Shown piece after piece: positions 1 through 64,000 of a DNA stretch of 64,000 nucleotides (positions are counted from its first letter, which is position 1; the number at the start of each line of letters is the position of its first letter). The notes beneath the pieces are model-generated. The model had not been told where the DNA came from, made no database searches, and saw only the letters and a list, made by a program, of their open reading frames with translations. The stretch comes from Leptolyngbyaceae cyanobacterium RU_5_1 (GTDB lineage Bacteria > Cyanobacteriota > Cyanobacteriia > Leptolyngbyales > Leptolyngbyaceae). The position numbers were made by a program, and so were the translations under genes. The stretch covers positions 1 through 64,000 of the forward strand of contig JAAUSG010000003.1 of assembly GCA_012034055.1 (NCBI GenBank). Reading direction: 5' to 3'.

Positions 1-59
1 AGTTGTCTGATTACCTTCCCCTGCTCATCTCGGATAATCACTTCTATTTTGGCTTTCAT
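1..59 (-). CDS. N-terminal end of an unidentified protein, cut by window edge
   Basis: Reading leftward from the ATG at 59-57, 19 codons are open to the window edge. The peptide begins MKAKIEVIIRDEQGKVI, a charged beta-strand-like start of the kind seen at the front of some cyanobacterial insertion-sequence proteins (ISKra4-like is a guess). It is divergent from the transposase remnant 49 bp away, so it may be another piece of mobile DNA. Too short to identify. Confidence 0.35.
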   Translation of the reverse strand, partial: MKAKIEVIIRDEQGKVIRQ

Positions 60-107
60 ACACCCTTCCCCTTAGCGTTGTCCTAATTCCAATACTTTAG
101 ATCATCA

Positions 108-677
108 ATGGAAAATTTACAGGTGGATTTATTTTATCTCGATGAATCTGGGTTTTCGCTGTGGATGCCCGCAGAGTACAGCTATTTTTTCATCGGGGAA
201 CAGAAACGCATTGAACAAACCTCGCGCAAGGGCAAGCGCATCAGCATTCTGGGATTGTTGCAACCGTTTGTGAGTTTCATCTATGGCTTGGTGGTGGGCA
301 GTTTCGATGGAAATCGCGACATCACGATGATGGACGAGCAAGCGCGACAAGCCAAACTTCAGTTTGAGCAAACCGGCAAAATCCGCGTGCTTGTCCAAGA
401 TAACGGTTCGGCTCATACCAGCAAACCAGTCAAGGCGAAATGGGCAGAGTGGGAAGCCTGTGGACTCTATTTCTTCTTGTTGCCGAAATACTGCTCAGAA
501 CTCAACCCGATTGAAGTTGAGTGGCACCAATTAAAAACCCATCATCTGCGCGGACACATGTTTGAACATGAATTGGATTTAGCCTACGCCGTCAGCGACG
601 GTATTGATGAACGATCTCAAGCCGCAGGCTATCAAGCGGAACGATTCCAATTTCCCTCGAAATTGGCTCATTCATAA
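108..677 (+). mobile_element. IS630-family transposase, C-terminal catalytic half (remnant)
   Basis: The 189-residue product is the DDE integrase-like catalytic domain of an IS630/Tc1-type transposase. The three acidic residues are visible in order: FYLDESGF (about residue 12), VQDNGSAH (about 98) and LNPIEVEW (about 136). IS630 proteins normally carry a further N-terminal helix-turn-helix half of about 150 residues, often in another frame. Here the sequence upstream of position 108 meets a stop at 84-86 and then a divergent gene, so the N-terminal half and left end of the element are missing. No convincing terminal inverted repeat was seen around the fragment. It is probably inactive. Confidence 0.85.
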
Positions 678-717
678 GCCGTTATATACCTGAGCTTTTT
701 AGCCTTGATCTACTTAT

Positions 718-2004
718 TTACTTCTCCTCAGCCGACTCATTCGCCTTAATTGATTTCAACTCATTCAGTTGATAGCCGACGTGTTTAAGCACTCTATCCA
801 GTTCAGGGAGAATGCTGAGATGTTCTGGAAGCGGCGTGGCATGAGTGTGGCTGTAAGTATAGAGTTCACTAACTTTGGCTTGGAGCTGCTGCGCGATGCT
901 TAGCGCTTCCTGACCCAGATCAACGAGCTGATGTTGTTGGTAAAACTTGAGTGCGGCCCCGCGCAGAATCTGAAGCATTGCTTCTTCTCCATGTTTACCG
1001 GGGATCAAGCGCAGACGAAGCAACAAGCGCTTTTGCTGATATAACCGCTCAATTTCAACTTGCTTTATTTTCTGAGCTGGAGCCAGTGGCAAGTTGGTCA
1101 TTGCCTTCAGCTCATCAATAATGCCCTGAAATGTCTTGATGGGCAACTCTTCCAGCACAGCTTGTTGCACACCGTTTTCGCTCCAAACAACACGGCCGTG
1201 TTTTGACTGTCGTTCAAGAAATAACCGCCCAAATCCCCAACTTAGTACCCGCGCCAAAAGTTCCCGCAAAAGCGTATTTGAAGACAACGCTGCCAGAACT
1301 TCGGGGGGATCTGATAGGTGCTGTGGGTAAATGGCTAAAACTGGGGGAGTCCCTGTGGATGGAGTCGCGTCTATGGATGGGTTGGAGTATGTCGTTGTAC
1401 CTTGAGCTGAATTGTTCAGTTGAGCGGGTTGGGATAATGGTTCAGCCGGGGGGGAAGAGTTCTGTGATCCAATCAGGCTAAGAGGGAGTTCGGTTGGGCT
1501 GTCTACAACGAGTGTGGGACTTGTGTGTGGATCTTGGGAATGATCCTGATGTTGAGGAGTTTTATGAACATTTTTTGCCTCAGCGACTTGTTTTGCCGAT
1601 TGTTCAGCAAGTTTCGCTGCAATTCGTCTGGCCACGGGTTGGATGGTCTTGTTTTGCTTGCCAGAATGGCTTAAGTAGGCTGAGAGCGCCGCATAGTGGA
1701 TATCTGAAGCGAGAGCGTGCGGCACTAAGGAACAATTCATATACGCCAGAATCCGACGAACGTAGTCCAATGCAGCAGAGTCATCCGTATTCACCATACC
1801 CAGCTTTAACCGGCTCCCTTCCAGAGAGAGCGGCAACACCTGGTGATACAGGCAGGCTTCAAACGGCAGGATAGTATCGATTAACCGAAATGCCAGCTCG
1901 GTATCGATTTGGTTCATCCAGTCAGCTTTAGGCTTGCCTACGTTACTGAAACTTGCTGGATTAGAGTCTTGCGGCTCAGTCTGGTCACCAATTGGAGAAA
2001 CCAT
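718..2004 (-). CDS. Protein with a GspE/PilB (MshEN-like) N-domain and no ATPase core
   Basis: 428 residues, function not established. Residues about 30-110 resemble the N-terminal domain of type II secretion/type IV pilus ATPases (MshEN fold): a run beginning DTELAFRLIDTILPFEACLY with LKLGMVNTDDSAALDYVRRI. Residues about 115-225 are a Pro/Ser/Thr/Gln-rich linker. The C-terminal 200 residues (LLRELLARVLSWGFGRLFLE...) resemble the segment that precedes the PilB ATPase core, but no Walker A or B motif follows. Such proteins may work as cyclic-nucleotide or pilus regulatory subunits; that is inference. It starts at ATG 2004; a gap of about 260 bp separates it from the HetZ-like gene upstream. 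Confidence 0.7.
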   Translation of the reverse strand: MVSPIGDQTEPQDSNPASFSNVGKPKADWMNQIDTELAFRLIDTILPFEACLYHQVLPLSLEGSRLKLGMVNTDDSAALDYVRRILAYMNCSLVPHALASDIHYAALSAYLSHSGKQNKTIQPVARRIAAKLAEQSAKQVAEAKNVHKTPQHQDHSQDPHTSPTLVVDSPTELPLSLIGSQNSSPPAEPLSQPAQLNNSAQGTTTYSNPSIDATPSTGTPPVLAIYPQHLSDPPEVLAALSSNTLLRELLARVLSWGFGRLFLERQSKHGRVVWSENGVQQAVLEELPIKTFQGIIDELKAMTNLPLAPAQKIKQVEIERLYQQKRLLLRLRLIPGKHGEEAMLQILRGAALKFYQQHQLVDLGQEALSIAQQLQAKVSELYTYSHTHATPLPEHLSILPELDRVLKHVGYQLNELKSIKANESAEEK

Positions 2005-2262
2005 ACGGAGTGATAAAGGTGGATCCTATCTGACTACTATGCTAGTCTGCCGTGACGATTTAGATTCCTATAAAAGCAGGATTCTGTCAATTTGAGAGTG
2101 ATTGACAGATGGGGAGAGTCCAGTTGGGAGTAGTCCAAGCGTTTTAGCGTCTAAAAATGCGCTGGCAGAGTCGTAGATGCTTGAGATGGAATGTTGAGAT
2201 TGGAATTGATTAAGGGGTAAACGATGCGGAGAGATGAAGCGACGAGAAAAGTGAATTAACGT

Positions 2263-3229
2263 TTATCGTTCTGGTTCATTGCCAAGCCAGATTGCGACCA
2301 GTTCTGGTTGAGATTTCGGTGTAAAAACGCGGGTGGCGTGATAGCTAACTTTTTCTCGCAACCGATAGACCTGTTTCACATCCATGTCCAAAGCTTTTGC
2401 GATCGCTTCTTGAGAACGCCCCTGCAGATAGAGCCGCAACCAGTCCACTGCACGCGGATCCACCTTTTTCTCGACCAGGTAAGACTCAAACCTCTTCTGT
2501 ACGGCGCTGCGGAGTTCCTGCTGCTCCTCCGTTGCTTGAGCATCTTGATACTCAGCAACTGCGCGGGCATCCAGCAGGCTGACGGAACCATCAGCATCAT
2601 CGGGGGCAACCTCTTGGGAGACCAGGCGGATGAAGTCATCGGCAGGAACCTGAGTCATGCCGCCTTTTTGGTTACGCCGCAGGTAATTCACAAACCGGTA
2701 ACAAAGCAGCGGTTGATTCCGAATTGGGCGCAGGCAGTATTCTTCGACGCTGGCTAGCAAGAGTGCATTCCGCAAACGAGGGTCACGGGTGCATTGCGCA
2801 ATCCAGGCGGTCTGCTGCTGCATATAGCGATCGCTCTGCAGGAGCTCCTGGATAATTTCTTCCAGCACGTCTACCACGGTGCGCTGCGATCGCGTGAAAG
2901 TGCAATCCAGGTACGAATTTTGTTGCGAATCAGGAATAGGTTGCTAAGACGTTGAATCAAGCTTTGTAGGCACGCTCTGGCGACATTCCCAGGTAGCGTT
3001 GCCGCAGAATCCGGTAGCGATAATCCATCGCCTGCTCAACAATCTGCCGCTGTGTCGGGTTGAGATCAGTTAGACGAGTCGTGTCTTCTCCAATCAACCA
3101 TCGCACGATACTATCGCGGTTGACGGTGCTCTGGTCCGATAGCTCCGTTCGCAGTCGCGATCGCCATTCATCCGAAAAATTCTCAGACAGTGCCATTTCT
3201 TCAGCCAACATCATAAGTTGCTGCCCCAC
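2263..3229 (-). pseudogene. HetZ-related protein 2-like gene split over three frames by two 1-base deletions
   Basis: The N-terminal piece (3229-2957, 90 aa, with RDSIVRWLIGEDTTRL and YRYRILRQRYLGMSPERAY) and the C-terminal piece (2877-2263, 204 aa, with CLRPIRNQPLLCYRFVNYL and YLQGRSQEAIAKAL) together match the order of cyanobacterial HetZ-related protein 2 as I remember it. The missing middle is readable in a third frame between them (SLIQRLSNLFLIRNKIRTW, then IALSRDR). Restoring one A in the run at about 2963-2965 (minus strand AAA to AAAA) and one C directly after the GCGATCGC at 2886-2893 (minus strand) joins everything into one frame of about 320 codons. HetZ family members are DNA-binding regulators of cell differentiation in filamentous species; this paralogue is widespread and its role is unclear. 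The C-terminus is shorter than the homologues I recall. The breaks may be sequencing errors. Confidence 0.8.
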
Positions 3230-3673
3230 AGTTCTAACTACCCTGCTATAGAGTCTGCATCACAACCCTAATCCAGCGCACTCACCCGCACGGGTAAAAT
3301 CTGGGCTAGGGATTGTAACGAAGCCTGCATCAGTCGGGAAGGTGCCCAGCCAGAGGAGTAGGCATCTGGCTAGCTCTGTTAGGAGTCATTACTTGCCATT
3401 GGATAGCGTTGTACTAACCTTATCCGAAATTGTTGATGATTATATTGCTTGCAGGCATGTTTAGAAGACGCGCGCTCCAGACAATACTTAACTTTTACAA
3501 TTCCGTATTACCCAACCTTTGCTTTATCTTCCTCTACTTTTAATCTATTCCCCTGATTTTTTCGACACCCGGATTGGGTATCTATGCAAGGGGTCAGGTT
3601 TTAGGTGTCAGGTCGTTTTCTGAAACCCGAAATCTGGCACCTGACCCCTTGCGCGTCCTACCTCTTCCAGTCT
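3230..3673. other. Intergenic stretch without a recognised gene
   Basis: This 444 bp gap lies between the HetZ-like gene and aspA, both on the minus strand. It holds an AT-rich part at about 3420-3560 that could contain the HetZ-like promoter, and the large inverted repeat annotated separately at 3586-3652. No tRNA, ORF of convincing composition or riboswitch was seen. Confidence 0.6.
3586..3652. repeat. Inverted repeat with 14-bp perfect arms downstream of aspA
   Basis: The arms GCAAGGGGTCAGGT (3586-3599) and ACCTGACCCCTTGC (3639-3652) are perfect reverse complements around a 39-bp loop containing further related units (AGGTGTCAGGT, CTGGCACCT). The same GGGGTCAGG unit recurs at 17513-17522 and inside the insert at 59988, marking it as a dispersed cyanobacterial repeat. 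It begins 22 bp after the aspA stop and could act as a transcript 3' hairpin, although no T-run follows. Confidence 0.75.
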
Positions 3674-5089
3674 CTACTCCAATTCGGGCAATTGGCTCAT
3701 CTGTTTCAAATTCAGAACGTCTGCTAACGCTTCTGGTGTCATGAGTTGGCGCTCTAAGACAATCTCGCGGAGAGATTTGCCGGTTTCGAGGGACTCTTTG
3801 GCAACAGAGGCAGCATTGAGATAGCCGATATGAGGGTTAAGCGCGGTGACCAGCGCCAGACTTCCCTCTGCAAAGGACAAACAGCGATCGCGATTGGCCG
3901 TAATGCCTTCAATGCAGCGGTGGGTCAGAGCCGCCAGGGTATTGCCCAGAATTTCGATGCTGTGAATCAGGTCGTAGGCAATCAGGGGCATCATCACATT
4001 CAGTTCCAGTTGTCCAGCCTGGGCCGCGAGGGCGATCGCGCCATCATAGCCCATCACCTGAAAGCAAACCATCGAGGTCATCTCCGCCATGACTGGATTG
4101 TACTTACCGGGCATGATTGAAGAACCGGGCTGCACAGGGGACAGTTGGATTTCTTTCAACCCCGTTTTGGGTCCGGAGTCTAGCAGTCGCAGGTCGTGGG
4201 AAATCTTGGCACAATCCTGGGCCAGATTCCGTAACGCACCGGATACATTTACGAACGGAGCCATGCTTTGCATGGCCGCCATCAAATGGGGAGCCGGTCG
4301 CAGGGGTTGATCGATTAGCTCTGAGAGAATTTCGGCAACTCGGAACCGATACTTGGGATGGGTATTCAGTCCGGTTCCGGCAGCGCTACCCCCCAGTCCC
4401 AACAGCGTTAAATCCCCAGCCGCGGTTTCAATCCGAATCATATGTTCGCTGAGGATCTGGGCCCAGGCCCGGAAGTTTTCGCCTAAACGCACCGGAACAG
4501 CATCCTGCAGGTGGGTTCTGCCAGAGCGAATTACGTCTTGAAACTCCCGCCCTTTGTTTTCCAGAGCTGCGATCGCGCCTGAAAGCGCTGGATACAGGGT
4601 GCGCTCCAACGCCAGCAATCCACCAATCCGAATTGCGGTTGGAATCACGTCATTGGTCGATTGTCCATAATTCACATGATCATTGGGATTAACCCGCTTG
4701 TAGTTCCCCTTCTGGTCTGCCAATAGTTCCAAGGCCCGATTGGACAACACCTCATTCACGTTCATGTGATGCGACGTGCCCGCCCCTGCCTGGTACACAT
4801 CCACCACAAACTGGTCGCGCAGGTTGCCATTCAAGATCTCATCGGCTGCCTGCACGATCGCCTGACTGATGTCTTCAGGAATGCAGCCCAGTTCACCATT
4901 GGCGATCGCGGTTGCCTTCTTAATCAGCACGCAGGCATCAACATAGGTGGGCAGAGGCTTAATCCCGCTAATCGGGAAATTCTCTAAGGCTCGCAGCGTT
5001 TGAATCCCGTAATAGACAGTTTCGGGGATTTGCCGCTCTCCCATCGAGTCTTTTTCGATCCGGTATGCAACATTGGTCTGGTCTGTCAT
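3674..5089 (-). CDS. aspA: Aspartate ammonia-lyase (aspartase/fumarase superfamily)
   Basis: 471 residues, full length. The enzyme deaminates L-aspartate reversibly to fumarate and ammonia in the cytosol. The family signature is present as GSSIMPGKYNPVMAEM (about residue 325), with the catalytic serine loop; a tyrosine stands where many aspartases and fumarases have valine. Further conserved segments are AGAGTSHHMNVNEVLSNRA (about 106) and NYGQSTNDVIPTAIRI (about 140), both substrate-binding. A fumarase C assignment is possible from sequence alone, but the AGAGTS..MNVNEV form favours aspartase. It starts at the ATG at 5089; the methyltransferase gene ends only 17 bp upstream, so the two may be co-transcribed. 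Confidence 0.88.
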   Translation of the reverse strand: MTDQTNVAYRIEKDSMGERQIPETVYYGIQTLRALENFPISGIKPLPTYVDACVLIKKATAIANGELGCIPEDISQAIVQAADEILNGNLRDQFVVDVYQAGAGTSHHMNVNEVLSNRALELLADQKGNYKRVNPNDHVNYGQSTNDVIPTAIRIGGLLALERTLYPALSGAIAALENKGREFQDVIRSGRTHLQDAVPVRLGENFRAWAQILSEHMIRIETAAGDLTLLGLGGSAAGTGLNTHPKYRFRVAEILSELIDQPLRPAPHLMAAMQSMAPFVNVSGALRNLAQDCAKISHDLRLLDSGPKTGLKEIQLSPVQPGSSIMPGKYNPVMAEMTSMVCFQVMGYDGAIALAAQAGQLELNVMMPLIAYDLIHSIEILGNTLAALTHRCIEGITANRDRCLSFAEGSLALVTALNPHIGYLNAASVAKESLETGKSLREIVLERQLMTPEALADVLNLKQMSQLPELE

Positions 5090-5106
5090 GTCTTCTGCTG
5101 CCGTCC

Positions 5107-5724
5107 TTATTGAAGATTTCTTCCTTGCACATACACCGTCGAAACAGGCTTCATCATCTTCCGTTCCACTTTGATGTCTTTAAATCCAGCCGTTTCCAGA
5201 TAGTGTGTGAACCTTTCTCCTGCTTCAGTCGCATCATCTTCTGTAGCGCCAGGGATTCTGGGCTGGTGAACGAGGGCCAGGATTCCTCCCGTGCACAACT
5301 GCTCTCTTAGCCGTCTCAGCACGTCAGTCTTGTTATCCCAGAACTGAACGTTATTAACAGCCAGAATTTTGTCAAATGGGTCGTCGAAGGAGGGCAATTG
5401 CGATACCGAAGTGAGAACCAATCGCACTCTTCCAGCCGAAATGGCGCGTTTATTCCTTTTTGAAGCTTGCCTGAACATCACTTCAGAATGATCGATACCC
5501 CAAATAACACCGTGGATCACAATTTCACTCATCTTTTGGATCGTTACTCCAGGCCCGAAACCGATTTCCAGGACGCGGTCGGAGGGTTGCAGGTTCAGCA
5601 GAGAAATTGCCCACTCATTGCGTTCAAGATTTGATGGCCGATGGGCCATGATGAAGCCAACGATATTCCCAAAAAATCCTGTGGGACGAGCGAATTGTGC
5701 TACAACTCTCTCTACAAGGCTCAT
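5107..5724 (-). CDS. Class I SAM-dependent methyltransferase
   Basis: With the start at ATG 5724 the product has 205 residues. That start is chosen because AGGGAGG lies six bases upstream and the longer frame (to 5955) adds a Cys/Arg-rich stretch that does not look like protein. The Rossmann-type SAM site is visible: VLEIGFGPGVTIQKM (motif I), then WGIDHSEVMF, then KILAVNNVQFW (motif post-II/IV). The substrate is not identifiable; relatives act on small molecules or lipids (UbiE/ArsM-like fold). It lies 17 bp upstream of aspA on the same strand. Confidence 0.75.
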   Translation of the reverse strand: MSLVERVVAQFARPTGFFGNIVGFIMAHRPSNLERNEWAISLLNLQPSDRVLEIGFGPGVTIQKMSEIVIHGVIWGIDHSEVMFRQASKRNKRAISAGRVRLVLTSVSQLPSFDDPFDKILAVNNVQFWDNKTDVLRRLREQLCTGGILALVHQPRIPGATEDDATEAGERFTHYLETAGFKDIKVERKMMKPVSTVYVQGRNLQ

Positions 5725-6046
5725 AAGAAACCTCCCTAACCGTCTTGTCGGCAGAACACGAGCAAAACTTTTAAATCTGCCAATCCACTCAAGTCTGATA
5801 CGTTGGCAGTTTGGAAGTCTATACTTGGATCTCGTCTCAAAACATCTGCCACAATTGCCTGATTGAGATCTGCATCTGCCTGAAAGCGAACGCTCATAAT
5901 AATTAAGTCTTCCAAGCATCACGCAGCTTTTGATAAAAACTAACAATAGGGGCACGATACACCGTACCCCTAGCAGCGTTTAAGTAGCCAGCATGGATCT
6001 CACGAACGAGTTATCAGTTGTTCAAATACCTTATCCCTTTAACCCC

Positions 6047-6187
6047 CTATCCCAATGAGTAGGCAGAGCGGAGGGCCCACACAATCAGAATGCCGATGCT
6101 ACCCAAAATCAGCGTTGCTGAGATGGCGATCGCGATTGGGCTGTCGGCTCCATTAAACTTCATAATTCCACGATTCAGATCCGACAT
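6047..6187 (-). CDS. Small single-pass membrane protein
   Basis: With the start at ATG 6187 the product has 46 residues: a polar N-terminus (MSDLNRGIMKFNGADSP) and one membrane helix (IAIAISATLILGSIGILIVWAL). A GGGGAG sequence ten bases upstream supports this start over the longer reading to 6253. The size and shape are like low-molecular-weight thylakoid subunits, but I cannot match it to a named one. The family function is unknown to me. Confidence 0.55.
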   Translation of the reverse strand: MSDLNRGIMKFNGADSPIAIAISATLILGSIGILIVWALRSAYSLG

Positions 6188-6349
6188 ATGTTCAGGCTCC
6201 CCTTGTCCAGTTAACGCCGCTTTAATTCTAGCCAGGCTGAGAGCGATCCCCATCCCTGTTAAGGAATCTGTAACAGTTTTGCCATAATTCTTGCTGCAAA
6301 GCCAGTTTTATCGACTATCGTGGCTGCGTGGGGTCTGTGAGACTGCGAG

Positions 6350-8131
6350 ATGACACAGTCAAACCTTTTACAACTTGCTCAATCAGGAGATGCAGATGCG
6401 ATCGCGGCGTTGATGAATGCAAGCCTGCAGGCGATCGGGGTTTCGGCGAGGGCTGTGCTGCGCAATGGTGATTTGCACGTCCTGCTGGAGTCGGAACGGA
6501 TGCTGGCTCCGTCTCCCTCGATTGAGTTTATTCGTCGGGGAATCACTCGTCTGGGGCTGGCCTGGATTTCGTCAACGGTAGTCTACAGTCGGTTGGTGGG
6601 TCAAAGTTCCCCCGTTTGGGTGCAACAGGTTCAATTCAACGCTGCTGCCCTGTCCAATCCCTTTGTGTTAGATCCTGGTATTCGGTTACAGGTGGCTGGA
6701 GGGGAGGAAGCGCCTCTGCCACCCTGGTGGACTCAGGTCAGCCCGCTAACGCTAGCTCTGCTTTTGAGCGTTCCACTTGTCTTTCTACTCAGCAGTAGTA
6801 TCATCTGGTCTCGATATTTGTCGGGAGGCAACCCGACGGAACTGGCTAGTTCACCTCAGACCTCATCAGCATCGGCCAAAACGGGAGTAAAACCCGACAA
6901 GGCTGCAGCGGCTAAAGCTGACCCAGTTAGCAACGCCATGAGTTTTGGCAAACAGGCCTACTTGCTCGGCAAAACCGCCAGCTCAGAGCAGGACTGGCGC
7001 AAGGCTGTAGAACACTGGCGTCAGGCGATCGCCCTCCTGCAAGCGATACCAGATTCCCATCCGAAAGCCGCGATCGCGCAACAAAAGCTGGCAGAGTATC
7101 AGGGGCACCTGGATTACGTCCTCCGCGATCGCCTGGGTGCCTCTGGGATGGAGCTGGTCAAAACGATTACGGGCAGCATTTCACCAAAATCGATCGTCCA
7201 TTCTGGCAAAGGACTCTTCTTTGCCCAGAACATGATGTATAGCCACAGCATCACGGTCTACGATCGCCAGTACAACCTGCTCAAAACCATTTCTGACGAA
7301 GTTAAGCTGTCTGACTACGGCTACTCCCAGTACTCCGGGACTCAGCATGGTGCCCCGGTGGAAGCAGACTTTAGCCCGGACGGTCAAACCGCCTGGGTCT
7401 CGAACTATCAAATGTATGGCGCAGGGTTCAGCAATTCTGCCGACGATGACTGCAGCCCCGAACAGAATCATGACCCGAGTTTCCTGTATCGAATCAACAC
7501 CCAAACCCTGACCATTGAACGGGCCGTGCAGGTCGGAGCGGTTCCTAAGTACGTGGCCACAACGCCTAACGATCGCTACGCCTTGGTCAGTAATTGGTGT
7601 AGTTGGGATGTCAGCGTAATTGACACCCAAACCAATCAAGAAGTGCGCCGGATTCAGCTTGGTCCTTATCCGCGTGGCATTGCCGTAGACAAAAAATCTG
7701 AGACAGCCTATGTCGCCGTCATGGGATCCTACGATATCGCCGCCATTAACCTGAACAATTTCTCAGTAGACTGGCTGCGCGACATGGGCCACTCACCCCG
7801 CCATCTCAACCTCGATCCCGCCGGAAAATATCTTTACGCCACCCTCAATGGTGAAGGCCAGGTCGCCAAGATTGACGTAGCCAGCAAAACCGTCGTCAGC
7901 AAAATCGCCACCGGCAATGCTCCCCGCAGCATGGCGATTTCTGCAGATGGTCAATTCCTCTATATCGTCAACTACGACTCCGACACCGTGAGTAAAGTCA
8001 GCACCTCAACGATGCAAGTGGTTAAAACGGTCAGCGTCAACTCTGCCCCGATCGGGATTACCTACGATGCTGAAACGAATCAGGTCTGGGTCGCCTGTTA
8101 CTCCGGCAGCATCCAGGTGTTTCAGGATTGA
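6350..8131 (+). CDS. Membrane-anchored YVTN beta-propeller protein
   Basis: 593 residues. Residues 1-115 form a cyanobacterial N-terminal domain (MTQSNLLQLAQSGDADAIAA, then MNASLQAIGVSARAVLRNG) seen in front of several membrane proteins. One transmembrane helix follows (about 130-152, LALLLSVPLVFLLSSSIIW), then a Ser/Ala/Lys linker, a short TPR-like helical segment (about 205-250), and from about 265 a YncE/YVTN-type propeller: repeated blades such as APRSMAISADGQFLYIVNYD and PYPRGIAVDKKSETAYVAVM. Propellers of this kind bind ligands or partners; no enzymatic residues are evident. The blade region would lie outside the cytosol if the helix is a simple anchor. It is convergent with the next gene (21 bp gap). 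Confidence 0.75.
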   Translation: MTQSNLLQLAQSGDADAIAALMNASLQAIGVSARAVLRNGDLHVLLESERMLAPSPSIEFIRRGITRLGLAWISSTVVYSRLVGQSSPVWVQQVQFNAAALSNPFVLDPGIRLQVAGGEEAPLPPWWTQVSPLTLALLLSVPLVFLLSSSIIWSRYLSGGNPTELASSPQTSSASAKTGVKPDKAAAAKADPVSNAMSFGKQAYLLGKTASSEQDWRKAVEHWRQAIALLQAIPDSHPKAAIAQQKLAEYQGHLDYVLRDRLGASGMELVKTITGSISPKSIVHSGKGLFFAQNMMYSHSITVYDRQYNLLKTISDEVKLSDYGYSQYSGTQHGAPVEADFSPDGQTAWVSNYQMYGAGFSNSADDDCSPEQNHDPSFLYRINTQTLTIERAVQVGAVPKYVATTPNDRYALVSNWCSWDVSVIDTQTNQEVRRIQLGPYPRGIAVDKKSETAYVAVMGSYDIAAINLNNFSVDWLRDMGHSPRHLNLDPAGKYLYATLNGEGQVAKIDVASKTVVSKIATGNAPRSMAISADGQFLYIVNYDSDTVSKVSTSTMQVVKTVSVNSAPIGITYDAETNQVWVACYSGSIQVFQD

Positions 8132-8151
8132 TGAACTAAACATCGCCAAAG

Positions 8152-8574
8152 CTAGACTAGAGGTATAACAGCAAGCAATTTATACCAATTTTCGCCTAAC
8201 CACGCAGCTGTATTAGTGACTGGTTTTTTTAGTTTCTCAATTACTTCAACAAAGCCTTGAGCTTTCTTAGCGTAGTTAAGTGCTCGATCCAAAGCCCCAC
8301 CAACTTCGTCTTTGTCCGGTTTTGGTTTTTTTAGTTCCTCTTCCGCATCGTTGAGAGCGTTACTAATTTTTCCACGATCATCTGTCTCTAAAGCAGCTAG
8401 GATTTCGCGTAATCTGTTCAGTTCAGTCGCAATATCGACATCCTTTGGATCAGGTAAACTGACTTGAGACTGCACGTTAGACATCTGCTGATTTATAGCT
8501 TGTCCGACTGCAAACTGACTGCTTACATTTCCTATATCTCCTATGCTGATATTTCCCTGTTCAGATGCTGCCAT
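8152..8574 (-). CDS. Small protein with N-terminal G/hydrophobic motif and helical domain
   Basis: 140 residues of unknown function. Residues 11-29, IGDIGNVSSQFAVGQAINQ, closely match the C-terminal end of the protein encoded just upstream (10 of 19 identical, most of the rest conservative). Residues about 45-120 are charged helices (LNRLREILAALETDDRGKIS, then DAEEELKKPKPDKDEVGGAL). The C-terminus, AAWLGENWYKLLAVIPLV, is hydrophobic and may insert in a membrane. I recall this helical module at the ends of other bacterial multidomain proteins, where it looks like a signalling adaptor, but no role is established. The gene is 65 bp downstream of the FHA-like gene on the same strand, so the two are probably one operon. 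Confidence 0.6.
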   Translation of the reverse strand: MAASEQGNISIGDIGNVSSQFAVGQAINQQMSNVQSQVSLPDPKDVDIATELNRLREILAALETDDRGKISNALNDAEEELKKPKPDKDEVGGALDRALNYAKKAQGFVEVIEKLKKPVTNTAAWLGENWYKLLAVIPLV

Positions 8575-8639
8575 TTGATTCTCCCAATTTGTTGTAAATT
8601 CATGTAACCCTACTAAAGGCCGTACTACTAAGTTGTCGA

Positions 8640-10616
8640 TTAAGTTGTCGATTGGTTTGAGATTTGGGATATTTCTTGAGAAATACTTGATCCAATAGCT
8701 AACTGACCCGAAATATTACCAATATTACCAACGGTAATATGAGTCGAACTGTCAATAATTCGAGATGAGATTCTTTCAAATTGAGATGTATCAATACCTT
8801 TTTGTCTAAGCAGGTCAATTGTACTTCTAAATATTGCTTTCTGTATTGCCTTCCAGTACATGAAAACATCTTGAGTGCCGTAATAATCAAGATTAATGCT
8901 AAAGTCTCGATTTAAGTTGCGGTAGCGATTTAGAAACCAATTTAGAATTAGCAAAACAAGAATAAGAGGAATTAAGATGACACTCAGAGGCAACAAAATA
9001 ATTAGCAATATAGGGTTGGTCAAAACTTTCCTTAAACTCACCCTTGAACTGGTAGAGCTTCCACCCTTTTTTGCAGCTTTTCTTGATTGTTTATTTTGAC
9101 CTTGATATGGATCAAGATTTAAAGGCTCTGCTGCAAATTCACGTAACGTTTGAGCAATTCCATAATTATATTCCTCTCTAAATTCGGCTAATCGCCGCTG
9201 TTTATTATCATCAGTTCGCCATGAGACAATATTGGAAATGAAGAAACCAATATGCCACACTGAGGCTACAGCATAGAGAAAAGGTAACAGAACAATGGCA
9301 ACCAAAACTGTTCTACCTAAACGAGTAAGATGGCTGTCATCTAAGGTGGGAGCTAAACTAAACCGTTTACGATCAATACCAGTCAGAATGTATGCAGCAG
9401 ATTCTACAAAAGTAATTTCCCCAGCATTGTAAAATCTAAGGAAATGAGAAAGAACGTAATCACGTTTAGTGTCGATGTACTGGTATACTCGATACGCTCT
9501 TTTTCTACTTCCCTGTTCCTCTTCTTTCTGATCCCATAATGGATCATCGATAGACATTACAGATGGTCTTGTCATGGGGTGACTAAGAAGTTTGCCATCA
9601 GCCTCCAATTCAAAACCATCTATAAATAATTGGGACAACCTCTGGAGTTCTGGTAAATGCAGCCTATCGACTTCTTGATCAACTGCTTGATAAAACTCGT
9701 TAACTGGGATTTCTACACAATCTAAGTGATTATTCTTATCCTTAGAATCTGTTTTTGCTAAAAGATTTCGCTCTATTGGGATTGTCCAACTTGACTCCGG
9801 AATTGGTTCTCCAGCACCGACAAATGGTTTGAACCCTCCAAACGTAATGATGTTTTGGGCGGGTTCAGTTTGATAAATGTGTTGCCTGAAGTAACTTACT
9901 AGAGCCTCAAAGGATTTAATACGAAATTCAGGATTGTAGTATTTCTTGAGAAATCGACGAGCCAGAAACCATCGAAGATAAATCATCTCAAAAGCCATCA
10001 GTCCCCCTGCAACAAGCGCTAAGAAGAGCTGAAGATATAGATTGAGTCCAGCCGCTAAATATAGCAAAACTTGAATAGTAAAGATAATAAAAACTGCAAT
10101 AGAAAATATCAGTGTTAATAGAACTGACTGTGTCGCGTGGATGGCAACCTGATCAAGGTCAATACTGGATTTTGGAATCTTACTGGTGTAAGGGTCGCTA
10201 CGCAGTTGATTGAGCAGTTCAAATCCCCCCACAATTCCTTCCCGATAAGCATAACCCGATAACAACCGCGTGGATGTAGTCAGAAGATTTTGGGAGGGTA
10301 TTGGCGTAGTGAGGTTGACTTCTGGCGTAGCCAATAAGACTAAGTTCTCTTGAGTAAGCTTAATGCGGGTTTGTTGCTTTATGGGCACTGCATCAGTCTC
10401 AAGCGACTGATGGTTAACAAAAATGCTTGAAGCACTATTTAGCCTTTTGATATACCAAATGCCATCCTTACAGCTTAGTTCCAGTTGACGATCAGATTTG
10501 CCATCGCTACATGGCAAGCAGATATCACAAGAGTGAGCAGTTCCTGTTATGTAACTGAAGGTTGGTTCAAGCGTCCAGGTTAGTCCGGTTTGTTCTAAGG
10601 AAACTTCTAATCTCAC
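8640..10616 (-). CDS. FHA-like membrane protein with C-terminal shared motif
   Basis: 658 residues. Residues 1-95 look like a degenerate forkhead-associated (FHA, phosphothreonine-binding) fold: SYITGTAHSCDICLP, LELSCKDGIWYIKRL, SIFVNHQSL. Two close membrane helices lie at about 165-215 (LLTLIFSIAVFIIFTIQVLL and LFLALVAGGLMAFEMIY), another near 440-465 and one near 540-565 (ILLIILLPLSVILIPLILVL). Between them are soluble segments with no recognised enzyme motif. The last 30 residues contain VGNIGNISGQLAIGSSISQ (629-647), which pairs with the N-terminus of the downstream protein. It is divergent from the kinase-like gene across about 200 bp. The function is unknown; a membrane signalling scaffold is the inference. 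Confidence 0.6.
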   Translation of the reverse strand: MRLEVSLEQTGLTWTLEPTFSYITGTAHSCDICLPCSDGKSDRQLELSCKDGIWYIKRLNSASSIFVNHQSLETDAVPIKQQTRIKLTQENLVLLATPEVNLTTPIPSQNLLTTSTRLLSGYAYREGIVGGFELLNQLRSDPYTSKIPKSSIDLDQVAIHATQSVLLTLIFSIAVFIIFTIQVLLYLAAGLNLYLQLFLALVAGGLMAFEMIYLRWFLARRFLKKYYNPEFRIKSFEALVSYFRQHIYQTEPAQNIITFGGFKPFVGAGEPIPESSWTIPIERNLLAKTDSKDKNNHLDCVEIPVNEFYQAVDQEVDRLHLPELQRLSQLFIDGFELEADGKLLSHPMTRPSVMSIDDPLWDQKEEEQGSRKRAYRVYQYIDTKRDYVLSHFLRFYNAGEITFVESAAYILTGIDRKRFSLAPTLDDSHLTRLGRTVLVAIVLLPFLYAVASVWHIGFFISNIVSWRTDDNKQRRLAEFREEYNYGIAQTLREFAAEPLNLDPYQGQNKQSRKAAKKGGSSTSSRVSLRKVLTNPILLIILLPLSVILIPLILVLLILNWFLNRYRNLNRDFSINLDYYGTQDVFMYWKAIQKAIFRSTIDLLRQKGIDTSQFERISSRIIDSSTHITVGNIGNISGQLAIGSSISQEISQISNQSTT

Positions 10617-10816
10617 ATGAATCCCCCATAGTCACGCCACAGAGTATCGTATGCTGCGTCAATCTTTGGGTGGTTTTGCTACATTTTTTTACATTTAAAG
10701 TTATTTTTGCATATTTAATGCGATATATGGTTCTGGCAGGATTTTGCGATTTGTTTGCTAGTACACAGCACATATCCTGAGCCGACTACGCCGCGACACT
10801 TCTAACTTTATTACTT

Positions 10817-12802
10817 ATGTTAACTTCTCTCAATCCAGGTTCAACTGTACGCGATCGCTATGTAGTCCGAGAAATTCTGTTAGAAGGTGATTCCATGCAG
10901 GTTTTCCTTGCTGAAGACAAGGATTCTCACGGTAAAAAGTGTCTGTTAACAAAAGTTTCTTGCGATCGCCCTGACGGGAAGGTAGATACCCTTCCGAAGC
11001 CCGGAAACCCCAAAGTCCCTAAAGTCAAAGATTCATTTTCTGACGATACAGGAGTATTCATTATTCAAGACTACAAAGAGGTGCAAAACTCTTCGTCTTG
11101 GAATGAGTATGATGTTGTTCAGTTTCTTAATCATGTTCTGCCAATCCTCTCCTTCTCACAGAGTTCTGGATTGTTGGGGAGACAAATTAACCTTATCCAA
11201 GATCTTCACAACCTGGCAAAAACAGCCCTAACTTTCCTAACAGATGGAAATTCTGAGCAACAACATACCCAACGACATACCGATGAATCAAAAAGCTTGA
11301 CTTTGAATCCTCAGCGTCTCAGCAATCAGCGCACAGCTGTACTGAATAAGATGCTGGCTCAGGATTTAGATAATTCTTTTACTAGCGCGGATGAAGCTCT
11401 GCAAGCGTTGAATACGATTCCTTCGTCTCGTGTTGAGAACGTGCCATTTCCTCCTCAAATTTTATGGATTGCAGGGGGAATACTTGGAGGATTGCTTATC
11501 CTAACAGCTATTGTTGGGGTTGTGCTTTTTAAGAAAACTGAATCTATGCCTTCTCAAGTGTCAGAGCCTTTAGATTCTGAGTTCCAGTGCCCAACCGGGG
11601 AAAATATTTTGGCTCTCGCTTGTGGTACTCCTGTGAGTGACATAGATTCGAGTGACTTTGATCAAGGGGTTCTGACTGTTAGGTTTGAGCCAAATGGTAA
11701 ATCTGATGATCGGCTCACTATTTATAGTCAGCCCACAAATGTTGAAGGTATGAGTGTTAATGCGAATACAATTACTTACAAAGGTACCAAGATTGCCAGT
11801 TTTACAGAAGGTACAGGTACAATTCCCTTAAAAGTTAACTTCAACGCCAATGCAACTCAGGAAGCAGTTAGAACATTATTGAGTCATGTTGTTTATCGTA
11901 ATGATTCAGATAAACCCAGTACTGGAACTCGGATTGTGCAAGCTCAGTTAGCTGATGGTGACGGTGGCACCAGTCAAAATGCTACTGGATTAATCAGTGT
12001 CAATACTGTTAACAAAGTTCCTGTATTAACCGTTCCTAATGATCAAATTGTTGAGGAAGATAAAGAGTTGCCGATTAAAGGTATCAGTGTTCAGGACTCT
12101 GATATCGGTAGTGAAAATATTGTTGTTGCCCTCAGCGTCGATAGAGGTGTTCTAGTTATTAACGTGCCTAATGGTGTACCGTTATTTGATATTAAAGGCA
12201 ATAAATCTAAAACCGTCACCCTTGAAGGTTCGATTAACTTGATTAATAAGACCTTCAAGGGTAATAAGGCAGTCGTTTATCAGAGTGAGCCGAACTATCA
12301 TGGCACCGTTTCTATTACAGTAACTGCTACTGATGGTGGTAAAAAGATAGCAGGGGGTGCAGGTGCTTTAGTCTTTCCACCTAATGCTCTGGAGCCTAAA
12401 ACTGATAGTCGAATCATCCGTATTGCTGTTAATCCCAACAATGACCCACCTATTATTGGTACCCCTAGAGGTTCAAATCCTCCTCAATCAAATTCTGATC
12501 AACAAGCTGGAGATAGTGTCAACAAGTCGGCACCAATTCAACCTCAACAGCCAGGTCAAGGTGACAGCACTGCAAATGCCACCATTGTGGGAGAGCCAGG
12601 GGAAAAGAACATTCGCTCTGGTCCTGGAACAAATTATAAGGTTCGTCACATTGCCTATCCTGGTAACCGTGTTCGGGTCATAGGTAAAGCTTACGAAGGG
12701 AGTTTCCCGTGGTATAAAGTCTATTTTCCATCCTCTAGAGCTGATGGCTGGATAGCGGGTCACTTGATTGAAATTGATCCTGGTACTCAACCTGCTCCTT
12801 AA
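10817..12802 (+). CDS. Membrane protein: kinase-like N-lobe, cadherin-like repeats, SH3b domain
   Basis: 661 residues. The N-terminus (GSTVRDRYVVREILLEGDSM, then VFLAEDKDSHGKK) copies the beginning of cyanobacterial Ser/Thr kinases, but the glycine loop is altered and no HRD or DFG motif follows, so it is at most a pseudokinase remnant. A membrane helix lies at about 216-240 (ILWIAGGILGGLLILTAIVG). The outside part contains two cadherin/VCBS-like repeats (about 290-390 and 400-545, with DGDGGTSQNATG and LTVPNDQIVEEDKELPI), then a Pro/Gln/Ser linker and a C-terminal bacterial SH3b domain (about 590-655, NIRSGPGTNYKVRHIAYPG). SH3b domains often bind cell-wall peptides. The gene could relay an envelope signal to the divergent FHA-like protein; that is inference. 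Confidence 0.65.
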   Translation: MLTSLNPGSTVRDRYVVREILLEGDSMQVFLAEDKDSHGKKCLLTKVSCDRPDGKVDTLPKPGNPKVPKVKDSFSDDTGVFIIQDYKEVQNSSSWNEYDVVQFLNHVLPILSFSQSSGLLGRQINLIQDLHNLAKTALTFLTDGNSEQQHTQRHTDESKSLTLNPQRLSNQRTAVLNKMLAQDLDNSFTSADEALQALNTIPSSRVENVPFPPQILWIAGGILGGLLILTAIVGVVLFKKTESMPSQVSEPLDSEFQCPTGENILALACGTPVSDIDSSDFDQGVLTVRFEPNGKSDDRLTIYSQPTNVEGMSVNANTITYKGTKIASFTEGTGTIPLKVNFNANATQEAVRTLLSHVVYRNDSDKPSTGTRIVQAQLADGDGGTSQNATGLISVNTVNKVPVLTVPNDQIVEEDKELPIKGISVQDSDIGSENIVVALSVDRGVLVINVPNGVPLFDIKGNKSKTVTLEGSINLINKTFKGNKAVVYQSEPNYHGTVSITVTATDGGKKIAGGAGALVFPPNALEPKTDSRIIRIAVNPNNDPPIIGTPRGSNPPQSNSDQQAGDSVNKSAPIQPQQPGQGDSTANATIVGEPGEKNIRSGPGTNYKVRHIAYPGNRVRVIGKAYEGSFPWYKVYFPSSRADGWIAGHLIEIDPGTQPAP

Positions 12803-12909
12803 GCAATTTCAACTGTGTAGGCAATTAGATCAATTTGATGTTGCTGAATGAACTGAAGGAAGCCAGTTTTCTTATCGGCAGGATCAACTCGGTGGTAGTG
12901 TTCTCCTAA
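12799..12909 (-). pseudogene. C-terminal remnant of an unidentified gene abutting a MITE-like repeat
   Basis: On the minus strand about 36 codons are open up to the repeat at 12910 and end at TAA (12801-12799). They read GEHYHRVDPADKKTGFLQF followed by IQQHQIDLIAYTVEIA, which looks like real protein (the end of an alpha/beta fold). There is no start codon, and the reading runs into the repeat element, so this is probably the tail of a gene whose front was lost. It overlaps the stop of the preceding plus-strand gene by four bases. Confidence 0.4.
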
Positions 12910-13008
12910 ATAAGGAGATTTCCAGGAAAGAAACTACCAAAAATCCTGGTAAAGACGAACGGCCGTTCGTCCCTACAGGGGTAAAATCTTTCTCAGAAAT
13001 CGCCTAAG
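12910..13008. repeat. MITE-like element, copy A
   Basis: The left end TAAGGAGATTTC (12911-12922) is an imperfect inverted copy of the right end AGAAATCGCCTAAG (12995-13008). The middle contains an 18-bp perfect palindrome, GACGAACGGCCGTTCGTC (12955-12972). The right end recurs almost exactly at 54724-54737, and both ends recur at 20291-20420. It carries no ORF and lies exactly between two gene remnants. Confidence 0.65.
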
Positions 13009-13069
13009 TCCGGTATTCGATGTCAAATGCCAGCAGATTGATTGGTGTGTTGATATTGAGCGATCGCAG

Positions 13070-13837
13070 TTGGTGGGTGCCAACTTTGAACACGCGCAGT
13101 CCGGACAAACACCTCGACAGCGAATTGTCTGGATCACTGTGGCGATCGCTGTGGCGGTGCTGGTCGGACATGCCATCAGCCGATTGGTCTTTGGGGTGTT
13201 GGGACAAACTCCAACCGACCGAGCCTGGGGATACGTGATCGCGTTGTTGATCAGCTCAGGCATTGCCGGTGGCTGTTCCGGAATTCGTTCCCTGGTCAAG
13301 CAGCGCCGGCTCCGTGGGTTGGCTACAGTCCTTTCGGGAACGGCATCCGGGGCATTAATCGGGTTCTTCTATGCAGGAACCTCCACAAAAGTATTGATGG
13401 ATTGGCTACACGCCTGGTTTTCGCTTGGGGAGAACCCAACGCAGAACTATCCGCAAGCTGCGATCGCGGGAGCGGTGGTTGGTGGATTGGGCGTGGGAAT
13501 TGCCTGTCTCCAATGCCAATCAGCAACCTTGAAAATTGCGGTCAGTATGGCTGGAGCCTTAGCGGCTTATGGATTTACCTTTCTGATCGGGGCGATGGCG
13601 ATCGCCGTTCTGAATACCCGTCATTTGGACTGGGGAATGGCTCTCAGCCTGGTGTCCTTAATCTATTTGTGGCTGACGGTGAAATCGCTGGCGATCGCGC
13701 TTCAGCAAATCAAGCACGCTCCTGGTACGCTGTTTAGACAGGCCAATCTCACCGCTGCCAGGTTCGCGGGAGCCAGGTTAACCCACACCGATTTTTCAGG
13801 GGCGATCGGCGCATTGATTATTGGGAGAATCCTATGA
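13070..13837 (+). CDS. Pentapeptide-repeat membrane protein, probably 5'-truncated
   Basis: About 255 residues. The only possible start codon in frame is TTG 13070; coding-like sequence continues upstream (CVDIERSQLVGANFEHAQSG) to the MITE-like element, so the real front is probably missing. The first residues and the C-terminus (FRQANLTAARFAGARLTHTD, then FSGA) are pentapeptide repeats of the A(N/D)LXX type. Between them are about five membrane helices (IVWITVAIAVAVLVGHAI, YVIALLISSGIAGG and others). The full cyanobacterial family has repeats on both sides of the membrane segment; its function is unknown. The stop overlaps the next gene by four bases (ATGA), which implies coupled translation. 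Confidence 0.6.
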   Translation: MVGANFEHAQSGQTPRQRIVWITVAIAVAVLVGHAISRLVFGVLGQTPTDRAWGYVIALLISSGIAGGCSGIRSLVKQRRLRGLATVLSGTASGALIGFFYAGTSTKVLMDWLHAWFSLGENPTQNYPQAAIAGAVVGGLGVGIACLQCQSATLKIAVSMAGALAAYGFTFLIGAMAIAVLNTRHLDWGMALSLVSLIYLWLTVKSLAIALQQIKHAPGTLFRQANLTAARFAGARLTHTDFSGAIGALIIGRIL

Positions 13838-14472
13838 GCCTTAGAATCTACCTTCTCCGACATGGGGAAACTGAATACAGTCGAACGGGAGGCTACTGTG
13901 GGGATTTGGATGCCGAGTTGACACCGGAGGGTGTGCAAATGGCACAAGCCTTTGCCGATACCTATGCATCTGTTCCGTGGCAAGCGGTATATGTCAGCCC
14001 AATGAAACGCACGATCGCCACTGCCAAACCGCTGTGTGATGCGATCGGGATCGACATGCAGATTCGGGATGGATTGAAGGAAATCGCCTACGGCAAATGG
14101 GAAGGTCTCACCTCAGAATACGTCAAGCAACACTTTGCCGATGACTATATTCGCTGGCTCACCGAACCTGCCTGGAACCCGCCTACGGGTGGAGAAACCT
14201 CGGTTCAAATTGCCAGTCGAGCCTCCCTGGTGATTGCTGAGATTGAGGAGAAATACCAGTCAGGCAATGTTCTGGTGGTTTCCCACAAAGCCACGATTCG
14301 GATTATTCTGTGCAGTCTGTTAGGAATCGATTTGGGGCGCTATCGCGATCGCATTAATGTCCTCGCTGCCTCACTCAGTATCGTAAAATTCAGTGAGCAT
14401 GGGCCCTTGTTGGAAGTTCTGGGCGATCGTTACCACATTCCTGAGACATTGCGGAGCCGGGAAGGAACGTGA
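13834..14472 (+). CDS. Histidine phosphatase family protein (phosphoglycerate mutase-like)
   Basis: 212 residues. The phosphoacceptor histidine is in LRHGETEYSRTGGYCG near residue 10; the second histidine is in VLVVSHKATIRI (about 153), and the acid/base glutamate is in GLKEIAYGKWEG (about 83). This set defines the branch 1 histidine phosphatases (GpmB, CobC and similar). The substrate cannot be read from sequence; the absence of the longer dPGM-specific segments argues for a phosphatase rather than glycolytic mutase. Translation is probably coupled to the upstream gene through the ATGA overlap. Confidence 0.85.
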   Translation: MSLRIYLLRHGETEYSRTGGYCGDLDAELTPEGVQMAQAFADTYASVPWQAVYVSPMKRTIATAKPLCDAIGIDMQIRDGLKEIAYGKWEGLTSEYVKQHFADDYIRWLTEPAWNPPTGGETSVQIASRASLVIAEIEEKYQSGNVLVVSHKATIRIILCSLLGIDLGRYRDRINVLAASLSIVKFSEHGPLLEVLGDRYHIPETLRSREGT

Positions 14473-14490
14473 AAGTCCGAAGTCTGAGAG

Positions 14491-14530
14491 ATGAAGGGAT
14501 GAAGGGATGAAGGGATGAAGGGATGAAGGG
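14491..14530. repeat. Five perfect tandem copies of an 8-bp unit
   Basis: The unit ATGAAGGG is repeated five times without change. Such perfect arrays expand and contract by replication slippage. A single related unit recurs near 32567. It lies between the phosphatase and the response regulator. Confidence 0.9.
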
Positions 14531-14764
14531 ACTATTGCCGTTGAATCACAAGCGATTCAGGAAAAGCAGGGCGATCGGTGATCTGCGATGACCGCAAAGG
14601 GGCTTTTTAGCTACTCATCAAAAAATAGGCATTTGTGACGAGACTTTTAGCAAGTTTATCGTTCCTAAGACAGTTTGATGTGTTCTCTTTAATTCAGTAG
14701 AACAGGGAGAAGTCGATCATCCTTGACCAATTGCAGTTCCGCTTAATAACGCTCTGATATTGAT

Positions 14765-15166
14765 ATGCACGTCGCTGTAGTAGACGATAACGAGACTTGG
14801 TGTTTCGTCATGAAGCATTTTTTGAGTCGGCATGGATTTACCGTATCTACGTTCAATGACCCCTATGTTTTTTTAGAAGAGGCAGCAAAATTTGACTTAG
14901 CGTTAATCGATTTTTCAATTCCTCCACGGCGGCATCAGAAGGATACAGACGGTCCTGAATTGATACACACCTTGAAGAGGCGTTTAGCAAAACCCCCCAT
15001 GCTTGTGCTGATTTCCGCTTATTTCACCGATGACATTTTGAACAACATTCAAGAGCTTTATCCTGAAGCCGACGCCTGTTTGAGTAAAAACGTTGACCTG
15101 GAGAGAATCTTGCAGGAGGTTCAACAGCTTCTTTTGGACGTAGATAGCGACGGACACAAGGGCTAA
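14765..15166 (+). CDS. Single-domain response regulator
   Basis: 133 residues, only a CheY-like receiver domain. The acidic pair is VVDDNE (residues 7-8), the phosphoacceptor aspartate is in LALIDFSIP (about 49), the Thr/Ser switch is LVLISAY (about 79) and the lysine is CLSKN (about 102). The loop after the phosphoacceptor (PPRRHQKDTDGPEL) is longer than usual. There is no output domain, so it must act by protein contact or phosphotransfer. No cognate kinase is adjacent. It ends one base before the convergent fabH stop. Confidence 0.85.
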   Translation: MHVAVVDDNETWCFVMKHFLSRHGFTVSTFNDPYVFLEEAAKFDLALIDFSIPPRRHQKDTDGPELIHTLKRRLAKPPMLVLISAYFTDDILNNIQELYPEADACLSKNVDLERILQEVQQLLLDVDSDGHKG

Positions 15167-15167
15167 A

Positions 15168-16172
15168 CTACCTCCCCCACTGAAACACAGCCGCGCCCCA
15201 GGTGAGACCGGCTCCAAATCCTGATGTCACAATGGTGTCGCCGACTTGAACCTTGCCCTGCCGTACTTCTTCATCCAGTGCCAGGGGAATTGAGGCAGCA
15301 GAGGTGTTGCCATACTTAGCAAGGTTGCTGATGACCTTTTCCGGTGGAATGTTGAGGCGATCGGCAACGGCATCCAGAATGCGCTGGTTTGCCTGGTGCA
15401 GCAGCAGCCAATCCACATCCTCGATGCTCAAGTTGGCACGGAACAAGGCTTTTTCAATCACTTCTGGAACCCGACGAGCGGCAAAGCGATAGACTTCCTG
15501 ACCGTTCATGGTGATCGGCTGGAAAGTGCCCTGTCCAATCTCCAGGTCATCGGTCAAATGCTTGGGGTCTGGCTGATAGTTCAGATTCAAGTAGTGATTC
15601 TGAGTACCGTCGCTGCGCAGTTCAAAGCCCAACAGGCGATCGCGCCCGTTTGCCTGGATCACAACTGCCCCAGCTCCATCGCCAAATAAGACGCAGGTGC
15701 GGCGATCGCTCCAATCCACCCAGCGTGAGAGAATATCGGCTCCAATCAGCACAATATTCTGGTAGACTCCGGTGTGAATGAATTGGGCCGCCGTCACCAG
15801 CCCAAAGACAAATCCCGAACAGGCAGCGGTCAGGTCAAAGGCAACGGCTCTAGCCGCACCCAGTTCCGCTTGAACTCGACAGGCAGTGCCAAACAAATCA
15901 TCGGGAGTGGAGGTGGCCAGCAGGATTAAGTCAATGTCGGTGGGGGAAAGACCGGCCATGGCGATCGCGCCCTGAGCCGCCTGAGCGGCCAATGTTGCCA
16001 ATGACTGCGTTGGTGGGGCCAGTCGCCGCTGCCGAATTCCCGTTCGAGTTGCAATCCATTCATCCGAGGTGTCTACAATTTGACTCAGTTGCTGATTATC
16101 CAGAAAAGCCGTTGGTGCAGCAGACCCACAGCCTGTGATGGCAATTCCTACCCCTGGTTGTTTCAAAGCCAT
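15168..16172 (-). CDS. fabH: 3-oxoacyl-[acyl-carrier-protein] synthase III
   Basis: About 334 residues from ATG 16172. This start fits the family length and begins MALKQPGVGIAITGCGSAAP; AAGAG lies seven bases upstream, whereas the longer frame to 16208 adds an atypical leader. The enzyme condenses acetyl-CoA with malonyl-ACP to start fatty acid synthesis in the cytosol. The catalytic triad is visible: Cys in DLTAACSGFVFG, His in LLLHQANQRI, Asn in LAKYGNTSAAS. It is 127 bp downstream of plsX on the same strand, the usual cyanobacterial plsX-fabH order, linking phospholipid and fatty-acid initiation. Confidence 0.95.
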   Translation of the reverse strand: MALKQPGVGIAITGCGSAAPTAFLDNQQLSQIVDTSDEWIATRTGIRQRRLAPPTQSLATLAAQAAQGAIAMAGLSPTDIDLILLATSTPDDLFGTACRVQAELGAARAVAFDLTAACSGFVFGLVTAAQFIHTGVYQNIVLIGADILSRWVDWSDRRTCVLFGDGAGAVVIQANGRDRLLGFELRSDGTQNHYLNLNYQPDPKHLTDDLEIGQGTFQPITMNGQEVYRFAARRVPEVIEKALFRANLSIEDVDWLLLHQANQRILDAVADRLNIPPEKVISNLAKYGNTSAASIPLALDEEVRQGKVQVGDTIVTSGFGAGLTWGAAVFQWGR

Positions 16173-16299
16173 TCTCCATCTCTTAAAAAGGCGAACTGGA
16201 TGAAGCACAAGGCGACGAGAGAAAACCGACCCTGCCCATCCGCGATCGCCTAATTTTCATGTGTACAGATCTATGATGTTCATCATAAATGCTGGAAAA

Positions 16300-17349
16300 T
16301 CAGCCGTCAGCTTGCTGATTGCCAACGGCTGACTCCTGTTCACTTTCCACGTAGTTTGCCTGAATTCGATCCAACACTCGGTTATCAACGGCTTCCCTGG
16401 CTAAACGAATGGCGTTGAAAATTGAGGGAGCCTGAGAGCTGCCGTGGCTGATGATGCAAACTCCGGCAACGCCAAGTAGTAACCCACCCCCATGTTCGGC
16501 ATGATCCATGCGCTGCTTAATTCGCCGCAAATTTGCTTTCAATAGGGAGGTTCCCAGTTTGCCGTGCAAGCCCTGGGGCAACTCCTGCCGCAAAATTTGC
16601 AGAGCGACTTCCCCAACCGCCTCCGCAAACTTGAGTAGCACATTGCCGACAAATCCATCACACACAATCACATCAAAGTTGCCCGACAAAATATCGCGCC
16701 CCTCCGCATTGCCAACAAACGCAATCCGGGAGTTTTTCTGCAAGATCTGATGAGTCCGCAGCGCTAAGTCATTCCCCTTGCTAGATTCCTCGCCAATATT
16801 CAACAGACCAACCTTCGGCTCCGATATCCCTAGCACATACTGGGAATAAACGGACCCCATCACCGCAAATTGTTCTAAAAATTTGGGACGGCAGTCTACG
16901 TTTGCCCCCACATCTAAAATGATCACGGGTTTACCGGCAATCATGGTTGGAAATACTGCCCCGATCGCCGGTCGGTCAATTCCCCGCAACCGTCCCAACC
17001 GCAACAACCCCGCCGCCATCGCTGCGCCAGAGTGTCCGGCTGAAACAACCGCATCAGCCTGTTTTTTCCTCACTAAATCCATCGCTACATTGATGGATGC
17101 CCTGGGTTTCCGTCTGAGAGCAGTTAATGGCTCTTCGTCCATTTCAATCGTGCCCTCGGCTGGAATAATTTCGAGGGGGAGTGAAGCCGTAGCGTGATGA
17201 CTAGAAGCGTTGATTCGATCCGGATCACCTACCAGAAATACTTCAACACCGAGTTCTTCTTGTGCCCTTAAGGCTCCAGCAACGATTTCACCGGGGGCGT
17301 GATCCCCGCCCATGGCATCAATTGCAATTCGTGCCCGTGTTGATCCCAT
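16300..17349 (-). CDS. plsX: Phosphate acyltransferase PlsX
   Basis: 349 residues. PlsX converts acyl-ACP to acyl-phosphate, the acyl donor for glycerol-3-phosphate acylation, at the membrane surface. Family segments are clear: IAIDAMGGDHAPGEIVAGAL at the N-terminus, RKPRASINVAMDLV, ADAVVSAGHSGAAMA (about 106), ILDVGANVDCRP and ICDG-type VIVCDGFVGNVLLKF. The C-terminal dozen residues are variable. It is the first gene of the plsX-fabH pair. Confidence 0.95.
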   Translation of the reverse strand: MGSTRARIAIDAMGGDHAPGEIVAGALRAQEELGVEVFLVGDPDRINASSHHATASLPLEIIPAEGTIEMDEEPLTALRRKPRASINVAMDLVRKKQADAVVSAGHSGAAMAAGLLRLGRLRGIDRPAIGAVFPTMIAGKPVIILDVGANVDCRPKFLEQFAVMGSVYSQYVLGISEPKVGLLNIGEESSKGNDLALRTHQILQKNSRIAFVGNAEGRDILSGNFDVIVCDGFVGNVLLKFAEAVGEVALQILRQELPQGLHGKLGTSLLKANLRRIKQRMDHAEHGGGLLLGVAGVCIISHGSSQAPSIFNAIRLAREAVDNRVLDRIQANYVESEQESAVGNQQADG

Positions 17350-17670
17350 CAGTTAGAGTGCGTAAAGTCCTAATGTGAGAAATGTTAGCAACCAGACGTT
17401 TCCGAAGAACCAATCTCGACCTGAACTGGGCGAAATTGCAAAATAGTCCTTTGGATGCATCCACTGTATCGCTTCAACCATTCTTACGTGCAAGGGTAAT
17501 CATGTCAAAGAAAGGGGTCAGGTTTCAGGTTTCAGGGGTTAGGGGCTAGAGTAGGCTTCATCAAAAATCCAAGCCGTAATAAACAGAGCTTATGCAGGGA
17601 TTAATGACGATGAACTCACGGTTGTAACTGGGAACTCTTGAAGATAACTCACATTACTTCCTGAATCAGT
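17350..17670. other. Intergenic stretch with dispersed repeat units
   Basis: This 321-bp gap separates the divergent plsX and phospholipase D genes and must hold both promoters, though none is clear by eye. Its main content is a repeat at 17511-17550 made of GGGGTCAGG, TTTCAGG and GGGGCTAG units, the same kind of unit seen at 3586-3652 and 26982-27011. No ORF or RNA gene was recognised. Confidence 0.6.
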
Positions 17671-19390
17671 GTGCAACGACCTTCCATTCGCCAAATTCAT
17701 CCCTTTCCGTTCCTCCTCGCTCTAGGACTGATTGCCTGTCAGGCAGAGCAGCCTGAACCGACTCGTCCTGCTCCATTGCCCCAGGATAAGCAGATTCAGG
17801 TCTATACGAACCATGAACCGGCATCAAGCTACACAGAGCCGTATCGGAAATACACTCGTGATGGCGATAACCTGGAACAAATTATCATTGAGGCAATCTC
17901 CACAGCCCAGTCAATGGTTGATGTAGCGGTACAAGAGTTGCGCTTGCCTGGAGTTGCCCAGGCGTTGGTGGAACGGCACCGGGCCGGGGTAAAGGTGCGG
18001 GTGATTCTGGAAAATACGTACTCTCGCCCCTTTAGCCAATTCATGTCCGAGGAGGTAACCGCATTACCCCAACGCGATCGCGATCGCTACAACGAAGCTC
18101 GGCAGCTTATTGACCTGAGCGGCGACAATCAGCTTGGGCCGGATGAAATCAATCAACGGGATGCGCTGGTTATCTTAGATAACGCCAACATTCCTCGAAT
18201 TGACGACACGGCAGATGGCTCCGCAGGCAGCAACCTGATGCACCACAAATTTCTGCTGGTAGATGGGCGGACTGTGATTGTGACCTCGGCTAATCTGACC
18301 ACGAGTGATGTGCATGGTGATTTCAAGTCGCCCAGTAGCCGGGGCAACGCCAACAATTTGCTGAAAATTGAGAGTCCAGAGTTAGCGCGCTGTTTACGCA
18401 AGAGTTCAACCTGATGTGGGGAGATGGACCGGGTGGCAGACCCAATAGCCAATTCGGAGTCAAGAAACTATTTCGTCCCGCCCGTCAAGTAACGATCGGC
18501 TCATCTGTGGTTGAAGTTCAATTTTCGCCAACTTCCAATTCAATCCCGTGGGAGCAAAGCAGCAATGGTCTGATTGGTAAAACGGTGAACATTGCCACCC
18601 AGTCAATTCAAATGGCACTGTTTGTCTTTTCCGATCAACCTCTGGTTAATCTGCTGGATGCAGTTCACCAAAAAGGGGCTGATATTAAGGCTTTGATTGA
18701 TCCTGGGTTTGCCTATCGTCCCTACAGTGAAGCACTGGATATGTTGGGCATTACGCTGGCAGAGGATTGTCGGTATGAGCCAAGTAATCGTCCCTGGCAG
18801 CGTGCGATCGCTCTGTTGGAGTGCCCCGGATGCCGCCCGGCGATCTGCTCCACCACAAATTCGGGATTGTAGACCAGAAAATTGTGATCACAGGCTCCCA
18901 CAACTGGACTGCTGCTGCCAATACTGGAAATGATGAAACCGTCTTAGTCGTTCATAATCCAACGGTTACCGCTCACTATCAGCGCGAGTTTGAGCGACTT
19001 TATACCAATGCCATTCTGGGAATTCCGCCTGCCATCCAGAAAAAGGCAGAGGCTCAAGTCCGGCAATGTCAGGTGGCGCGTTCAGCCTCTACTGCACAAA
19101 CTCAGGCTGCAAATCGAAATTCAGCAGTCCCACAGCGTGTACCAGCTCCGTCCTCAACGGCTCCATCAAACTTGCCTCGCTCGGCTGCCAATTCGCCAAG
19201 TCAGCGAGTGAACCTCAACACAGCAACCCAGGCAGAGCTAGAAGAATTACCGGGTGTCGGACCCGGTTTGGCGAAACGAATTATTGCTGCTCGTCAACAG
19301 AAGCCATTCAGCTCTCTGGCAGACCTCGATCGCGTCTCTGGCATCGGCCCCAAGTTGCTAACTAAGCTGAAAAACCGAGTTACCTGGTAA
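17671..19390 (+). pseudogene. Secreted phospholipase D-like protein with helix-hairpin-helix tail, two frameshifts
   Basis: Three overlapping frames (17671-18414, 18414-18872, 18821-19390) make one protein. The start is a lipoprotein signal with lipobox LIACQ (residue 24). Two phospholipase D HKD motifs follow: MHHKFLLVDG (about 190) and LLHHKFGIVDQK in the third frame. Between the halves of domain one lies an EF-hand-like calcium loop, DLSGDNQLGPDE. After a Ser/Pro/Ala linker comes a ComEA-type helix-hairpin-helix pair (VNLNTATQAELEELPGVGPG) that binds DNA. The order suggests an exported nuclease of the PLD family. One C is missing after GCGCGC at 18390, and one base after the GCGATCGC at 18804-18811; restoring both gives a single reading frame of about 570 codons. 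These breaks may be sequencing errors. Confidence 0.85.
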
Positions 19391-19538
19391 GACGGTTTGG
19401 CTGATCCAGACAGGGTTGAGCCAACCGTGTGCCGCCCCCAACTCGGCGCGTGGGTACTCCCTTCCGAGCTGCCCAAACCGGTTCAGCCAATGAAATCAAC
19501 ACGGCACTCAGAACAACACCGATCATGATCCGATACAT
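19380..19538 (-). CDS. Small secreted peptide, possibly the truncated front of a DUF928-type gene
   Basis: 52 residues from ATG 19538, bounded upstream by TGA. It begins with a good signal peptide (MYRIMIGVVLSAVLISLAEP, cleavage likely after VWA) followed by ARKGVPTRRVGGGTR. Proteins of the cyanobacterial DUF928 family begin their mature part with a similar GxPxRRxGGGTR sequence, but are much longer. The stop overlaps the end of the phospholipase D gene on the other strand. It is either a short exported peptide or the stump of a DUF928 gene. Confidence 0.45.
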   Translation of the reverse strand: MYRIMIGVVLSAVLISLAEPVWAARKGVPTRRVGGGTRLAQPCLDQPNRLTR

Positions 19539-19858
19539 ATGCTTTAGTCAACGCGAATTCTTACCTCGTTAGAGTCTCAAGAAAGAATAGGTTGGCACCA
19601 GCGTTGAACCACCGAAGCCAAGCATGTCCGGTTCATGCTACTTTTACGGTTCGCAGGCGTCCAGCCCGTAGATTCACCAAACTGCATGCTCAAGCAATGC
19701 TGTACTAGGACTCTGCCACGCAGATTTTGATGGGTTGAAAACCTATCAAAACCCCATAAATTAATTTTTTCGGGGTTTGGCAACCCCTCAAAACCACTGT
19801 GGTGGCATACTAGGTTAATCTGAGTCTGTCGGGTGTTTCTAGAATTCAGCGGATTGGA
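19539..19858. other. Intergenic stretch with hairpins, no recognised gene
   Basis: This 320-bp stretch has two small hairpins: TTTTGAT..ATCAAAA at about 19727-19753, and GGGGTT TGGC AACCCC at about 19774-19789. A 96-codon frame on the minus strand (19867-19577) is open, but its Trp/Cys/Arg-rich product does not look like a normal protein and it runs through the hairpins. The part at 19600-19700 has high GC and local palindromes (CATGTCCGGTTCATG) and could be the end of a decayed mobile element or a structured RNA. Confidence 0.4.
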
Positions 19859-20149
19859 ATGCAGCATCTCAGAACAGAATTAGCCCAGTCATTAGATGAA
19901 GCCGAGTGGAACTGGTTATCGCCTCATGCCCGTCGTAACTCATTAATCGTGGTGGCTGCAGAGTTAGATTTGCTGGACGTTGGCGTCGCGATCGCCAGCG
20001 ATGATATCTCCCATATCAAACATTGGATTGACGAAGCCTTGATTCAAAAGCCCTCTCAAACTCAATTGAGCGCTTGGAACCAGACTCAGACCAAACGGTT
20101 CAAGACGCTCATTGTTCAACCCTATGTGCTCGTCCAAGAAGTTTTTTAA
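19859..20149 (+). CDS. DUF2288 family protein
   Basis: 96 residues. The sequence MQHLRTELAQSLDEAEWNWL with HARRNSLIVVAAELDLLDVG matches the small DUF2288 family found in cyanobacteria and some proteobacteria. It is predicted soluble and mostly helical. No function has been established and there are no catalytic motifs. Neighbours are repeats on both sides, so context does not help. Confidence 0.8.
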   Translation: MQHLRTELAQSLDEAEWNWLSPHARRNSLIVVAAELDLLDVGVAIASDDISHIKHWIDEALIQKPSQTQLSAWNQTQTKRFKTLIVQPYVLVQEVF

Positions 20150-20290
20150 TCGAGAGATCGAAACAGCCACGATGTTGCTTATCGCGGCCGCCCAAACACT
20201 AATCCTTCAGGGCTTATGCAAGAATAGGCCATTGGTAGTCGGTAATCTCGGATATTCAGCCAATTCCCCACTACCGAGTACCCGTCCAAC

Positions 20291-20420
20291 CTAAGGAGAT
20301 TTCTGAGAGAAACCACACCGTTTGGTAGAGGCAGGTTTTGCCAGAGTCTCTACATTAAGCCGATAACTTAAATGCTAAACCTGCCCTTACAGGTATTTTG
20401 TTTGCTAGAAATCTCCTAAG
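20291..20420. repeat. MITE-like element, copy B, with terminal inverted repeats
   Basis: The 130-bp element is bounded by CTAAGGAGATTTCT (20291-20304) and AGAAATCTCCTAAG (20407-20420), inverted copies that match at 13 of 14 positions. Inside, GGCAGGTTTTGCC (20330-20342) and AAACCTGCC (about 20377-20385) form a second inverted pair shared with 54608-54680. No ORF is present. No target duplication was obvious. Confidence 0.75.
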
Positions 20421-20450
20421 ATCTTGGATTATTTGCATAAGTTCTGCCCT

Positions 20451-21104
20451 CTAGTGATTTCCGTGGGGGTGGCTCAGAGTTGACCCGGTATACCCTGTCG
20501 TGACCCACAAAATTGCCCTTGCTCCATCTCGAACGGTTTTTTGCAATGGCTCAGGTTCCTTTTGGGAGGGGACAGGGATTAGTTTGAGATAAATCCCCCG
20601 GCTACCAAAAACAATCTCCCCAATGGTTTGAGCACGTCGCATGTGATAGTCCGACGTAATCAAGTAAACACTGCTGATCTTTTGAGTCTTTAGCTCATCG
20701 ACCAGGGTCGTGAAATTAGTCACGGTATCAACAGCCGCCCTGTCAACGTGCAAACGGTTAAAATCAATACCCGCTTGCGAGAAAACATCCTCGGTGTATT
20801 CCAGGTTACTGCCACTTGAAATCCAAATTGGCAAGTCAGAATGCTGACGGGCAAATTCGGCGGCAAAATCTTCTCGTTCTGGGGCACCGCCCAGCACCAA
20901 AATTGCTTGAGGCTGGCTGAAGTGATTCCAAATCGCCCGATATCCAAACCAGAGTAGGGCTAAAAACATGGGTAGCCAAATTAAAACACTCAATTTGGCT
21001 GGCTGAGGCTTTCGCGATTTTTGTCTACTCAGTTGAAGCGATCCCCTCAATGTCATAGTCTGGTCGATTGCGTAAGTTTTTGAGGCCAGAAGAATAACAT
21101 GCAA
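20451..21104 (-). CDS. YdcF/ElyC-type (DUF218) membrane protein
   Basis: 217 residues, or 201 from the alternative ATG at 21056; neither start has a good ribosome site. After a membrane helix (LSVLIWLPMFLALLWFGYRA) comes the DUF218 fold: AILVLGGAPEREDFAAEFA, PIWISSGSNLEYTEDVF, then DTVTNFTTLVDEL and SVYLITSDYHMRRAQTIGEI. In this family the conserved Gly, Asp, Thr and the SDYHMRRA segment form a Rossmann-like pocket; ElyC and SanA relatives affect envelope integrity, but the biochemical activity is unknown. The soluble part is probably periplasmic. Confidence 0.8.
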   Translation of the reverse strand: MHVILLASKTYAIDQTMTLRGSLQLSRQKSRKPQPAKLSVLIWLPMFLALLWFGYRAIWNHFSQPQAILVLGGAPEREDFAAEFARQHSDLPIWISSGSNLEYTEDVFSQAGIDFNRLHVDRAAVDTVTNFTTLVDELKTQKISSVYLITSDYHMRRAQTIGEIVFGSRGIYLKLIPVPSQKEPEPLQKTVRDGARAILWVTTGYTGSTLSHPHGNH

Positions 21105-21193
21105 AACTAGCCCATCCGTTGGGGCAAACCAGGCATAAAAGACTACCGGACGTCTACCTGGGGAGATTGTCTGGGTGAATCAGCGCGATCGAG

Positions 21194-22194
21194 TTAGGGA
21201 GGAGCAGGACGCTGAGTTCGAGGTGACCGTTCTTGAAGTTGAGCGATCGTCGCTCGAATTTTGGGGGTTGCAAGTAGTTTTTGGGTGTCTTCCAGCAAGC
21301 GATCGCCCCACAGATTCTCCTTCAAAAACTTGATGTCAGCATAGCTACTATCCAGGCGAATAGCGGCTTCTCCCTGCGATACCCCCTGTTCGCGATCGCC
21401 TTTAGCGTACAACGCGACTGCAATGGCGAGACGAGGTTCTGCAGCTTTCGGGTCAACTTCAGCGGCGGACTGCCAATGCCGCATTGCCTCGTCCACCTCT
21501 CCAGTCTCATACTTAATTAGCCCGATGTTGTTCATCGCTGGCCAGAATTTTTTGTCCTCGGCGATCGCTTTTTCGTATTCGGCGATCGCGGCTGGAAACT
21601 TGCGTAGCATCAGGTAGGCGTTTCCCAAGTCGAACATCGCACCCGTCGAATTTGGCTTAATTTTCAAGCCCTCCTTAATATAGTCAACGGCGGCAGCATA
21701 CTTGCCCTGCCGAAAGTGGGCAGAACCAAGAGCAAATAAAACGGCTGAGTCCTTACCATCCATCGACTGAGCTTTTGCAGGGCAGTAATGCCGTTATCCA
21801 AATCATTGGTTTGCAGATAAAGCCCACCGACCAGTTTCCAAACTTCTACGCTCTTGGGAGCAAGCTGCGTGGCTAGCTTGGCTCGTTGCAAGGCGAGTTC
21901 GTACTGCTGAAACTGGGCCAACTGGGAAGCTTCCTGGGCCAAACTGATCCCCTGCCGCTCTAGTTTTGTTGTATCTAACCGCAGGGTGTGAGGAATCAGG
22001 GCTTGACCAAAAGCAGGTGGAGCAATTCCCCACAAACTAACAGCAATTAGGACGGGTAAGAAAGAAATACGGTTCGACACGGTATGTTTTCGAGAAAACG
22101 CAAAGTACTGATAGCTTAGTCGATTTGAGTTCCATAGTGGTATAAATCTGACTAAATACCAGGAAAACCCGGACGATTTAACCCTTGTCCACAT
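21194..22194 (-). pseudogene. Secreted TPR protein, one frameshift
   Basis: Two frames join into one protein. The upstream part has a signal peptide (SFLPVLIAVSLWGIAPPAFG); a GTG at 22080 (VSNRIS) is a likelier start than the ATG at 22194. At least six tetratricopeptide repeats follow across both frames, for example LALQRAKLATQLAPKSVEVW and FALGSAHFRQGKYAAAVDYI. The break lies at the A-run at 21773-21776 (minus strand CAAAAGCT): with one more A the text reads LQKAQSMDGKDSA in frame. TPR repeats mediate protein contacts, probably in the periplasm. The break may be a sequencing error, since the repeats continue without loss on both sides. Confidence 0.75.
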
Positions 22195-22314
22195 CCAGAC
22201 CTGGAGTTTTTCTGAAGAGAAGGCGACAGATTCCGAGCTGGACGTGGTTTAGACAGGCTTAAGAAATTGAGAATCAACCCCTCATTTTGAGTGAGAAGCG
22301 CCTATGCTAGAAGG

Positions 22315-22438
22315 CTTACAGCAGTTTTCAGATGAATGAACCACAAATTGTAGGGTGGGCATCGCCCACAACGGCTTGGTACAGAAGCATTCCACGATTT
22401 TGATGGGCAGTGCCCATCCTACAGAAAATTGCTGTAAG
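22315..22438. repeat. MITE with 15-bp terminal inverted repeats
   Basis: The ends CTTACAGCAGTTTTC (22315-22329) and GAAAATTGCTGTAAG (22424-22438) are inverted copies with 14 of 15 matches. The interior contains a second inverted pair, GTAGGGTGGGCATCGCCCAC and GATGGGCAGTGCCCATCCTAC. It carries no ORF. The intein remnant starts at its right end, so the element has probably inserted into older coding DNA. Confidence 0.8.
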
Positions 22439-22667
22439 GGTTCTCAATGAAGAAACTAGTGTGTTTGAGCTTGGGCACATTCAGGACGTTTTTGATCAAG
22501 GTATCCAGCCAGTGTATCGTTTGACACTGAAAGATGGACGAACGATCGATTGCATGGAAAATCATCGCCTTTTGACTACCCAAGGTTGGCAGACAATGAG
22601 CGCAGCAATGAATTTAGTTGTGGATGCCGACCGTGAACGCTTAACTAGAAGCCCAGAAGCTCTGTGA
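22439..22667 (+). pseudogene. Intein (Hint domain) remnant
   Basis: About 76 codons, VLNEETSVFELGHIQDVFDQ followed by GIQPVYRLTLKDGRTIDCME and NHRLLTTQGWQTMSAA, resemble the middle of an intein Hint fold: the 'PVYRLTLKDGRTI' strand pair and the block B-like N-H-R-L-L-T-x-x-G-W. In functional inteins this follows a Cys/Ser splice junction and precedes a C-terminal His-Asn. Neither end nor a host extein is present here. The open frame borrows a GTG inside the adjacent MITE, so it is not a functional gene. Confidence 0.6.
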
Positions 22668-22798
22668 GACCATTTGGCCACGCTTTTAAGCCTGAGTACC
22701 GGCGATCCGCTGACTGGTATACCGTTAACCGCATGAAAAAAGCCCGATTGGCTCCTTGAGATTCAGTAAGTGCGACAAAAGTAAATGTTAGGTACAAC

Positions 22799-22854
22799 GG
22801 TCATTGGTCATTGGTCATTGGTCACTTGTCCTTTGCAAATGACCAATGACTAAT
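22799..22854. repeat. Heptamer tandem repeat with an inverted second arm
   Basis: GGTCATT occurs three times in tandem plus a variant (22799-22830), and AAATGACCAATGACTAAT (22837-22854) is partly its reverse complement, so the RNA can fold as a hairpin. This is the short tandemly repeated repetitive (STRR) style common between cyanobacterial genes. Confidence 0.8.
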
Positions 22855-22990
22855 CACGGGGAGATAAAAAGTAGAAGCGTAGAGATTTCCCACCTCCCAC
22901 CTCCCCATCTCTTGCCAATTTCCCTGGCCATCCCAAATTAAAGTCTTTATCATGGAAAACTAAAGCACCAGGGCATACACTCCTCAAGGC

Positions 22991-23497
22991 ATGAATGGTA
23001 TGAACAACGTTGGGACTGCCTACGTTCTCTGGCTAGGTTGCCTGCTGCAACTACATGGGCTTCAACGGCTTTACAATGGAAAAATTTTCACAGGACTTTT
23101 GTGGTTATTCACCTTTGGACTGATGGGCTTTGGGCAATTGATTGATCTTGTCCTCATCCCTGGCATGGTTGAAGAACACAACACCCGGGTGAGAGCACGT
23201 CATGGACTCTCGCCTGCTAATGCAATTCACAGTCAACCTGTTATTCAGCGAGTGGTTTCAAGAGAATTCGCACCGCCCTCAGTCGCGCAACCAATCCCTG
23301 AACAGCTTGCAATCAAGCTCGTCAAAGCGGCCGACGCGCGAGGCGGAAAGCTCTCTGTGACTCAGGGCGTGATAGATACAGAGGCAAGTTTTGCTGAGGT
23401 TGAAGTGACGCTGAGAAAACTGGTAAGAACGGGCTACGTTGATACATTCAACGACCCTGAAACTGGCGTTGTGATGTATGAGTTTCGAGAGTTGTAA
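22991..23497 (+). CDS. TM2-domain protein with C-terminal helical domain
   Basis: 168 residues; ATG 23000 (MNNVGTAYVLWLG) is an equally good start. Residues about 4-60 are a TM2 domain: two membrane helices around a turn with GLQRLYNGKIFTGLLWLF and GFGQLIDLVLIPGMVEEHN. The remainder is soluble, and residues about 105-165 (LAIKLVKAADARGGKLSVTQ, then VEVTLRKLVRTGYVDTFND) look like a winged-helix or similar small domain. The combination recurs in cyanobacteria; its role is unknown. Confidence 0.75.
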   Translation: MNGMNNVGTAYVLWLGCLLQLHGLQRLYNGKIFTGLLWLFTFGLMGFGQLIDLVLIPGMVEEHNTRVRARHGLSPANAIHSQPVIQRVVSREFAPPSVAQPIPEQLAIKLVKAADARGGKLSVTQGVIDTEASFAEVEVTLRKLVRTGYVDTFNDPETGVVMYEFREL

Positions 23498-23569
23498 ATG
23501 CTCCCATACTGATGCATACCGATACACATAGCTCTTCAAGCAACTCTTGGATGTTGCAGGATGGCAATA

Positions 23570-24007
23570 TTATCCAGATGATTCTTGAAGCTGAATGGCG
23601 ACCCGCTCCCCAAACTCAGGGTCTGTATTTGCCAGTCCTAGAAGCTGGAGGTATTCCTGACGAGTCAACCCTGCCTTCTCAATAATCGCAAGAGCCTCCG
23701 CCTCAATTTCTTGCTCAATTCGGAGGGATTCTGAATCGGTCTCGGCTGCCTGTAATTCTCCTTCCCGACGCTCGATCAGCTTAACAACTTGCGAACAGGC
23801 ATGAACAAACTGACTAACCTTCTCGGAAGGAATGTTATTGGGATCAAGATCGGGACGAGTGAATGCGGTTTGTTCTGACAGAAGGCTAGGAAGGGCGTTA
23901 GGAAGCTCTTGAGCGGTAGCTGTGGGAATTGTGAGATTGAGCCAGCCCACCAGAAAAATTAGCAGACAAATAACAATATTCCAAATTTGACAAGCTCTTT
24001 GCAGCAT
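23570..24007 (-). CDS. DUF4168-type secreted protein
   Basis: 145 residues. A signal peptide (IWNIVICLLIFLVGWLNLTI, cleavage after TATA) is followed by a helical domain in which SEKVSQFVHACSQVVKLIER, AEALAIIEKAGLTRQEYLQL and ANTDPEFGERV match the DUF4168 pattern (a helix pair plus the 'GL..QEYL' turn). These proteins are exported and small; no activity is known. It stands alone between repeat-rich spacers. Confidence 0.7.
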   Translation of the reverse strand: MLQRACQIWNIVICLLIFLVGWLNLTIPTATAQELPNALPSLLSEQTAFTRPDLDPNNIPSEKVSQFVHACSQVVKLIERREGELQAAETDSESLRIEQEIEAEALAIIEKAGLTRQEYLQLLGLANTDPEFGERVAIQLQESSG

Positions 24008-24186
24008 GGAGTCAAATCCTAGTCAACATTCAGTTTGATACAGACGAGCGTGGCTGACTTGGCGGGCAACCCGTCCTCTCTAGTGTAGAAGGGGATTGGT
24101 TGCTTCATCTGGAAATGTCTAGTTCATGTTGTGAACCGATCGCTTTACTCTGATGGAGTAAGCATAAATTCTTATGAAAGTTTGCA

Positions 24187-24543
24187 ATGGATAATCCACT
24201 TCAACCATCCCAGTATGGAGTTGTGCTGGTGACGGCTTCCTCAAGAGAGCAAGCAGAGGCGATCGCCCAAGTCCTGATTGAAGCTAAACTCGCCGCTTGT
24301 GCCAGCATTATGCCAGTTCACTCAATTTACACCTGGCAAGGTAAAGTTCACCAAGAAGATGAATGGCAGTTGCAGATCAAGACCGATCTTTCCAAATTCT
24401 CGGCGTTGGAAGCTAAGGTGCAACAATTACACTCCTACGAAATTCCAGAGATCATTGCGCTTCCAATTCTGACTGGGTCGCCAACCTATCTGCAGTGGAT
24501 TGCAGAGAGCGTTGGCACGGCGGCATTGGGGAATGGGGGATAA
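24187..24543 (+). CDS. cutA: Divalent-cation tolerance protein CutA
   Basis: 118 residues, full length. The family marks are visible: VTASSREQAEAIAQVLIEAK, LAACASIMPVHSIYTWQGKV, DEWQLQIKTDLSKF and HSYEIPEIIALPI. CutA1 proteins form very stable trimers with a ferredoxin-like, PII-like fold and bind copper and other divalent metals; the physiological role in cyanobacteria is unsettled. It precedes fabG by 75 bp on the same strand. Confidence 0.95.
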   Translation: MDNPLQPSQYGVVLVTASSREQAEAIAQVLIEAKLAACASIMPVHSIYTWQGKVHQEDEWQLQIKTDLSKFSALEAKVQQLHSYEIPEIIALPILTGSPTYLQWIAESVGTAALGNGG

Positions 24544-24603
24544 GGGCAGTCAAACAAACAAAACCTTGTTCGTCAAAGGCTACAATCTAAAATCTCAAAT
24601 TGA

Positions 24604-25383
<780 letters not shown>

Positions 25384-25386
25384 GAC

Positions 25387-25422
25387 TGATGTAAGGGCGA
25401 ACCGCCGTTCACCCTTACATCA
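25387..25422. terminator. Bidirectional hairpin between fabG and chlB
   Basis: TGATGTAAGGGCGAAC (25387-25402) pairs with GTTCACCCTTACATCA (25407-25422) with one mismatch in 16 and a four-base loop. It starts four bases after the fabG stop and ends 14 bp from the chlB stop, so it can end transcripts from both sides. There is no long T-run. Its central part is related to the palindrome in the repeat at 12955. Confidence 0.7.
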
Positions 25423-25435
25423 GATTTGGTATCAG

Positions 25436-26962
25436 TTATGCACCCACTGATTCCTTCGCGGCATACATCACTTCGACGGTGATTTCGGTGATGTTGCGAT
25501 CGCGAGCAAACTTCTCGGTATTACGCTTCACCTTACCGCGCACGAAACCGGGAACTTTGTTTAGCTCTGCTTGAGCGTCCTTGGTCCAGTTCATGTCAGA
25601 GTCGGCAGAGAGGGCTTTGGTGACCACCTCCTTGGTATCGTGACCGCCGAAGATCTCCAGCAAGTGGTCTTCCATGCCTAGCGTGAAGGAGTTGTAGATC
25701 AAATCGACAAGCTGGTTGGTGCCCTCATAACCAACGAATGGCTTGTAGCCAATCGGGAAATTCTGGATGTGGATCGGTGCTGAGATTACACCACAGGGGA
25801 TATCCAGTCGTTTGCCGACATGGCGTTCCATTTGGGTGCCAAAGATGGCAGCGGGTTCAACGCGGGCGATCGCATCCCCAACCTGAGCATGATCTTCCGT
25901 AATCAGCACCTCATCGCAGTATTCACTCACCTGCTCCCGGAACCAGTCGGCATCGTACTTGCAGTACGTGCCTGCCCAGATCACATGGATGCCCATTTCT
26001 CGCGCCAGGATCTTGGTAATCGCCGCCGCATGGGTGTTGTCACCATACACCACCGCTTTCTTGCCGGTCAGGTTTTGGCAGTCGATGGAGCGGGAGAACC
26101 AGGCCGCTTGAGAGACATGCAGCGTTTGATTGTTAATGTAGTCCTCGTAGTCAACCTCTGCACCATTTTCAGTCAAGACCTTTTGAATCGCACGCAGGCA
26201 ACGAGCCGTTTCCACCACACCCATCGGTGTGATATCCACATAGGGTGTGCCAAATTCGGCTTCTAGATACTTAGCGGTCATCATGCCCAACTCGCGGTAG
26301 GGCACCAGGTTGAACCAGGCACGAGGCAGGTTTTTCAGGGCATGAACGGAGGCACCGTCAGGAATGATGGCGTTCACCTCGATCCCCAAGTCTGCCATCA
26401 GGCGCTTCAGTTCAGTGCAGTCGTGGTTGTTGTGGAAGCCAAGTGTAGAGATGCCAATGATGTTAACCGAAGGCTTTTCGGTTTTGCCATCCGGTAGCCC
26501 GCCCTTCTTGCGAGCTTTGTCGATGTAGTATTGGACAATTTGATGCAGGGTGCGCTCTGCCGCCTGGATTTCGTTTGCTCGGTAGTGATTGACATCAGCC
26601 AGCAACACATCACCTTTGGCTTCGAGTTGGGCGCGATCGACAAAGTTTTGTAGATCTTCTTGCAGAATGCTGGAGGTGCAGGTGGGCGTCAGCACAATCA
26701 GGTCAGGCGATTCTTCCTGGTCTTTACGGGTGATGTTGTCAACAACCTTCTCCTGGGAACCCCGTGCCAGCACATGCCGGTCTACGACACTGGTAGTTAC
26801 TGGTGTAAAGTCTCGTTCCCGTTCCAGCATGGAGCGCATCACGTTGAAGTAGTCGTCACCTAAGGGCGCGTGCATGATGGCATGAACATTTTTGAAGGAA
26901 CTGGCAATACGAAGGGTTCCAATATGGGCAGGTCCTGCATACATCCAGTAAGCCAATTTCAT
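25436..26962 (-). CDS. chlB: Light-independent protochlorophyllide reductase subunit B
   Basis: 508 residues, full length. ChlB with ChlN forms the catalytic part of the nitrogenase-like enzyme that reduces protochlorophyllide in the dark; ChlL supplies electrons. The start [20 protein letters not shown], the segment [20 protein letters not shown] (about residue 85), [20 protein letters not shown] and [20 protein letters not shown] are characteristic. The C-terminal 50 residues carry the conserved [19 protein letters not shown] helix region. AGGAGA lies six bases before the ATG. chlL and chlN are not in this window, as expected for many cyanobacteria where chlB is separate. Confidence 0.97.
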
Positions 26963-27288
26963 ACGGTGTCTCCTGTTGAGAGGCTAGGGGCTAGGGGTTA
27001 GGGGCTAGGGGTGTTCGGATGATTTGCTCCTAGCTACCCAGTCCTAGATTCAGTTCATTAACGCTTATAGATTCTCGCAGAGATGGAAGCAGGGTGAGTA
27101 ACTGCGCGATCGCCTACTTTGCACCATTCGGACAACGCCAAAACACCTGAAATCCTTAGCAAACCTGGAATAGAGTCGGTTTTAATCTAAACCCACTAAA
27201 GGATTGCTGAAATTATTCTTAATGCTTTAAATTTCTTTAAACGCTTTGCCAGAGCCTACTCCAGACAACTGAATAATCCCCATCTGAA
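26963..27288. other. Upstream region of chlB with a tandem GGGGCTAG repeat
   Basis: At 26982-27011 the units GGCTAGGGG and GGTTAGGGG repeat four times just 20 bp upstream of the chlB start, inside its presumed leader. Similar units occur at 17534-17550. The rest of this 326-bp stretch, toward a gene on the same strand, is AT-rich around 27180-27240 and shows no ORF or RNA. Confidence 0.65.
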
Positions 27289-27621
27289 TTACTCGTCAAA
27301 TGGATTGAAGAATTGTCTGGGTGGAATTTCGCGTTCCTTGTTTGCTAGCTCAGAGGGTGGGCGATCGCTGCTCCAGGCCCACCAGACATATTCACATTCA
27401 CACAGATAAAATTCCTGCCATTTGCGGCGATGGTCTTCAGTAAACACCGGCGATCGTCGGTTGATCCAAACCCGTGTAGTGTCCTTACTGGTCGCTCGGC
27501 AGTTCGGACAGCAAAACTCTGCGGCATGCACAGCCGGTTGGGTCCACTCAGGGGGATTCAAATCAAAGGCTTCCATACATTCGAGCACAATTTCTTTACC
27601 ATTATCGGCTGCAATTATCAC
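27289..27621 (-). CDS. Small zinc-binding protein of unknown function
   Basis: 110 residues. CCPNC (about residue 37-41) and YLCECEYVWWAW (about 73) give two Cys pairs that would fit a single structural zinc site. The rest is acidic and Trp-rich, with an N-terminal stretch EIVLECMEAFDLNPPEWTQP. I recall similar uncharacterised proteins in cyanobacteria but no function. No neighbour suggests a pathway. Confidence 0.65.
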   Translation of the reverse strand: MIIAADNGKEIVLECMEAFDLNPPEWTQPAVHAAEFCCPNCRATSKDTTRVWINRRSPVFTEDHRRKWQEFYLCECEYVWWAWSSDRPPSELANKEREIPPRQFFNPFDE

Positions 27622-27780
27622 TGTTTCCCGAAGTGATTCAGTCTACTTCGACTTTACCCTGTGATCAGGGCTAATCAAAGCAGCAAGGTGAGCAGAAAAC
27701 CTAAAAATGACCCCAGCACCAGTCCGATGCTCAGACACAACCAGCGATCGCGGACCAGTTCTGCCTTGTGCCACTAATTT

Positions 27781-28250
27781 CTACAACAAATATTGCCTCA
27801 GTTGTTGAGCCAGGGTTTGAACATGAGGTTGCTTCAGCAACGATAGATGATTGCCCGGCACTTGATGCAATTGAATGTCACTCACTAATGCGCTCCAACC
27901 TGAAGTTGTAATCGAGCCTCTTCAGGAATCAGACGTCTGCCCAGGCATGAAACGCCGTCAGCAATGGTAAGCTGCGCACATCACCCACAAGCAGAACACC
28001 TCCGGCCGCTACGGTCTAAATTGCTCCTTCCAACACCTGCAGCAAATAATCCACACTTGGAAAATACTGCACGATCGAATTCAAAATCACCACATTAAAT
28101 GAGTTCAGGTCAATGCCCTCGAAGTTGATTTCCATGCGATGCAGGAGTTCGACATGAGAAAGGTCAAGAGTACCTAATTGATGCTGAATCGACTGCAAAG
28201 AAACAGCCGAGAAATCTGTTCCTACATACTTTTGACGGTGCTAGCAAATT
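27781..28250 (-). pseudogene. Remnant of a nonribosomal peptide synthetase (methyltransferase and thioesterase pieces)
   Basis: On the minus strand two fragments of an NRPS lie fused. The first (about 28235-27955) reads YVGTDFSAVSLQSIQHQL, then FNVVILNSIVQYFPSVDYLL, a TAG, and then GGVLLVGDVRSLPLLTAFH: this is the core of the methyltransferase-type domain embedded in cyanobacterial NRPS modules. The second (about 27915-27781) reads GWSALVSDIQLHQVPGNHL and then LLKQPHVQTLAQQLRQYLL with a stop, the C-terminus of a type I thioesterase with its catalytic-histidine segment PGNHL. Everything between has been deleted, and stops interrupt both parts. It is dead, but shows a former peptide-synthesis locus. 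Confidence 0.75.
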
Positions 28251-28381
28251 ACGAAGTACGAATTGCAAATTGCAAATTTGATCTTGATAAGTTTGGTTGT
28301 AGAGGGTTTGCCAGTGTTACTCCTCAACGCCCTCCTGACCCGGTTTGCCTAAAATCATTCACACCTGCATCTAAATTCTGC

Positions 28382-28636
28382 TCAAGCACCCACAGGGATT
28401 TCTAAACTCCGAGTCTGTCGTTGCGCAACTTTTCTCTTCGATTGGTTCAATAGGTCAAAGCGATCGCTAAGCCAATCAAACCCTTTCTCTAAACACTTGG
28501 GACAAACTTCGCCGTAGTGTTTACCTTGATCATTGCAGACCAGGATTTTTGCTTCTGTCATTTCAAACAACTGATTACAAATCAAACACAGTTGTTGTTG
28601 AAACGGAGCGTGATTACACTCAAGTTGAAGTTGCAT
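28382..28636 (-). CDS. Small Cys-rich (zinc ribbon-like) protein
   Basis: 84 residues. CLIC (about residues 17-20) and VCPKC (about 44-48) are two CxxC knuckles of a treble-clef or ribbon zinc site, followed by a basic tail (NQSKRKVAQRQTRSLE) that could contact nucleic acid. The beginning MQLQLECNHAPFQQQ is unremarkable. I do not recognise the family. It is separated from galK by about 150 bp. Confidence 0.6.
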   Translation of the reverse strand: MQLQLECNHAPFQQQLCLICNQLFEMTEAKILVCNDQGKHYGEVCPKCLEKGFDWLSDRFDLLNQSKRKVAQRQTRSLEIPVGA

Positions 28637-28782
28637 ATTCTTTAGATAAGGTTGAGCTCTATCAACCTTTTACATCCTTGTGTGTTTTAACATATAAGGC
28701 TAGAGTCTGATTAACTTCTGACTTGGGAGGGATATTCAGATACTCGGTTGTGATACTCATACACAACCTGATTAATTGAGCG

Positions 28783-29841
28783 TCAATCAACCGAGATATG
28801 CCCCTTGTAGCCAGCATTGGTGTACTGTGTGAGTACGGATTGGGCGATCGTTTTTCCTTTTCCTGTTTTGACTAACGCGACACAGGCACCCCCAAATCCA
28901 GCTCCAGTTAACCGTGCTCCAAACACACCGGAAGTGTTTTGCAAAATGTCCACTAACTTATCTAGAGCAGGCACAGAAACTTCGTAATCATCTCGTAAGC
29001 TGGCGTGGGAGGCCTTCATTAATTCACCAAAGGCTTCAGCCGAAATGCCTGCTAACACTTTCAAGACTCGATTATTTTCGGTAATCACATGCCGAGCACG
29101 TCTGCGGATGGGTTCCGGTAGGGAGTCTGCTGTTTGAGGATCGTTGACATCCCGCAATGCCTTTACGCCTAACTGACGCGCCGCTGTCTCGCACTCTGCC
29201 CGTCGCTGGTTGTAGCCGCTACTAGCCAGCGATCGCGCCACGCCACTGTCAATCACGACAATTTCAGCTCCATTTGGAAAGGAAAGAATCTGGCGATCGA
29301 GGGTACGGGTATCGAGAAACAGCATGTGGTTCGTATCCGCAAGGCTACACGCCATTTGATCCAGAATGCCACAATTCACACCGACGTATTGAATCTCAGC
29401 CTGTTGTCCCAGTTGAGCAAGTTTCACATCATCCAGATCAAGCTTGAGGAGCGATCGCAATCCCCGTAACGTCGCCACTTCGAGAGCTGCACTACTCGAT
29501 AAGCCTGAGCCGATTGGCACAGTAGAAGTCACAAACAGATTAATTGGGGGAATGGTATGACCCGCTTGTTCTAACACCCGAATACAACCATAAATGTAAC
29601 TGGCAAATCCTTGAGGTGTAGATTCAGCAGGGTTAACGTCAATCCATTCTGCTAATTCAGCCGAGTAGAAATGATGGCGATCGTCAGGACTAGGCCCGAC
29701 GTAAACCGTTGTTTGCTGGGGAATCGCCGTGGGCAACACAAACCCATCGTTGTAGTCGGTGTGTTCACCTAATAAATTGACTCGTCCGGGCGCACTGGCC
29801 TCAACGTCGGGTGCCGCATTAAAAATCTGCTGAAAATCCAC
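28783..29841 (-). CDS. galK: Galactokinase
   Basis: 352 residues. Galactokinase phosphorylates alpha-D-galactose at C1 with ATP, the first Leloir step. The galactokinase signature GRVNLLGEHTDYNDGFVLP (about residue 20), the ATP loop PIGSGLSSSAALEVA (about 117) and the third GHMP motif LTGAGFGGACVALVK (about 312) are all intact. It is 18 bp downstream of galT and surely co-transcribed with it. Confidence 0.95.
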   Translation of the reverse strand: MDFQQIFNAAPDVEASAPGRVNLLGEHTDYNDGFVLPTAIPQQTTVYVGPSPDDRHHFYSAELAEWIDVNPAESTPQGFASYIYGCIRVLEQAGHTIPPINLFVTSTVPIGSGLSSSAALEVATLRGLRSLLKLDLDDVKLAQLGQQAEIQYVGVNCGILDQMACSLADTNHMLFLDTRTLDRQILSFPNGAEIVVIDSGVARSLASSGYNQRRAECETAARQLGVKALRDVNDPQTADSLPEPIRRRARHVITENNRVLKVLAGISAEAFGELMKASHASLRDDYEVSVPALDKLVDILQNTSGVFGARLTGAGFGGACVALVKTGKGKTIAQSVLTQYTNAGYKGHISVD

Positions 29842-29859
29842 GGAATATCCCCCAGTACA

Positions 29860-30948
29860 TTATTTCTCCAGTTCGATCGCGATCGCTTGCAGTTCCTTTG
29901 CTTTTTCCTCCGGTAATGCATCGTTGGCAAACAGTCCAGCTGCCAGTTCGGTGCCCGCCAGATACTTGAGTCGGTCGGAGGAGCGGTAGGGTGGGTAAAA
30001 CTCAGCATGAAGATGCCATTCGGGATGAGGTTCGCCGTTCACGGGCGCTTGAAACCATGCCATCAGGTAGGGAAAGGGACGATGCCATAAGCCGTCATAT
30101 TTGAGTGTCACGGTTTTGAGTGCCTTGGCAAGTCCCGATCGCTGCTCTGGGGATAAATCCCAAAAAGTTGCAACGGGTTGAATTGGGGCAATCCACACTT
30201 CGTAGGGATACCGGGCACAGACTGGCACGAAGGCGATCGCCCACTCATCCTGATACAGAATCCGTTGCTGATCGGCAATCTCGTTTTGAATTAAATCCTG
30301 CAGCAATCCCCGTTGATGCTGTTGGTAGTGTTCAAGCTGACACGCGCCCATCTGAGCTGGAACAGGTGGCACAAACGGGTAAGCGTAAATCTGCCCATGC
30401 GGATGGTGCAGCGTCACACCGACCTCAACGCCTTTATTCTCAAACGGCAGGACGTACTGAATTTGGGGATGCTGACTGATGGCACGGGTGCGATCGCCCC
30501 AGACTTGAAATAACAGTTCTAAATGATCCAGGGGCAATGAACTGAGAGACGCCTGTGGGTCTTGGGTAAACACGACCACCTCACAGGCTCCGTTGGCTGG
30601 CAGTGTATCGACAATTTCCGGGGGGGCATCCGTGGCTGCAGGAATCAACGCCGGAAACCGGTTGTCGAATACAGCAATGTCGTAGTTGCCCTCTGGAAGT
30701 TCTGTCGGAAACTGGGGGTCTTTTGTGGGAGCCAGTGGATTGTATGCGGGGGGTGGCATAAACGTCCGCTCCTGACGATAACTGGCATATGCCACCCACT
30801 CACCCCGCAGCGGATGCCAGCGCCGGTGAGGGTTTGCTCGTACTGGCTCGTTGCTGGGAGCAGGCGCAATGATCCCTGCCGCAATGGGGTGTCGGCTGTA
30901 CAGCGTCAGATTGCGACCGTCCGGTTTTAAAAGCGTCTGAGCATACAT
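29860..30948 (-). CDS. galT: Galactose-1-phosphate uridylyltransferase
   Basis: 362 residues. GalT exchanges UMP between UDP-glucose and galactose-1-phosphate through a uridylyl-histidine. The active-site His-Pro-His is in VTLHHPHGQIYAYPFVPP (about residue 178); the N-terminal RWHPLRGEWVAYASYRQERT and the C-terminal WHLHAEFYPPYRSSDRLKYL (metal ligand histidines) are also present. An epimerase gene (galE) is not in this window. It forms a two-gene operon with galK. Confidence 0.95.
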   Translation of the reverse strand: MYAQTLLKPDGRNLTLYSRHPIAAGIIAPAPSNEPVRANPHRRWHPLRGEWVAYASYRQERTFMPPPAYNPLAPTKDPQFPTELPEGNYDIAVFDNRFPALIPAATDAPPEIVDTLPANGACEVVVFTQDPQASLSSLPLDHLELLFQVWGDRTRAISQHPQIQYVLPFENKGVEVGVTLHHPHGQIYAYPFVPPVPAQMGACQLEHYQQHQRGLLQDLIQNEIADQQRILYQDEWAIAFVPVCARYPYEVWIAPIQPVATFWDLSPEQRSGLAKALKTVTLKYDGLWHRPFPYLMAWFQAPVNGEPHPEWHLHAEFYPPYRSSDRLKYLAGTELAAGLFANDALPEEKAKELQAIAIELEK

Positions 30949-31281
30949 CTTCCATTTGTGACCACGCTACTTTCACCGATTCTAGAAGCATATAGCGGCT
31001 TTCATTTGCGTGGAATTGGCAAGTGCAACGCGCATGGAGGAGTCCAGTGCATGGTGCTATCCAGTAGACCTGGTGGTAATTTTAGACACGGCATTTGCGC
31101 AATTACCCGCTGCCCTGGAAGCCGCGGCTTCATAAATCTCGACATCAAGAGGAATTGTTTCCACAAAACTACTTCTCGTCCGTGGTTATCGAGTGTATTC
31201 TAGCCTGCGGCAGTGCAATCGCCTTGCGTCTTGACACAGAAACGGTATGCTGGAAGGCGTGTTAAGAACACTGAATAGGGT
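30949..31281. other. Intergenic stretch upstream of galT and of an amidohydrolase
   Basis: This 333-bp gap separates divergent genes. A possible -35 box TTGACA sits at 31231-31236, but no good -10 is correctly spaced. An 81-codon plus-strand frame at 30958-31203 has Cys/Arg-rich composition and looks non-coding. Nothing else was recognised. Confidence 0.5.
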
Positions 31282-32514
31282 ATGGCTACGATTTTCAGAA
31301 ATACTTACCTGCTTGATCCAGTTCAGGGACTGGAGGGGCGTGGTGATGTGCTGGTTGAGAACGGCAAGATTGTGGGAATTTTGCAGGATGAGCTGGCGAT
31401 CGGCAAAATTGTCCCCATTCTCGTCCCCCAGTGGGGCACCGAAATCATTGATCTGGAAGGCGCGTTCCTGAGTCCGGGCTGGATTGATTTACACACCCAC
31501 ACCTTCAGCAGCATTGGTGATTTTTGCCTGCCTGCTGATGATGTGGGAATTCGCTCAGGAGTGACAACCATTGCTGATGCAGGCACCTCCGGCATTCTGA
31601 CATTTGACGCCTTCCGCCGCACGGTCATTGACACGGCAAAAACGCGAACCTATGCCTTCATCAACCCATCTCTGCTCTACATTGCGACCTCTGACTTCAT
31701 CGCCCATCGACTTGAGATCATTGCCAACCCCCGCAACCAGGATTTGGAGCGGGCGGCAGCGGTGATCGAAGCCAATCGGGACGTGATTGTGGGCTTGAAA
31801 GTACACCCCGCCTTTCATCAGGGTGAAACACGCTCTCCAATCATGGATGCCGCTCGTAGTTTGGCTGATCGCTTCTCGCTGCCATTGATGGTTAACTTAG
31901 GACGCTTTGTACCCCATGAGGTTTTGCTGTCTCCAGAAGGGTTGCTGGCATTGCTGAAGCCAGGAGACATTGTCACTCACTGTTTCCAGCCTCATGATGG
32001 ACTGTTTGATGGGAATGGCAACTTGTTACCTGGAGCGAGAGCCGCGATCGATCGCGGCGTTCTCCTGGATGTGGGCTACAGCAAAAACCATTTCTCCATC
32101 GAGTTAGCCCGTACAGCTCTGGCGCATGAAATCCTGCCTAACACGCTGTCTACTGATTTGAGTCGGTTGAGTCCAGATCCAGCAGGTAGTTTGGCCGCTG
32201 TGATCACCCGATTTGTCAGTTTGGGGATGTCGCTGGGTCAAGCGATCGAACGGGTGACGATTCATCCGGCCAGAATTTTGAGCAAAGCGACCGAACTGGG
32301 TTGCCTTAAGCCTGGGATGTTGGCAGACTTCACCATCTTCAACTGGGTGGATGAAGCAACCAACCTGGAAGATGGTAAAGGAACCTCTCTGCCAGTTTCA
32401 CAAATGCTGAAGGTACAAGGCGTTTGTCGCAGTGGCGAATATATCAAGATTGAGCGATCGCCCTTTGACCCCAAACTGACCTCCGATGACTCTCAAACGC
32501 CAGCGTTGGTGTGA
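31282..32514 (+). CDS. Amidohydrolase (dihydroorotase-like metallohydrolase)
   Basis: 410 residues. The metal site begins PGWIDLHTHTFSSIGD (about residue 68); the carbamylated-lysine position is probably GLKVHPAFHQG (about 173), later ligands are IVTHCFQP (about 232) and LSTDLSRLSPD (about 292). The N- and C-terminal parts form the usual small beta-sandwich (RNTYLLDPVQGLEGRGDVLV and GMLADFTIFNWVDE). This belongs to the deacetylase/dihydroorotase-like branch; the substrate is unknown. A second amidohydrolase of another branch follows 224 bp downstream. Confidence 0.8.
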   Translation: MATIFRNTYLLDPVQGLEGRGDVLVENGKIVGILQDELAIGKIVPILVPQWGTEIIDLEGAFLSPGWIDLHTHTFSSIGDFCLPADDVGIRSGVTTIADAGTSGILTFDAFRRTVIDTAKTRTYAFINPSLLYIATSDFIAHRLEIIANPRNQDLERAAAVIEANRDVIVGLKVHPAFHQGETRSPIMDAARSLADRFSLPLMVNLGRFVPHEVLLSPEGLLALLKPGDIVTHCFQPHDGLFDGNGNLLPGARAAIDRGVLLDVGYSKNHFSIELARTALAHEILPNTLSTDLSRLSPDPAGSLAAVITRFVSLGMSLGQAIERVTIHPARILSKATELGCLKPGMLADFTIFNWVDEATNLEDGKGTSLPVSQMLKVQGVCRSGEYIKIERSPFDPKLTSDDSQTPALV

Positions 32515-32738
32515 GTAGAGGGTGAGGGGATGAGGGATTCTGTCGTGAGCATCAGCCGAATGAGATGAAGGGATGGACAACGACATTCTTCTTTTTCATC
32601 CCACTCTACGAGAAGCTGCTAGCATGGTCTGGATGCGTCACCTTCCTGCCGATTACCCGTTACCTACGTAAGCTCTACACAGGAATCTATCGTCAATTTT
32701 TCAGGTTGCATTGTTAATTCCCGAACGCTGGAGATGCT

Positions 32739-34094
32739 ATGGATTGTACGGTCATTCGGAATGCGGTCGTTTTTACGGTTAATCCTCAGCACTCAATTTA
32801 TCCAAATGGCGCGATCGTGCTGCGAGACGACCGAATTGAGGCAGTCGGCTCGGCCGATGACGTGCAGATTCCCGCTGACGTGACCCATACCATCGATTGC
32901 CACGGACGGATGGTAGTCATTCCAGGGTTAATTGATGTTCATTCCCATTCCAGTCTGCTGCGCGGCGTAACGGAGAATTTGCAGTTGTTAGAATGGTTAC
33001 CTCGCTATCAACTGGAGCATCGGGCGCTGACCGAAGAGGATGCCTACTATGCAGCGCTGCTCTGTTATTTAGAGGCTCTTAAAGCAGGCACCACTTGTGT
33101 AATGGACATGTTCCGCTACATGCACCGCTGTGCTGAAGCGGCTGGGGTACTGGGTTTGCGGGTGAATTTGGTGCCTTACTCGGCTGACCTGCCGGACAAA
33201 AACTTTTTTGAAACACCCGAAACGAACCGCAAGTTGATTGAAACTCACCATCTATCTCAAAATGGTCGAGTGCGGGTCTGGGTGGGGCTGGAGCACCTGT
33301 TTTACTGCTCTAAAGATGCCTATGCCAAAGCGCGCGAGTATGCCAACCATTACGACGTTCGCATTCATACTCATACCAGTGAGCAGAGAGAAGAAGTGGA
33401 CGCCGTGGTCAAGCACTTTGGTAAACGTCCGATTGAACTGTTTAATGACTTGGGAATTTTGGGGCCGAAAACCGCGATCGCCCACTGTGTCTGGCTGAAC
33501 AACGATGAAATCAAACTCCTGGCAGATACCGGCACCTCTGTTGCCCACTGCCCCATCAGTAACGCCAAGCTGGCCGGCGGCATTGCCCCGATTCTGAAAC
33601 TGAAACAAGCCGGAATCACCATTGGATTGGGCACCGATGGCATCATTTCAAACAACAGTCTGGATCTGTTTGAAGAGATGAAGTTTGCCTCTTTGCTGCA
33701 GAAGGTCAATCACTACGATGCTGCAGCTCTGCCCGCTCCAGAGGTTTTGAGAATGGCAACGATTGAAGGAGCAAGGCTACTTGGACTGGATCACGAAATT
33801 GGTTCCCTCGAACCTGGCAAAAAAGCCGATGTCGTGCTGATTGACCTGTGGCAACCTAACCTGATGCCCCTGGTTTGGGACAACGACGATACCAACATCC
33901 TCTGGAATCTGGTCTACGCCGCCAGAGGCTCCAACGTCCACACCGTGTTTGTGGATGGGCAAATGGTTGTCCAAGCAGGCCGCAGCACCCGAGTGGAAGA
34001 ACCCGCCATCCTGGGAGCTGTACAAACTCAAACCCTCGATCACCTCAAACGTCGCGAACCCTTCAAGTCAACATCAACACCTGTTGTAGCGTAG
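32739..34094 (+). CDS. Amidohydrolase of the TRZ/ATZ (adenosine-type deaminase) branch
   Basis: 451 residues. The N-terminal sandwich (NAVVFTVNPQHSIYPNGAIV) is followed by the metal ligands in IDVHSHSSLLRGVTENL (about 67), HTHTSEQREEV (about 211), AIAHCVWLN (about 248) and GLGTDGIISNNSLDLF (about 300). This is the pattern of 5-methylthioadenosine/S-adenosylhomocysteine deaminases, cytosine deaminase-like and chlorohydrolase proteins. MtaD is the nearest common name, but the specificity is not decided by sequence alone. The short C-terminal tail is typical. It ends eight bases before the stop of a convergent kinase gene. Confidence 0.82.
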   Translation: MDCTVIRNAVVFTVNPQHSIYPNGAIVLRDDRIEAVGSADDVQIPADVTHTIDCHGRMVVIPGLIDVHSHSSLLRGVTENLQLLEWLPRYQLEHRALTEEDAYYAALLCYLEALKAGTTCVMDMFRYMHRCAEAAGVLGLRVNLVPYSADLPDKNFFETPETNRKLIETHHLSQNGRVRVWVGLEHLFYCSKDAYAKAREYANHYDVRIHTHTSEQREEVDAVVKHFGKRPIELFNDLGILGPKTAIAHCVWLNNDEIKLLADTGTSVAHCPISNAKLAGGIAPILKLKQAGITIGLGTDGIISNNSLDLFEEMKFASLLQKVNHYDAAALPAPEVLRMATIEGARLLGLDHEIGSLEPGKKADVVLIDLWQPNLMPLVWDNDDTNILWNLVYAARGSNVHTVFVDGQMVVQAGRSTRVEEPAILGAVQTQTLDHLKRREPFKSTSTPVVA

Positions 34095-34102
34095 AAAGCT
34101 GA

Positions 34103-37100
34103 TTAACTGATCAGAGTGTGCAGACTCCTCAAGAGATCGTCCAGGGTATAAGGCTTTGGTAAAAATACATTTGCTCCTGCAGATAGAATGGGTTCTCGAT
34201 TAGAAGACAATCCGCTGATGGCAATGATTTTTACCGTTGGGTTGATTTCATGTAGGGCACGAACAGTTGCGATTCCGTCCATATTCGGCATCATGACGTC
34301 AATCAACACAACGTTGATTTCAGCGTGATGTTTGGTATAGAGAGCGATCGCTTCTATCCCGTCATTTGCCACCAGGGTTGTGTACTGATGGCTTTCCAGT
34401 AGCGATTGACTGGTTTGTTGCACAGCAAGATCATCGTCCACAATCAACACCAATTCCCCATTCCCCTGCAGCAGTTCTGCCTCTTGCTCGATCGCGGTGA
34501 ATGCTTCGCCAATCGTGGGTAAGTAGACCTTAAATTGGCTTCCTTGTCCCACCTCACTGAAGACTTGCACAAAGCCCTCATAGGTTTTGACAATTCCTAG
34601 AACTGTGGAAAGCCCTAAACCTGTGCCCTGACCAGGTTCTTTGGTGGTAAAAAACGGCTCAAAGATGCGATCGCGCAATTCAGGAGCAATCCCCATTCCA
34701 GTGTCAGCGACGGTGATTAACACATAACTGCCAACCTGGGCATCCAGATTCTTGTGGGCGAAGCGTTCGTCAACAAAGCAATTTTCAATGGAAAGGGTGA
34801 GAATCCCGCCGTTGAGCATCGCATCGCGAGCATTGACGCACAGGTTGATCAAGACCTGATGCAAGTAAGTCGGGTCGGCAGAAACTAACCCAAGGGGTTG
34901 ATCTGGAATCGTTTCACGAACTTTAATCGATTTTGGAAAGGTTTGCTGAACCACTTTGACCACTTCACGCATCAAAGGGACAATCTGCAACGGAATGGGA
35001 TCTCCACCCGTTCCCCGTGTAAACGTGAGAATTTGTTTGACCATGTTTGCACCGCGCCTGGCACTATTCTCTAGAATTCGCAACATTTCCTGCGATCGCG
35101 TCTCCAGATCCGGTTGTTTCAATCGCAATAGCTGAGAGACCGACAGGATTGGCGTCAAGACGTTGTTCAGGTCATGCGCAATTCCACTGGCCAGCGTACC
35201 CAGGCTCTCCAGGCGTTGGGCGCGATAAAACTGAGCTTCGAGCTGCACTCGTTCGGTAATATCCCGTCCCTCTGGAATTAGCATGATCACCTTCCCCGCT
35301 TGATCAAAAACGTGTTTAAGGGAAAAGTCTACAAATGTCAGGGTTCCATCTGCCCGCATGTGTTTCGCTTCAAACCGGACAAACTCACCGGTTGCGGCAC
35401 GGGCAATTGCCTGTTGGAGTTGTTGCTGCTGTTCAGGAAAATGACTCCACCATGGTGTTTCCCAAAAGGGTTTCCCAACCACATCCGCCAAATCAACAGC
35501 AACCGCATCTAAGGCGGCACGATTCGCATCCATCACAATTCCTTCCGGGGTTAGAACTCCCATAAATTGAAAAGTACTATCAAACACGGCACGCAGCTTC
35601 TGTTCACTATGCTTTAAATCGGCTTCAGCTTGCTGGTGATCGGCTTCCAGTCGTTTGCGATCGCTAACATCTTTTGAAAAACAAAAATGTCCGATGAACC
35701 GCTGCTGGTGATCATCAACAGCGACCATGAAGAGTTGCTTGTCAAATACAGAACCGTCTTTCCGGACTCCTCTAACTTCCAGTTCCACTTTTCTCTTGTT
35801 TAGCATGTGCTGCTGATACGCCATCACCACCGAGTCGCGATCGTCCGGATGAATGGTTATGGTTCGGTTCATGCCGATCAATTCTGCGGGTGAGTATCCA
35901 ACCATGCGAGCATAGGCATCGTTGACGAAAATATAGCGTCCCTGCTCATCTAAACGTGAGATCCCCTCCACGGCATTGCTCAAAGCAATGCTCATTTCTC
36001 GCAGTTCGATTTCAGATTGTTTGCGATCGTCTTCAACCTGCTTGCGATCGCTGATATCACGCAAAATCGAAAGATGACGACCGGGAACAAAATGGGCGAT
36101 CGCGGTAAATTCAGCTTGTCGCGTCGTGCCATCCGGACGATATAGGCAAAACTCTCCCGACATTCGTCCCTGTTGCAGGAACTGTTGCCAGGGTTGGGTA
36201 CTATCTAAATCCGGATCGGCAAAATTGGTAACGCTAGAACGCAGAAGTTCTGCCCTGGAAACCCCAAACAATTCGCAAGCGGCAGGATTGGCATCGACAT
36301 AACACCCATCGTCATCTGCGATGACGATCGCATCCAGCGCATGATCAAACAATGCCTGCCATTGGTGGTATTGCTGTTGCAGGTGGAAATTTGTCTGAGC
36401 CAGTTCCGCCTTACGCTCGGCAACCCGCAATTCCAGTTCGTCGCGAACCATTTGCAATTGATGGCGTTCTTGCTTAATCGTCTGATAGGCAAGTTCCAAC
36501 TCTTGATTCTTCTGGCGCAGTTCCATCTGGGTCGATCGCAGTTGCTCCAACGCCGCCCGTAGTTCTACGTTTACCGATTTGAGTTCGGCGATCTGCGGTA
36601 CAGTCATCTGCGGCTCACTCTGGGCAGCCAGAAACTCTGAATATTGAGGATTTAACTGATAGCCCACCCGATGCACGGTTTTAATCCAATCTTTGGGAGC
36701 ACCAACGGCTGTTAATTTGTCTCGCAATGCCTTAATGTGACCCCGAACCGCCTCTTCTCCCGGAAACTCCAGCGAAGTCCAGGCATGATCCAGGATCGCT
36801 TTGGCGTTAAATGCCTTCTGATGATTTCGCAGCAACAACTCCAGAATGGCATATTCTTTGGGAGTTACAGACAGTAGATGAGTGCCATAGGTGACTTTAC
36901 GGTTACCCGGATCAATGGAAAGATTACCCCAAGCTAATATAGGTTGGGTCGGAGAACTTCCCCGACGTAGCAATGCCTGCACCCGCGCAATCAATTCCTC
37001 GGCATCAAATGGTTTGACCACATAATCATCGGCTCCAGCATTGAGGGCGATCGCTTTTTGATGTCCTCCTCCCTGCCCCGTTAATAATAAGATGGGATGC

Positions 37101-37315
37101 TGAAATCCTTTCCTACGTAGCTGTTGACACAGGCTGATACCATCTAACTGAGGCAACAGGACATCCAGTAGAACCAGGTCGTACTCAAAGGCATCCGCCA
37201 TCTGCAACCCCACTTCGCCATCCCCTGCAATATCCACCGCATAACTATAGCTAGAAAGCAGCAGCTCTACAGTTTTCGCAACCATTGGATCGTCTTCTAC
37301 AACCAGGATTTTCAT
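34103..37315 (-). CDS. Hybrid sensor kinase: REC, winged helix, three PAS, HisKA-HATPase, REC
   Basis: 1070 residues. Order: receiver 1-118 (phosphoacceptor Asp 51 in [10 protein letters not shown]); OmpR-type DNA-binding domain about 128-225 ([19 protein letters not shown], then [12 protein letters not shown]); coiled coil about 240-315; PAS at about 320-430, 445-560 and 575-690 (for example [20 protein letters not shown]); HisKA with the phosphoacceptor histidine in [19 protein letters not shown] (about 710); HATPase_c ([42 protein letters not shown]); C-terminal receiver ([15 protein letters not shown]). A complete OmpR regulator fused to a kinase is uncommon and implies a one-protein phosphorelay that also binds DNA. 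The PAS domains lack membrane segments, so sensing is cytoplasmic. Confidence 0.9.
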
Positions 37316-37532
37316 GCTGGACTCCAGATCAGGCTCCCGTCACCGCTAAATCCATTGCCGATGCACTGATCAACAAATTATTTTCCCACTCCTCACAATT
37401 TTCTTACAACTCATCCCTAAAACTAGCTAAGAGGAGTTCAAGACCAATACTTCTCGGTTAGTGTTGTCACAACGAGAATATACTTCAATCGGTTGAAAAT
37501 CGCTATAGACAAATTCTGCAGGAGTCACAATC

Positions 37533-38096
37533 ATGGATGTCCACGAGAACCCTGACTTGATTAATGATTTCGTTTCACGTCCTCAGCACTTGATTGAAGT
37601 CCTTGAGCAGCTTCAGGCGCAGACAAGCGACACGGTTCCAGGTAGTGTCTACATCTACGATTTGGTTGATCAGCATACTCTCTATGCCAGTTGCTCGGTT
37701 ACAGAGATGCTTGGCTATACAGACGACGAAATTCATGCAATGGGTTCAACGGGTCTGGCAACTCTCATTCATCCGGATGACTTAAATCGAGTTGCAGCGC
37801 ATTACCAACGGTTTACCACCCTGCAGTATGGAGAAGTGATCACTATTCAGTATCGGATGAAACGAGCAGACGGAGCATGGTGCTGGCTGCGTTCGCAGGA
37901 AACGACGTTGGTGCTGGCGATCGCTGGATTTCCACTACAAATCTTAGGGTTGATTCAAGACATTACGCAGCTTTCTCGTTTCAACTCTAGAGAACTTGAT
38001 CGACAGAGCAGATTTTTTAAGCAGCTTGTGTCAACCCAAAGAATAAGAGTTTCCTCAAAGAAACAAAAGCAGCAACTTCTATCAACAGTCAACTAG
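37533..38096 (+). CDS. Single PAS-domain protein
   Basis: 187 residues. Residues about 38-145 form a PAS_3-type domain: YIYDLVDQHTLYASCSVTEM, LGYTDDEIHAMGSTGLATLI, HPDDLNRVAAHYQRF, QYRMKRADGAWCWLRSQET, LGLIQDITQLSR. There is no kinase, cyclase or DNA-binding part, only a basic tail (RIRVSSKKQKQQL). It is divergent from the hybrid kinase with 217 bp between them, so it may modulate that kinase by PAS-PAS pairing; this is inference. Confidence 0.78.
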   Translation: MDVHENPDLINDFVSRPQHLIEVLEQLQAQTSDTVPGSVYIYDLVDQHTLYASCSVTEMLGYTDDEIHAMGSTGLATLIHPDDLNRVAAHYQRFTTLQYGEVITIQYRMKRADGAWCWLRSQETTLVLAIAGFPLQILGLIQDITQLSRFNSRELDRQSRFFKQLVSTQRIRVSSKKQKQQLLSTVN

Positions 38097-38100
38097 TGCA

Positions 38101-38156
38101 AGAAGTCAGAAGTACGAAATCAGAAGTGCGAAATTAGAAGTACGAAGTCAGAAACG
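38101..38156. repeat. Tandem 14-bp repeat
   Basis: About four imperfect copies of a 14-bp unit with AGTCAGAAGTACGAA as the first form follow each other (variants ATCAGAAGTGCGAA, ATTAGAAGTACGAA). The unit is two heptamers, so this is an STRR-type array. It begins five bases after the stop of the PAS gene. Confidence 0.8.
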
Positions 38157-38288
38157 ATTACAGGACAAGCTCTTTACTGACTTTTAACGGGCTAGTTATT
38201 TCTGCCCTGGTGTATTCGTGCAAAACTTTTTCTGATTCACAATTTTGTATGTTTAACAAACTCTCCAATTAAGAAATGAGGTTTTTCA

Positions 38289-38474
38289 ATGATTAGCTGC
38301 CCCTGCTGCTCGAATCAAATGGTACGTCACATTCAGAATCAGAAACTGCACTGGTTCTGTCGTCACTGTTGGCAAGAAATGCCCAATCTGAATAGCGATA
38401 GATGCATTTCAGTTGATTTCGCCAAACGTATTCAAGGAATCAATAGATTGATCCACGCCTATTCTGAATTCTGA
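38289..38474 (+). CDS. Small cyanobacterial zinc-ribbon protein
   Basis: 61 residues. Two knuckles, CPCC (4-7) and CRHC (about 29-32), in MISCPCCSNQMVRHIQNQKL followed by HWFCRHCWQEMPNL, form a zinc ribbon. The 'WFCRHCWQEMP' sequence recurs in small cyanobacterial proteins of unknown function that I recall. The rest is a short helical tail. It is monocistronic by appearance. Confidence 0.7.
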   Translation: MISCPCCSNQMVRHIQNQKLHWFCRHCWQEMPNLNSDRCISVDFAKRIQGINRLIHAYSEF

Positions 38475-38553
38475 TTCCTGAATTCTGCATTGCTTTAATA
38501 GTTTCGTTCAGCCTCAACCCTTGAATCTCCCCTTCTAAAGTGAGATCAGAAGT

Positions 38554-39999
38554 CTATGGCCGTTCACGTCCTTTCATTTTTAGAAACGCGACACATTCTA
38601 TGTGGGAGGTTTGTGGGAAAAAGTCAGCGGGCTGCACGCGCACGAGTTGATAGCTGCCACTTTCACAGAGCCGTTTCAGATCGCGGGCCAGGGTGGCTGG
38701 GTTGCAGCTCACGTAGACGATGCGATCGGGCTGTAGTTGGAAAAGTGTGTCAATCACCGTCTTGCTGCAGCCTTTGCGGGGTGGGTCTAACAGCACGACA
38801 TTGGGCTGGATGTCCAGCGTGGGCAGAACTAGCTCAACGGCTCCGGTATGAAACGTGACATTTTCGATCTGGTTGAGGGCAGCATTGAGCATTGCTTGCT
38901 CAACCGCTTCTGGCTGAATTTCCAGCGCGATCGCCTGTTTGACTCGTTTTGCCAGCGGTAAGGTTAGCGTTCCGATTCCCGAATAGGCATCGACCAGGAT
39001 TTCATCGCCTTGCAAATTTAGCTCATCTACGATCGCCTGTAGCAACGCCTCCGTATTTTCGGTATGAACCTGAAAAAACGTATCGGGGCGAATTTGAAAC
39101 GTCAGTCCCGCAAACTCTTCATGCAAATACGGCTGCCCGGCAATGCAGCGCGTTTCAGAGCCGAAAATGGCATTGGTGCGATCGCCATTGATGTTCAGCG
39201 ATACCCCCACCAACGTTGCATACCGCTCCAGCCAGGCCTGCGCCTGTTCCTCAATCCCAGCCAGGTTGGCATCTTTGACAATCAGCGTCAGCAACATTTC
39301 ACCCGTGCGGCGACCGATCCGCAGTGCCAGATGCCGAATTTTGCCCCGGTGCTTGGTTTCATCGTAAATCCCCCAGCCGCGTGTTTGAATGTCTTGTTTC
39401 ACTTCGGCTAGTAGTGGATTGAGGCGCGGATCTTGAATCGGGCACTGATTCAGGTTGATCAACTGGTGGCTACCTTTCTGGTAATACCCTGCTTGAACCT
39501 GTCCGGTTTGCGATCGCGCCACCGGAAAGGTGACCTTGTTCCGGTAACCCAGCGTCGATGCCACGTTCAGAACTGGATTCACGGTGGGTTGCGAAAACCC
39601 GCCAATCCGCTCCAGGGCTTGAATCACCAAATTTCGCTTGGCCGTTTGCTGATAGTCGTCGCTGACGTGCTGCCACTGACACCCCCCGCATTTGTCGGCC
39701 ACAATGCAGCGCGGACGAATCCGATGGGGAGACGGTTCCAAAAGCTGGTGCAGTTTGCCCTGCGCATACTGAGGTTTGACTCGAACCAAGCGGACGATCG
39801 CGCGATCGCCCGTCACCGTATCGGGCACAAACACCACCCGCTGCTCAAATCGCCCCACACCGCTGCCATCCTCGCTGAGATCGGAAATCACCACTTCAAC
39901 CAATTGCCCCTGCTGCCAGCGATCGTCGGTCTGTTTATCACAATCCTCATCTGCAACCAATGGTTCGGTAGAGTCAACGGCGTCATCTGAGCTAGCCAT
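38554..39999 (-). CDS. rlmD: 23S rRNA (uracil-5-)-methyltransferase, RlmD/RumA type
   Basis: 481 residues. The enzyme methylates a uridine of 23S rRNA at C5 using SAM. After a variable acidic leader (1-30) comes a TRAM domain (about 32-90), then the iron-sulfur cysteines in RCIVADKCGGCQWQHVS (about 97), the SAM site LVDAYSGIGTLTLPLA (about 338), the VLLDPPRKGCSK motif IV (about 405) and the catalytic YVSCNPATLARDLKRL (about 432). RlmCD-like or TrmA-like specificity cannot be excluded, hence the symbol is the family name. Confidence 0.88.
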   Translation of the reverse strand: MASSDDAVDSTEPLVADEDCDKQTDDRWQQGQLVEVVISDLSEDGSGVGRFEQRVVFVPDTVTGDRAIVRLVRVKPQYAQGKLHQLLEPSPHRIRPRCIVADKCGGCQWQHVSDDYQQTAKRNLVIQALERIGGFSQPTVNPVLNVASTLGYRNKVTFPVARSQTGQVQAGYYQKGSHQLINLNQCPIQDPRLNPLLAEVKQDIQTRGWGIYDETKHRGKIRHLALRIGRRTGEMLLTLIVKDANLAGIEEQAQAWLERYATLVGVSLNINGDRTNAIFGSETRCIAGQPYLHEEFAGLTFQIRPDTFFQVHTENTEALLQAIVDELNLQGDEILVDAYSGIGTLTLPLAKRVKQAIALEIQPEAVEQAMLNAALNQIENVTFHTGAVELVLPTLDIQPNVVLLDPPRKGCSKTVIDTLFQLQPDRIVYVSCNPATLARDLKRLCESGSYQLVRVQPADFFPQTSHIECVAFLKMKGRERP

Positions 40000-40379
40000 A
40001 ATGAGTTAAATGTCTCCGTGATGCCAGAATAAACAGAAATTTGGGCAGGAAAGACATCTTAGCAAAGGGACGCGATCGCGGCTATCTATGAACATTCATA
40101 TATCCATAGGAAAATTGTAGTAATTTATTGCGGCCGCATCTTTACACACTGATTAAACTAGAACGAGTTGTCGTAGCTTAGAGGCATCAAAGCTTTTCCC
40201 AGTAGGGATCAGTAGATTTTCGGGATGTTTAAGTTTTAGTTTCAATAAACTCCAGACAGAATCTCACGAGACTAGCAGGCTAAGAGGGTAATCTGTTTTC
40301 CAATACGGGTATATAAGTACACATCCAAATCAGGGTTCATTGCCGCGCTTACCTATGATGTTTCTGGAGAAAACAGTCG
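40000..40379. other. Intergenic stretch before the polysaccharide cluster
   Basis: This 380-bp gap lies between divergent rlmD and the first glycosyltransferase. It is AT-rich at 40080-40260 and should hold the promoter of the cluster; TATATAAG at 40310-40317 is a possible -10 area, without a clear -35. GGAG lies about eleven bases before the ATG at 40380. No ORF or RNA was recognised. Confidence 0.5.
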
Positions 40380-41405
40380 ATGGCGGCTTTAGTGACAAAT
40401 GAACACAGAAATTTCCTGAAGATAATTGACACCTCAAATAACGGTTCGGTATCTTCCCAGTCTCCCCTCGTTTCAGTCGTAATTCCGGCTTATAACGCCG
40501 AGGATTTTATTGAACGAACCCTGCGCTCTGTTCTGGCTCAAACCTACCGGAATATTGAGGTGCTGGTTGTTGATGATGGTTCGACCGATCGCACGGCTGC
40601 AATTGTCAGACGCATCGCTAACCAAGACTCTCGTGTGAGATTGCTACAACAAGTGAATATTGGTGTGGCAGCGGCACGCAATCTGGCTATTCAGCACGCC
40701 AGTGGAGAGTTTATTGCCCCGATTGATGCCGATGACATTTGGTATCCGAAGAACCTGGAAAAGCAGGTGAACTGTGCTCTGGAAGGTGGTTCTTTAGTTG
40801 GGGTTGTTTATTCCTGGTCTGTTTGTATTGATGAAACCGATGCACTGTTGGGTGGAATTCGAGCCTTTTCAATTGAAGGCAATGTGTTTCTCACCTTGCT
40901 ATGCCACAACTTCTTGGGTAATGCCAGTGCATCTCTGATTCGTCGCAGTTGTTTGGAGCAGATTGGCACTTACAACACAAAATTACGGTTGCAGAATGCT
41001 CAGGGCTGTGAAGATTGGGACTTATATTTGCGGATTGCAGAGCATTATCAATTTCGTGTCGTACCAGAGTTTTTGATTGGGTATCGCAAGCTGACGAACA
41101 GTATGTCCCGCGACTATACGGCAATGGCAAATTCCTATTGCTTAGTATTGCAAGCGGTGCAGCAGCAACGCCCCGAAATTCCCAACGTCTTATTTCAGTT
41201 ATCGATTGGGAATTTCTTCATGTATTTGGCGTATGAGTGCGATCGCGTTGGCGATCGTACTCACACGCTCCTGTGGATCCGTCGGGCGCTGCAGTCTGAT
41301 CCGATTACACCGCTAATCCGTCCCAGTTTGTATCGACTTCTACTCAAGAATCTGCGCCCGTCTACGGCGCCGCATCCTGAATCTGAAACACTGAATCCCC
41401 CCTGA
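40380..41405 (+). CDS. Family 2 glycosyltransferase
   Basis: 341 residues. The GT-A fold is plain: SVVIPAYNAEDFIERTLRSV (about residue 30), VEVLVVDDGSTDRTAAIVRR-type nucleotide site, AAARNLAIQHASGEFIAPID followed by ADD for the metal-binding DxD (about 117). The acceptor part contains GCEDWDLYLRIAEHYQF. It transfers a sugar from a nucleotide donor; donor and acceptor are unknown. It heads a cluster of glycosyltransferases and an exporter, so a surface polysaccharide or glycolipid is likely. Confidence 0.88.
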   Translation: MAALVTNEHRNFLKIIDTSNNGSVSSQSPLVSVVIPAYNAEDFIERTLRSVLAQTYRNIEVLVVDDGSTDRTAAIVRRIANQDSRVRLLQQVNIGVAAARNLAIQHASGEFIAPIDADDIWYPKNLEKQVNCALEGGSLVGVVYSWSVCIDETDALLGGIRAFSIEGNVFLTLLCHNFLGNASASLIRRSCLEQIGTYNTKLRLQNAQGCEDWDLYLRIAEHYQFRVVPEFLIGYRKLTNSMSRDYTAMANSYCLVLQAVQQQRPEIPNVLFQLSIGNFFMYLAYECDRVGDRTHTLLWIRRALQSDPITPLIRPSLYRLLLKNLRPSTAPHPESETLNPP

Positions 41406-41445
41406 ACCGGATCAAGGCGATCGCGCTAACCGGTTTCCAGATGGG

Positions 41446-41580
41446 ATGAAGCAACAAATCACAACTCGACTGATGGAGTTGATTGGCAATTGGTTCCATC
41501 GTCTCGTGCCGTTGATAGCTAAATTTCCGGATCAGCGCTCTGGTTTGAAGTATCTGGGTATGAATCGCTGCAAAGGATAG
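41446..41580 (+). CDS. Possible 44-residue leader-type ORF before the ABC exporter
   Basis: ATG 41446 opens a frame (MKQQITTRLMELIGNWFHRL, then VPLIAKFPDQRSGLKYLG) that ends with TAG four bases before the ATG of the ABC exporter. The amphipathic, basic product and the tight spacing suggest translational coupling, but there is only a weak ribosome site (GGG). It may be a remnant of a longer gene. Low certainty. Confidence 0.3.
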   Translation: MKQQITTRLMELIGNWFHRLVPLIAKFPDQRSGLKYLGMNRCKG

Positions 41581-41584
41581 CATC

Positions 41585-43408
41585 ATGCGAGAAATTGAGG
41601 CAATCCGATCGCTGCTCCCACTCCTCAAGCATTACCGGTGGACCATTCCAGTGGTGGTTAGCTTGTGGATTGCATCTTCGATCCTGGAGGGATTTGGGAT
41701 TAGCCTGCTGATTCCATTTCTGCAAAGCTTTGAGCCAACTGCGACCCAAACTGCCAATGCCAATGCTCTAATTCGGTTTCTCAATCAATTATTTGGACAT
41801 TGGCCAATGCAGCAGCGAATGATCATGATTCCGCTTTGCATTTTTGGTTGCATTTTGCTGAAAAACGGTTTGACCTACGGCAACACGGTTTTGCAGAGTT
41901 GGGTGAACACTCGGATTGGGGATCGATTGAGATCGAGGACATTTCGGCAGTTCCTCAGTGTCAGCGATCGCTATCTGGAGTCGCATGACTACAGCCAACT
42001 GTCGAACCTGCTGGGGACGGAAACCTGGAATACCAGCCGCGCGATCGCAATGCTGTTCAATTTGGTTGCCAATGCCTGTACCGTTTTTGTGTTTGTGGTG
42101 ATGTTGCAGTTGATCGCCTGGCAGCTCACCCTGCTGGTGGGTCTGGTGATTGGACTGGTTTCCCTGGGCATTCAGTTTGTCACCCGCTCTGCGAAACGGC
42201 TGGGACAACAGGCTATTGATGCCAATACGGACTTGGCGGCTCGCATGTGGGAAGGGTTGTCCGGGATGCGAGTCATCCGAGCATTCGGGCGTGAACCTTA
42301 TGAACAGGAGCGGTTCGATCGCGCCTCTCGCCAGGTACAGCGAACATTCATGAAACTGGATAGGGTGTCTGCTGCGATCACGCCATTGTATGAAGTGCTA
42401 TCAGCCTTGGTGCTCCTGAGTATTCTGGCGATCGCGCTGCTGCAAAACCAGGCATCGTTACCCACCTTGCTCACCTTTCTGTTCATTCTCTATCGGCTAC
42501 AGCCCCAGGTGCAGCAGTTTGAAACGGCTCGGGTTGGATTGCTGAGTTGGAGCAGTTCCGTGCGAGAAATGACGGCGTTTTTAGACTGCTCCGATAAGCC
42601 CTACATTCGCTCTGGCTCCCTTCCCGTCCCAGGGTTACAGCAAGGGATTTCCTTTCAACACGTTGCCTTCCAGTACAATCCTCACGATCCGCCCGCCTTA
42701 CAGGACATTACCGTTGAGATTCCACGCGGTCAGACAACCGCGTTTGTTGGGCCATCGGGAGCAGGCAAATCCACCCTAATTAACCTGATTTGTCGCTTCT
42801 ACGAACCCACTGAGGGAGTTATTTATGTGGACGATCGCCCACTACAAACCCTTAACTTAGTGGACTGGCGCAACCAGATTGCGATCGTCAGTCAGGATGT
42901 GTATGTGTTCAACGCTAGCGTGCGGGAGAACATTGCCTACGGACGATTAGACGCAACCGAGGCTGAAATTATTGAAGCTGCCCGGTTGGCCAATGCCGAT
43001 GAGTTCATTCGACAACTTCCTCAGGGGTACAACACGCGGGTGGGCGATCGCGGCATTCGGCTGTCTGGTGGGCAACGTCAGCGCATTGCTCTGGCGCGGG
43101 CGATCGTTCGCGATCCCGAAATTTTGATTCTCGATGAAGCGACCAATGCCCTCGACAGCATCTCGGAACACCTGATTCAAGATGCCTTAAACACCCTCAG
43201 CCAGAACCGCACTGTGATTGCGATCGCCCATCGCCTGTCCACGATTGAACATGCGGATCAAATCATTGTGCTGGAACACGGGCGAGTGGTTGAACACGGC
43301 ACCCCGGAGCGATTACTCCAGTGCAAGGGACTCTTTGCGCACCTGTATGCTCTGCAAAACGGCACGGCTCAAAAGCGCGCTTCCCCAACCGAGCATCAAC
43401 CACTCTGA
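41585..43408 (+). CDS. ABC exporter, fused permease and ATPase (MsbA-like)
   Basis: 607 residues. Residues about 15-320 hold six membrane helices (TIPVVVSLWIASSILEGFGI, MIMIPLCIFGCILLK and others). The ATPase follows: Walker A FVGPSGAGKSTLINL (about 394), Q-loop VSQDVYVFN, signature GIRLSGGQRQRIALARAIVR (about 497), Walker B EILILDEATNALDS, switch histidine VIAIAHRLSTIEHAD. It acts as a homodimer exporting lipid-linked or hydrophobic substrates. Its place within the glycosyltransferase genes points to flipping of a polysaccharide or glycolipid intermediate. Confidence 0.92.
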   Translation: MREIEAIRSLLPLLKHYRWTIPVVVSLWIASSILEGFGISLLIPFLQSFEPTATQTANANALIRFLNQLFGHWPMQQRMIMIPLCIFGCILLKNGLTYGNTVLQSWVNTRIGDRLRSRTFRQFLSVSDRYLESHDYSQLSNLLGTETWNTSRAIAMLFNLVANACTVFVFVVMLQLIAWQLTLLVGLVIGLVSLGIQFVTRSAKRLGQQAIDANTDLAARMWEGLSGMRVIRAFGREPYEQERFDRASRQVQRTFMKLDRVSAAITPLYEVLSALVLLSILAIALLQNQASLPTLLTFLFILYRLQPQVQQFETARVGLLSWSSSVREMTAFLDCSDKPYIRSGSLPVPGLQQGISFQHVAFQYNPHDPPALQDITVEIPRGQTTAFVGPSGAGKSTLINLICRFYEPTEGVIYVDDRPLQTLNLVDWRNQIAIVSQDVYVFNASVRENIAYGRLDATEAEIIEAARLANADEFIRQLPQGYNTRVGDRGIRLSGGQRQRIALARAIVRDPEILILDEATNALDSISEHLIQDALNTLSQNRTVIAIAHRLSTIEHADQIIVLEHGRVVEHGTPERLLQCKGLFAHLYALQNGTAQKRASPTEHQPL

Positions 43409-43511
43409 TCCAATCCATCTGAACGACTGTAATTCAAATCCTTGCCAGTTCTAGATCTCCAATGGGTGCAAGTTCTGTGATTGCCAAATTGAACATCACT
43501 CCCCAACGTCT

Positions 43512-44729
43512 ATGCCTTACAGATTGGCTCAAATTGAACTCACCCACCCCCTTCCCACGCTAGAAATTCCTGCAACTCACACTGGACTGGCGATCGTGCT
43601 GCGTTACCGAGATCGCCCAATTGGGTTTCTGATCCGCCCCCTGGACGCCAATCGTCAACTGACCCTGGAGCAGCTAGAGCAGTGGATTGCGCAGGAAATG
43701 GGCACCAAACTCCTGCAAGAAGTCATTCGTCAGGAGCTGCTGCCGCCCCTGGATCTAACAGGCTTTCCGACTCTGACGATCGCCATTTGCACCAAAGATC
43801 GACCCAACAATGTGTTGCGGTTACTCCAATCGCTGTTGCCGTTGCAGCAGGCAGATCGTGCACCCCGCTTCGAGATTTTGGTGGTGGACAATGCCCCTAC
43901 GGACGATCGCACCCAAACCCTGATCGCCTCCCTACCCACGGTTCGCTATATCCGTGAACCCAAAGCAGGGCTGGACTTTGCTCGTAATCGCGCAGTCCAA
44001 GATGCAACCGGGGAACTGTTGGCCTTTCTGGATGATGATGTCACCGTCGATCGCCAGTGGCTGAATGGTTTAATGTCCGCCTGGGCCGAGAACCCCGATG
44101 CGGCGGCTTTTACCGGACTGGTGCTGCCCTATGAACTGGAAACCGAGGCCCAGATTTTGTTTGAGCAACGGGGTGGCTTTCGTCGCGGCTTTGAAAAAAT
44201 CCGGTATGGCAGTACACAACCTGGCAACCCGCTGTATCCCTGTGGTGCCGGAATTTTTGGCGCAGGGTGCAACATGGCGTTCCGACGGCAAGTCCTGCTA
44301 GAACTGGGCGGGTTTGATGATGCCCTGGATACCGGCAAGCCCTTACCGGGCGGTGGTGATCTGGATATTTTCTATCGGGTCATTCGGGCAGGCTATCCCC
44401 TGGTCTATGAACCTCAATATCTGGTTTACCACCAGCACCGACGGGAATTAGCTCAACTGCGCCACCAATATTGGACGTGGGGGCTGGGCATGATGGCATT
44501 TGTAGTCAAGTCGTTGCAGCAGGATCCGCCGTTACGATTTCGCCTGGTGCAGTTGATTGCCTGGTGGTTCAAAGATCAGCTTTGCCAGCTCCAGCAGAGC
44601 ATGATCAGGCAGCACGTCCTATCGCCAGGGATGATTTCGTCAGAATTTTGGGGCGGCATTGTCGGGCTGTTTGGTGAATACCCCCGCTCCCTAAAACGAG
44701 TTGAGCAAATTCGGAGGCAGTGTTCGTGA
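43512..44729 (+). CDS. Family 2 glycosyltransferase with N-terminal extension
   Basis: 405 residues. The first 85 residues (MPYRLAQIELTHPLPTLEIP...) are an extra beta-rich domain shared in style with the next gene. The GT-A domain begins LTIAICTKDRPNNVLRLLQS (about 90), with ILVVDNAPTDDRTQTLI, AGLDFARNRAVQDATGELLA and the metal site FLDDDVTVD (about 175). GAGCNMAFRRQVLLELGGFD and GGGDLDIFYRVIRAGY (about 275) are the acceptor/catalytic segments. The C-terminus is amphipathic and may touch the membrane. Substrates are unknown. Confidence 0.88.
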   Translation: MPYRLAQIELTHPLPTLEIPATHTGLAIVLRYRDRPIGFLIRPLDANRQLTLEQLEQWIAQEMGTKLLQEVIRQELLPPLDLTGFPTLTIAICTKDRPNNVLRLLQSLLPLQQADRAPRFEILVVDNAPTDDRTQTLIASLPTVRYIREPKAGLDFARNRAVQDATGELLAFLDDDVTVDRQWLNGLMSAWAENPDAAAFTGLVLPYELETEAQILFEQRGGFRRGFEKIRYGSTQPGNPLYPCGAGIFGAGCNMAFRRQVLLELGGFDDALDTGKPLPGGGDLDIFYRVIRAGYPLVYEPQYLVYHQHRRELAQLRHQYWTWGLGMMAFVVKSLQQDPPLRFRLVQLIAWWFKDQLCQLQQSMIRQHVLSPGMISSEFWGGIVGLFGEYPRSLKRVEQIRRQCS

Positions 44730-44808
44730 CCCGTTCAATCGGTAAGGCAAGATACGAGATTCTTTTTGAGTGTGAAACTACTTTGCATTACTGGGACGTG
44801 CAAACGGT

Positions 44809-46121
44809 ATGTTGAACCATTGGAGATGGAAAATTCAGCATGTGGAACTCAGTGGAAAACTACCTGATTTGTCTTCTCAGCCTGAATGTGATGGCATATT
44901 TGTTGTTTTCTGGTGGCACCATATTCCACTGGGATACCAGGAGATTTTAGCGCAGCAGTTGCCAGTGCCTGCCAGTCAACTAGTGACCATAGCGGTGCAA
45001 ACGATCGCGCCAACGGTTGGTGACCACTTATTTGCACACGGCTTCAAGGCATCCTTACCAGGCATCTCTACTACTCTGCTTTCTCGACCGGATCGACCGC
45101 CGAATTTTCAAGCATTAATGGCATTGAAAACCCCTTTAGCAGAGCTTGAGCAGCGCTGGGCACACGTTCAGGACTCAATCATGGAGGAATCGGTGTCTGT
45201 AGTGATTTGTACCCGCGATCGCCCCCAGCAATTAGAGAAGTGTTTGCGATCGCTCCAGCAACTCTCTCATCCAGCTGATGAAATCCTGGTAGTTGACAAC
45301 GCGCCAACCTCCAATGCAACTCAACATTTGGTAGAACAAATGCCCACTGTGCGCTATGTGGTAGAACCGCGTCCCGGTCTGAGTGTGGCGCGTAACACAG
45401 GTATCCGCTGTGCCAAAGGCAGCATCATCGTCTTTACAGATGACGACGTAGAAGTTCACACCGACTGGATTGCCCGGCTTCGATACGGCTTTCAAGATCC
45501 AAACGTGATGGTTGTCACTGGGCTAATGTTCCTGCAGAATTGGAGACAGAAGCTCAGGTTGCCTTTCATCGCGGTACATCTGGATTTAAATGGGAATGTC
45601 GTCCTCTAGTATTTGACTCGCACTATTTTGAGGCAAAGAAGCCCTTTGGTGTTCCTGTCTGGCAAATTGGTGCTGGAGCCAACATGGCGCTGCGTCGAAA
45701 GGTTGTAGAACTCGTTGGCGACTTTGATGAACGGTTGGGGGCCGGAGCGTCTGGATGCAGCGAAGATTCCGAATTCTGGTATCGTGTGCTTGCTGCAGGA
45801 TGGTTGTGTCGATACGAGCCAACGGCTGTGATTTACCACTACCACCGTCGAACGATGGATGCTTTGAAGCAGCAGATGTATGCGTATATGCGTGGGCATG
45901 TAGCTGCATTGCTGATTCAGACGACGAAATTGCACCATCTGGGAAACTTATCCCGTCTGCTAGTCAGTTTGCCAAAGTACTACGCTCGATTGATTGTACG
46001 AGGGATAATCAGTGGTTTTCACGGTCGCTACCGCACCATCGCTGTGGAACTTCTGGGCTGCCTGTCAGGAATTAGGTTCTTTCTGCGACATTGGTCAACT
46101 CCCGCTACGGAGGTCGGCTCT
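44809..46121 (+). pseudogene. Family 2 glycosyltransferase, one frameshift, no own stop in frame
   Basis: The first frame (44809-45609) holds an N-terminal domain and the GT-A nucleotide site: SVVICTRDRPQQLEKCLRSL (about 128), VVDNAPTSNATQHL, FTDDDVEVHTDW. The second frame continues with ETEAQVAFHRGTSGFKWECR, GAGANMALRRKVVELVGDF and GCSEDSEFWYRVLAAGW, a close parallel of the previous gene. Adding one C at 45531-45532 (TTCC to TTCCC) gives FPAELETEAQ and one frame. The second frame then runs without stop into the methyltransferase that starts at 46122 with its own ribosome site, so the exact end of this gene is uncertain. The break may be a sequencing error. Confidence 0.75.
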
Positions 46122-46909
46122 ATGTACAAAAAACCGTTGAACGATTTTTTAGCCTGCAATCCTTTTTCCCGTCCCTTCACTCAGGGATTCTTTTACCGGG
46201 AGAAGATGCGGGCGATTCATGCCATTGCGCCCGATCGCCCCTTGCAAAACATTCTGGAAATCGGTGGTGGACAGGGTGGATTAACCGCCCTCCTCTATCC
46301 CCAAGCCCAGATTACAAACCTGGATCTCGATCCTCAATTTGCCCAGGCTGCCTGCAATCAGCAATCGAATGTGCAGTTTGTGCGTGGTGATGCCACCAGG
46401 CTGCCCTTTGCGGATGCCTGCTTTGATGCCGTCACCTGTTCGATGTGCTGGAGCATATTCCCGACGATCGCAAAGCCGCCTCCGAAGCCTTACGAGTCCT
46501 GAAGCCGGGTGGATTTCTTCTGATCAGTACGCCCAATGAAAATTGGCGTTTCCCGTACTACCCAATCATGCAGCCAATCTGCCCGACGGATGCAGACGTA
46601 ATGGCGGCGTGGGGACACGTTCGACGCGGATACACCCTGGCTGAACTAACCACTCTGATTGGGTTACCCTGCCAGAAATCCGCCACGTTCATTAATCCGC
46701 TCACGGTGCTGTGTCATGACATCGCGTTTTCAAAATTGCCAGCGTTGCTGCGTGAATTACTCTGCCTGCTCCTGAGTCCAATGACCTGGCCCAGCTACTG
46801 GTTGCATCAGCCTCAAGCTCAGGGAACTGAAACGGCTGCTGCCTGGGAGAAACAGATGACTAAACAATCTGAATACGCAAGGAGTCAGGCAAGTTGTCTC
46901 AGCCATTAA
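46122..46909 (+). pseudogene. SAM-dependent methyltransferase of the polysaccharide cluster, one frameshift
   Basis: ATG 46122 has GGAGG eight bases upstream. The product starts MYKKPLNDFLACNPFSRPFT; the SAM motif is NILEIGGGQGGLTALLYPQA, then ITNLDLDPQFAQAA and RGDATRLPFADACFDAVTC. Adding one T at 46439-46440 (TGTTCG to TGTTTCG) restores VTCFDVLEHIPDDRKAASEA and LRVLKPGGFLLISTP, typical motifs IV-VI, ending at 46909. It probably methylates a sugar in the product of this cluster. Because the motif order is perfect on both sides of the break, a base-calling error is likely. Confidence 0.75.
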
Positions 46910-48246
46910 CCGTTGCTCTTCTGCCGTGGGGGGATCTGGTCGAGGATTTTTTAGATACGATCGCCATCTCGTTTGACTCGTTCTGCAACGAAATGACGGG
47001 TGGATGGCTGTTTGGCTACATCGACGCGCTGAAACAGGTGGGGGTGCAAACGGTGGTGTTCTGCGTTTCAGCCCGCGTGACCGAGCCAACCCGCTACACG
47101 CACAAACCGACGGGAGCCACCCTCTGTATTCTACCGGCACCCGCTATCCACACACGAGTGCGGCGATCGCTACACAATCAGGCAACCCAGGCTTCGACTT
47201 CTCGATGGCGTCGTCCTCTGCTAGCCGGGTTGAACGACCTTGCTCCCTACTTAGCCACCCCATTGGGACTGTTAGCCCAGGAATTGCGGCGCGATCGCTG
47301 TCAGGTCATTCTTTGCCAGGAATATGAGTATGCCCGGTTTGATGGGTGTGTGTTGCTGGGCAAACTGCTGCGCTTGCCAGTGTTTGCCACGTTTCAAGGC
47401 GGCGACTTTCAACTCAGCCGCTTCGAGGCTCCACTGCGTCTGCTCACCCTGAACGCGTGTGATGGCTTAATTGTGGCCACACAAACTGAGATGCAGCGCC
47501 TGCAAATGCGTTACGGCATTCCCGCCAGCAAGATCGCTCAGATTTTTAATCCCCTGGATCTGAGCCTGTGGCGGGGAAACAACGCCCCGACAGAGACCCT
47601 GCACCAACGGCTGCAAACCCGGTCTGAACTTGGCATTGCCAGGGATGCACAGGTTGTGATCTATCACGGGCGGATCGAGATGCACCGCAAAGGATTGGAT
47701 ATTTTGCTGGAGGCGTGGGCGAAACTAAACCGCGATCGTCCAGATCACAATCGTTGTCTGTTGCTGGTCGGCACTGGTAGCGACGCCGACCAGCTATCCC
47801 AGCGGATTGCAACACTGGAACTGGCGAACGTGATCTGGGTGAAGGAATACATCCTCGATCGCACCATGATGCGGCGGTATCTCCTCGCGGCTGACGTATA
47901 TACGCTACCATCGCGCCATGAAGGGTTTCCGGTTGCTCCCATCGAAGCCATGGCCTGTGGGTTACCGGTGGTTGCCACCGACGCCCCTGGCGTACCCGAC
48001 ATTCTGGCTGAGGGTGAACAGTTTGGTGGAGTGGTGGTGCCGCGTGAAAATTCAACAGCGTTAGCTGACGCGATCGCTCGTGTTTTGAGCAACTCGGACT
48101 GGCGACAGCACCTCGGCAAGTGTGCCAGACAGCGGGCAGAAACATCCTTTTCCCTTGAGAGTGTCGGCCAACAACTGAAAGCCTTGATTCAGGTGTCAGG
48201 ACTCACGCAAACCTCGGAATTTTTAACCAGAAATCAATCCTCATGA
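46894..48246 (+). CDS. Family 4-type (GT-B) glycosyltransferase
   Basis: 450 residues from TTG 46894, which has AAGGAG nine bases upstream and overlaps the methyltransferase gene by 16 bp. The C-terminal half is the donor-binding domain: VVIYHGRIEMHRKGLDILLE (about 250), LLLVGTGSDADQLSQRI, ADVYTLPSRHEGFPVAPIEA and MACGLPVVATDAPGVPDILA (about 355) with the E-x7-E motif. The N-terminal half is divergent and probably holds the acceptor site. It is the last gene of the cluster and overlaps the end of a convergent kinase gene by 13 bp. Confidence 0.88.
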   Translation: MSQPLTVALLPWGDLVEDFLDTIAISFDSFCNEMTGGWLFGYIDALKQVGVQTVVFCVSARVTEPTRYTHKPTGATLCILPAPAIHTRVRRSLHNQATQASTSRWRRPLLAGLNDLAPYLATPLGLLAQELRRDRCQVILCQEYEYARFDGCVLLGKLLRLPVFATFQGGDFQLSRFEAPLRLLTLNACDGLIVATQTEMQRLQMRYGIPASKIAQIFNPLDLSLWRGNNAPTETLHQRLQTRSELGIARDAQVVIYHGRIEMHRKGLDILLEAWAKLNRDRPDHNRCLLLVGTGSDADQLSQRIATLELANVIWVKEYILDRTMMRRYLLAADVYTLPSRHEGFPVAPIEAMACGLPVVATDAPGVPDILAEGEQFGGVVVPRENSTALADAIARVLSNSDWRQHLGKCARQRAETSFSLESVGQQLKALIQVSGLTQTSEFLTRNQSS

Positions 48247-50060
48247 CCCGCATCGTTGCTCTGATATTGCCGAATTGGAATCTGAATCACAAATTCTGTT
48301 CCCTGGTTTGGGGCTGAGTAACAGTCTAATCTCCCGTTGTGTTTCTCAGTTACAATTTGATGACTAATCGATAATCCTAATCCCGTGCCCTTACCGACTG
48401 GCTTCGTGGTGAAGAAGGGATTGAATAATTGCGATCGCACCCGCTCACTCATTCCTGGTCCATTGTCGGCAATCTGAATGGCAACCCGGTTGGTTTCAAT
48501 CACCTCAGTCCGGATCCGAATGGTGCTGGGATTGGCAGCGATCGCCTCAGCCGTGCGGTGTTGATTCACGTCCTCCAGGGCATCGATTGCATTGGTCAAC
48601 AGATTCATAAACACCTGATTCAGTTGACCGGAATAGCATTCAACCAGGGGCAGTTTGCCATAGGTTTTGATGACTTGAATCTCTGGGCGATCGCAGTTTG
48701 CCTTCAGGCGATGCTGCAGAATCAACAAGGTGTTCTCCATGCCCTCGTGAATATCAACCGCTTTAAATTCTGATTCATCAAACCGGGAAAAACTACGCAG
48801 TGACAGCACAATTTCACGAATTCGCTCAGTTCCCAGTTTCATCGACTGGAGAAGCTTGTTCAAATCTTCTATCAAAAAGGTGAGATCGATCGCTGTGATT
48901 TCGTCCTGAATTTCACGACAGGGATGTGGATAGTGCTGCTGGTAAAGTTGCACCAATCGCAATAAATTCTGAATGTATTCCTGAGCAGGATTAAGATTGC
49001 CATGAATAAAGTTGATCGGATTGTTGATTTCGTGGGCAACCTCGGCCACCAATTGCCCCAGGCTCGACATCTTCTCACTTTGCACCAGTTGCGTTTCAGC
49101 CGCTTGCCGTTCTTTCAAAAGCAGATCCACCTGTTCAATCAGTTGGTTCAGGGTGGTTGCTAATATGCCGATTTCGTCAGTGCTATACACTGGAACACGC
49201 AGGCTAAAGTCGTTGTCCTGACTGATCTCTTCAGCAATTCGGGTCGCCGATCGCAAGGGTTGGGAAATCGTTCGACTCGTGCACGTTGCCAGTAGAGCTG
49301 CGATCAGCATAGATAACACCAGACTGCCTGCAAGAATTTGCATCTGGAGTTGTTCAGCCCTGTCTAACCCCCTCTTCACCGACGTTAACTGGTCAGCATT
49401 TTGCTCAATGATAGTTTCCAGATCTTCCACAAAGCCAAACAAATTGCTTGACATCGCCAGATCACCACCAAATTCATCCAGCACGTTGCGAGTTGCTGTC
49501 TGGTCTGGGGGTTGTGGGTTGAGCAAATCAATGTTTTGCAATAGAGTAGCCGGTTGTTGAAAGTAATCTTTCGCCCAGGCATCATATTTTTTAACCAGCT
49601 TCTTGAATGCTTCGATTTCCTCCTGGGTTTCCCCCACTTCTGGCTCTTCGTAGACAGCCTTTAACTCAGACCAGAGCCGGTCGGCTTCAGCCGCGTCATC
49701 TTTGTACTCAAGATAGACTTTCCTCAATGTGTCCGCATCCGCTAAAACCAGGATCAGTTCTCTCCGGTGAGACTCGGTCTCTAGAAGATTGGTTTGCAAC
49801 TGCTTCAGCAGCCGTCCGTCTTCTATTTTGCCATCCAGCTCTAACCTGGCTTGATACCGCAAGTGATTGCCGATTAGGAGTCCAGTAGTTATGCCAACCG
49901 CAACTACACCCAGCGCGATCGCATTACTCAAACGAATCTTTTGGTTAATTCTCAGGTCATGCAACCCGTACCCCTTCTTGCTGGACGATAGTGAAGATGA
50001 AGATAAGGTCGCAGATGAAACGCTGGAACCCTGTTTACGAGACCGAGCCGTTGGTTTCAT
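48234..50060 (-). CDS. Membrane sensor histidine kinase with HAMP domain
   Basis: 608 residues. A Ser-rich leader (1-30) precedes the first membrane helix (about 45-68, AIALGVVAVGITTGLLIGNH); an extracytoplasmic helical sensor (about 70-245) and second helix (LQMQILAGSLVLSMLIAALL) lead to HAMP (DEIGILATTLNQLIEQVD, about 300). HisKA has the histidine in GQLVAEVAHEINNPINFIHG (about 350), and HATPase_c shows FMNLLTNAIDAL, IADNGPGMSERVRSQLFNPF and GKGTGLGLSISHQIV. The sensor part resembles four-helix CHASE3-like domains. No partner regulator is adjacent. Confidence 0.9.
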   Translation of the reverse strand: MKPTARSRKQGSSVSSATLSSSSLSSSKKGYGLHDLRINQKIRLSNAIALGVVAVGITTGLLIGNHLRYQARLELDGKIEDGRLLKQLQTNLLETESHRRELILVLADADTLRKVYLEYKDDAAEADRLWSELKAVYEEPEVGETQEEIEAFKKLVKKYDAWAKDYFQQPATLLQNIDLLNPQPPDQTATRNVLDEFGGDLAMSSNLFGFVEDLETIIEQNADQLTSVKRGLDRAEQLQMQILAGSLVLSMLIAALLATCTSRTISQPLRSATRIAEEISQDNDFSLRVPVYSTDEIGILATTLNQLIEQVDLLLKERQAAETQLVQSEKMSSLGQLVAEVAHEINNPINFIHGNLNPAQEYIQNLLRLVQLYQQHYPHPCREIQDEITAIDLTFLIEDLNKLLQSMKLGTERIREIVLSLRSFSRFDESEFKAVDIHEGMENTLLILQHRLKANCDRPEIQVIKTYGKLPLVECYSGQLNQVFMNLLTNAIDALEDVNQHRTAEAIAANPSTIRIRTEVIETNRVAIQIADNGPGMSERVRSQLFNPFFTTKPVGKGTGLGLSISHQIVTEKHNGRLDCYSAPNQGTEFVIQIPIRQYQSNDAGHED

Positions 50061-50066
50061 TGCTTT

Positions 50067-50711
50067 CTACACATTGCGACGGACTAAACGGCGGAAATAG
50101 CGGTAGATTGCCCGAACAACATCTAGAACAAAGTAAGGAACCCGCAGTCGGAGTGGGGATAGGACGGGAACATATATCCAATAGTAAGCTCTCTTCAAAT
50201 CGTCCCACGCCGAGCAGGCTTCCTGCTGCAGGAAATCTGAAACGTCCACAACCAATCCTCTGCCATCCTGCATCATGACGTTACGGCCATGGACATCGTG
50301 GGGATGTAGACCGCGATCGCGGGCATAGTCTAGCGCCTGGTCAATGTCCTGAATCACCTGCTTGGGGATGCGCTTACCCAGATGCACGCAGTCGTAGAGC
50401 GTGACTCCGTACAACCGCTTGAGCACCAGGAAGTTCTCCCCAGAGTACAAACATTCAGAAAAAGCAGGGTGGGAACCCAACCGACGGTAAACTTCCAACT
50501 CTTCTGCGAAGCCTGGACGTCCGGGCGCGTAGATTTTGACCACCTGGTCCGAGTAGCGGGGGTGATAGAACACGGCAGCATAGTTGCCGGCTCCAAGTAG
50601 CTGCCAGGGGTCGGGAACCTGATGAACCGCTACTGGATTGTGCGGATCGAGGCTCTCAATCTGAACTCCGGAAAGCAACTCCTGATGGATGCTCTCGATT
50701 AGCTGATTCAT
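50067..50711 (-). CDS. Small protein kinase-like fold protein
   Basis: 214 residues. The order of kinase motifs is recognisable: LLGAGNYAAVFYHP (glycine loop), DQVVKIYAPGRPGF (lysine), AEELEVYRRLG (glutamate), then HPHDVHGRNVMMQDGRGLVV followed by DVSDF, corresponding to HxxDxxxxN and the DFG position. The N-lobe is very short, as in RIO or lipopolysaccharide-type kinases. The C-terminus is basic and hydrophobic (YFVLDVVRAIYRYFRRLVRR) and may bind membrane. The target is unknown. It is six bp upstream of the sensor kinase gene on the same strand, so they are probably co-expressed. Confidence 0.7.
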   Translation of the reverse strand: MNQLIESIHQELLSGVQIESLDPHNPVAVHQVPDPWQLLGAGNYAAVFYHPRYSDQVVKIYAPGRPGFAEELEVYRRLGSHPAFSECLYSGENFLVLKRLYGVTLYDCVHLGKRIPKQVIQDIDQALDYARDRGLHPHDVHGRNVMMQDGRGLVVDVSDFLQQEACSAWDDLKRAYYWIYVPVLSPLRLRVPYFVLDVVRAIYRYFRRLVRRNV

Positions 50712-50916
50712 GAGTGCAAATGCTAGTGGGGTAGATGCAAAATCTTTGCTGACGTAGCCCTAAAACAGTTGGAAAGCAACCCTAATCCATTATCAACGAT
50801 CGCGCTCAACCTGCCTCAACCTGCGCTTCAGAACCTGCCGATCTTGAGTAGCTAATCATCAACCACCCCTTTTCAGCTACGCCGGAGGGCGATCGCTCCA
50901 ACAATCAATCTTAAGA

Positions 50917-51204
50917 TTGATGCCTAGTTTGAAAGGCGATGCCACGGTAATGGATAACTGTTCAAGCAGTCAACTTCCATTGGTGAAGCCCATGCTAGTG
51001 TCCACGGTTAAAACAACTGTCTTTTCAGTGTATAAAACAGAGTGTGCGATCGAGCTACATTCGGGCTGCAACCCTCGGATGGATACTCGGCTCATCTCCA
51101 CCCATCGATCCTACGACGATGCCTGCAACTTTGCTGAATTTTTGGCTGTAGAAGTCGAGCTGCCGTTGAAGAACTTCACCCAAGAGCGATCGCGCAATGT
51201 CTAG
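50917..51204 (+). CDS. Hypothetical small protein
   Basis: 95 residues, or 84 from the internal ATG at 50950 (MDNCSSSQLPLVKPMLVSTV). No domain is recognised. The middle, TVFSVYKTECAIELHSGCNP, and the end, SYDDACNFAEFLAVEVELPL, look like a small alpha/beta protein and composition is normal for coding DNA. It lies between repeats-free spacers and 58 bp before crtD. Confidence 0.45.
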   Translation: MMPSLKGDATVMDNCSSSQLPLVKPMLVSTVKTTVFSVYKTECAIELHSGCNPRMDTRLISTHRSYDDACNFAEFLAVEVELPLKNFTQERSRNV

Positions 51205-51262
51205 CCGCCCAACCAAGAACCTTTTAAGATGACAAGAGAAGTTAAGAAACGTAAAGGTTCTT

Positions 51263-52927
51263 ATGCCGAGAAATCGGATGTCAGGAGGTCGGGTCGTTGT
51301 AATCGGTGCGGGTATTGGCGGGTTGACAGCCGCCGCACTGCTGGCTCGCCGGGGTTACTCTGTGCGGATCCTGGATCAGGCATGGGTGCCCGGTGGATGC
51401 GCTTCTACATTTAAACGGCAGGGCTTCACGTTTGATGTGGGAGCGACCCAGGTCGCCGGACTTGAACCGGGTGGGATTCATCACCGCATCTTTTCAGAAC
51501 TCGACATTGAACTGCCTGCTGCAATTCCCTGCGATCCTGCCTGTGCAGTCTATTTGCCAGGGGAGAGAGAGCCGATCAACGTCTGGCGCGATCCGGAGCA
51601 ATGGAAAACAGAACGGCAACGGCAGTTTCCTGACAGCGAACCCTTCTGGCAGCTGATGTCCGACTTATTTCGTTACAGTTGGGCATTTCAGTCCCGCGAT
51701 CCAGTGTTGCCGCCGCGTAACTCGTGGGACTTGTGGCAGTTGATCAAAGCCGTTCGTCCTGGCACCCTGCTGACCGCTCCCCATACCTTTTCAACCGTTG
51801 GCGATGCCCTGCGCGGCTATGGGTTAGCCAGCGATCGCCGCCTCAAAACCTTTCTCGATTTGCAGCTCAAGCTGTATTCTCAAGTTCCTGCTGAAGAGAC
51901 AGCCCTGCTCTATGCGGCAACCGCCCTGGGTGTTTCTCAGGAACCACAGGGATTGTTTCACCTCCAGGGCAGTATGCAGACATTAAGCGATCGCCTGGTT
52001 GAAGCACTGGAACGCGATGGCGGCACCCTATTCATGCGCCACACTGTCGAACAGATTCACACTGATGCAGATAGAGTGACTGGCATAACCATTCGCAACC
52101 AGAAGACCAACGACGTTTGGACAGAATCCCCCGATCACATCATCGCCAACGTGACGGTGCAAAATCTGGTTCAGTTGCTCGGCAACAAGACTCCCAGGGG
52201 ATACCGCCAGCGAGTTGAGAAACTGCCACCTGCCTCCGGTGCATTCGTCATTTACCTGGGCGTCGATCAAGCCGCTATCCCGCCTGGATGCCCACCTCAC
52301 CTGCAGTTCCTCTACGACTACGACGGTGCGATCGCTGAAAACAACTCCCTCTTTGTCTCTGTCAGCCACGCCGGTGATGGCCGCGCCCCAAACGGCAAAG
52401 CAACGATTATTGCATCGTCATTTACGGACACGAATGTGTGGTGGGGAGAGGGAGAGGAGAGAGGAGAGAGGAGTGAGGAAAGAGGAGGATGGGGAGATGG
52501 AGGAGACACGGAGACGCGGAGACGCGGACTTCGGCGTGAGCGCTCAGTCGAACGAGACGCGGAGATCGTTCAATCTGCAATCTGCAATCTGCAATCTAAA
52601 ATCTCATCTTCCTACGCTGCTCTCAAACAACACTACACTGACACCGCGATCGCCCGCCTGGGTCAGTTCTTCACTCTGAATGAGCAGACATTGCTGCATG
52701 TGGAAGCGGCAACTCCGCGCACGTTTGTCCGGTTTACGGGACGCGATCGGGGCGTGGTCGGCGGTATTGGTCAGCGCGTTCCCACCTTTGGGCCGTTTGG
52801 TTTTGCCAACCGAACTCCGATCAAAGGTCTCTGGTTAGTCGGCGACTCGACCCATCCTGGTGAAGGCACGGCGGGGGTTAGCTATTCGGCGTTGACGGTT
52901 GTCCGGCAAATTGAGGCAGAGGGATGA
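51263..52927 (+). CDS. crtD: CrtD-type carotenoid desaturase carrying an in-frame repeat insertion
   Basis: 554 residues, about 55 longer than the family because of an insert. CrtD-type C-3',4' desaturases act in myxoxanthophyll synthesis in cyanobacteria. The FAD site is VVVIGAGIGGLTAAALLARR (residue 10); GGCASTFKRQGFTFDVGATQ, then VAGLEPGGIHHRIF (about 50-80), and the C-terminal TPIKGLWLVGDSTHPGEGTA with GVSYSALTV (about 520) match the family closely. At 52445-52608 a low-complexity segment (WWGEGEERGERSEERGGWGD) separates SSFTDTNVWW from YAALKQHYTDTAIARLG, which should be near neighbours. The insert keeps the frame and has no stop, so the protein may still fold. Confidence 0.88.
   Translation: MPRNRMSGGRVVVIGAGIGGLTAAALLARRGYSVRILDQAWVPGGCASTFKRQGFTFDVGATQVAGLEPGGIHHRIFSELDIELPAAIPCDPACAVYLPGEREPINVWRDPEQWKTERQRQFPDSEPFWQLMSDLFRYSWAFQSRDPVLPPRNSWDLWQLIKAVRPGTLLTAPHTFSTVGDALRGYGLASDRRLKTFLDLQLKLYSQVPAEETALLYAATALGVSQEPQGLFHLQGSMQTLSDRLVEALERDGGTLFMRHTVEQIHTDADRVTGITIRNQKTNDVWTESPDHIIANVTVQNLVQLLGNKTPRGYRQRVEKLPPASGAFVIYLGVDQAAIPPGCPPHLQFLYDYDGAIAENNSLFVSVSHAGDGRAPNGKATIIASSFTDTNVWWGEGEERGERSEERGGWGDGGDTETRRRGLRRERSVERDAEIVQSAICNLQSKISSSYAALKQHYTDTAIARLGQFFTLNEQTLLHVEAATPRTFVRFTGRDRGVVGGIGQRVPTFGPFGFANRTPIKGLWLVGDSTHPGEGTAGVSYSALTVVRQIEAEG
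52445..52608. repeat. Composite tandem-repeat insertion inside crtD
   Basis: The insert has three parts: a GAG/GGA-rich purine run (52445-52500), units of GGAGACACGGAGACGCGGAG (about 52502-52530 and again near 52555), and a heptamer array CAATCTG x3 then CAATCTA (about 52570-52598). The same composite layout is in the insert at 59987-60105. It is 55 codons long in frame. Confidence 0.85.
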
Positions 52928-53085
52928 CGTGAAATCCTGTCTACACAACTTACCCCTACAGAGAACGTCCATCACCAGATAATCTACAGGTGTCCATTTA
53001 TTTCCCAAAGCCGGTTACGTGTTTGCCAGGAAAATCCTATACTTTTGTGAAGTTGAAAAAATGTGCAGTGTAGATAGGAGTACAG

Positions 53086-54561
53086 ATGTACATCGTACAG
53101 ATTGCCTCTGAATGTGCCCCTGTAATTAAAGCGGGAGGTTTGGGCGATGTCGTTTACGGACTCAGCAGAGAGCTGGAGCTGCGGGGTCACACCATTGAAA
53201 TTATTTTGCCCAAGTACGATTGCATGCGGTATGACCACATTTGGGGACTGCATGAAGCCTATCAAGATCTATCGGTGCCCTGGTATGGAGCTACCATCCA
53301 ATGCACGGTCTATTGCGGCTGGGTTCACGGGCGGCTTTGTTTCTTCATCGAACCGCGCTCCCAAGACTATTTCTTCAATCGGGGCATTTACTACGGCGCG
53401 AAGGACGATTACATGCGCTTTGCCTTCTTTAGCAAGGCTGCGCTGGAATTTTTATTGAGAACCAATAAACGCCCTGATCTGATTCATTGCCATGATTGGC
53501 AGACTGGACTGGTTCCCGTTCTGCTCTATGAGGTCTACCAGTGGCATGGGATGGAGAACCAGCGGGTTTGCTACACCATCCACAATTTCAAGCACCAGGG
53601 CATCAGTGGCACTGATGTGCTGTGGGCAACCGGGCTAAATCGGGAATCCTACTACTTTGACTACGAACGCCTACAGGACAATTTCAACCCCTTTGTGATC
53701 AACTTCATGAAAGGGGGGATTGTTTACTCCAATCATGTGACAACCGTTTCTCCTCACCATGCCTGGGAAGCCCACCACGGCGAATTTGGCTATGGCTTGG
53801 GACATACCCTGCACATGCATCAACACAAGTTCAGCGGCATTCTGAATGGGATCGACTATGAGGTTTGGAACCCAGAGATCGATCTCTATATTCCCTACCA
53901 CTACACCCCAGCCAAGCTGAAGGGAAAAGCGTTGAACAAGAAGGCCCTGCGAGAAAAGCTCTGGTTGCGCGATGGAGATAAACCGATCATTGCCTACATC
54001 GGTCGCTTAGACGATCAAAAGGGCGTCCACCTGGTTCATCATGCGATCTACTACGCTCTGCACCGGGATGCCCAGTTTGTGCTGCTTGGCTCCCCAACCG
54101 AGTCAGCGATCGGCTCCTGGTTTGGACACGAGAAAGGCTTCCTGAACGATAACCCCGATGTTCACCTGGAGCTTGGCTTTAACGAAGAACTGTCTCACCT
54201 GATCTATGCCGGAGCAGACATGATTGTGGTGCCCAGCAACTACGAACCCTGCGGATTAACGCAAATGATTGGCTTAAGGTACGGTACGGTGCCCGTTGTC
54301 CGGGGAGTTGGCGGTTTGGTGAATACGGTGTTCGATCGCGACTACGATGAACAGTACCTGCCCGAAAAACGGAATGGATATGTGTTCCATCAAACCGATA
54401 ATTCTGCGTTGGAGTCGGCAATGGATCGGGCGATCGGGCTTTGGTATCACTACCCTGATGAATTCCAGAAGTTGGTGGTTCAGGGGATGAGTTATGACTA
54501 CTCCTGGAATTACCCCGGTAAAGACTATTTGGAACTCTACGAACACCTGCGGCACAAATAG
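53086..54561 (+). CDS. glgA: Glycogen synthase (ADP-glucose type)
   Basis: 491 residues. It extends alpha-1,4-glucan from ADP-glucose. The N-terminal ADP-glucose loop appears as KAGGLGDVVYGLSRELELRG (K-x-G-G-L, residue 15), later segments are DLIHCHDWQTGLVPVLLYEV (about 135), GRLDDQKGVHLVHHAIYYAL (about 305) and IVVPSNYEPCGLTQMIGLRY with GTVPVVRGVGGLVNTVFDRD (about 385). The variant of the first motif and the KYDCMRYDHIWGLHEAYQDL stretch are those of the second cyanobacterial isoform (GlgA2). AGGAG is six bases before the ATG; TATACT at 53038-53043 is a possible -10. Confidence 0.95.
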   Translation: MYIVQIASECAPVIKAGGLGDVVYGLSRELELRGHTIEIILPKYDCMRYDHIWGLHEAYQDLSVPWYGATIQCTVYCGWVHGRLCFFIEPRSQDYFFNRGIYYGAKDDYMRFAFFSKAALEFLLRTNKRPDLIHCHDWQTGLVPVLLYEVYQWHGMENQRVCYTIHNFKHQGISGTDVLWATGLNRESYYFDYERLQDNFNPFVINFMKGGIVYSNHVTTVSPHHAWEAHHGEFGYGLGHTLHMHQHKFSGILNGIDYEVWNPEIDLYIPYHYTPAKLKGKALNKKALREKLWLRDGDKPIIAYIGRLDDQKGVHLVHHAIYYALHRDAQFVLLGSPTESAIGSWFGHEKGFLNDNPDVHLELGFNEELSHLIYAGADMIVVPSNYEPCGLTQMIGLRYGTVPVVRGVGGLVNTVFDRDYDEQYLPEKRNGYVFHQTDNSALESAMDRAIGLWYHYPDEFQKLVVQGMSYDYSWNYPGKDYLELYEHLRHK

Positions 54562-54740
54562 ACCTTGTCCACGTCCAGACCGGAAGTTTGCTTGCTGTAA
54601 ATTTTTCGGTGCTGCAGGGCAGGTTTTGCCAAAGATCTAGGCTGAGATACGCAGATTGTTGACTAAACCTGCCCCTACCAAGATCCTCCATCACCAGAAA
54701 ATTTACAGGTGGGAATCTTTCGCAGAAATCGCCTAAGACC
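54562..54740. repeat. Composite repeat region downstream of glgA, MITE family copy C
   Basis: The region is built of parts found elsewhere: CCTTGTCCACGTCCAGACC (54563-54581; near-identical at 22189-22207), GGCAGGTTTTGCC and AAACCTGCCCCTACC (shared with 20330-20393), CCATCACCAGAAAATTTACAGGT (54688-54710; close match at 52970-52990) and AGAAATCGCCTAAG (54724-54737; end sequence of copies A and B). The left terminal repeat is missing. No ORF. Confidence 0.65.
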
Positions 54741-54885
54741 GAGCTTATCGAGCAGCTTGATAAGGGTTGTTCGGACGAAAATTACCCGTGTGGGCACCTT
54801 TGAGATTCTGGAATTGAGAGGAGTTATCTTGAATTAACCTACAGTTAGGTAATTTAGCCCCACTTTTCCATAGGCAGGTCTACTC

Positions 54886-55209
54886 ATGACAACAGATGCA
54901 ATTGCTTTCAATTCACAGGTATCCGACTCTATTCACTCAGCCCCTCCTGCTGGTGCATTAATCACCCCAAAGCAACCGGCAGATTGTGTTGACGAAGATG
55001 TTTTTGATTGGAAACGAATCGATTCTTTAAAGTTTGTGATTCAAGTTTGCTTAAGCGTGGTCATCCTGGGACTGTGTATCGGCAAACTCACCGTCGGTTC
55101 GCAATCAGACAGTGATAAAGCCCTGTATTGGGGTGGAATTACTGGGCTTATCGCCTGGTGGATGCCGAGTCCGAGTATTACTCGAAGTGCAACCAAATCT
55201 GAGAAGTAA
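54886..55209 (+). CDS. Small two-helix membrane protein
   Basis: 107 residues. A soluble N-terminus (about 1-45) is followed by two likely membrane helices: FVIQVCLSVVILGLCIGKLT (about 53-73) and ALYWGGITGLIAWWMPSP (about 84-101). The layout, with GSQSDSDKALYWGGITGLIA between, recurs in uncharacterised cyanobacterial proteins. No function is known. Confidence 0.6.
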   Translation: MTTDAIAFNSQVSDSIHSAPPAGALITPKQPADCVDEDVFDWKRIDSLKFVIQVCLSVVILGLCIGKLTVGSQSDSDKALYWGGITGLIAWWMPSPSITRSATKSEK

Positions 55210-55235
55210 CTGCCAAATAACCGCGATCGCTTCAC

Positions 55236-56135
55236 CTACCGATACAACGCCTCTGCATGATGGCGGATATGGTCTTCCATAAAGGTAGCAATGAAGTAAT
55301 AGCTGTGATCATAGCCGGGCTGCATTCTCAGGATGAGGGGCTGTCCGGCTTTTGCACAGGCTTGCTCCAAAACGTCTGGCATGAGTTGCGTTTCGAGAAA
55401 GGAATCGGCAGTTCCCTGATCAATTAAAATTGGGCGGTTTTGCAGCGACGTTTGATCCCGTTCTGCGGCCGTTTGCACCAATTCGCTGGCATCATATCTT
55501 CGCCACGCTTCTGGGTTGGGCCCTAAGTAATTTGTGAATGCTTTTTGTCCCCAGGGGCAGCGCATCGGAGCTGCGATCGCGGCGAAAGCAGAAACAGAGC
55601 GGTAGCGGTTGCCATTGCGCAAGGCACACAACAGCGCACCATGCCCACCCATCGAATGCCCAAAAATGCCCTGACGGTCTGACTCCACTGGGAAATGTTC
55701 AGCGATCAGAGCGGGCAACTCCTCCACCACGTAGCTGTACATTCGATAGTGCTGGCTCCACGGTTCAACCGTTGCGTCTACATAAAACCCAGCTCCCGTC
55801 CCAAAATCCCAGTCCTGATCTTCACCCGGAATTCCCGTATTTCGAGGACTGGTATCCGGTGCCACCAGTATCAAGCCGTGTTCAGCAGCATAGCGCTGCG
55901 CGCCTGCCTTCACCATAAAGTTCTCTTCCGTACAGGTTAAGCCGGATAAGAAGTACAACACCGGCAGCGATCGCGATGCGGCTTGCGGGGGTTGATACAC
56001 CGCAAATTTCATTGCACTGTTGCAGGCAGTGGACTGATGGCTATAGAAGCCCAGAGTTCCACCAAAACAAGCGTGTTGACTAACGAGATTGGGAGATTGC
56101 GCCATGAGAATTCTTGCTAACGAGTTGTCATTCAT
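55236..56135 (-). CDS. S-formylglutathione hydrolase (esterase D family)
   Basis: 299 residues, or 289 from ATG 56105 (MAQSPNLVSQHACFGGTLGF), which better fits homologues; neither start has a clear ribosome site. The enzyme hydrolyses S-formylglutathione to formate in formaldehyde detoxification. The oxyanion and nucleophile segments are intact: LPVLYFLSGLTCTEENFMVK, RNTGIPGEDQDWDFGTGAGF, GIFGHSMGGHGALLCALRNG (nucleophile Ser, about 155), and a late PGYDHSYYFIATFMEDHIRH with the catalytic histidine. No linked formaldehyde dehydrogenase gene is present here. Confidence 0.9.
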   Translation of the reverse strand: MNDNSLARILMAQSPNLVSQHACFGGTLGFYSHQSTACNSAMKFAVYQPPQAASRSLPVLYFLSGLTCTEENFMVKAGAQRYAAEHGLILVAPDTSPRNTGIPGEDQDWDFGTGAGFYVDATVEPWSQHYRMYSYVVEELPALIAEHFPVESDRQGIFGHSMGGHGALLCALRNGNRYRSVSAFAAIAAPMRCPWGQKAFTNYLGPNPEAWRRYDASELVQTAAERDQTSLQNRPILIDQGTADSFLETQLMPDVLEQACAKAGQPLILRMQPGYDHSYYFIATFMEDHIRHHAEALYR

Positions 56136-56284
56136 CCAGTTTGGGGAATGCTAGAAGCCATCGGTTCTGCATTACAGGCATTTTCGCAAATGCTTTTTAA
56201 GCCGCGATCCGAATGCTGCCATCGGGAGTGATATGCTTCCTTCAGCACGATTCAAGACATGGCGTAAACAACTTTCTGCATCCC

Positions 56285-56629
56285 ATGCGTAACCCCAAGT
56301 TATTCCTCATCCTCTTCTTCGTTACCCTACTCATCGTTGTCTCTGGTGCGTTTCTGGTTACGGCAGGGCGAACGGTTGGACAGTCGATATTTGGCAGGGA
56401 CTTTGCTGAGGGTCAACTAAAAGACTACGTAGCCGCCGTGCTGAAACAGGAAATCAATGGTGCCCGATGTCAGGCAGTGGATACAGACGGAAACGGGTAT
56501 GTCTCTTGTGACTACACTACTACCGCGCAGCCAAACACACCGCGATCGATTGAATGTGCGGCTTGGGGACTGGATGGATTTTTCAACCGGGGCTGCAAAA
56601 CTCGCGTTCCCGGCTTTCCATCCAACTAA
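56285..56629 (+). CDS. Small secreted or membrane-anchored hypothetical protein
   Basis: 114 residues from ATG 56285. This start places a signal/anchor directly at the front (NPKLFLILFFVTLLIVVSGA); the longer frame to 56213 adds an unlikely leader. The exported part has four cysteines in GARCQAVDTDGNGYVSCDYT and ECAAWGLDGFFNRGCKTRVP, which probably form two disulfides. No family is recognised. Confidence 0.55.
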   Translation: MRNPKLFLILFFVTLLIVVSGAFLVTAGRTVGQSIFGRDFAEGQLKDYVAAVLKQEINGARCQAVDTDGNGYVSCDYTTTAQPNTPRSIECAAWGLDGFFNRGCKTRVPGFPSN

Positions 56630-56688
56630 ATTACCGGCGGCAGACGCCTCGTCCCCACTGCCATCGATGCTAAAACTTACGCATTGCG

Positions 56689-57189
56689 CTAACCCTTTGA
56701 CTGATCACCGATACCCTTTACTTGACGCATCAGGCTTGCCATCTCCAGAGCACTCATGGCATAGGTCCAGCCTAGATTGCTCTTAATCCCTGCTCGTTCT
56801 AAGGCTTGCTGCATCGTATCGGTGGTCACAATGCCAAAAATGACGGGAATGCCAGTCTGCAGTCCAGTTGCCGCAATCCCTTTGGAGACCTCAGCCGCAA
56901 CGTAGTCAAAGTGAGGCGTTTGCCCGCGAATGACCGCTCCTAAGCAAATGATGGCATCGTAGCGATCGCTGAGTGCCAGTTGACGAGCGACAAGAGGAAC
57001 CTCAAAGCTGCCAGGCACCCAAGCATAATCAACCTGGCTGCCCTCCGGATTAACATCGACACCATGACGCTTGAGGCAGTCCTGACAGCCTTCCAACAGT
57101 TTGGTTGTAACTAAATCATTAAAGCGACCAATGACGATCGCAAACCGAAACGAGTCGGTGTGAGTGAAAGTACCTTCAAAAACTGCCAT
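56689..57189 (-). CDS. ribH: 6,7-dimethyl-8-ribityllumazine synthase
   Basis: 166 residues from ATG 57189 ([20 protein letters not shown]). This start is preferred over the longer frame to 57219. RibH makes the riboflavin precursor lumazine and forms a 60-subunit shell or pentamers. Conserved segments: [35 protein letters not shown] (substrate loop), [20 protein letters not shown] with the catalytic histidine, and [17 protein letters not shown]. It is encoded downstream of psbZ on the same strand, an order common in cyanobacteria. Confidence 0.95.
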
Positions 57190-57296
57190 AGCTGCTAATA
57201 ATAATCCCGTGACCCACACGATTATAGGCTCACGGGACTGGGATAATCTTATTTGCGTTTGTAATGATGGTTAGAAACTGGTTCTAAATGCTCTGT

Positions 57297-57485
57297 TCAC
57301 ACAACCAGGAAGTTCAGTACACCCAGCATAATTACTAGAGCGGCCCAGGTTGCAGAACCTAAGAACACAAAACGACGAGATTGATCCCAGTTTTGAGGGG
57401 TTGCTAGAGCAACGGGTGTACCAACAACCAACACGAAAGACAAGAAAACGAAGGCAGCTAGAATAAGGTCAAACAAGATTGTCAT
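57297..57485 (-). CDS. psbZ: Photosystem II protein PsbZ
   Basis: 62 residues from ATG 57485, which has GGGAG eight bases before it and matches the family start MTILFDLILAAFVFLSFVLV. Two membrane helices are separated by GTPVALATPQNWDQSRRFVF; the second is ATWAALVIMLGVLNFLVV. PsbZ (Ycf9) is a peripheral subunit of the photosystem II core near CP43 in the thylakoid membrane. ribH follows after about 107 bp. Confidence 0.95.
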   Translation of the reverse strand: MTILFDLILAAFVFLSFVLVVGTPVALATPQNWDQSRRFVFLGSATWAALVIMLGVLNFLVV

Positions 57486-59010
57486 GTTTGCATCTCCCAA
57501 TACGGCAATAAAGTAGGTGAGTAGAGTTAACCATTAACCTATCAGAAAATTGAGCCGAAATGTCATTTGTCATCAGTCATTCGTCCTTTGTGACGGAAAT
57601 GGCGAGCGGCAGAGATGAGGAGATGGGGAGGTGGGGAGAACTCTTCGTGTCTCCGTGTCTCCTCTCGCTTCCCCTGACCCTGACCCTTGACCCATGACCA
57701 ACCTCAAGAATCTCATCCTGTGTCACACAACGGCTGATTTCGACACGCTGGGGGCAGCGGTTGGGTTGACGCGTCTGCAGCCAGGAGCACGGATTGTACT
57801 GACGGGTGGGACACACGCTGCAGTCAGGGATTTTTTGGCATTGCACCGGGATGAGTATGCGTTGATTGAACGGCGATCGGTGAATCCAGAGCAGGTGCGA
57901 TCGCTGACGGTCGTAGACACCCAACGTCGTGTTCGATTGGGCAAGGCGGCAGAATGGCTGGATTTGCCGAATGTGGAGATTTCGGTATATGACCATCATC
58001 TCGACCTGGAATCAGATATTCAAGCAACCCACACCCACATTGAAAAGATTGGAGCAACAACTACTCTAGTTGTAGAAATGCTTCAGCAGCGGGGAGTTAC
58101 GCCGACGCCGATTGAAGCAACGGTGATGGCGTTAGGAATTCATGTGGATACCGGGTCGTTGACCTTTGACCATTCCACAGCGCGAGATGCAAAAGCGTTG
58201 GCGTGGCTGATGGAACAGGGAGCCAGTTTACGCGCGATCGCGGACTACATCGACCCTGGCTTGTCTCCTCAGTTACAGCAGCTTTTGACGGAGGCACTGG
58301 AAGCCCTGCAAACTGAAACACTCCAGGGGCATACCCTGGCGTGGGTGCTACTAGAGGTAGACGAGTTTGTTCCTGGGCTGTCGAGTTTAGCTTCGCGCTT
58401 AATTGACCTGACTGAAATCGATGCCCTGCTGCTGGCGGCACGGTATGGTCAGAAGCCTGACGGAGATGGGGATTCGCTCAGCTTGATTGGGCGATCGCGG
58501 ATTGACGATACCGATCTCAACGAACTGTTCAAACCCCTGAGTGGTGGTGGGCATCCCCGTGCTGCCGCTGCAAACCTGCATCAGGTTGATGCTGAGACGA
58601 TCCTGGCAAACCTGGTCAGTCAACTGAAGGCGCAACTCCCCCAGCCGCCAACGGCTAGAGAGTTGATGTCCTCGCCCGTGCGCACCATCCGTCCCGAAAC
58701 GACAATTGACGAAGCCCAGCGTATCCTGCTGCGCTATGGGCACTCCGGACTTTCAGTGGTAGACGCAGATGGTAAACTGGTCGGCGTCATCTCCCGCCGC
58801 GACCTGGATATCGCTCTTCACCACGGCTTCAGCCATGCCCCCGTCAAAGGGTACATGACCACCAACTTGAAGACCATCACCCCAGAAACCCTGCTGCCCG
58901 ACATTGAATCCCTGATGGTAACCTACGACATCGGTCGGTTGCCCGTTTTAGATCAGGGAGATCTGGTTGGGATTGTGACTCGCACGGATGTGCTGCGACA
59001 GCTTCATAGA

Positions 59011-59089
59011 CCGGGGAGCAGGGGGCAGGAAACAGGGGACAAGGGTGTAATTCAAAATTCAAAATTCAAAATTCAAAATTCAAAATTCC
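59011..59089. repeat. In-frame repeat insertion between the CBS and nucleotidyltransferase domains
   Basis: A GGGGAGCAGGGGGCAGG-type run (59011-59044) is followed by five perfect tandem ATTCAAA heptamers (59050-59084). It encodes about 26 residues including [12 protein letters not shown] and has no stop. It sits in the linker between two domains, where extra length is tolerated. Confidence 0.85.
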
Positions 59090-59986
59090 TCACTCTTCTA
59101 CGCCAATGTCTTGTTCCTGAACAGTGGAAGCTGCTTACGCTTGCAGCACAACAGGCGCAGGAGCGAGGCTGGCAGCTTTTTCTGGTGGGGGGAGCGGTGC
59201 GAGATTTACTGCTGGCAACGTTAGAGTCAAGAGCGGACACAACAGGCAAGCTGCTGATTGAAGATATTGATTTAGTCGTAGACGGGTTTCATCGGGCGGC
59301 TGATGTGGGAGCGGGGGTGGAATTGGCGCGATCGCTGCAAGCGCTCTATCCTGAAGCTCGTTTAGAAGTGCATGGCAAATTTCAAACCGCTGCGCTGCTC
59401 TGGCACAACGATCCCACTTTCAAATCCCTTTGGATAGACATCGCCACCGCCCGCACTGAGTTTTATCCTTACCCAGCCGCCAATCCAGAAGTAGAAGCCA
59501 GCTCGATTCAACAAGACCTTTACCGACGAGATTTCACTATCAACGCCCTCGCCGTTCGCTTGACGCCGCCTCGTGCTGGGGAACTACTGGATTTCTTTGG
59601 GGGTGTGTTGGATTTGCAGGCAAATCAGATCCGCGTGCTGCACGCCAACAGCTTCATTGAAGACCCGACCCGCATCTACCGGGCAGTCCGCTTTGCCGTG
59701 CGGCTCGGCTTCCAGATCGATGCCCAAACTGAGGGATACATTCGGCACGCGATCGCAGCGGCATTTATCAGCAGATTCAAACCCGCACCGATCTAAGCTT
59801 CCGTGCTCCTGCCTTACAAACCCGCCTGAAGGCAGAACTCAAATATATCCTGCAGGCCCCCTATTGGAAACCCGCCCTCAAATTCCTGGCAGATCTGGGA
59901 GCCTTACAGTGCATCCATCCCACCCTGACGCCCGATCGCGACCTCTGGCGACAACTCCGACTCGCAGAGCGCTGGCTGAAGTGGAA

Positions 59987-60105
59987 CAGGGGTCAGGAGT
60001 CAGGGGAAGCAAGAGGAGGACACGCAGACACGCAGACACGCAGACACGCAGACACGGAGAAGACTCAATCTTCAATCTTCAATCTTCAATCTTCAATTTC
60101 CCCTC
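59987..60105. repeat. In-frame repeat insertion in the C-terminal RNA-binding part
   Basis: The order is AGGGGTCAGG units, then ACACGCAG x4 plus ACACGGAG (60020-60059), then CAATCTT x4 plus CAATTTC (60066-60100). About 40 codons are added between LAERWLKW and PSAWLLRLEVLLA, without a stop. This is the same composite layout as the insert in crtD. Confidence 0.85.
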
Positions 60106-60586
60106 ATCCCTCTGCCTGGCTCCTCCGGCTTGAAGTCCTCCTCGCCCACTTAGCCCCAGAGTATCGAGGCGGTGTGGCAGAAAATCTGCAGCTACCCGCA
60201 GATAGTATTGAGCGATTAAATCATTTGGGGTTGGCTCAAGCGGAGGTGACCGAAGTTCTACCAAAGCGCCAGACGCCAAGTCAAGTCGTGCAACTGCTGA
60301 GGCAATATGACATGACGATGTTGGTACTGATCGCAATTTGCAGCCACTCCGCACCGCCAACCCTGAGCACGAACTTCCCCCTTCGTAAAACAATTTGGCA
60401 ATACCTGACTCACTGGTCTGCAATCAAATCTCCCCTTGATGGGAGTGACCTGAAGAGATTGGGGTATAAGCCTGGCCCGCGGTTCAGGCAAATTCTGGAT
60501 GCGTTAACAGCAGCGACTCTGGATGGCTTAATTACCAATCGCGCCAGTGCTGAGGCATTCCTTGAACAAGCGTATCCTGAGAAAAC

Positions 60587-60712
60587 CTAGCACTCCGCCC
60601 AGACAGCGAACAAGACAACCAACAAGACCGTGAAGATCGATACGGGCGCGATCGAGGGCGCAGTGTCACAAGCCAGCTTGAATCCATTCTCGATCACTTT
60701 TACAGTACCCAT
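60587..60712 (-). CDS. Possible 41-residue single-helix membrane protein
   Basis: From ATG 60712 the frame reads MGTVKVIENGFKLACDTAPS and IAPVSIFTVLLVVLFAVWAE with a final Cys and TAG at 60589-60587. It has a polar head and one hydrophobic helix like the low-mass thylakoid proteins, and lies 39 bp downstream of the beta-glucosidase gene on the same strand. No ribosome site is evident and I do not recognise the family. Its stop overlaps that of the convergent nucleotidyltransferase gene. Confidence 0.4.
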   Translation of the reverse strand: MGTVKVIENGFKLACDTAPSIAPVSIFTVLLVVLFAVWAEC

Positions 60713-60751
60713 TTCGACGGTAGTTTGGGACTCATCTCCTCGCACCTGATC

Positions 60752-62122
60752 CTAAGCAATCCGATTCTGTCGAATACACTCTGCATACCAGTGAAAGCTG
60801 GACTTGGGAATGCGGCGTTGGGTGCGATAGTCGATGTAGAGAAGACCAAAGCGGCGATCGTAGCCCCACGACCACTCGAAGTTATCCATCAAGCTCCAGA
60901 GAAAGTAGCCCTGGAGTGGATAGCCTTCGGTAACAGCGCGATGAACGGATTTCAGATACTGGCGCAGGTAAAGGATGCGATCGCTGTCCAAAATTTCCCC
61001 CTGAGCGGTCAGCTTATCCTCAGCCGCACAACCATTTTCGGTAATTAACAGCGGTAAATCTGATTTGTCGAGTACCTGTGACACATGCCGTGTGCCCCAG
61101 TACAGCGCCTCTGGCACAATCCACAGCCATGGCATATTCAAGCGTGGATAGCCTGTGGGATAGTCTAAAAACTCATAACCCCGCGCATTATCCACTGCTC
61201 GCACATAGGTGCCCGTATAGATATTCAATCCCAGCGTATCCAAAGGCTGATGGATGATGTCCAGATCACCGTCTTGAATCGTGGGAGCGTCTCTGCCCAA
61301 CTGCTCCAGATACACGGGGCTATATTGACCGGTGAGGGCCGGAAAAATGATGCCGCCATTGGTGCCGCAGGTGTGAAACGCTTTCTGTGCCGCCGCGATG
61401 TCTTCTGGGGACTCTGTAATCGGCACGGTGATGGATGGATTGTCCACCAGTGCGATCGCGCAGGGGCGAGGCGAGGCTGCCCGAATTGCCTGACAGCCCA
61501 TCCCATGAGCCAACAGGGCATGATGTGAGGTTTGCCAAACGTCTTTGCCACGCAACACGCGAGTACCGGGTGCGTGTTGGGGTGTGAGAATGCCGTAGCC
61601 CATGTGGGTAAAGCAGACGATTTCGTTCAGAGTCATCCAGTGGGTGATGCGATCGCCCAGGCGCTCCACGACTGCCGTTGCATAGTCAGCAAAATCTGTT
61701 GCCATCTCCCGACTGCGCCAGGAGCCATACCGTTTCTCCAGTGCTTGCGGACTATCCCAATGAAACAGTGTGGCGTGAGGGGTGATGCCGTTTTCCAGCA
61801 GGCAGTCCACCAGCCGCCGGTAAAAGTCCACACCCGCTTCGTTTACTTGACCCCGTCCATCAGGAATGACCCGTGGCCAGGCAATGCTGAAGCGGTAGTG
61901 CCGAATGCCCAGCTCCACCATCCGCTTCACGTCATCGTTGTAGCGATGGTAATGGTCACAGGCAACGGCACCTGTGTCGCCATTACGGGTTCGCCCCCAG
62001 ATTCCACTAAACACATCCCAAACGCTGGGTTTGCGTCCATCCTCCTGCGCCGCTCCCTCAATCTGGTAAGCCGCCGTTGCCGCTCCCCACAGGAAGCCTT
62101 CTGGAAACTGATAGCTAGTCAT
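60752..62122 (-). CDS. Family 1 beta-glucosidase
   Basis: 456 residues, full length. GH1 enzymes hydrolyse beta-glucosides and beta-galactosides with retention. The N-terminal signature FPEGFLWGAATAAYQIEGAA is intact, the acid/base glutamate is in HWMTLNEIVCFTHMGYG (about 165) and the nucleophile in LPLLITENGCAAEDKL (about 357). The C-terminal YFLWSLMDNFEWSWGYDRRF is typical. It has no signal peptide, so it is cytoplasmic. It might supply galactose or glucose, but galKT is 30 kb away and no linkage is implied. Confidence 0.93.
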   Translation of the reverse strand: MTSYQFPEGFLWGAATAAYQIEGAAQEDGRKPSVWDVFSGIWGRTRNGDTGAVACDHYHRYNDDVKRMVELGIRHYRFSIAWPRVIPDGRGQVNEAGVDFYRRLVDCLLENGITPHATLFHWDSPQALEKRYGSWRSREMATDFADYATAVVERLGDRITHWMTLNEIVCFTHMGYGILTPQHAPGTRVLRGKDVWQTSHHALLAHGMGCQAIRAASPRPCAIALVDNPSITVPITESPEDIAAAQKAFHTCGTNGGIIFPALTGQYSPVYLEQLGRDAPTIQDGDLDIIHQPLDTLGLNIYTGTYVRAVDNARGYEFLDYPTGYPRLNMPWLWIVPEALYWGTRHVSQVLDKSDLPLLITENGCAAEDKLTAQGEILDSDRILYLRQYLKSVHRAVTEGYPLQGYFLWSLMDNFEWSWGYDRRFGLLYIDYRTQRRIPKSSFHWYAECIRQNRIA

Positions 62123-62267
62123 TCAACCAGTCTAAACAAACAAGGTAAATACGGCACGGCTTGGAGTGTTTGCAATCATCTGCATAAGTCCTATCAATTT
62201 GAGCAACTACCAAAAAAGCGCCTACTGATGCAGACGCTTTCAGGATTTTCTCACTTGGAGAGTTTGT

Positions 62268-63218
62268 TTATTTCAGTGCCTCGGCACCGCCGACAACCTC
62301 CAGAATTTCCTGGGTAATCGCGGCTTGACGGGCTTTGTTGTAGGTGAGCGTAAGGGTGCCAATTAGTTGTGCAGCATTGTCGCTGGCGCTGCTCATCGCG
62401 GTCATGCGGGCGGCCAGTTCACTCGCAGATGACTCTTGCAGAGCACGCAGCAACTGGTTGTTGAGGTAGAGCGGCAGGAGCGCATCCAGGATTTGCAGGG
62501 GATCTTGCTCAAAGATCATGTCGGTTGGAAACGCTTGGGGCTGAGTTGGCGTCACCTTCTCTCGTGTCACCTCAAACTGCCCGCCACGAGTCGTTAAGCG
62601 GAAGATCTCGTCGTCGGCATCCTCTAAACCCTGGGGATCTAAAGGTAGAAGGGTTTGGATGACGGGGCGAGAGCTGATCAAGGAAACGAAGCGGGTATAA
62701 ACCAACTCGACCTTATCAACAGCTTCTGACAGGAATAACGCCAGGAGCGCATCCGCAATCTGAGAGGCCTCAGCAGCCGTAGGAATCTGCTCTAAGCCAG
62801 TGTAGGTGGCTTCAATGGGCTGCTCACGACGCTGGAAATATTGAGTTGCTTTGCGGCCAACCAGAATGTACCGGTAGTTCAACCCTTCAGCCTTCAATTC
62901 TTTAGCCCGGTTTTCGGCTCGACGGATGACGTTGGAGTTATAGGCTGCGCAGAGACCGCGATCGCCCGAAATCACCAACAGCCCAACGGTTTTTACGTCC
63001 CGCTTGCGCAGCAGGGGCAAATTGGCTTCCTCAAACCGGAGTCGAGTTTGCAGCCCGTAGAAAACCTGCGCCAGACGGTCTGCAAACGGACGGGTGGCGA
63101 TGACTTGCTCTTGAGCACGACGCACCTTTGCCGCTGCCACAAGACGCATCGCTTGGGTAATCTTTTTCGTGTTTTTGACCGACTGGATGCGATCGCGAAT
63201 GCTTTTCAGGTTTGGCAT
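62268..63218 (-). CDS. atpG: ATP synthase F1 gamma subunit
   Basis: 316 residues. The subunit is the rotating shaft of F1 in the thylakoid enzyme. The N-terminal [20 protein letters not shown] with [16 protein letters not shown] and the C-terminal [20 protein letters not shown] are the coiled-coil ends; [18 protein letters not shown] is also conserved. Residues about 196-235 ([20 protein letters not shown] and following) are the extra segment of cyanobacterial and plastid gamma subunits that limits ATP hydrolysis; the plastid redox cysteines are absent. It follows atpA on the same strand after 83 bp. Confidence 0.97.
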
Positions 63219-63228
63219 AACGTTGTTC

Positions 63229-63300
63229 GATTTTAGATTTTAGATTTTGGATTTTGGATTTTGGAGCAAATCGACAATCTAAAATCCAAAATCCAAAATG
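63229..63300. repeat. Palindromic heptamer repeat between atpA and atpG
   Basis: Heptamers TTTTAGA and TTTTGGA are repeated (63230-63264), and the second half, TCTAAAATCCAAAATCCAAAAT (63278-63299), is their reverse complement. The mRNA can form a stem of about 22 base pairs with a 12-base loop, starting two bases after the atpA stop and ending about ten bases before the atpG start codon. Confidence 0.85.
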
Positions 63301-63301
63301 G

Positions 63302-64000
63302 CTAGGCTGTTGCCAGGAACGTCTTTTTGTACTCGGAGATCGCGCCTTTGAGGGTTTCCTCAGCGTCGGGAGTCAATGCCCGCTCACTGCTGATGGTCGC
63401 GTCATATTTGGATACGCTGGTCGCCAAGTACTCTCGCAGTCCCTTCAGAAAATCAGTCACCTTGTTGACTGGAATGTCATCCAGATAACCGTTAATGCCA
63501 GCGTAAATGGCTGCCACTTGGTCAGATACGGACAGGGGAGAATTTTGGGGTTGCTTGAGAATCTCGCGCAGGCGCTGACCCCGTGACAGTTGGTTTTGGG
63601 TCGCCTTATCCAGGTCAGAGGCGAACTGAGCAAATGCCTGCAGGTCATCGTATTGAGCCAGTTCCAGCTTCACCTTACCGGCAACCTTCTTCATGGCCTT
63701 TGTTTGAGCGGCAGAACCGACTCGTGAGACCGAAATCCCAGGGTTCACTGCTGGACGCAAACCGGAGTTGAATAGGTCAGATGATAGGAAAATCTGACCA
63801 TCGGTAATTGAAATGACGTTGGTGGGAATGTAAGCAGATACGTCGCCCGCTTGAGTTTCCACAATTGGCAGAGCGGTCATACTGCCGCCACCCAGTTCGT
63901 CATTCAGCTTGGCTGCCCGCTCCAGCAGACGAGAGTGGAGGTAGAACACGTCTCCGGGGTATGCTTCACGTCCGGGTGGGCGGCGCAGCAACAGGGACAT
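63302..64000 (-). CDS. atpA: ATP synthase F1 alpha subunit, 3' part only
   Basis: 232 codons are present; the gene continues past the right edge. The nucleotide-binding region is represented by [20 protein letters not shown], then [20 protein letters not shown]; the alpha signature appears as [20 protein letters not shown] with the catalytic-interface arginine. The C-terminal helical domain ([20 protein letters not shown] and on) is complete to the stop. The internal ATG at the edge is not the start. The atpA-atpG order is the normal cyanobacterial one. Confidence 0.97.

Follow-up and report, generated by a model that had tools for sequence, protein, structure and literature searches.

Residual single-base deletions are known from indel-prone sequencing (i.e. 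nanopore, PacBio CLR, Ion Torrent and 454). As far as excerpts of the published reports go, the rate of Ion Torrent deletions climbs with homopolymer length (PMC4053816), methylation is named as an error source alongside homopolymer deletions (PMC11649196), and modification-mediated nanopore errors have been described that are mainly mismatches, not deletions, at GCAGC or GCTGG (PMC10687267). An excerpt of a further report adds that, in most cyanobacteria, HIP1 is accompanied by methyltransferases for CGATCG and GATC (PMC4390886). The deletions described here resemble those of indel-prone sequencing, as excerpted (PMC11649196, PMC4053816), in being single-base, deletion-biased, mostly in or beside runs, and located in unrelated genes; they differ in that several runs have a length of just 2-3 bases and in showing an excess at one octamer, HIP1. 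They resemble the modification-mediated nanopore errors of the PMC10687267 excerpt in clustering at a methylatable motif, and differ in being deletions and in that the methylation core alone does not seem to be enough. A literature search, which gave access to parts of the sources, found no description of HIP1-linked deletions; its sources included excerpts of PMC4390886 and PMC9239245.

The window, the whole stretch of DNA analysed, consists of bases 1-64000 of a 74,937-base contig and belongs to a 5.6 Mb genome in 382 contigs with a completeness of 87.84%. Among the genomes searched, none was of the same genus and 41 others were of the same family. HIP1 (GCGATCGC) occurs in 99 copies in the window, vs about one by chance, and in 7,945 copies in the genome. 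Eight window sites, read as one-base deletions in an earlier note on this DNA, were studied by frame-aware protein-to-DNA alignment against homologues from relatives of the same family. We found that at 8/8 sites a codon is short of one base (a net deletion) relative to properly oriented homologues, which have the full codon. Hence, the reading of these sites as one-base deletions was correct, and they are given below with their window coordinates, strand and supporting relatives.

2886..2894, minus strand: one-base deletion at a HIP1 edge in a HetZ-like gene (2263-3229), at 2888; 10/10 relatives
2960..2964, minus strand: second one-base deletion in the HetZ-like gene (2263-3229), at 2962; 10/10 relatives
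18384..18391, plus strand: one-base deletion in a phospholipase D-like gene (17671-19390), at about 18385-18388; 6/7, then 3/3 relatives
18804..18814, plus strand: deletion at or near a HIP1 edge in the phospholipase D-like gene, at about 18810-18813; 6/7, then 3/3 relatives; phase break at the HIP1 at 18804
21772..21779, minus strand: one-base deletion in an A run of a TPR gene (21194-22194), at 21774-21777; 4/6, then 3/3 relatives; coding-phase break at 21774
45524..45534, plus strand: one-base deletion in a family 2 glycosyltransferase gene (44809 to about 46090), at 45526; 5/5 relatives
46435..46441, plus strand: one-base deletion in a methyltransferase gene, at 46437; 5/5 relatives; phase break
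59749..59757, plus strand: deletion at a HIP1 edge in a DHH-CBS-tRNA nucleotidyltransferase gene (57694-60590), at 59755; 9/9 relatives; phase break

The seventh relative for the phospholipase D-like gene and the other two for the TPR gene were wrong-strand readings, and an extra event at 3216 (weak, one relative) was left out of the counts. Protein homology, which had been said to resume perfectly on both sides, did resume directly after each site, with high identity on both sides at most of them. Since homologues cover 25,873 window bases, the window may contain more than eight deletions.

At three sites (2886, 18811 and 59756), the missing base had been placed directly after HIP1, and this placement held for two of them. 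At 2886, the HetZ-like gene reads CGC GAT CG_ CAG here vs CGC GAT CGC CAG/CAA in 7/10 relatives, and the relatives have GCGATCGCC in 7/10 and GCGATCGTC in 3/10 cases. At 59756, we found GCGATCGCC in 7/9 relatives, GCGATCGCT in 1/9 and GCGATCGCG in 1/9. Judged from these alignments, the base lost directly after GCGATCGC at 2886 and 59756 was most likely a C. Since 3/10 relatives have GCGATCGTC at 2886, the HIP1 now present there could itself result from the loss. At 18811, a C after HIP1 is a sensible reading, and the alignment also permits a position 2-3 bases further. The deletion at 18390 was confirmed as well, while the C thought to be lost there after GCGCGC is not placeable to the exact base; the same holds for the lost bases at 45532 and 46440. 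Since ATG stands in the relatives at 46440, the loss of an A is no less possible there than that of a C. The five sites other than 2886, 18811 and 59756 lie within or beside short runs. HIP1 sites thus make up 3/8 of the deletions; in the sample, 2.9% of the covered bases lie at most 5 bases from a HIP1.

Beyond the eight sites, a homology test was applied to 41 stretches of the genome (566,741 bases, window included) against the ORFs of relatives, with a filter that removed events with flank identity <0.55, overall identity <0.5, <20 flanking codons or gaps nearby. In the 145,180 bases covered, this left 21 deletions and 2 insertions; of the finished relatives, G013 had no deletion and 1 insertion (125,100 bases) and G022 had 1 deletion and 2 insertions (101,259 bases). 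Hence, the filtered rate is significantly higher here (23 events/145,180 bases vs 4/226,359 in the two finished relatives, p 1.1e-6), and the events are biased toward deletions (21/23, p 6.6e-5). The 21 deletions include 7/8 window sites, the filter having removed site 45532 despite its 5/5 relatives. When the flank criteria were tightened, 19 deletions and 2 insertions remained here, vs none in G013 and 1 deletion in G022. Unfiltered, there were 33 clusters here (29 deletion-type and 4 insertion-type), 6 in G013 (3 and 3) and 13 in G022 (6 and 7), many of those in the relatives adjoining long gaps or poorly matching stretches in the printed alignments. An earlier homology pass, run with fewer references, covered 109,888 bases here and gave 24 clusters, vs 0 in G013 and 4 in G022; it held one HIP1 deletion in L084, which the later pass excluded for low identity. 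The claim that bases are never inserted was borne out at the eight sites and failed genome-wide, where 2/23 filtered events are insertions.

Runs of up to 6 bases were roughly as common here as in the relatives, and only runs of at least 8 bases looked fewer, which counts against assembly error as the source of the deletions; the sequencing platform is not identifiable from these homopolymer spectra. Internal repeats, used as an error check, yielded five pairs of at least 88% identity, too little for use: one of 97.5% without gaps, one of 96.7% with two one-base gaps, and three within L079 of 91-92% with mixed gaps. HIP1 was in none of the gap contexts shown for these pairs.

Under the names of their relatives, the genes with deletions outside the window are leuS (leucyl-tRNA synthetase), NAD kinase, NuoH/NdhA (NADH dehydrogenase subunit), IlvD (dihydroxy-acid dehydratase), an EF-G (elongation factor G) family gene, an M1 aminopeptidase (two deletions), a glycosyltransferase with an MGDG-synthase domain, and genes for a GTPase, a HEAT-repeat protein, a cyclic-nucleotide-binding protein and a transporter. 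The sole filtered one-base insertions, L065:18216 and L075:7023, are also outside the window, in a CofD family gene and a glutathione reductase gene. These names cover all 16 outside events except L079:19470 and L196:6814.

In a whole-genome search, leuS was above the cut-off on C335 only, in two pieces and two frames that join at C335:5268; the weaker matches on C52 and C149 probably belong to other synthetases of class I. Leucyl-tRNA synthetase is an enzyme indispensable to the cell. Since the sole leuS found is split, the break is almost surely in the sequence file, and pseudogenes in a living cell are much less credible than an error of the assembly. There is a small gap in this argument since the assembly is incomplete and a second leuS could be absent from it. 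Together, the rate, the deletion bias, the broken sole leuS and the completeness support sequencing or assembly error, as the earlier note had proposed. Hence, we conclude with high confidence that the deletions arose as errors in the assembled sequence and not by mutation in the organism, and the broken genes are almost certainly a property of the sequence file. The data behind the assembly would under-call short runs, mostly by dropping one base, at an estimated 0.15 events per kb in conserved genes.

Real pseudogenes arising at a mutational hot spot at HIP1 would account for the excess of deletions at this octamer (below), but this is a very unlikely reading: the only leuS found and conserved housekeeping genes are broken, protein identity is high on either side of most sites, few such events occur in two relatives with similar HIP1 content, and the window genes are intact in the aligned relatives. 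Recoding by which the sites are read through, such as programmed frameshifting, would explain why protein homology picks up directly past each of them. However, the codon is complete at the corresponding position in the relatives, the genes are unrelated and their contexts differ, with no common slippery site by eye, and 0.15 events per kb would imply hundreds of recoded sites; we consider this scarcely credible at all.

Since the idea of a HIP1 context arose in the window, it was tested outside the window. We used a coding-phase test that compares the phase on the two flanks of each HIP1 and needs no homologues, and we found a deletion-type break at 15/358 classified HIP1 sites outside the window and an insertion-type break at 0. 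In comparison, three relatives (among them G012, which was a control in this test and no target in the homology test) had 4 deletion-type and 1 insertion-type breaks among 1011 HIP1 (vs 15/358, p 1.9e-6), and control sites shifted by 400 bases had 3/397 breaks (vs 15/358, p 0.0017). Inside the window, breaks were at 2/61 HIP1 sites and 2/48 shifted sites, and a wider setting with the window included gave 13/370 vs 2/462. Compared with homologues, the 15 outside breaks were 2 confirmed, 2 due to a nearby event, 2 without an event and 9 uncovered; without the 4 doubtful breaks, the count is 11/354, which still differs from the relatives (p 1.5e-4). A version with tight thresholds classified 18 HIP1 sites, had 0 breaks, and was replaced. 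A change-point scan, which is noisy, gave 0.113 deletion-type breaks per kb off gene boundaries here vs 0.052, 0.017 and 0.031 in the relatives, with a HIP1 within 20 bases in 3/24 cases here (4.6% expected) and 0/26 in the relatives.

Outside the window, homology-placed deletions are only suggestive of the same excess, with 2/14 within the HIP1 zone (p 0.03-0.12 by zone width, and p 0.007 only with edge bases alone and these two deletions placed by eye). With the window included, this zone holds 5/21 (p between 4e-5 and 2e-3 as its width is varied from 2 to 10 bases). Hence, an excess of deletion breaks at HIP1, the context proposed in the earlier note, is supported, mainly by the coding-phase tests. 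The share of coding HIP1 sites affected is about 2-4% (5 events per 233 covered HIP1; 15/358).

We reasoned that, had a C of GCGATCGCC or a G of GGCGATCGC been lost, broken sites would more often be without a C/G run at the edge. As expected, with the window included, breaks were at 13/174 sites with no edge run, 4/209 with one and 0/36 with two, so 13/174 for no edge run vs 4/245 for any (p 0.003); the doubtful phase breaks are part of these counts. This pattern fits GCGATCGCC under-called as GCGATCGC. The base lost at HIP1 would usually be the edge C of GCGATCGCC (on the opposite strand, a G), as the earlier note had read it at two of its sites. A count of GCGATCGCC, proposed earlier as a check, is uninformative: its share of 0.321 is mid-range in the family (0.067-0.455), so there is no bulk depletion, and such a count would miss the loss of a few percent.

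The cause is presumably technical, and HIP1 may fare worse than other places through modification or through palindrome folding during sequencing, either of which could produce the bias. We compared CGATCG, GATC and other control motifs, excluding those at most 160 bases from a HIP1. CGATCG outside HIP1 had breaks at 1/253 sites, 229 of the 253 having a C or G that continues HIP1 on at least one side; hence, a methylated core alone would seem insufficient, although base callers may respond to a wider context. GATC outside CGATCG had a mild excess, with 12/539 here vs 13/2148 in the relatives. The whole octamer had 17/419 breaks vs 1/229 for half-sites (p 0.004).

Methylation of CGATCG (m5C) or GATC (m6A) might disturb a native-DNA sequencer such that the neighbouring C is dropped, and we regard this as a live but tentative account of the HIP1 part. 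It fits the HIP1 excess, the mildly raised GATC, and the presence in the genome of one C5 cytosine methyltransferase-family gene (open frame, C123:11850-12908; putative specificity). The excerpted literature also agrees, in that CGATCG and GATC methyltransferases accompany HIP1 across cyanobacteria (PMC4390886), modification-mediated nanopore errors are published (PMC10687267), and methylation is an error source (PMC11649196). The 1/253 for CGATCG outside HIP1 and the predominance of mismatches in the PMC10687267 excerpt argue against it. The contigs looked at were 3.8-92 kb, so long reads are not evident. Hence, in naming methylation with long-read base calling as the cause, the earlier note went further than the 1/253 and a longest contig of 92 kb among those looked at allow.

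The HIP1 part may equally, and just as tentatively, come from GGCGATCGCC and its relatives folding or stalling in an indel-prone, possibly amplified, platform, with CC read as C. An excess at the whole octamer and none at half-sites points to this, as do the sites that keep a C/G edge run being broken less often, and contigs of the size looked at would fit mid-length reads. To our knowledge, frequent deletions in 2-base runs are untypical of indel-prone platforms, which counts against it. The climb of Ion Torrent deletions with homopolymer length (PMC4053816, in excerpt) is in its favour. A true in vivo deletion hot spot in this lineage, with the edge C missing from a few percent of GCGATCGCC sites in some members of the population and minority alleles caught in the consensus, perhaps via faulty methyl-directed repair at HIP1, is highly improbable.

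With assembly error as the preferred explanation, this genome, and perhaps other cyanobacterial drafts made likewise, would have false pseudogenes and a falsely low completeness, with HIP1 as the place where false breaks gather. Were modification the cause, methylation might be read out of old drafts by mapping such errors; otherwise, HIP1 would offer a good test case for errors linked to palindromes.

Some further features of the window genes were seen. The DHH-CBS-tRNA nucleotidyltransferase gene has short repeats at 59008-59098 and 59987-60100, which are also on other contigs of the genome and in part in relatives and are apparently linker insertions. A second PolyA_pol head domain is in an open frame elsewhere (G000:C294:3044-3382), so tRNA nucleotidyltransferase activity need not rest on the broken window gene. 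The glycosyltransferase-methyltransferase pair (44809-46909) has close homologues in only 5/41 of the other family genomes, where the two genes are also adjacent.

Follow-up and report, generated by a model that had tools for sequence, protein, structure and literature searches.

A pair-specific terminal motif shared by adjacent genes for a polytopic membrane protein and a small helical protein in Cyanobacteria and Actinomycetota

Results and discussion

The gene pair and its surroundings

The window analysed here is a stretch of 64,000 nucleotides from Leptolyngbyaceae cyanobacterium RU_5_1. It harbors two neighbouring genes, one for a large membrane protein and one for a small helical protein, whose products carry a similar motif at opposite ends (Table 1). 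The ribosome-binding site upstream of the ATG of the small gene is a good one, and no terminator-like site was found in the gap between the two genes, which are likely co-transcribed. The large protein contains hydrophobic stretches near residues 157-215, 430-448 and 526-565, consistent with several membrane passes. Together with the Pfam match to its FHA domain (E = 3e-8), these three regions bear out the earlier note, which had described a polytopic protein with an FHA-like domain.

Table 1 Features of the gene pair and its divergent neighbour in the window
Feature	Position	Strand	Evidence or remark
Polytopic membrane protein, 658 aa, N-terminal FHA domain	8640..10616	(-)	ORF; proposed receptor/nucleator
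FHA domain, residues 23-87 of the 658 aa protein	10356..10550	(-)	Pfam PF00498, E = 3.2e-8
C-terminal motif of the 658 aa protein, HITVGNIGNISGQLAIGSSISQEISQISNQ	8652..8741	(-)	Local alignment, motif profile
Intergenic gap of 65 nt, ribosome-binding site GGGAG, without terminator-like site	8575..8639	(-)	
Helical partner protein, 140 aa	8152..8574	(-)	ORF; proposed effector or adaptor
N-terminal motif of the 140 aa protein, NISIGDIGNVSSQFAVGQAINQQMSNVQSQ	8464..8553	(-)	Local alignment, motif profile
Helical module of the 140 aa protein, residues 46-140, KPDK signature, WLGENWYKLL tail	8155..8439	(-)	
Divergent neighbour: pseudokinase remnant, one TM helix, C-terminal region with SH3_3 domain	10817..12802	(+)	

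The genome is a cyanobacterial draft, and there are frameshifts elsewhere in the window. At 17671-19390 on the (+) strand, the coding sequence of a PLD-like nuclease, which has a helix-hairpin-helix end, is spread over three reading frames, with both halves matching PLDc_2; this is either a broken gene or an assembly error. The ATP synthase alpha gene of the same genome also appears as two ORFs (contig C329 of G000, near 63300-64820; locus L038, 3303-4819), which suggests sequence errors in the draft.

The shared motif

The C-terminal segment VGNIGNISGQLAIGSSISQ of the 658 aa protein and the N-terminal segment IGDIGNVSSQFAVGQAINQ of the 140 aa protein are identical in 10 of 19 positions, and both the ORFs and the alignment agree with what the earlier note had reported about this motif. 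In a local alignment the likeness extends over 30 residues and scores 84, a value that was reached by none of 20,000 shuffles of the 50-residue head of the 140 aa protein. When C-terminal tails were scored against N-terminal heads, this pair ranked first among the 2,756 ordered protein pairs in the window. In a ranking of 332 neighbouring ORF pairs, drawn from the window and from related loci, pairs of the membrane-protein family took all of the first nine places. A second high-scoring combination in the window (17671-18414 and 18821-19390, score 68) proved to be the single disrupted PLD nuclease gene mentioned above and was rejected as a motif pair.

A motif profile built from two rows, the two window copies, found these two sites alone in the 5.6-Mb genome (E = 1.3e-16 and 6.3e-16), the next hit having an E-value of 2.2. 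The earlier note had named as grounds for giving up the idea of a pair that many unrelated proteins would carry the motif at one and the same end; this was not seen. A search of 57 relatives with the same two-row profile gave no match with an E-value below 0.018.

Loci with related membrane proteins

Homologs of the membrane protein are few and scattered. We obtained 14 non-redundant loci, nine from Cyanobacteria and five from Actinomycetota. Scanning 84,980 species genomes for two conserved patterns yielded six cyanobacterial loci, and two further ones came from sampled cyanobacterial genomes (L033 from G005, in which the N-terminal half of the membrane gene is frameshifted, and L059 from G405). 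The actinobacterial sample consists of five plasmid-borne loci found by tblastn on plasmid records, four from Streptomyces (L082, L084, L085 and L086) and one from Nonomuraea (L083). Several organisms of the whole set are represented by metagenome assemblies. No members of the family were found in a phage search.

All loci were collected via the membrane protein alone, except L059, which was first reached with profiles of the small protein. Since the membrane-protein profile matches L059 as well, the collection is unbiased towards having a paired partner. The conserved core of the membrane protein could not be named by sequence searches against Pfam, NCBIfam and PDB, and neither Pfam nor NCBIfam has a model for this family. 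Weak PDB matches to this core and to the helical module of the small protein were set aside as chance matches between helical sequences.

Pairing and co-variation of the motifs

Each of the 14 loci has a neighbouring gene for a protein of 118-203 aa, which carries a matching motif close to its N-terminus and a helical module after it. The gene for the small protein comes after the membrane gene, but before it in L030 and L031. The motif is sharply divergent among the loci, yet it is matched inside each pair. For example, tail and head are FAGGYTKQGNVYTGTVN and FAGGYTEKGDVYTGEVN in L026, GIMVSGGNFSANQVAAGAGAKAVQ and GIQVSGGVFHANQVAVGTGATAVQ in L029, GSIAGGHTVAQTNQT and GPIAGGYHVQQTNQT in L085, GSNFGNAPGSNFGNAPGSSF and GTNYGNAPGSNFGHAPGSHF in L083, AGAVGVGDHNIVSN and AGAVAIGDYNQVTN in L086, and DSTFAVGTHATAS and GSTFAIGSHASAV in L084.

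We compared all tails with all heads of the 14 loci and found a mean score of 74 for cognate and 37 for non-cognate combinations; with one locus per motif class, the means were 76 and 31. The cognate sum was equalled by 0 of 1,000,000 permuted pairings in the full set and by 0 of 1,000,000 in the reduced one, counts that are not strict probabilities because the loci are related to each other. The cognate head was the best or second-best match to its tail in 14 of 14 cases, and the two second-best cases are swaps within one motif class.

Given this limit on the permutation counts, most weight falls on the comparison of two close relatives, L084 and L086. Their cores are 53% identical and their motifs differ; the cognate scores are 60 and 64, while the swapped combinations score 34 and 39. 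The same holds for the window and L026 (cognate 84 and 79, swapped 19 and 33), and the window and L027 likewise have different motifs, each fitting its own partner.

The codons at identical motif residues are mostly not the same. The window pair uses the same codon at 4 of 13 such residues, which argues that the match is kept at the protein level; the corresponding numbers are 5 of 14 in L026 and 4 of 19 in L029. The repeats of L083 share the codon at 23 of 24 matched residues, and in that one case the match may stem from a recent duplication. Judged from the sequences, the two motifs are truly paired; the pairing is specific to each pair, has been conserved across 14 loci from two phyla and is kept at the protein level.

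The FHA domain and the neighbouring genes

Besides the window protein, an N-terminal FHA domain was detected by profile in L026 (E = 4e-13) and L083 (E = 7e-14), and by alignment in L027. The residues of the FHA pocket (Gly-Arg, Ser-x-x-His and Asn) are all present in L083; none of the three cyanobacterial members has the Arg, and the window protein is missing the His.

The three cyanobacterial loci with an FHA domain (window, L026 and L027) are adjoined by a pseudokinase gene that is homologous among them and was absent from the other cyanobacterial loci within the flanks that were read. Its kinase-like domain is devoid of catalytic residues, with HRN or HGN in place of HRD and NCG or NFG in place of DFG, and in the window neighbour the catalytic and DFG region is missing altogether. 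The domain is followed by one TM helix and a C-terminal region that is probably extracytoplasmic. The combination of FHA domain and pseudokinase suggests a sensing unit. The divergent neighbour is a possible sensor and a putative member of the system.

A third gene is also seen in Streptomyces loci (L084 6338-7264, L086 5518-6444, L082 6825-7535). It encodes an apparent single-pass membrane protein, which has a PsbP-like match in L084 and a zinc ribbon in L082. This protein may be a sensor, as an analogue of the product of the cyanobacterial pseudokinase gene.

The small helical partner and its kin

The helical module of the 140 aa protein carries a KP[DN]K signature, and a low-confidence AF2 model predicts four to five helices; the AF2 models (pLDDT 52 and 54) leave the motif disordered. 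The module is 55-64% identical to those of relatives that either stand alone beside genes for nSTAND1 NTPases or are fused behind CHAT caspase-like domains, and several of the CHAT-fused relatives themselves adjoin nSTAND1 genes. At these kin loci, the motif ahead of the module matches the N-terminal end of the protein encoded next door. In a test of eight kin pairs, the observed sum was reached by the true pairing alone among 40,320 permutations. The neighbours of the kin modules comprise nSTAND1, iSTAND, FGE-sulfatase and GUN4 proteins. The small protein of the window thus belongs to an NLR-associated motif module, here partnered with a membrane protein. A wholesale swap of its motif appeared insecure, as its head is still similar to the heads of NLR-paired kin (scores 28-53).

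A second module class (L028-L033) is related to that of the window (hhalign probability 90%). The modules of L029 (E = 3e-9) and of the window (E = 5e-4) match PDC-M14B, a candidate defence model of PADLOC, in both cases over the C-terminal ~100 of the 267 positions of the model alone. Searches of Pfam, NCBIfam and PDB found no name for the module. TRADD-N was dropped as a candidate, since there was no profile match and TRADD-N has beta-strands, and a HeLo match in one relative (E = 0.046) fell short of the cut-off and was taken as chance.

The earlier note had proposed that the 140 aa protein, with its hydrophobic tail, could be a membrane-acting effector. This tail is weak (best 19-residue Kyte-Doolittle mean 0.88; 0.5-1.7 in relatives), and the CHAT fusions put the module behind a likely effector, both of which weigh against that proposal; a membrane-acting effector is still a possible role.

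Further motif-bearing proteins were observed. In the window genome, contig C205 of G000 (3166-4833; L014, L037) encodes a 145 aa helical protein and, after it, a GUN4-domain protein whose N-terminal motif is related; this second motif pair does not cross-match with that of the window. Tandem repeats of the VQGDNNQ type occur in pentapeptide-repeat or small helical proteins of L041, L048, L052, L054 and L055, and several of these proteins adjoin iSTAND or FGE-sulfatase proteins with matching repeats. In L003, L004, L006 and L066, CHAT caspase-like proteins carry the motif in the middle of the protein with the helical module behind it. The product of the gene next to the CHAT gene has a matching N-terminal motif in L003, L006 and L066, and is an nSTAND1 protein in the latter two.

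Proposed mechanism and alternative explanations

The motifs have a distinct composition. Together, G, N, S, T and Q account for 54% of their residues (background 25%), charged residues for 7% (22%) and Leu for 0.6% (12.6%); they are also rich in V and poor in Pro. Known signalling amyloids have a similar composition, with the same residues in excess and few charges, Leu or Pro. Moreover, the two ends of a pair are kept alike rather than complementary, as expected from homotypic stacking. On the basis of these like-evolving ends and the composition of the motif, we propose that clustered C-tails of the membrane protein seed the motif of the small protein. We regard such a motif-templated (amyloid- or RHIM-like) recruitment of the small partner by a non-NLR membrane receptor as reasonably probable.

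The two proteins would then act as receptor and partner, coupled by matched homotypic motifs as in the amyloid signalling pairs of NLR systems, but with the polytopic membrane protein as receptor, a role we infer from its position and topology. Once the membrane protein is switched on, in the FHA subfamily perhaps via the FHA domain and the pseudokinase/ectodomain neighbour, its cytoplasmic C-tails would cluster and nucleate a cross-beta (RHIM-like) assembly. This assembly would template the motif at the head of the small helical protein and so recruit and oligomerise that protein. The assembled helical module would give the output, for which a response at the membrane or cell death is most likely, or would serve as a scaffold. 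In this scheme we infer the cross-beta templating and amyloid structure, the direction of signalling, the trigger and the output.

It is possible, at somewhat less than even chances, that the small protein is instead an adaptor or inhibitor that caps or holds the tails of the membrane protein, and that the membrane protein itself (e.g. as a channel) or the product of a third gene provides the output. The weak hydrophobicity of the small protein, the diverse partner classes and the CHAT fusions, with the same module behind a likely effector, would fit this role. However, the membrane protein is without a recognised enzymatic or channel domain, and no other effector is conserved beside all loci.

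We consider it unlikely that the motifs form a specific non-amyloid dock, in which each end contributes one beta-arch or beta-roll rung to a finite complex, be it a heterodimer or a small ring, and the small protein is thereby held at the membrane protein with no self-propagating templating. Any like-with-like interaction would give pair-specific co-variation, and motifs such as STFAIGSHASAV resemble beta-roll rungs, which are known from YadA-type heads. However, finite docks usually evolve complementary surfaces, not near-identical ones; in addition, the kin of the module follow the same principle with nSTAND1 NTPases, and related bacterial motifs have been reported to form fibrils (PMC7889193).

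Finally, the biased composition of the motif and the near-identical codons of the L083 repeats might suggest that the similarity of tail and head is a functionless by-product of local DNA duplication or low-complexity drift, but this highly improbable reading is already contradicted by the occurrence of the motif at the same two ends in 14 of 14 loci from two phyla, by the mostly different encoding of identical residues in other pairs (4/13, 5/14 and 4/19), and by the finding of the motif nowhere else in the window genome.

Templated recruitment by a membrane receptor may be part of a wider picture, for which we see about even chances: an NLR-independent, membrane-receptor-driven amyloid signalling across Cyanobacteria and Actinomycetota, in which the motifs diverge very fast between loci but keep their match inside each pair, with the result that parallel systems of one cell are insulated, and one cyanobacterial branch is wired to an FHA/pseudokinase/ectodomain sensor.

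Comparison with known systems

NLR-independent signalling amyloids of bacteria are an open question in the field (PMC7889193), and the window pair and its 13 relatives provide a concrete, testable candidate. With a transmembrane receptor, a membrane signal could be relayed through protein templating, and naturally diverged pairs, e.g. L084 and L086, are ready material for asking what sets templating specificity. The pairing points to a membrane-based version of amyloid-like signalling, hitherto described mainly for bacterial NLR immune receptors.

The nearest precedent is that of the bacterial amyloid signalling sequences (BASS), reportedly found in Bell/NLR gene pairs by Dyrka et al. 2020. 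A literature search gave no description of the membrane-protein family, and a mention in the supplements of the 2020 BASS paper is possible. The Bell/NLR pairs are motif-matched and occur in Actinobacteria and Cyanobacteria, and their tested motifs form fibrils and prions (PMC7889193). The pairs described here resemble them in the adjacent genes with a motif of 20-30 (to 40) residues at the ends of both proteins (14 of 14 loci), the many divergent motif families that are each matched within a pair, the small helical partner, and the occurrence in Actinobacteria and Cyanobacteria. However, the BASS receptor is an NLR with an N-terminal motif, while the proposed receptor here is a polytopic membrane protein that has an FHA domain in some loci and none in others, bears the motif at its C-terminus and gave no STAND, NACHT or NB-ARC match by profile; an NLR partner is found for relatives of the small protein only. 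The Bell motif is C-terminal, whereas here the motif is N-terminal to the helical module, a contrast that concerns the position of the motif. The working principle looks the same as in BASS, but the pairs have neither an NLR nor a Bell layout and so fall outside BASS as defined. The earlier note, which took such a motif as the hallmark of amyloid signalling pairs, was largely right; the conserved, pair-specific motif stands with 14 loci, but membership of the pair in the published BASS set is not supported.

The EACC1-caspase and TRADD-N/EACC2 conflict systems (PMC7159879, PMC8195603) are similar in having two genes, a small constant component and a distribution in multicellular bacteria, and the small protein has kin with caspase-like partners. 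Neither a TRADD-N nor an EACC domain was detected, and the small component of EACC1 has one strongly conserved TM helix, in contrast to the small protein here, which has none (best 19-residue hydropathy mean 0.5-1.7).

With the RHIM of RIPK1/RIPK3, the fungal PP motif and BASS3, the pairs have in common a short motif present in both partners, with a glycine-centred core and beta-branched residues. The core differs, being mostly h-A-x-G and not h-Q-h-G, and any homology to these motifs would be putative. The h-A-x-G core, an echo of RHIM, is found in 8 of 14 tails and 8 of 14 heads (16 of 28 ends). In the window the cores are L-A-I-G and F-A-V-G, unlike the RHIM core [VI]-Q-[VIL]-G; a plain RHIM reading was rejected, as there is no h-Q-h-G core.

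The cyanobacterial nSTAND1 NTPase pairs and CHAT-motif-helix fusions identified in this work share the module (55-64% identity) and the matching of motifs between neighbours. They differ in that the motif matches N-terminus to N-terminus or lies mid-protein, with an NTPase as partner, whereas here the partner is the C-tail of a membrane protein.
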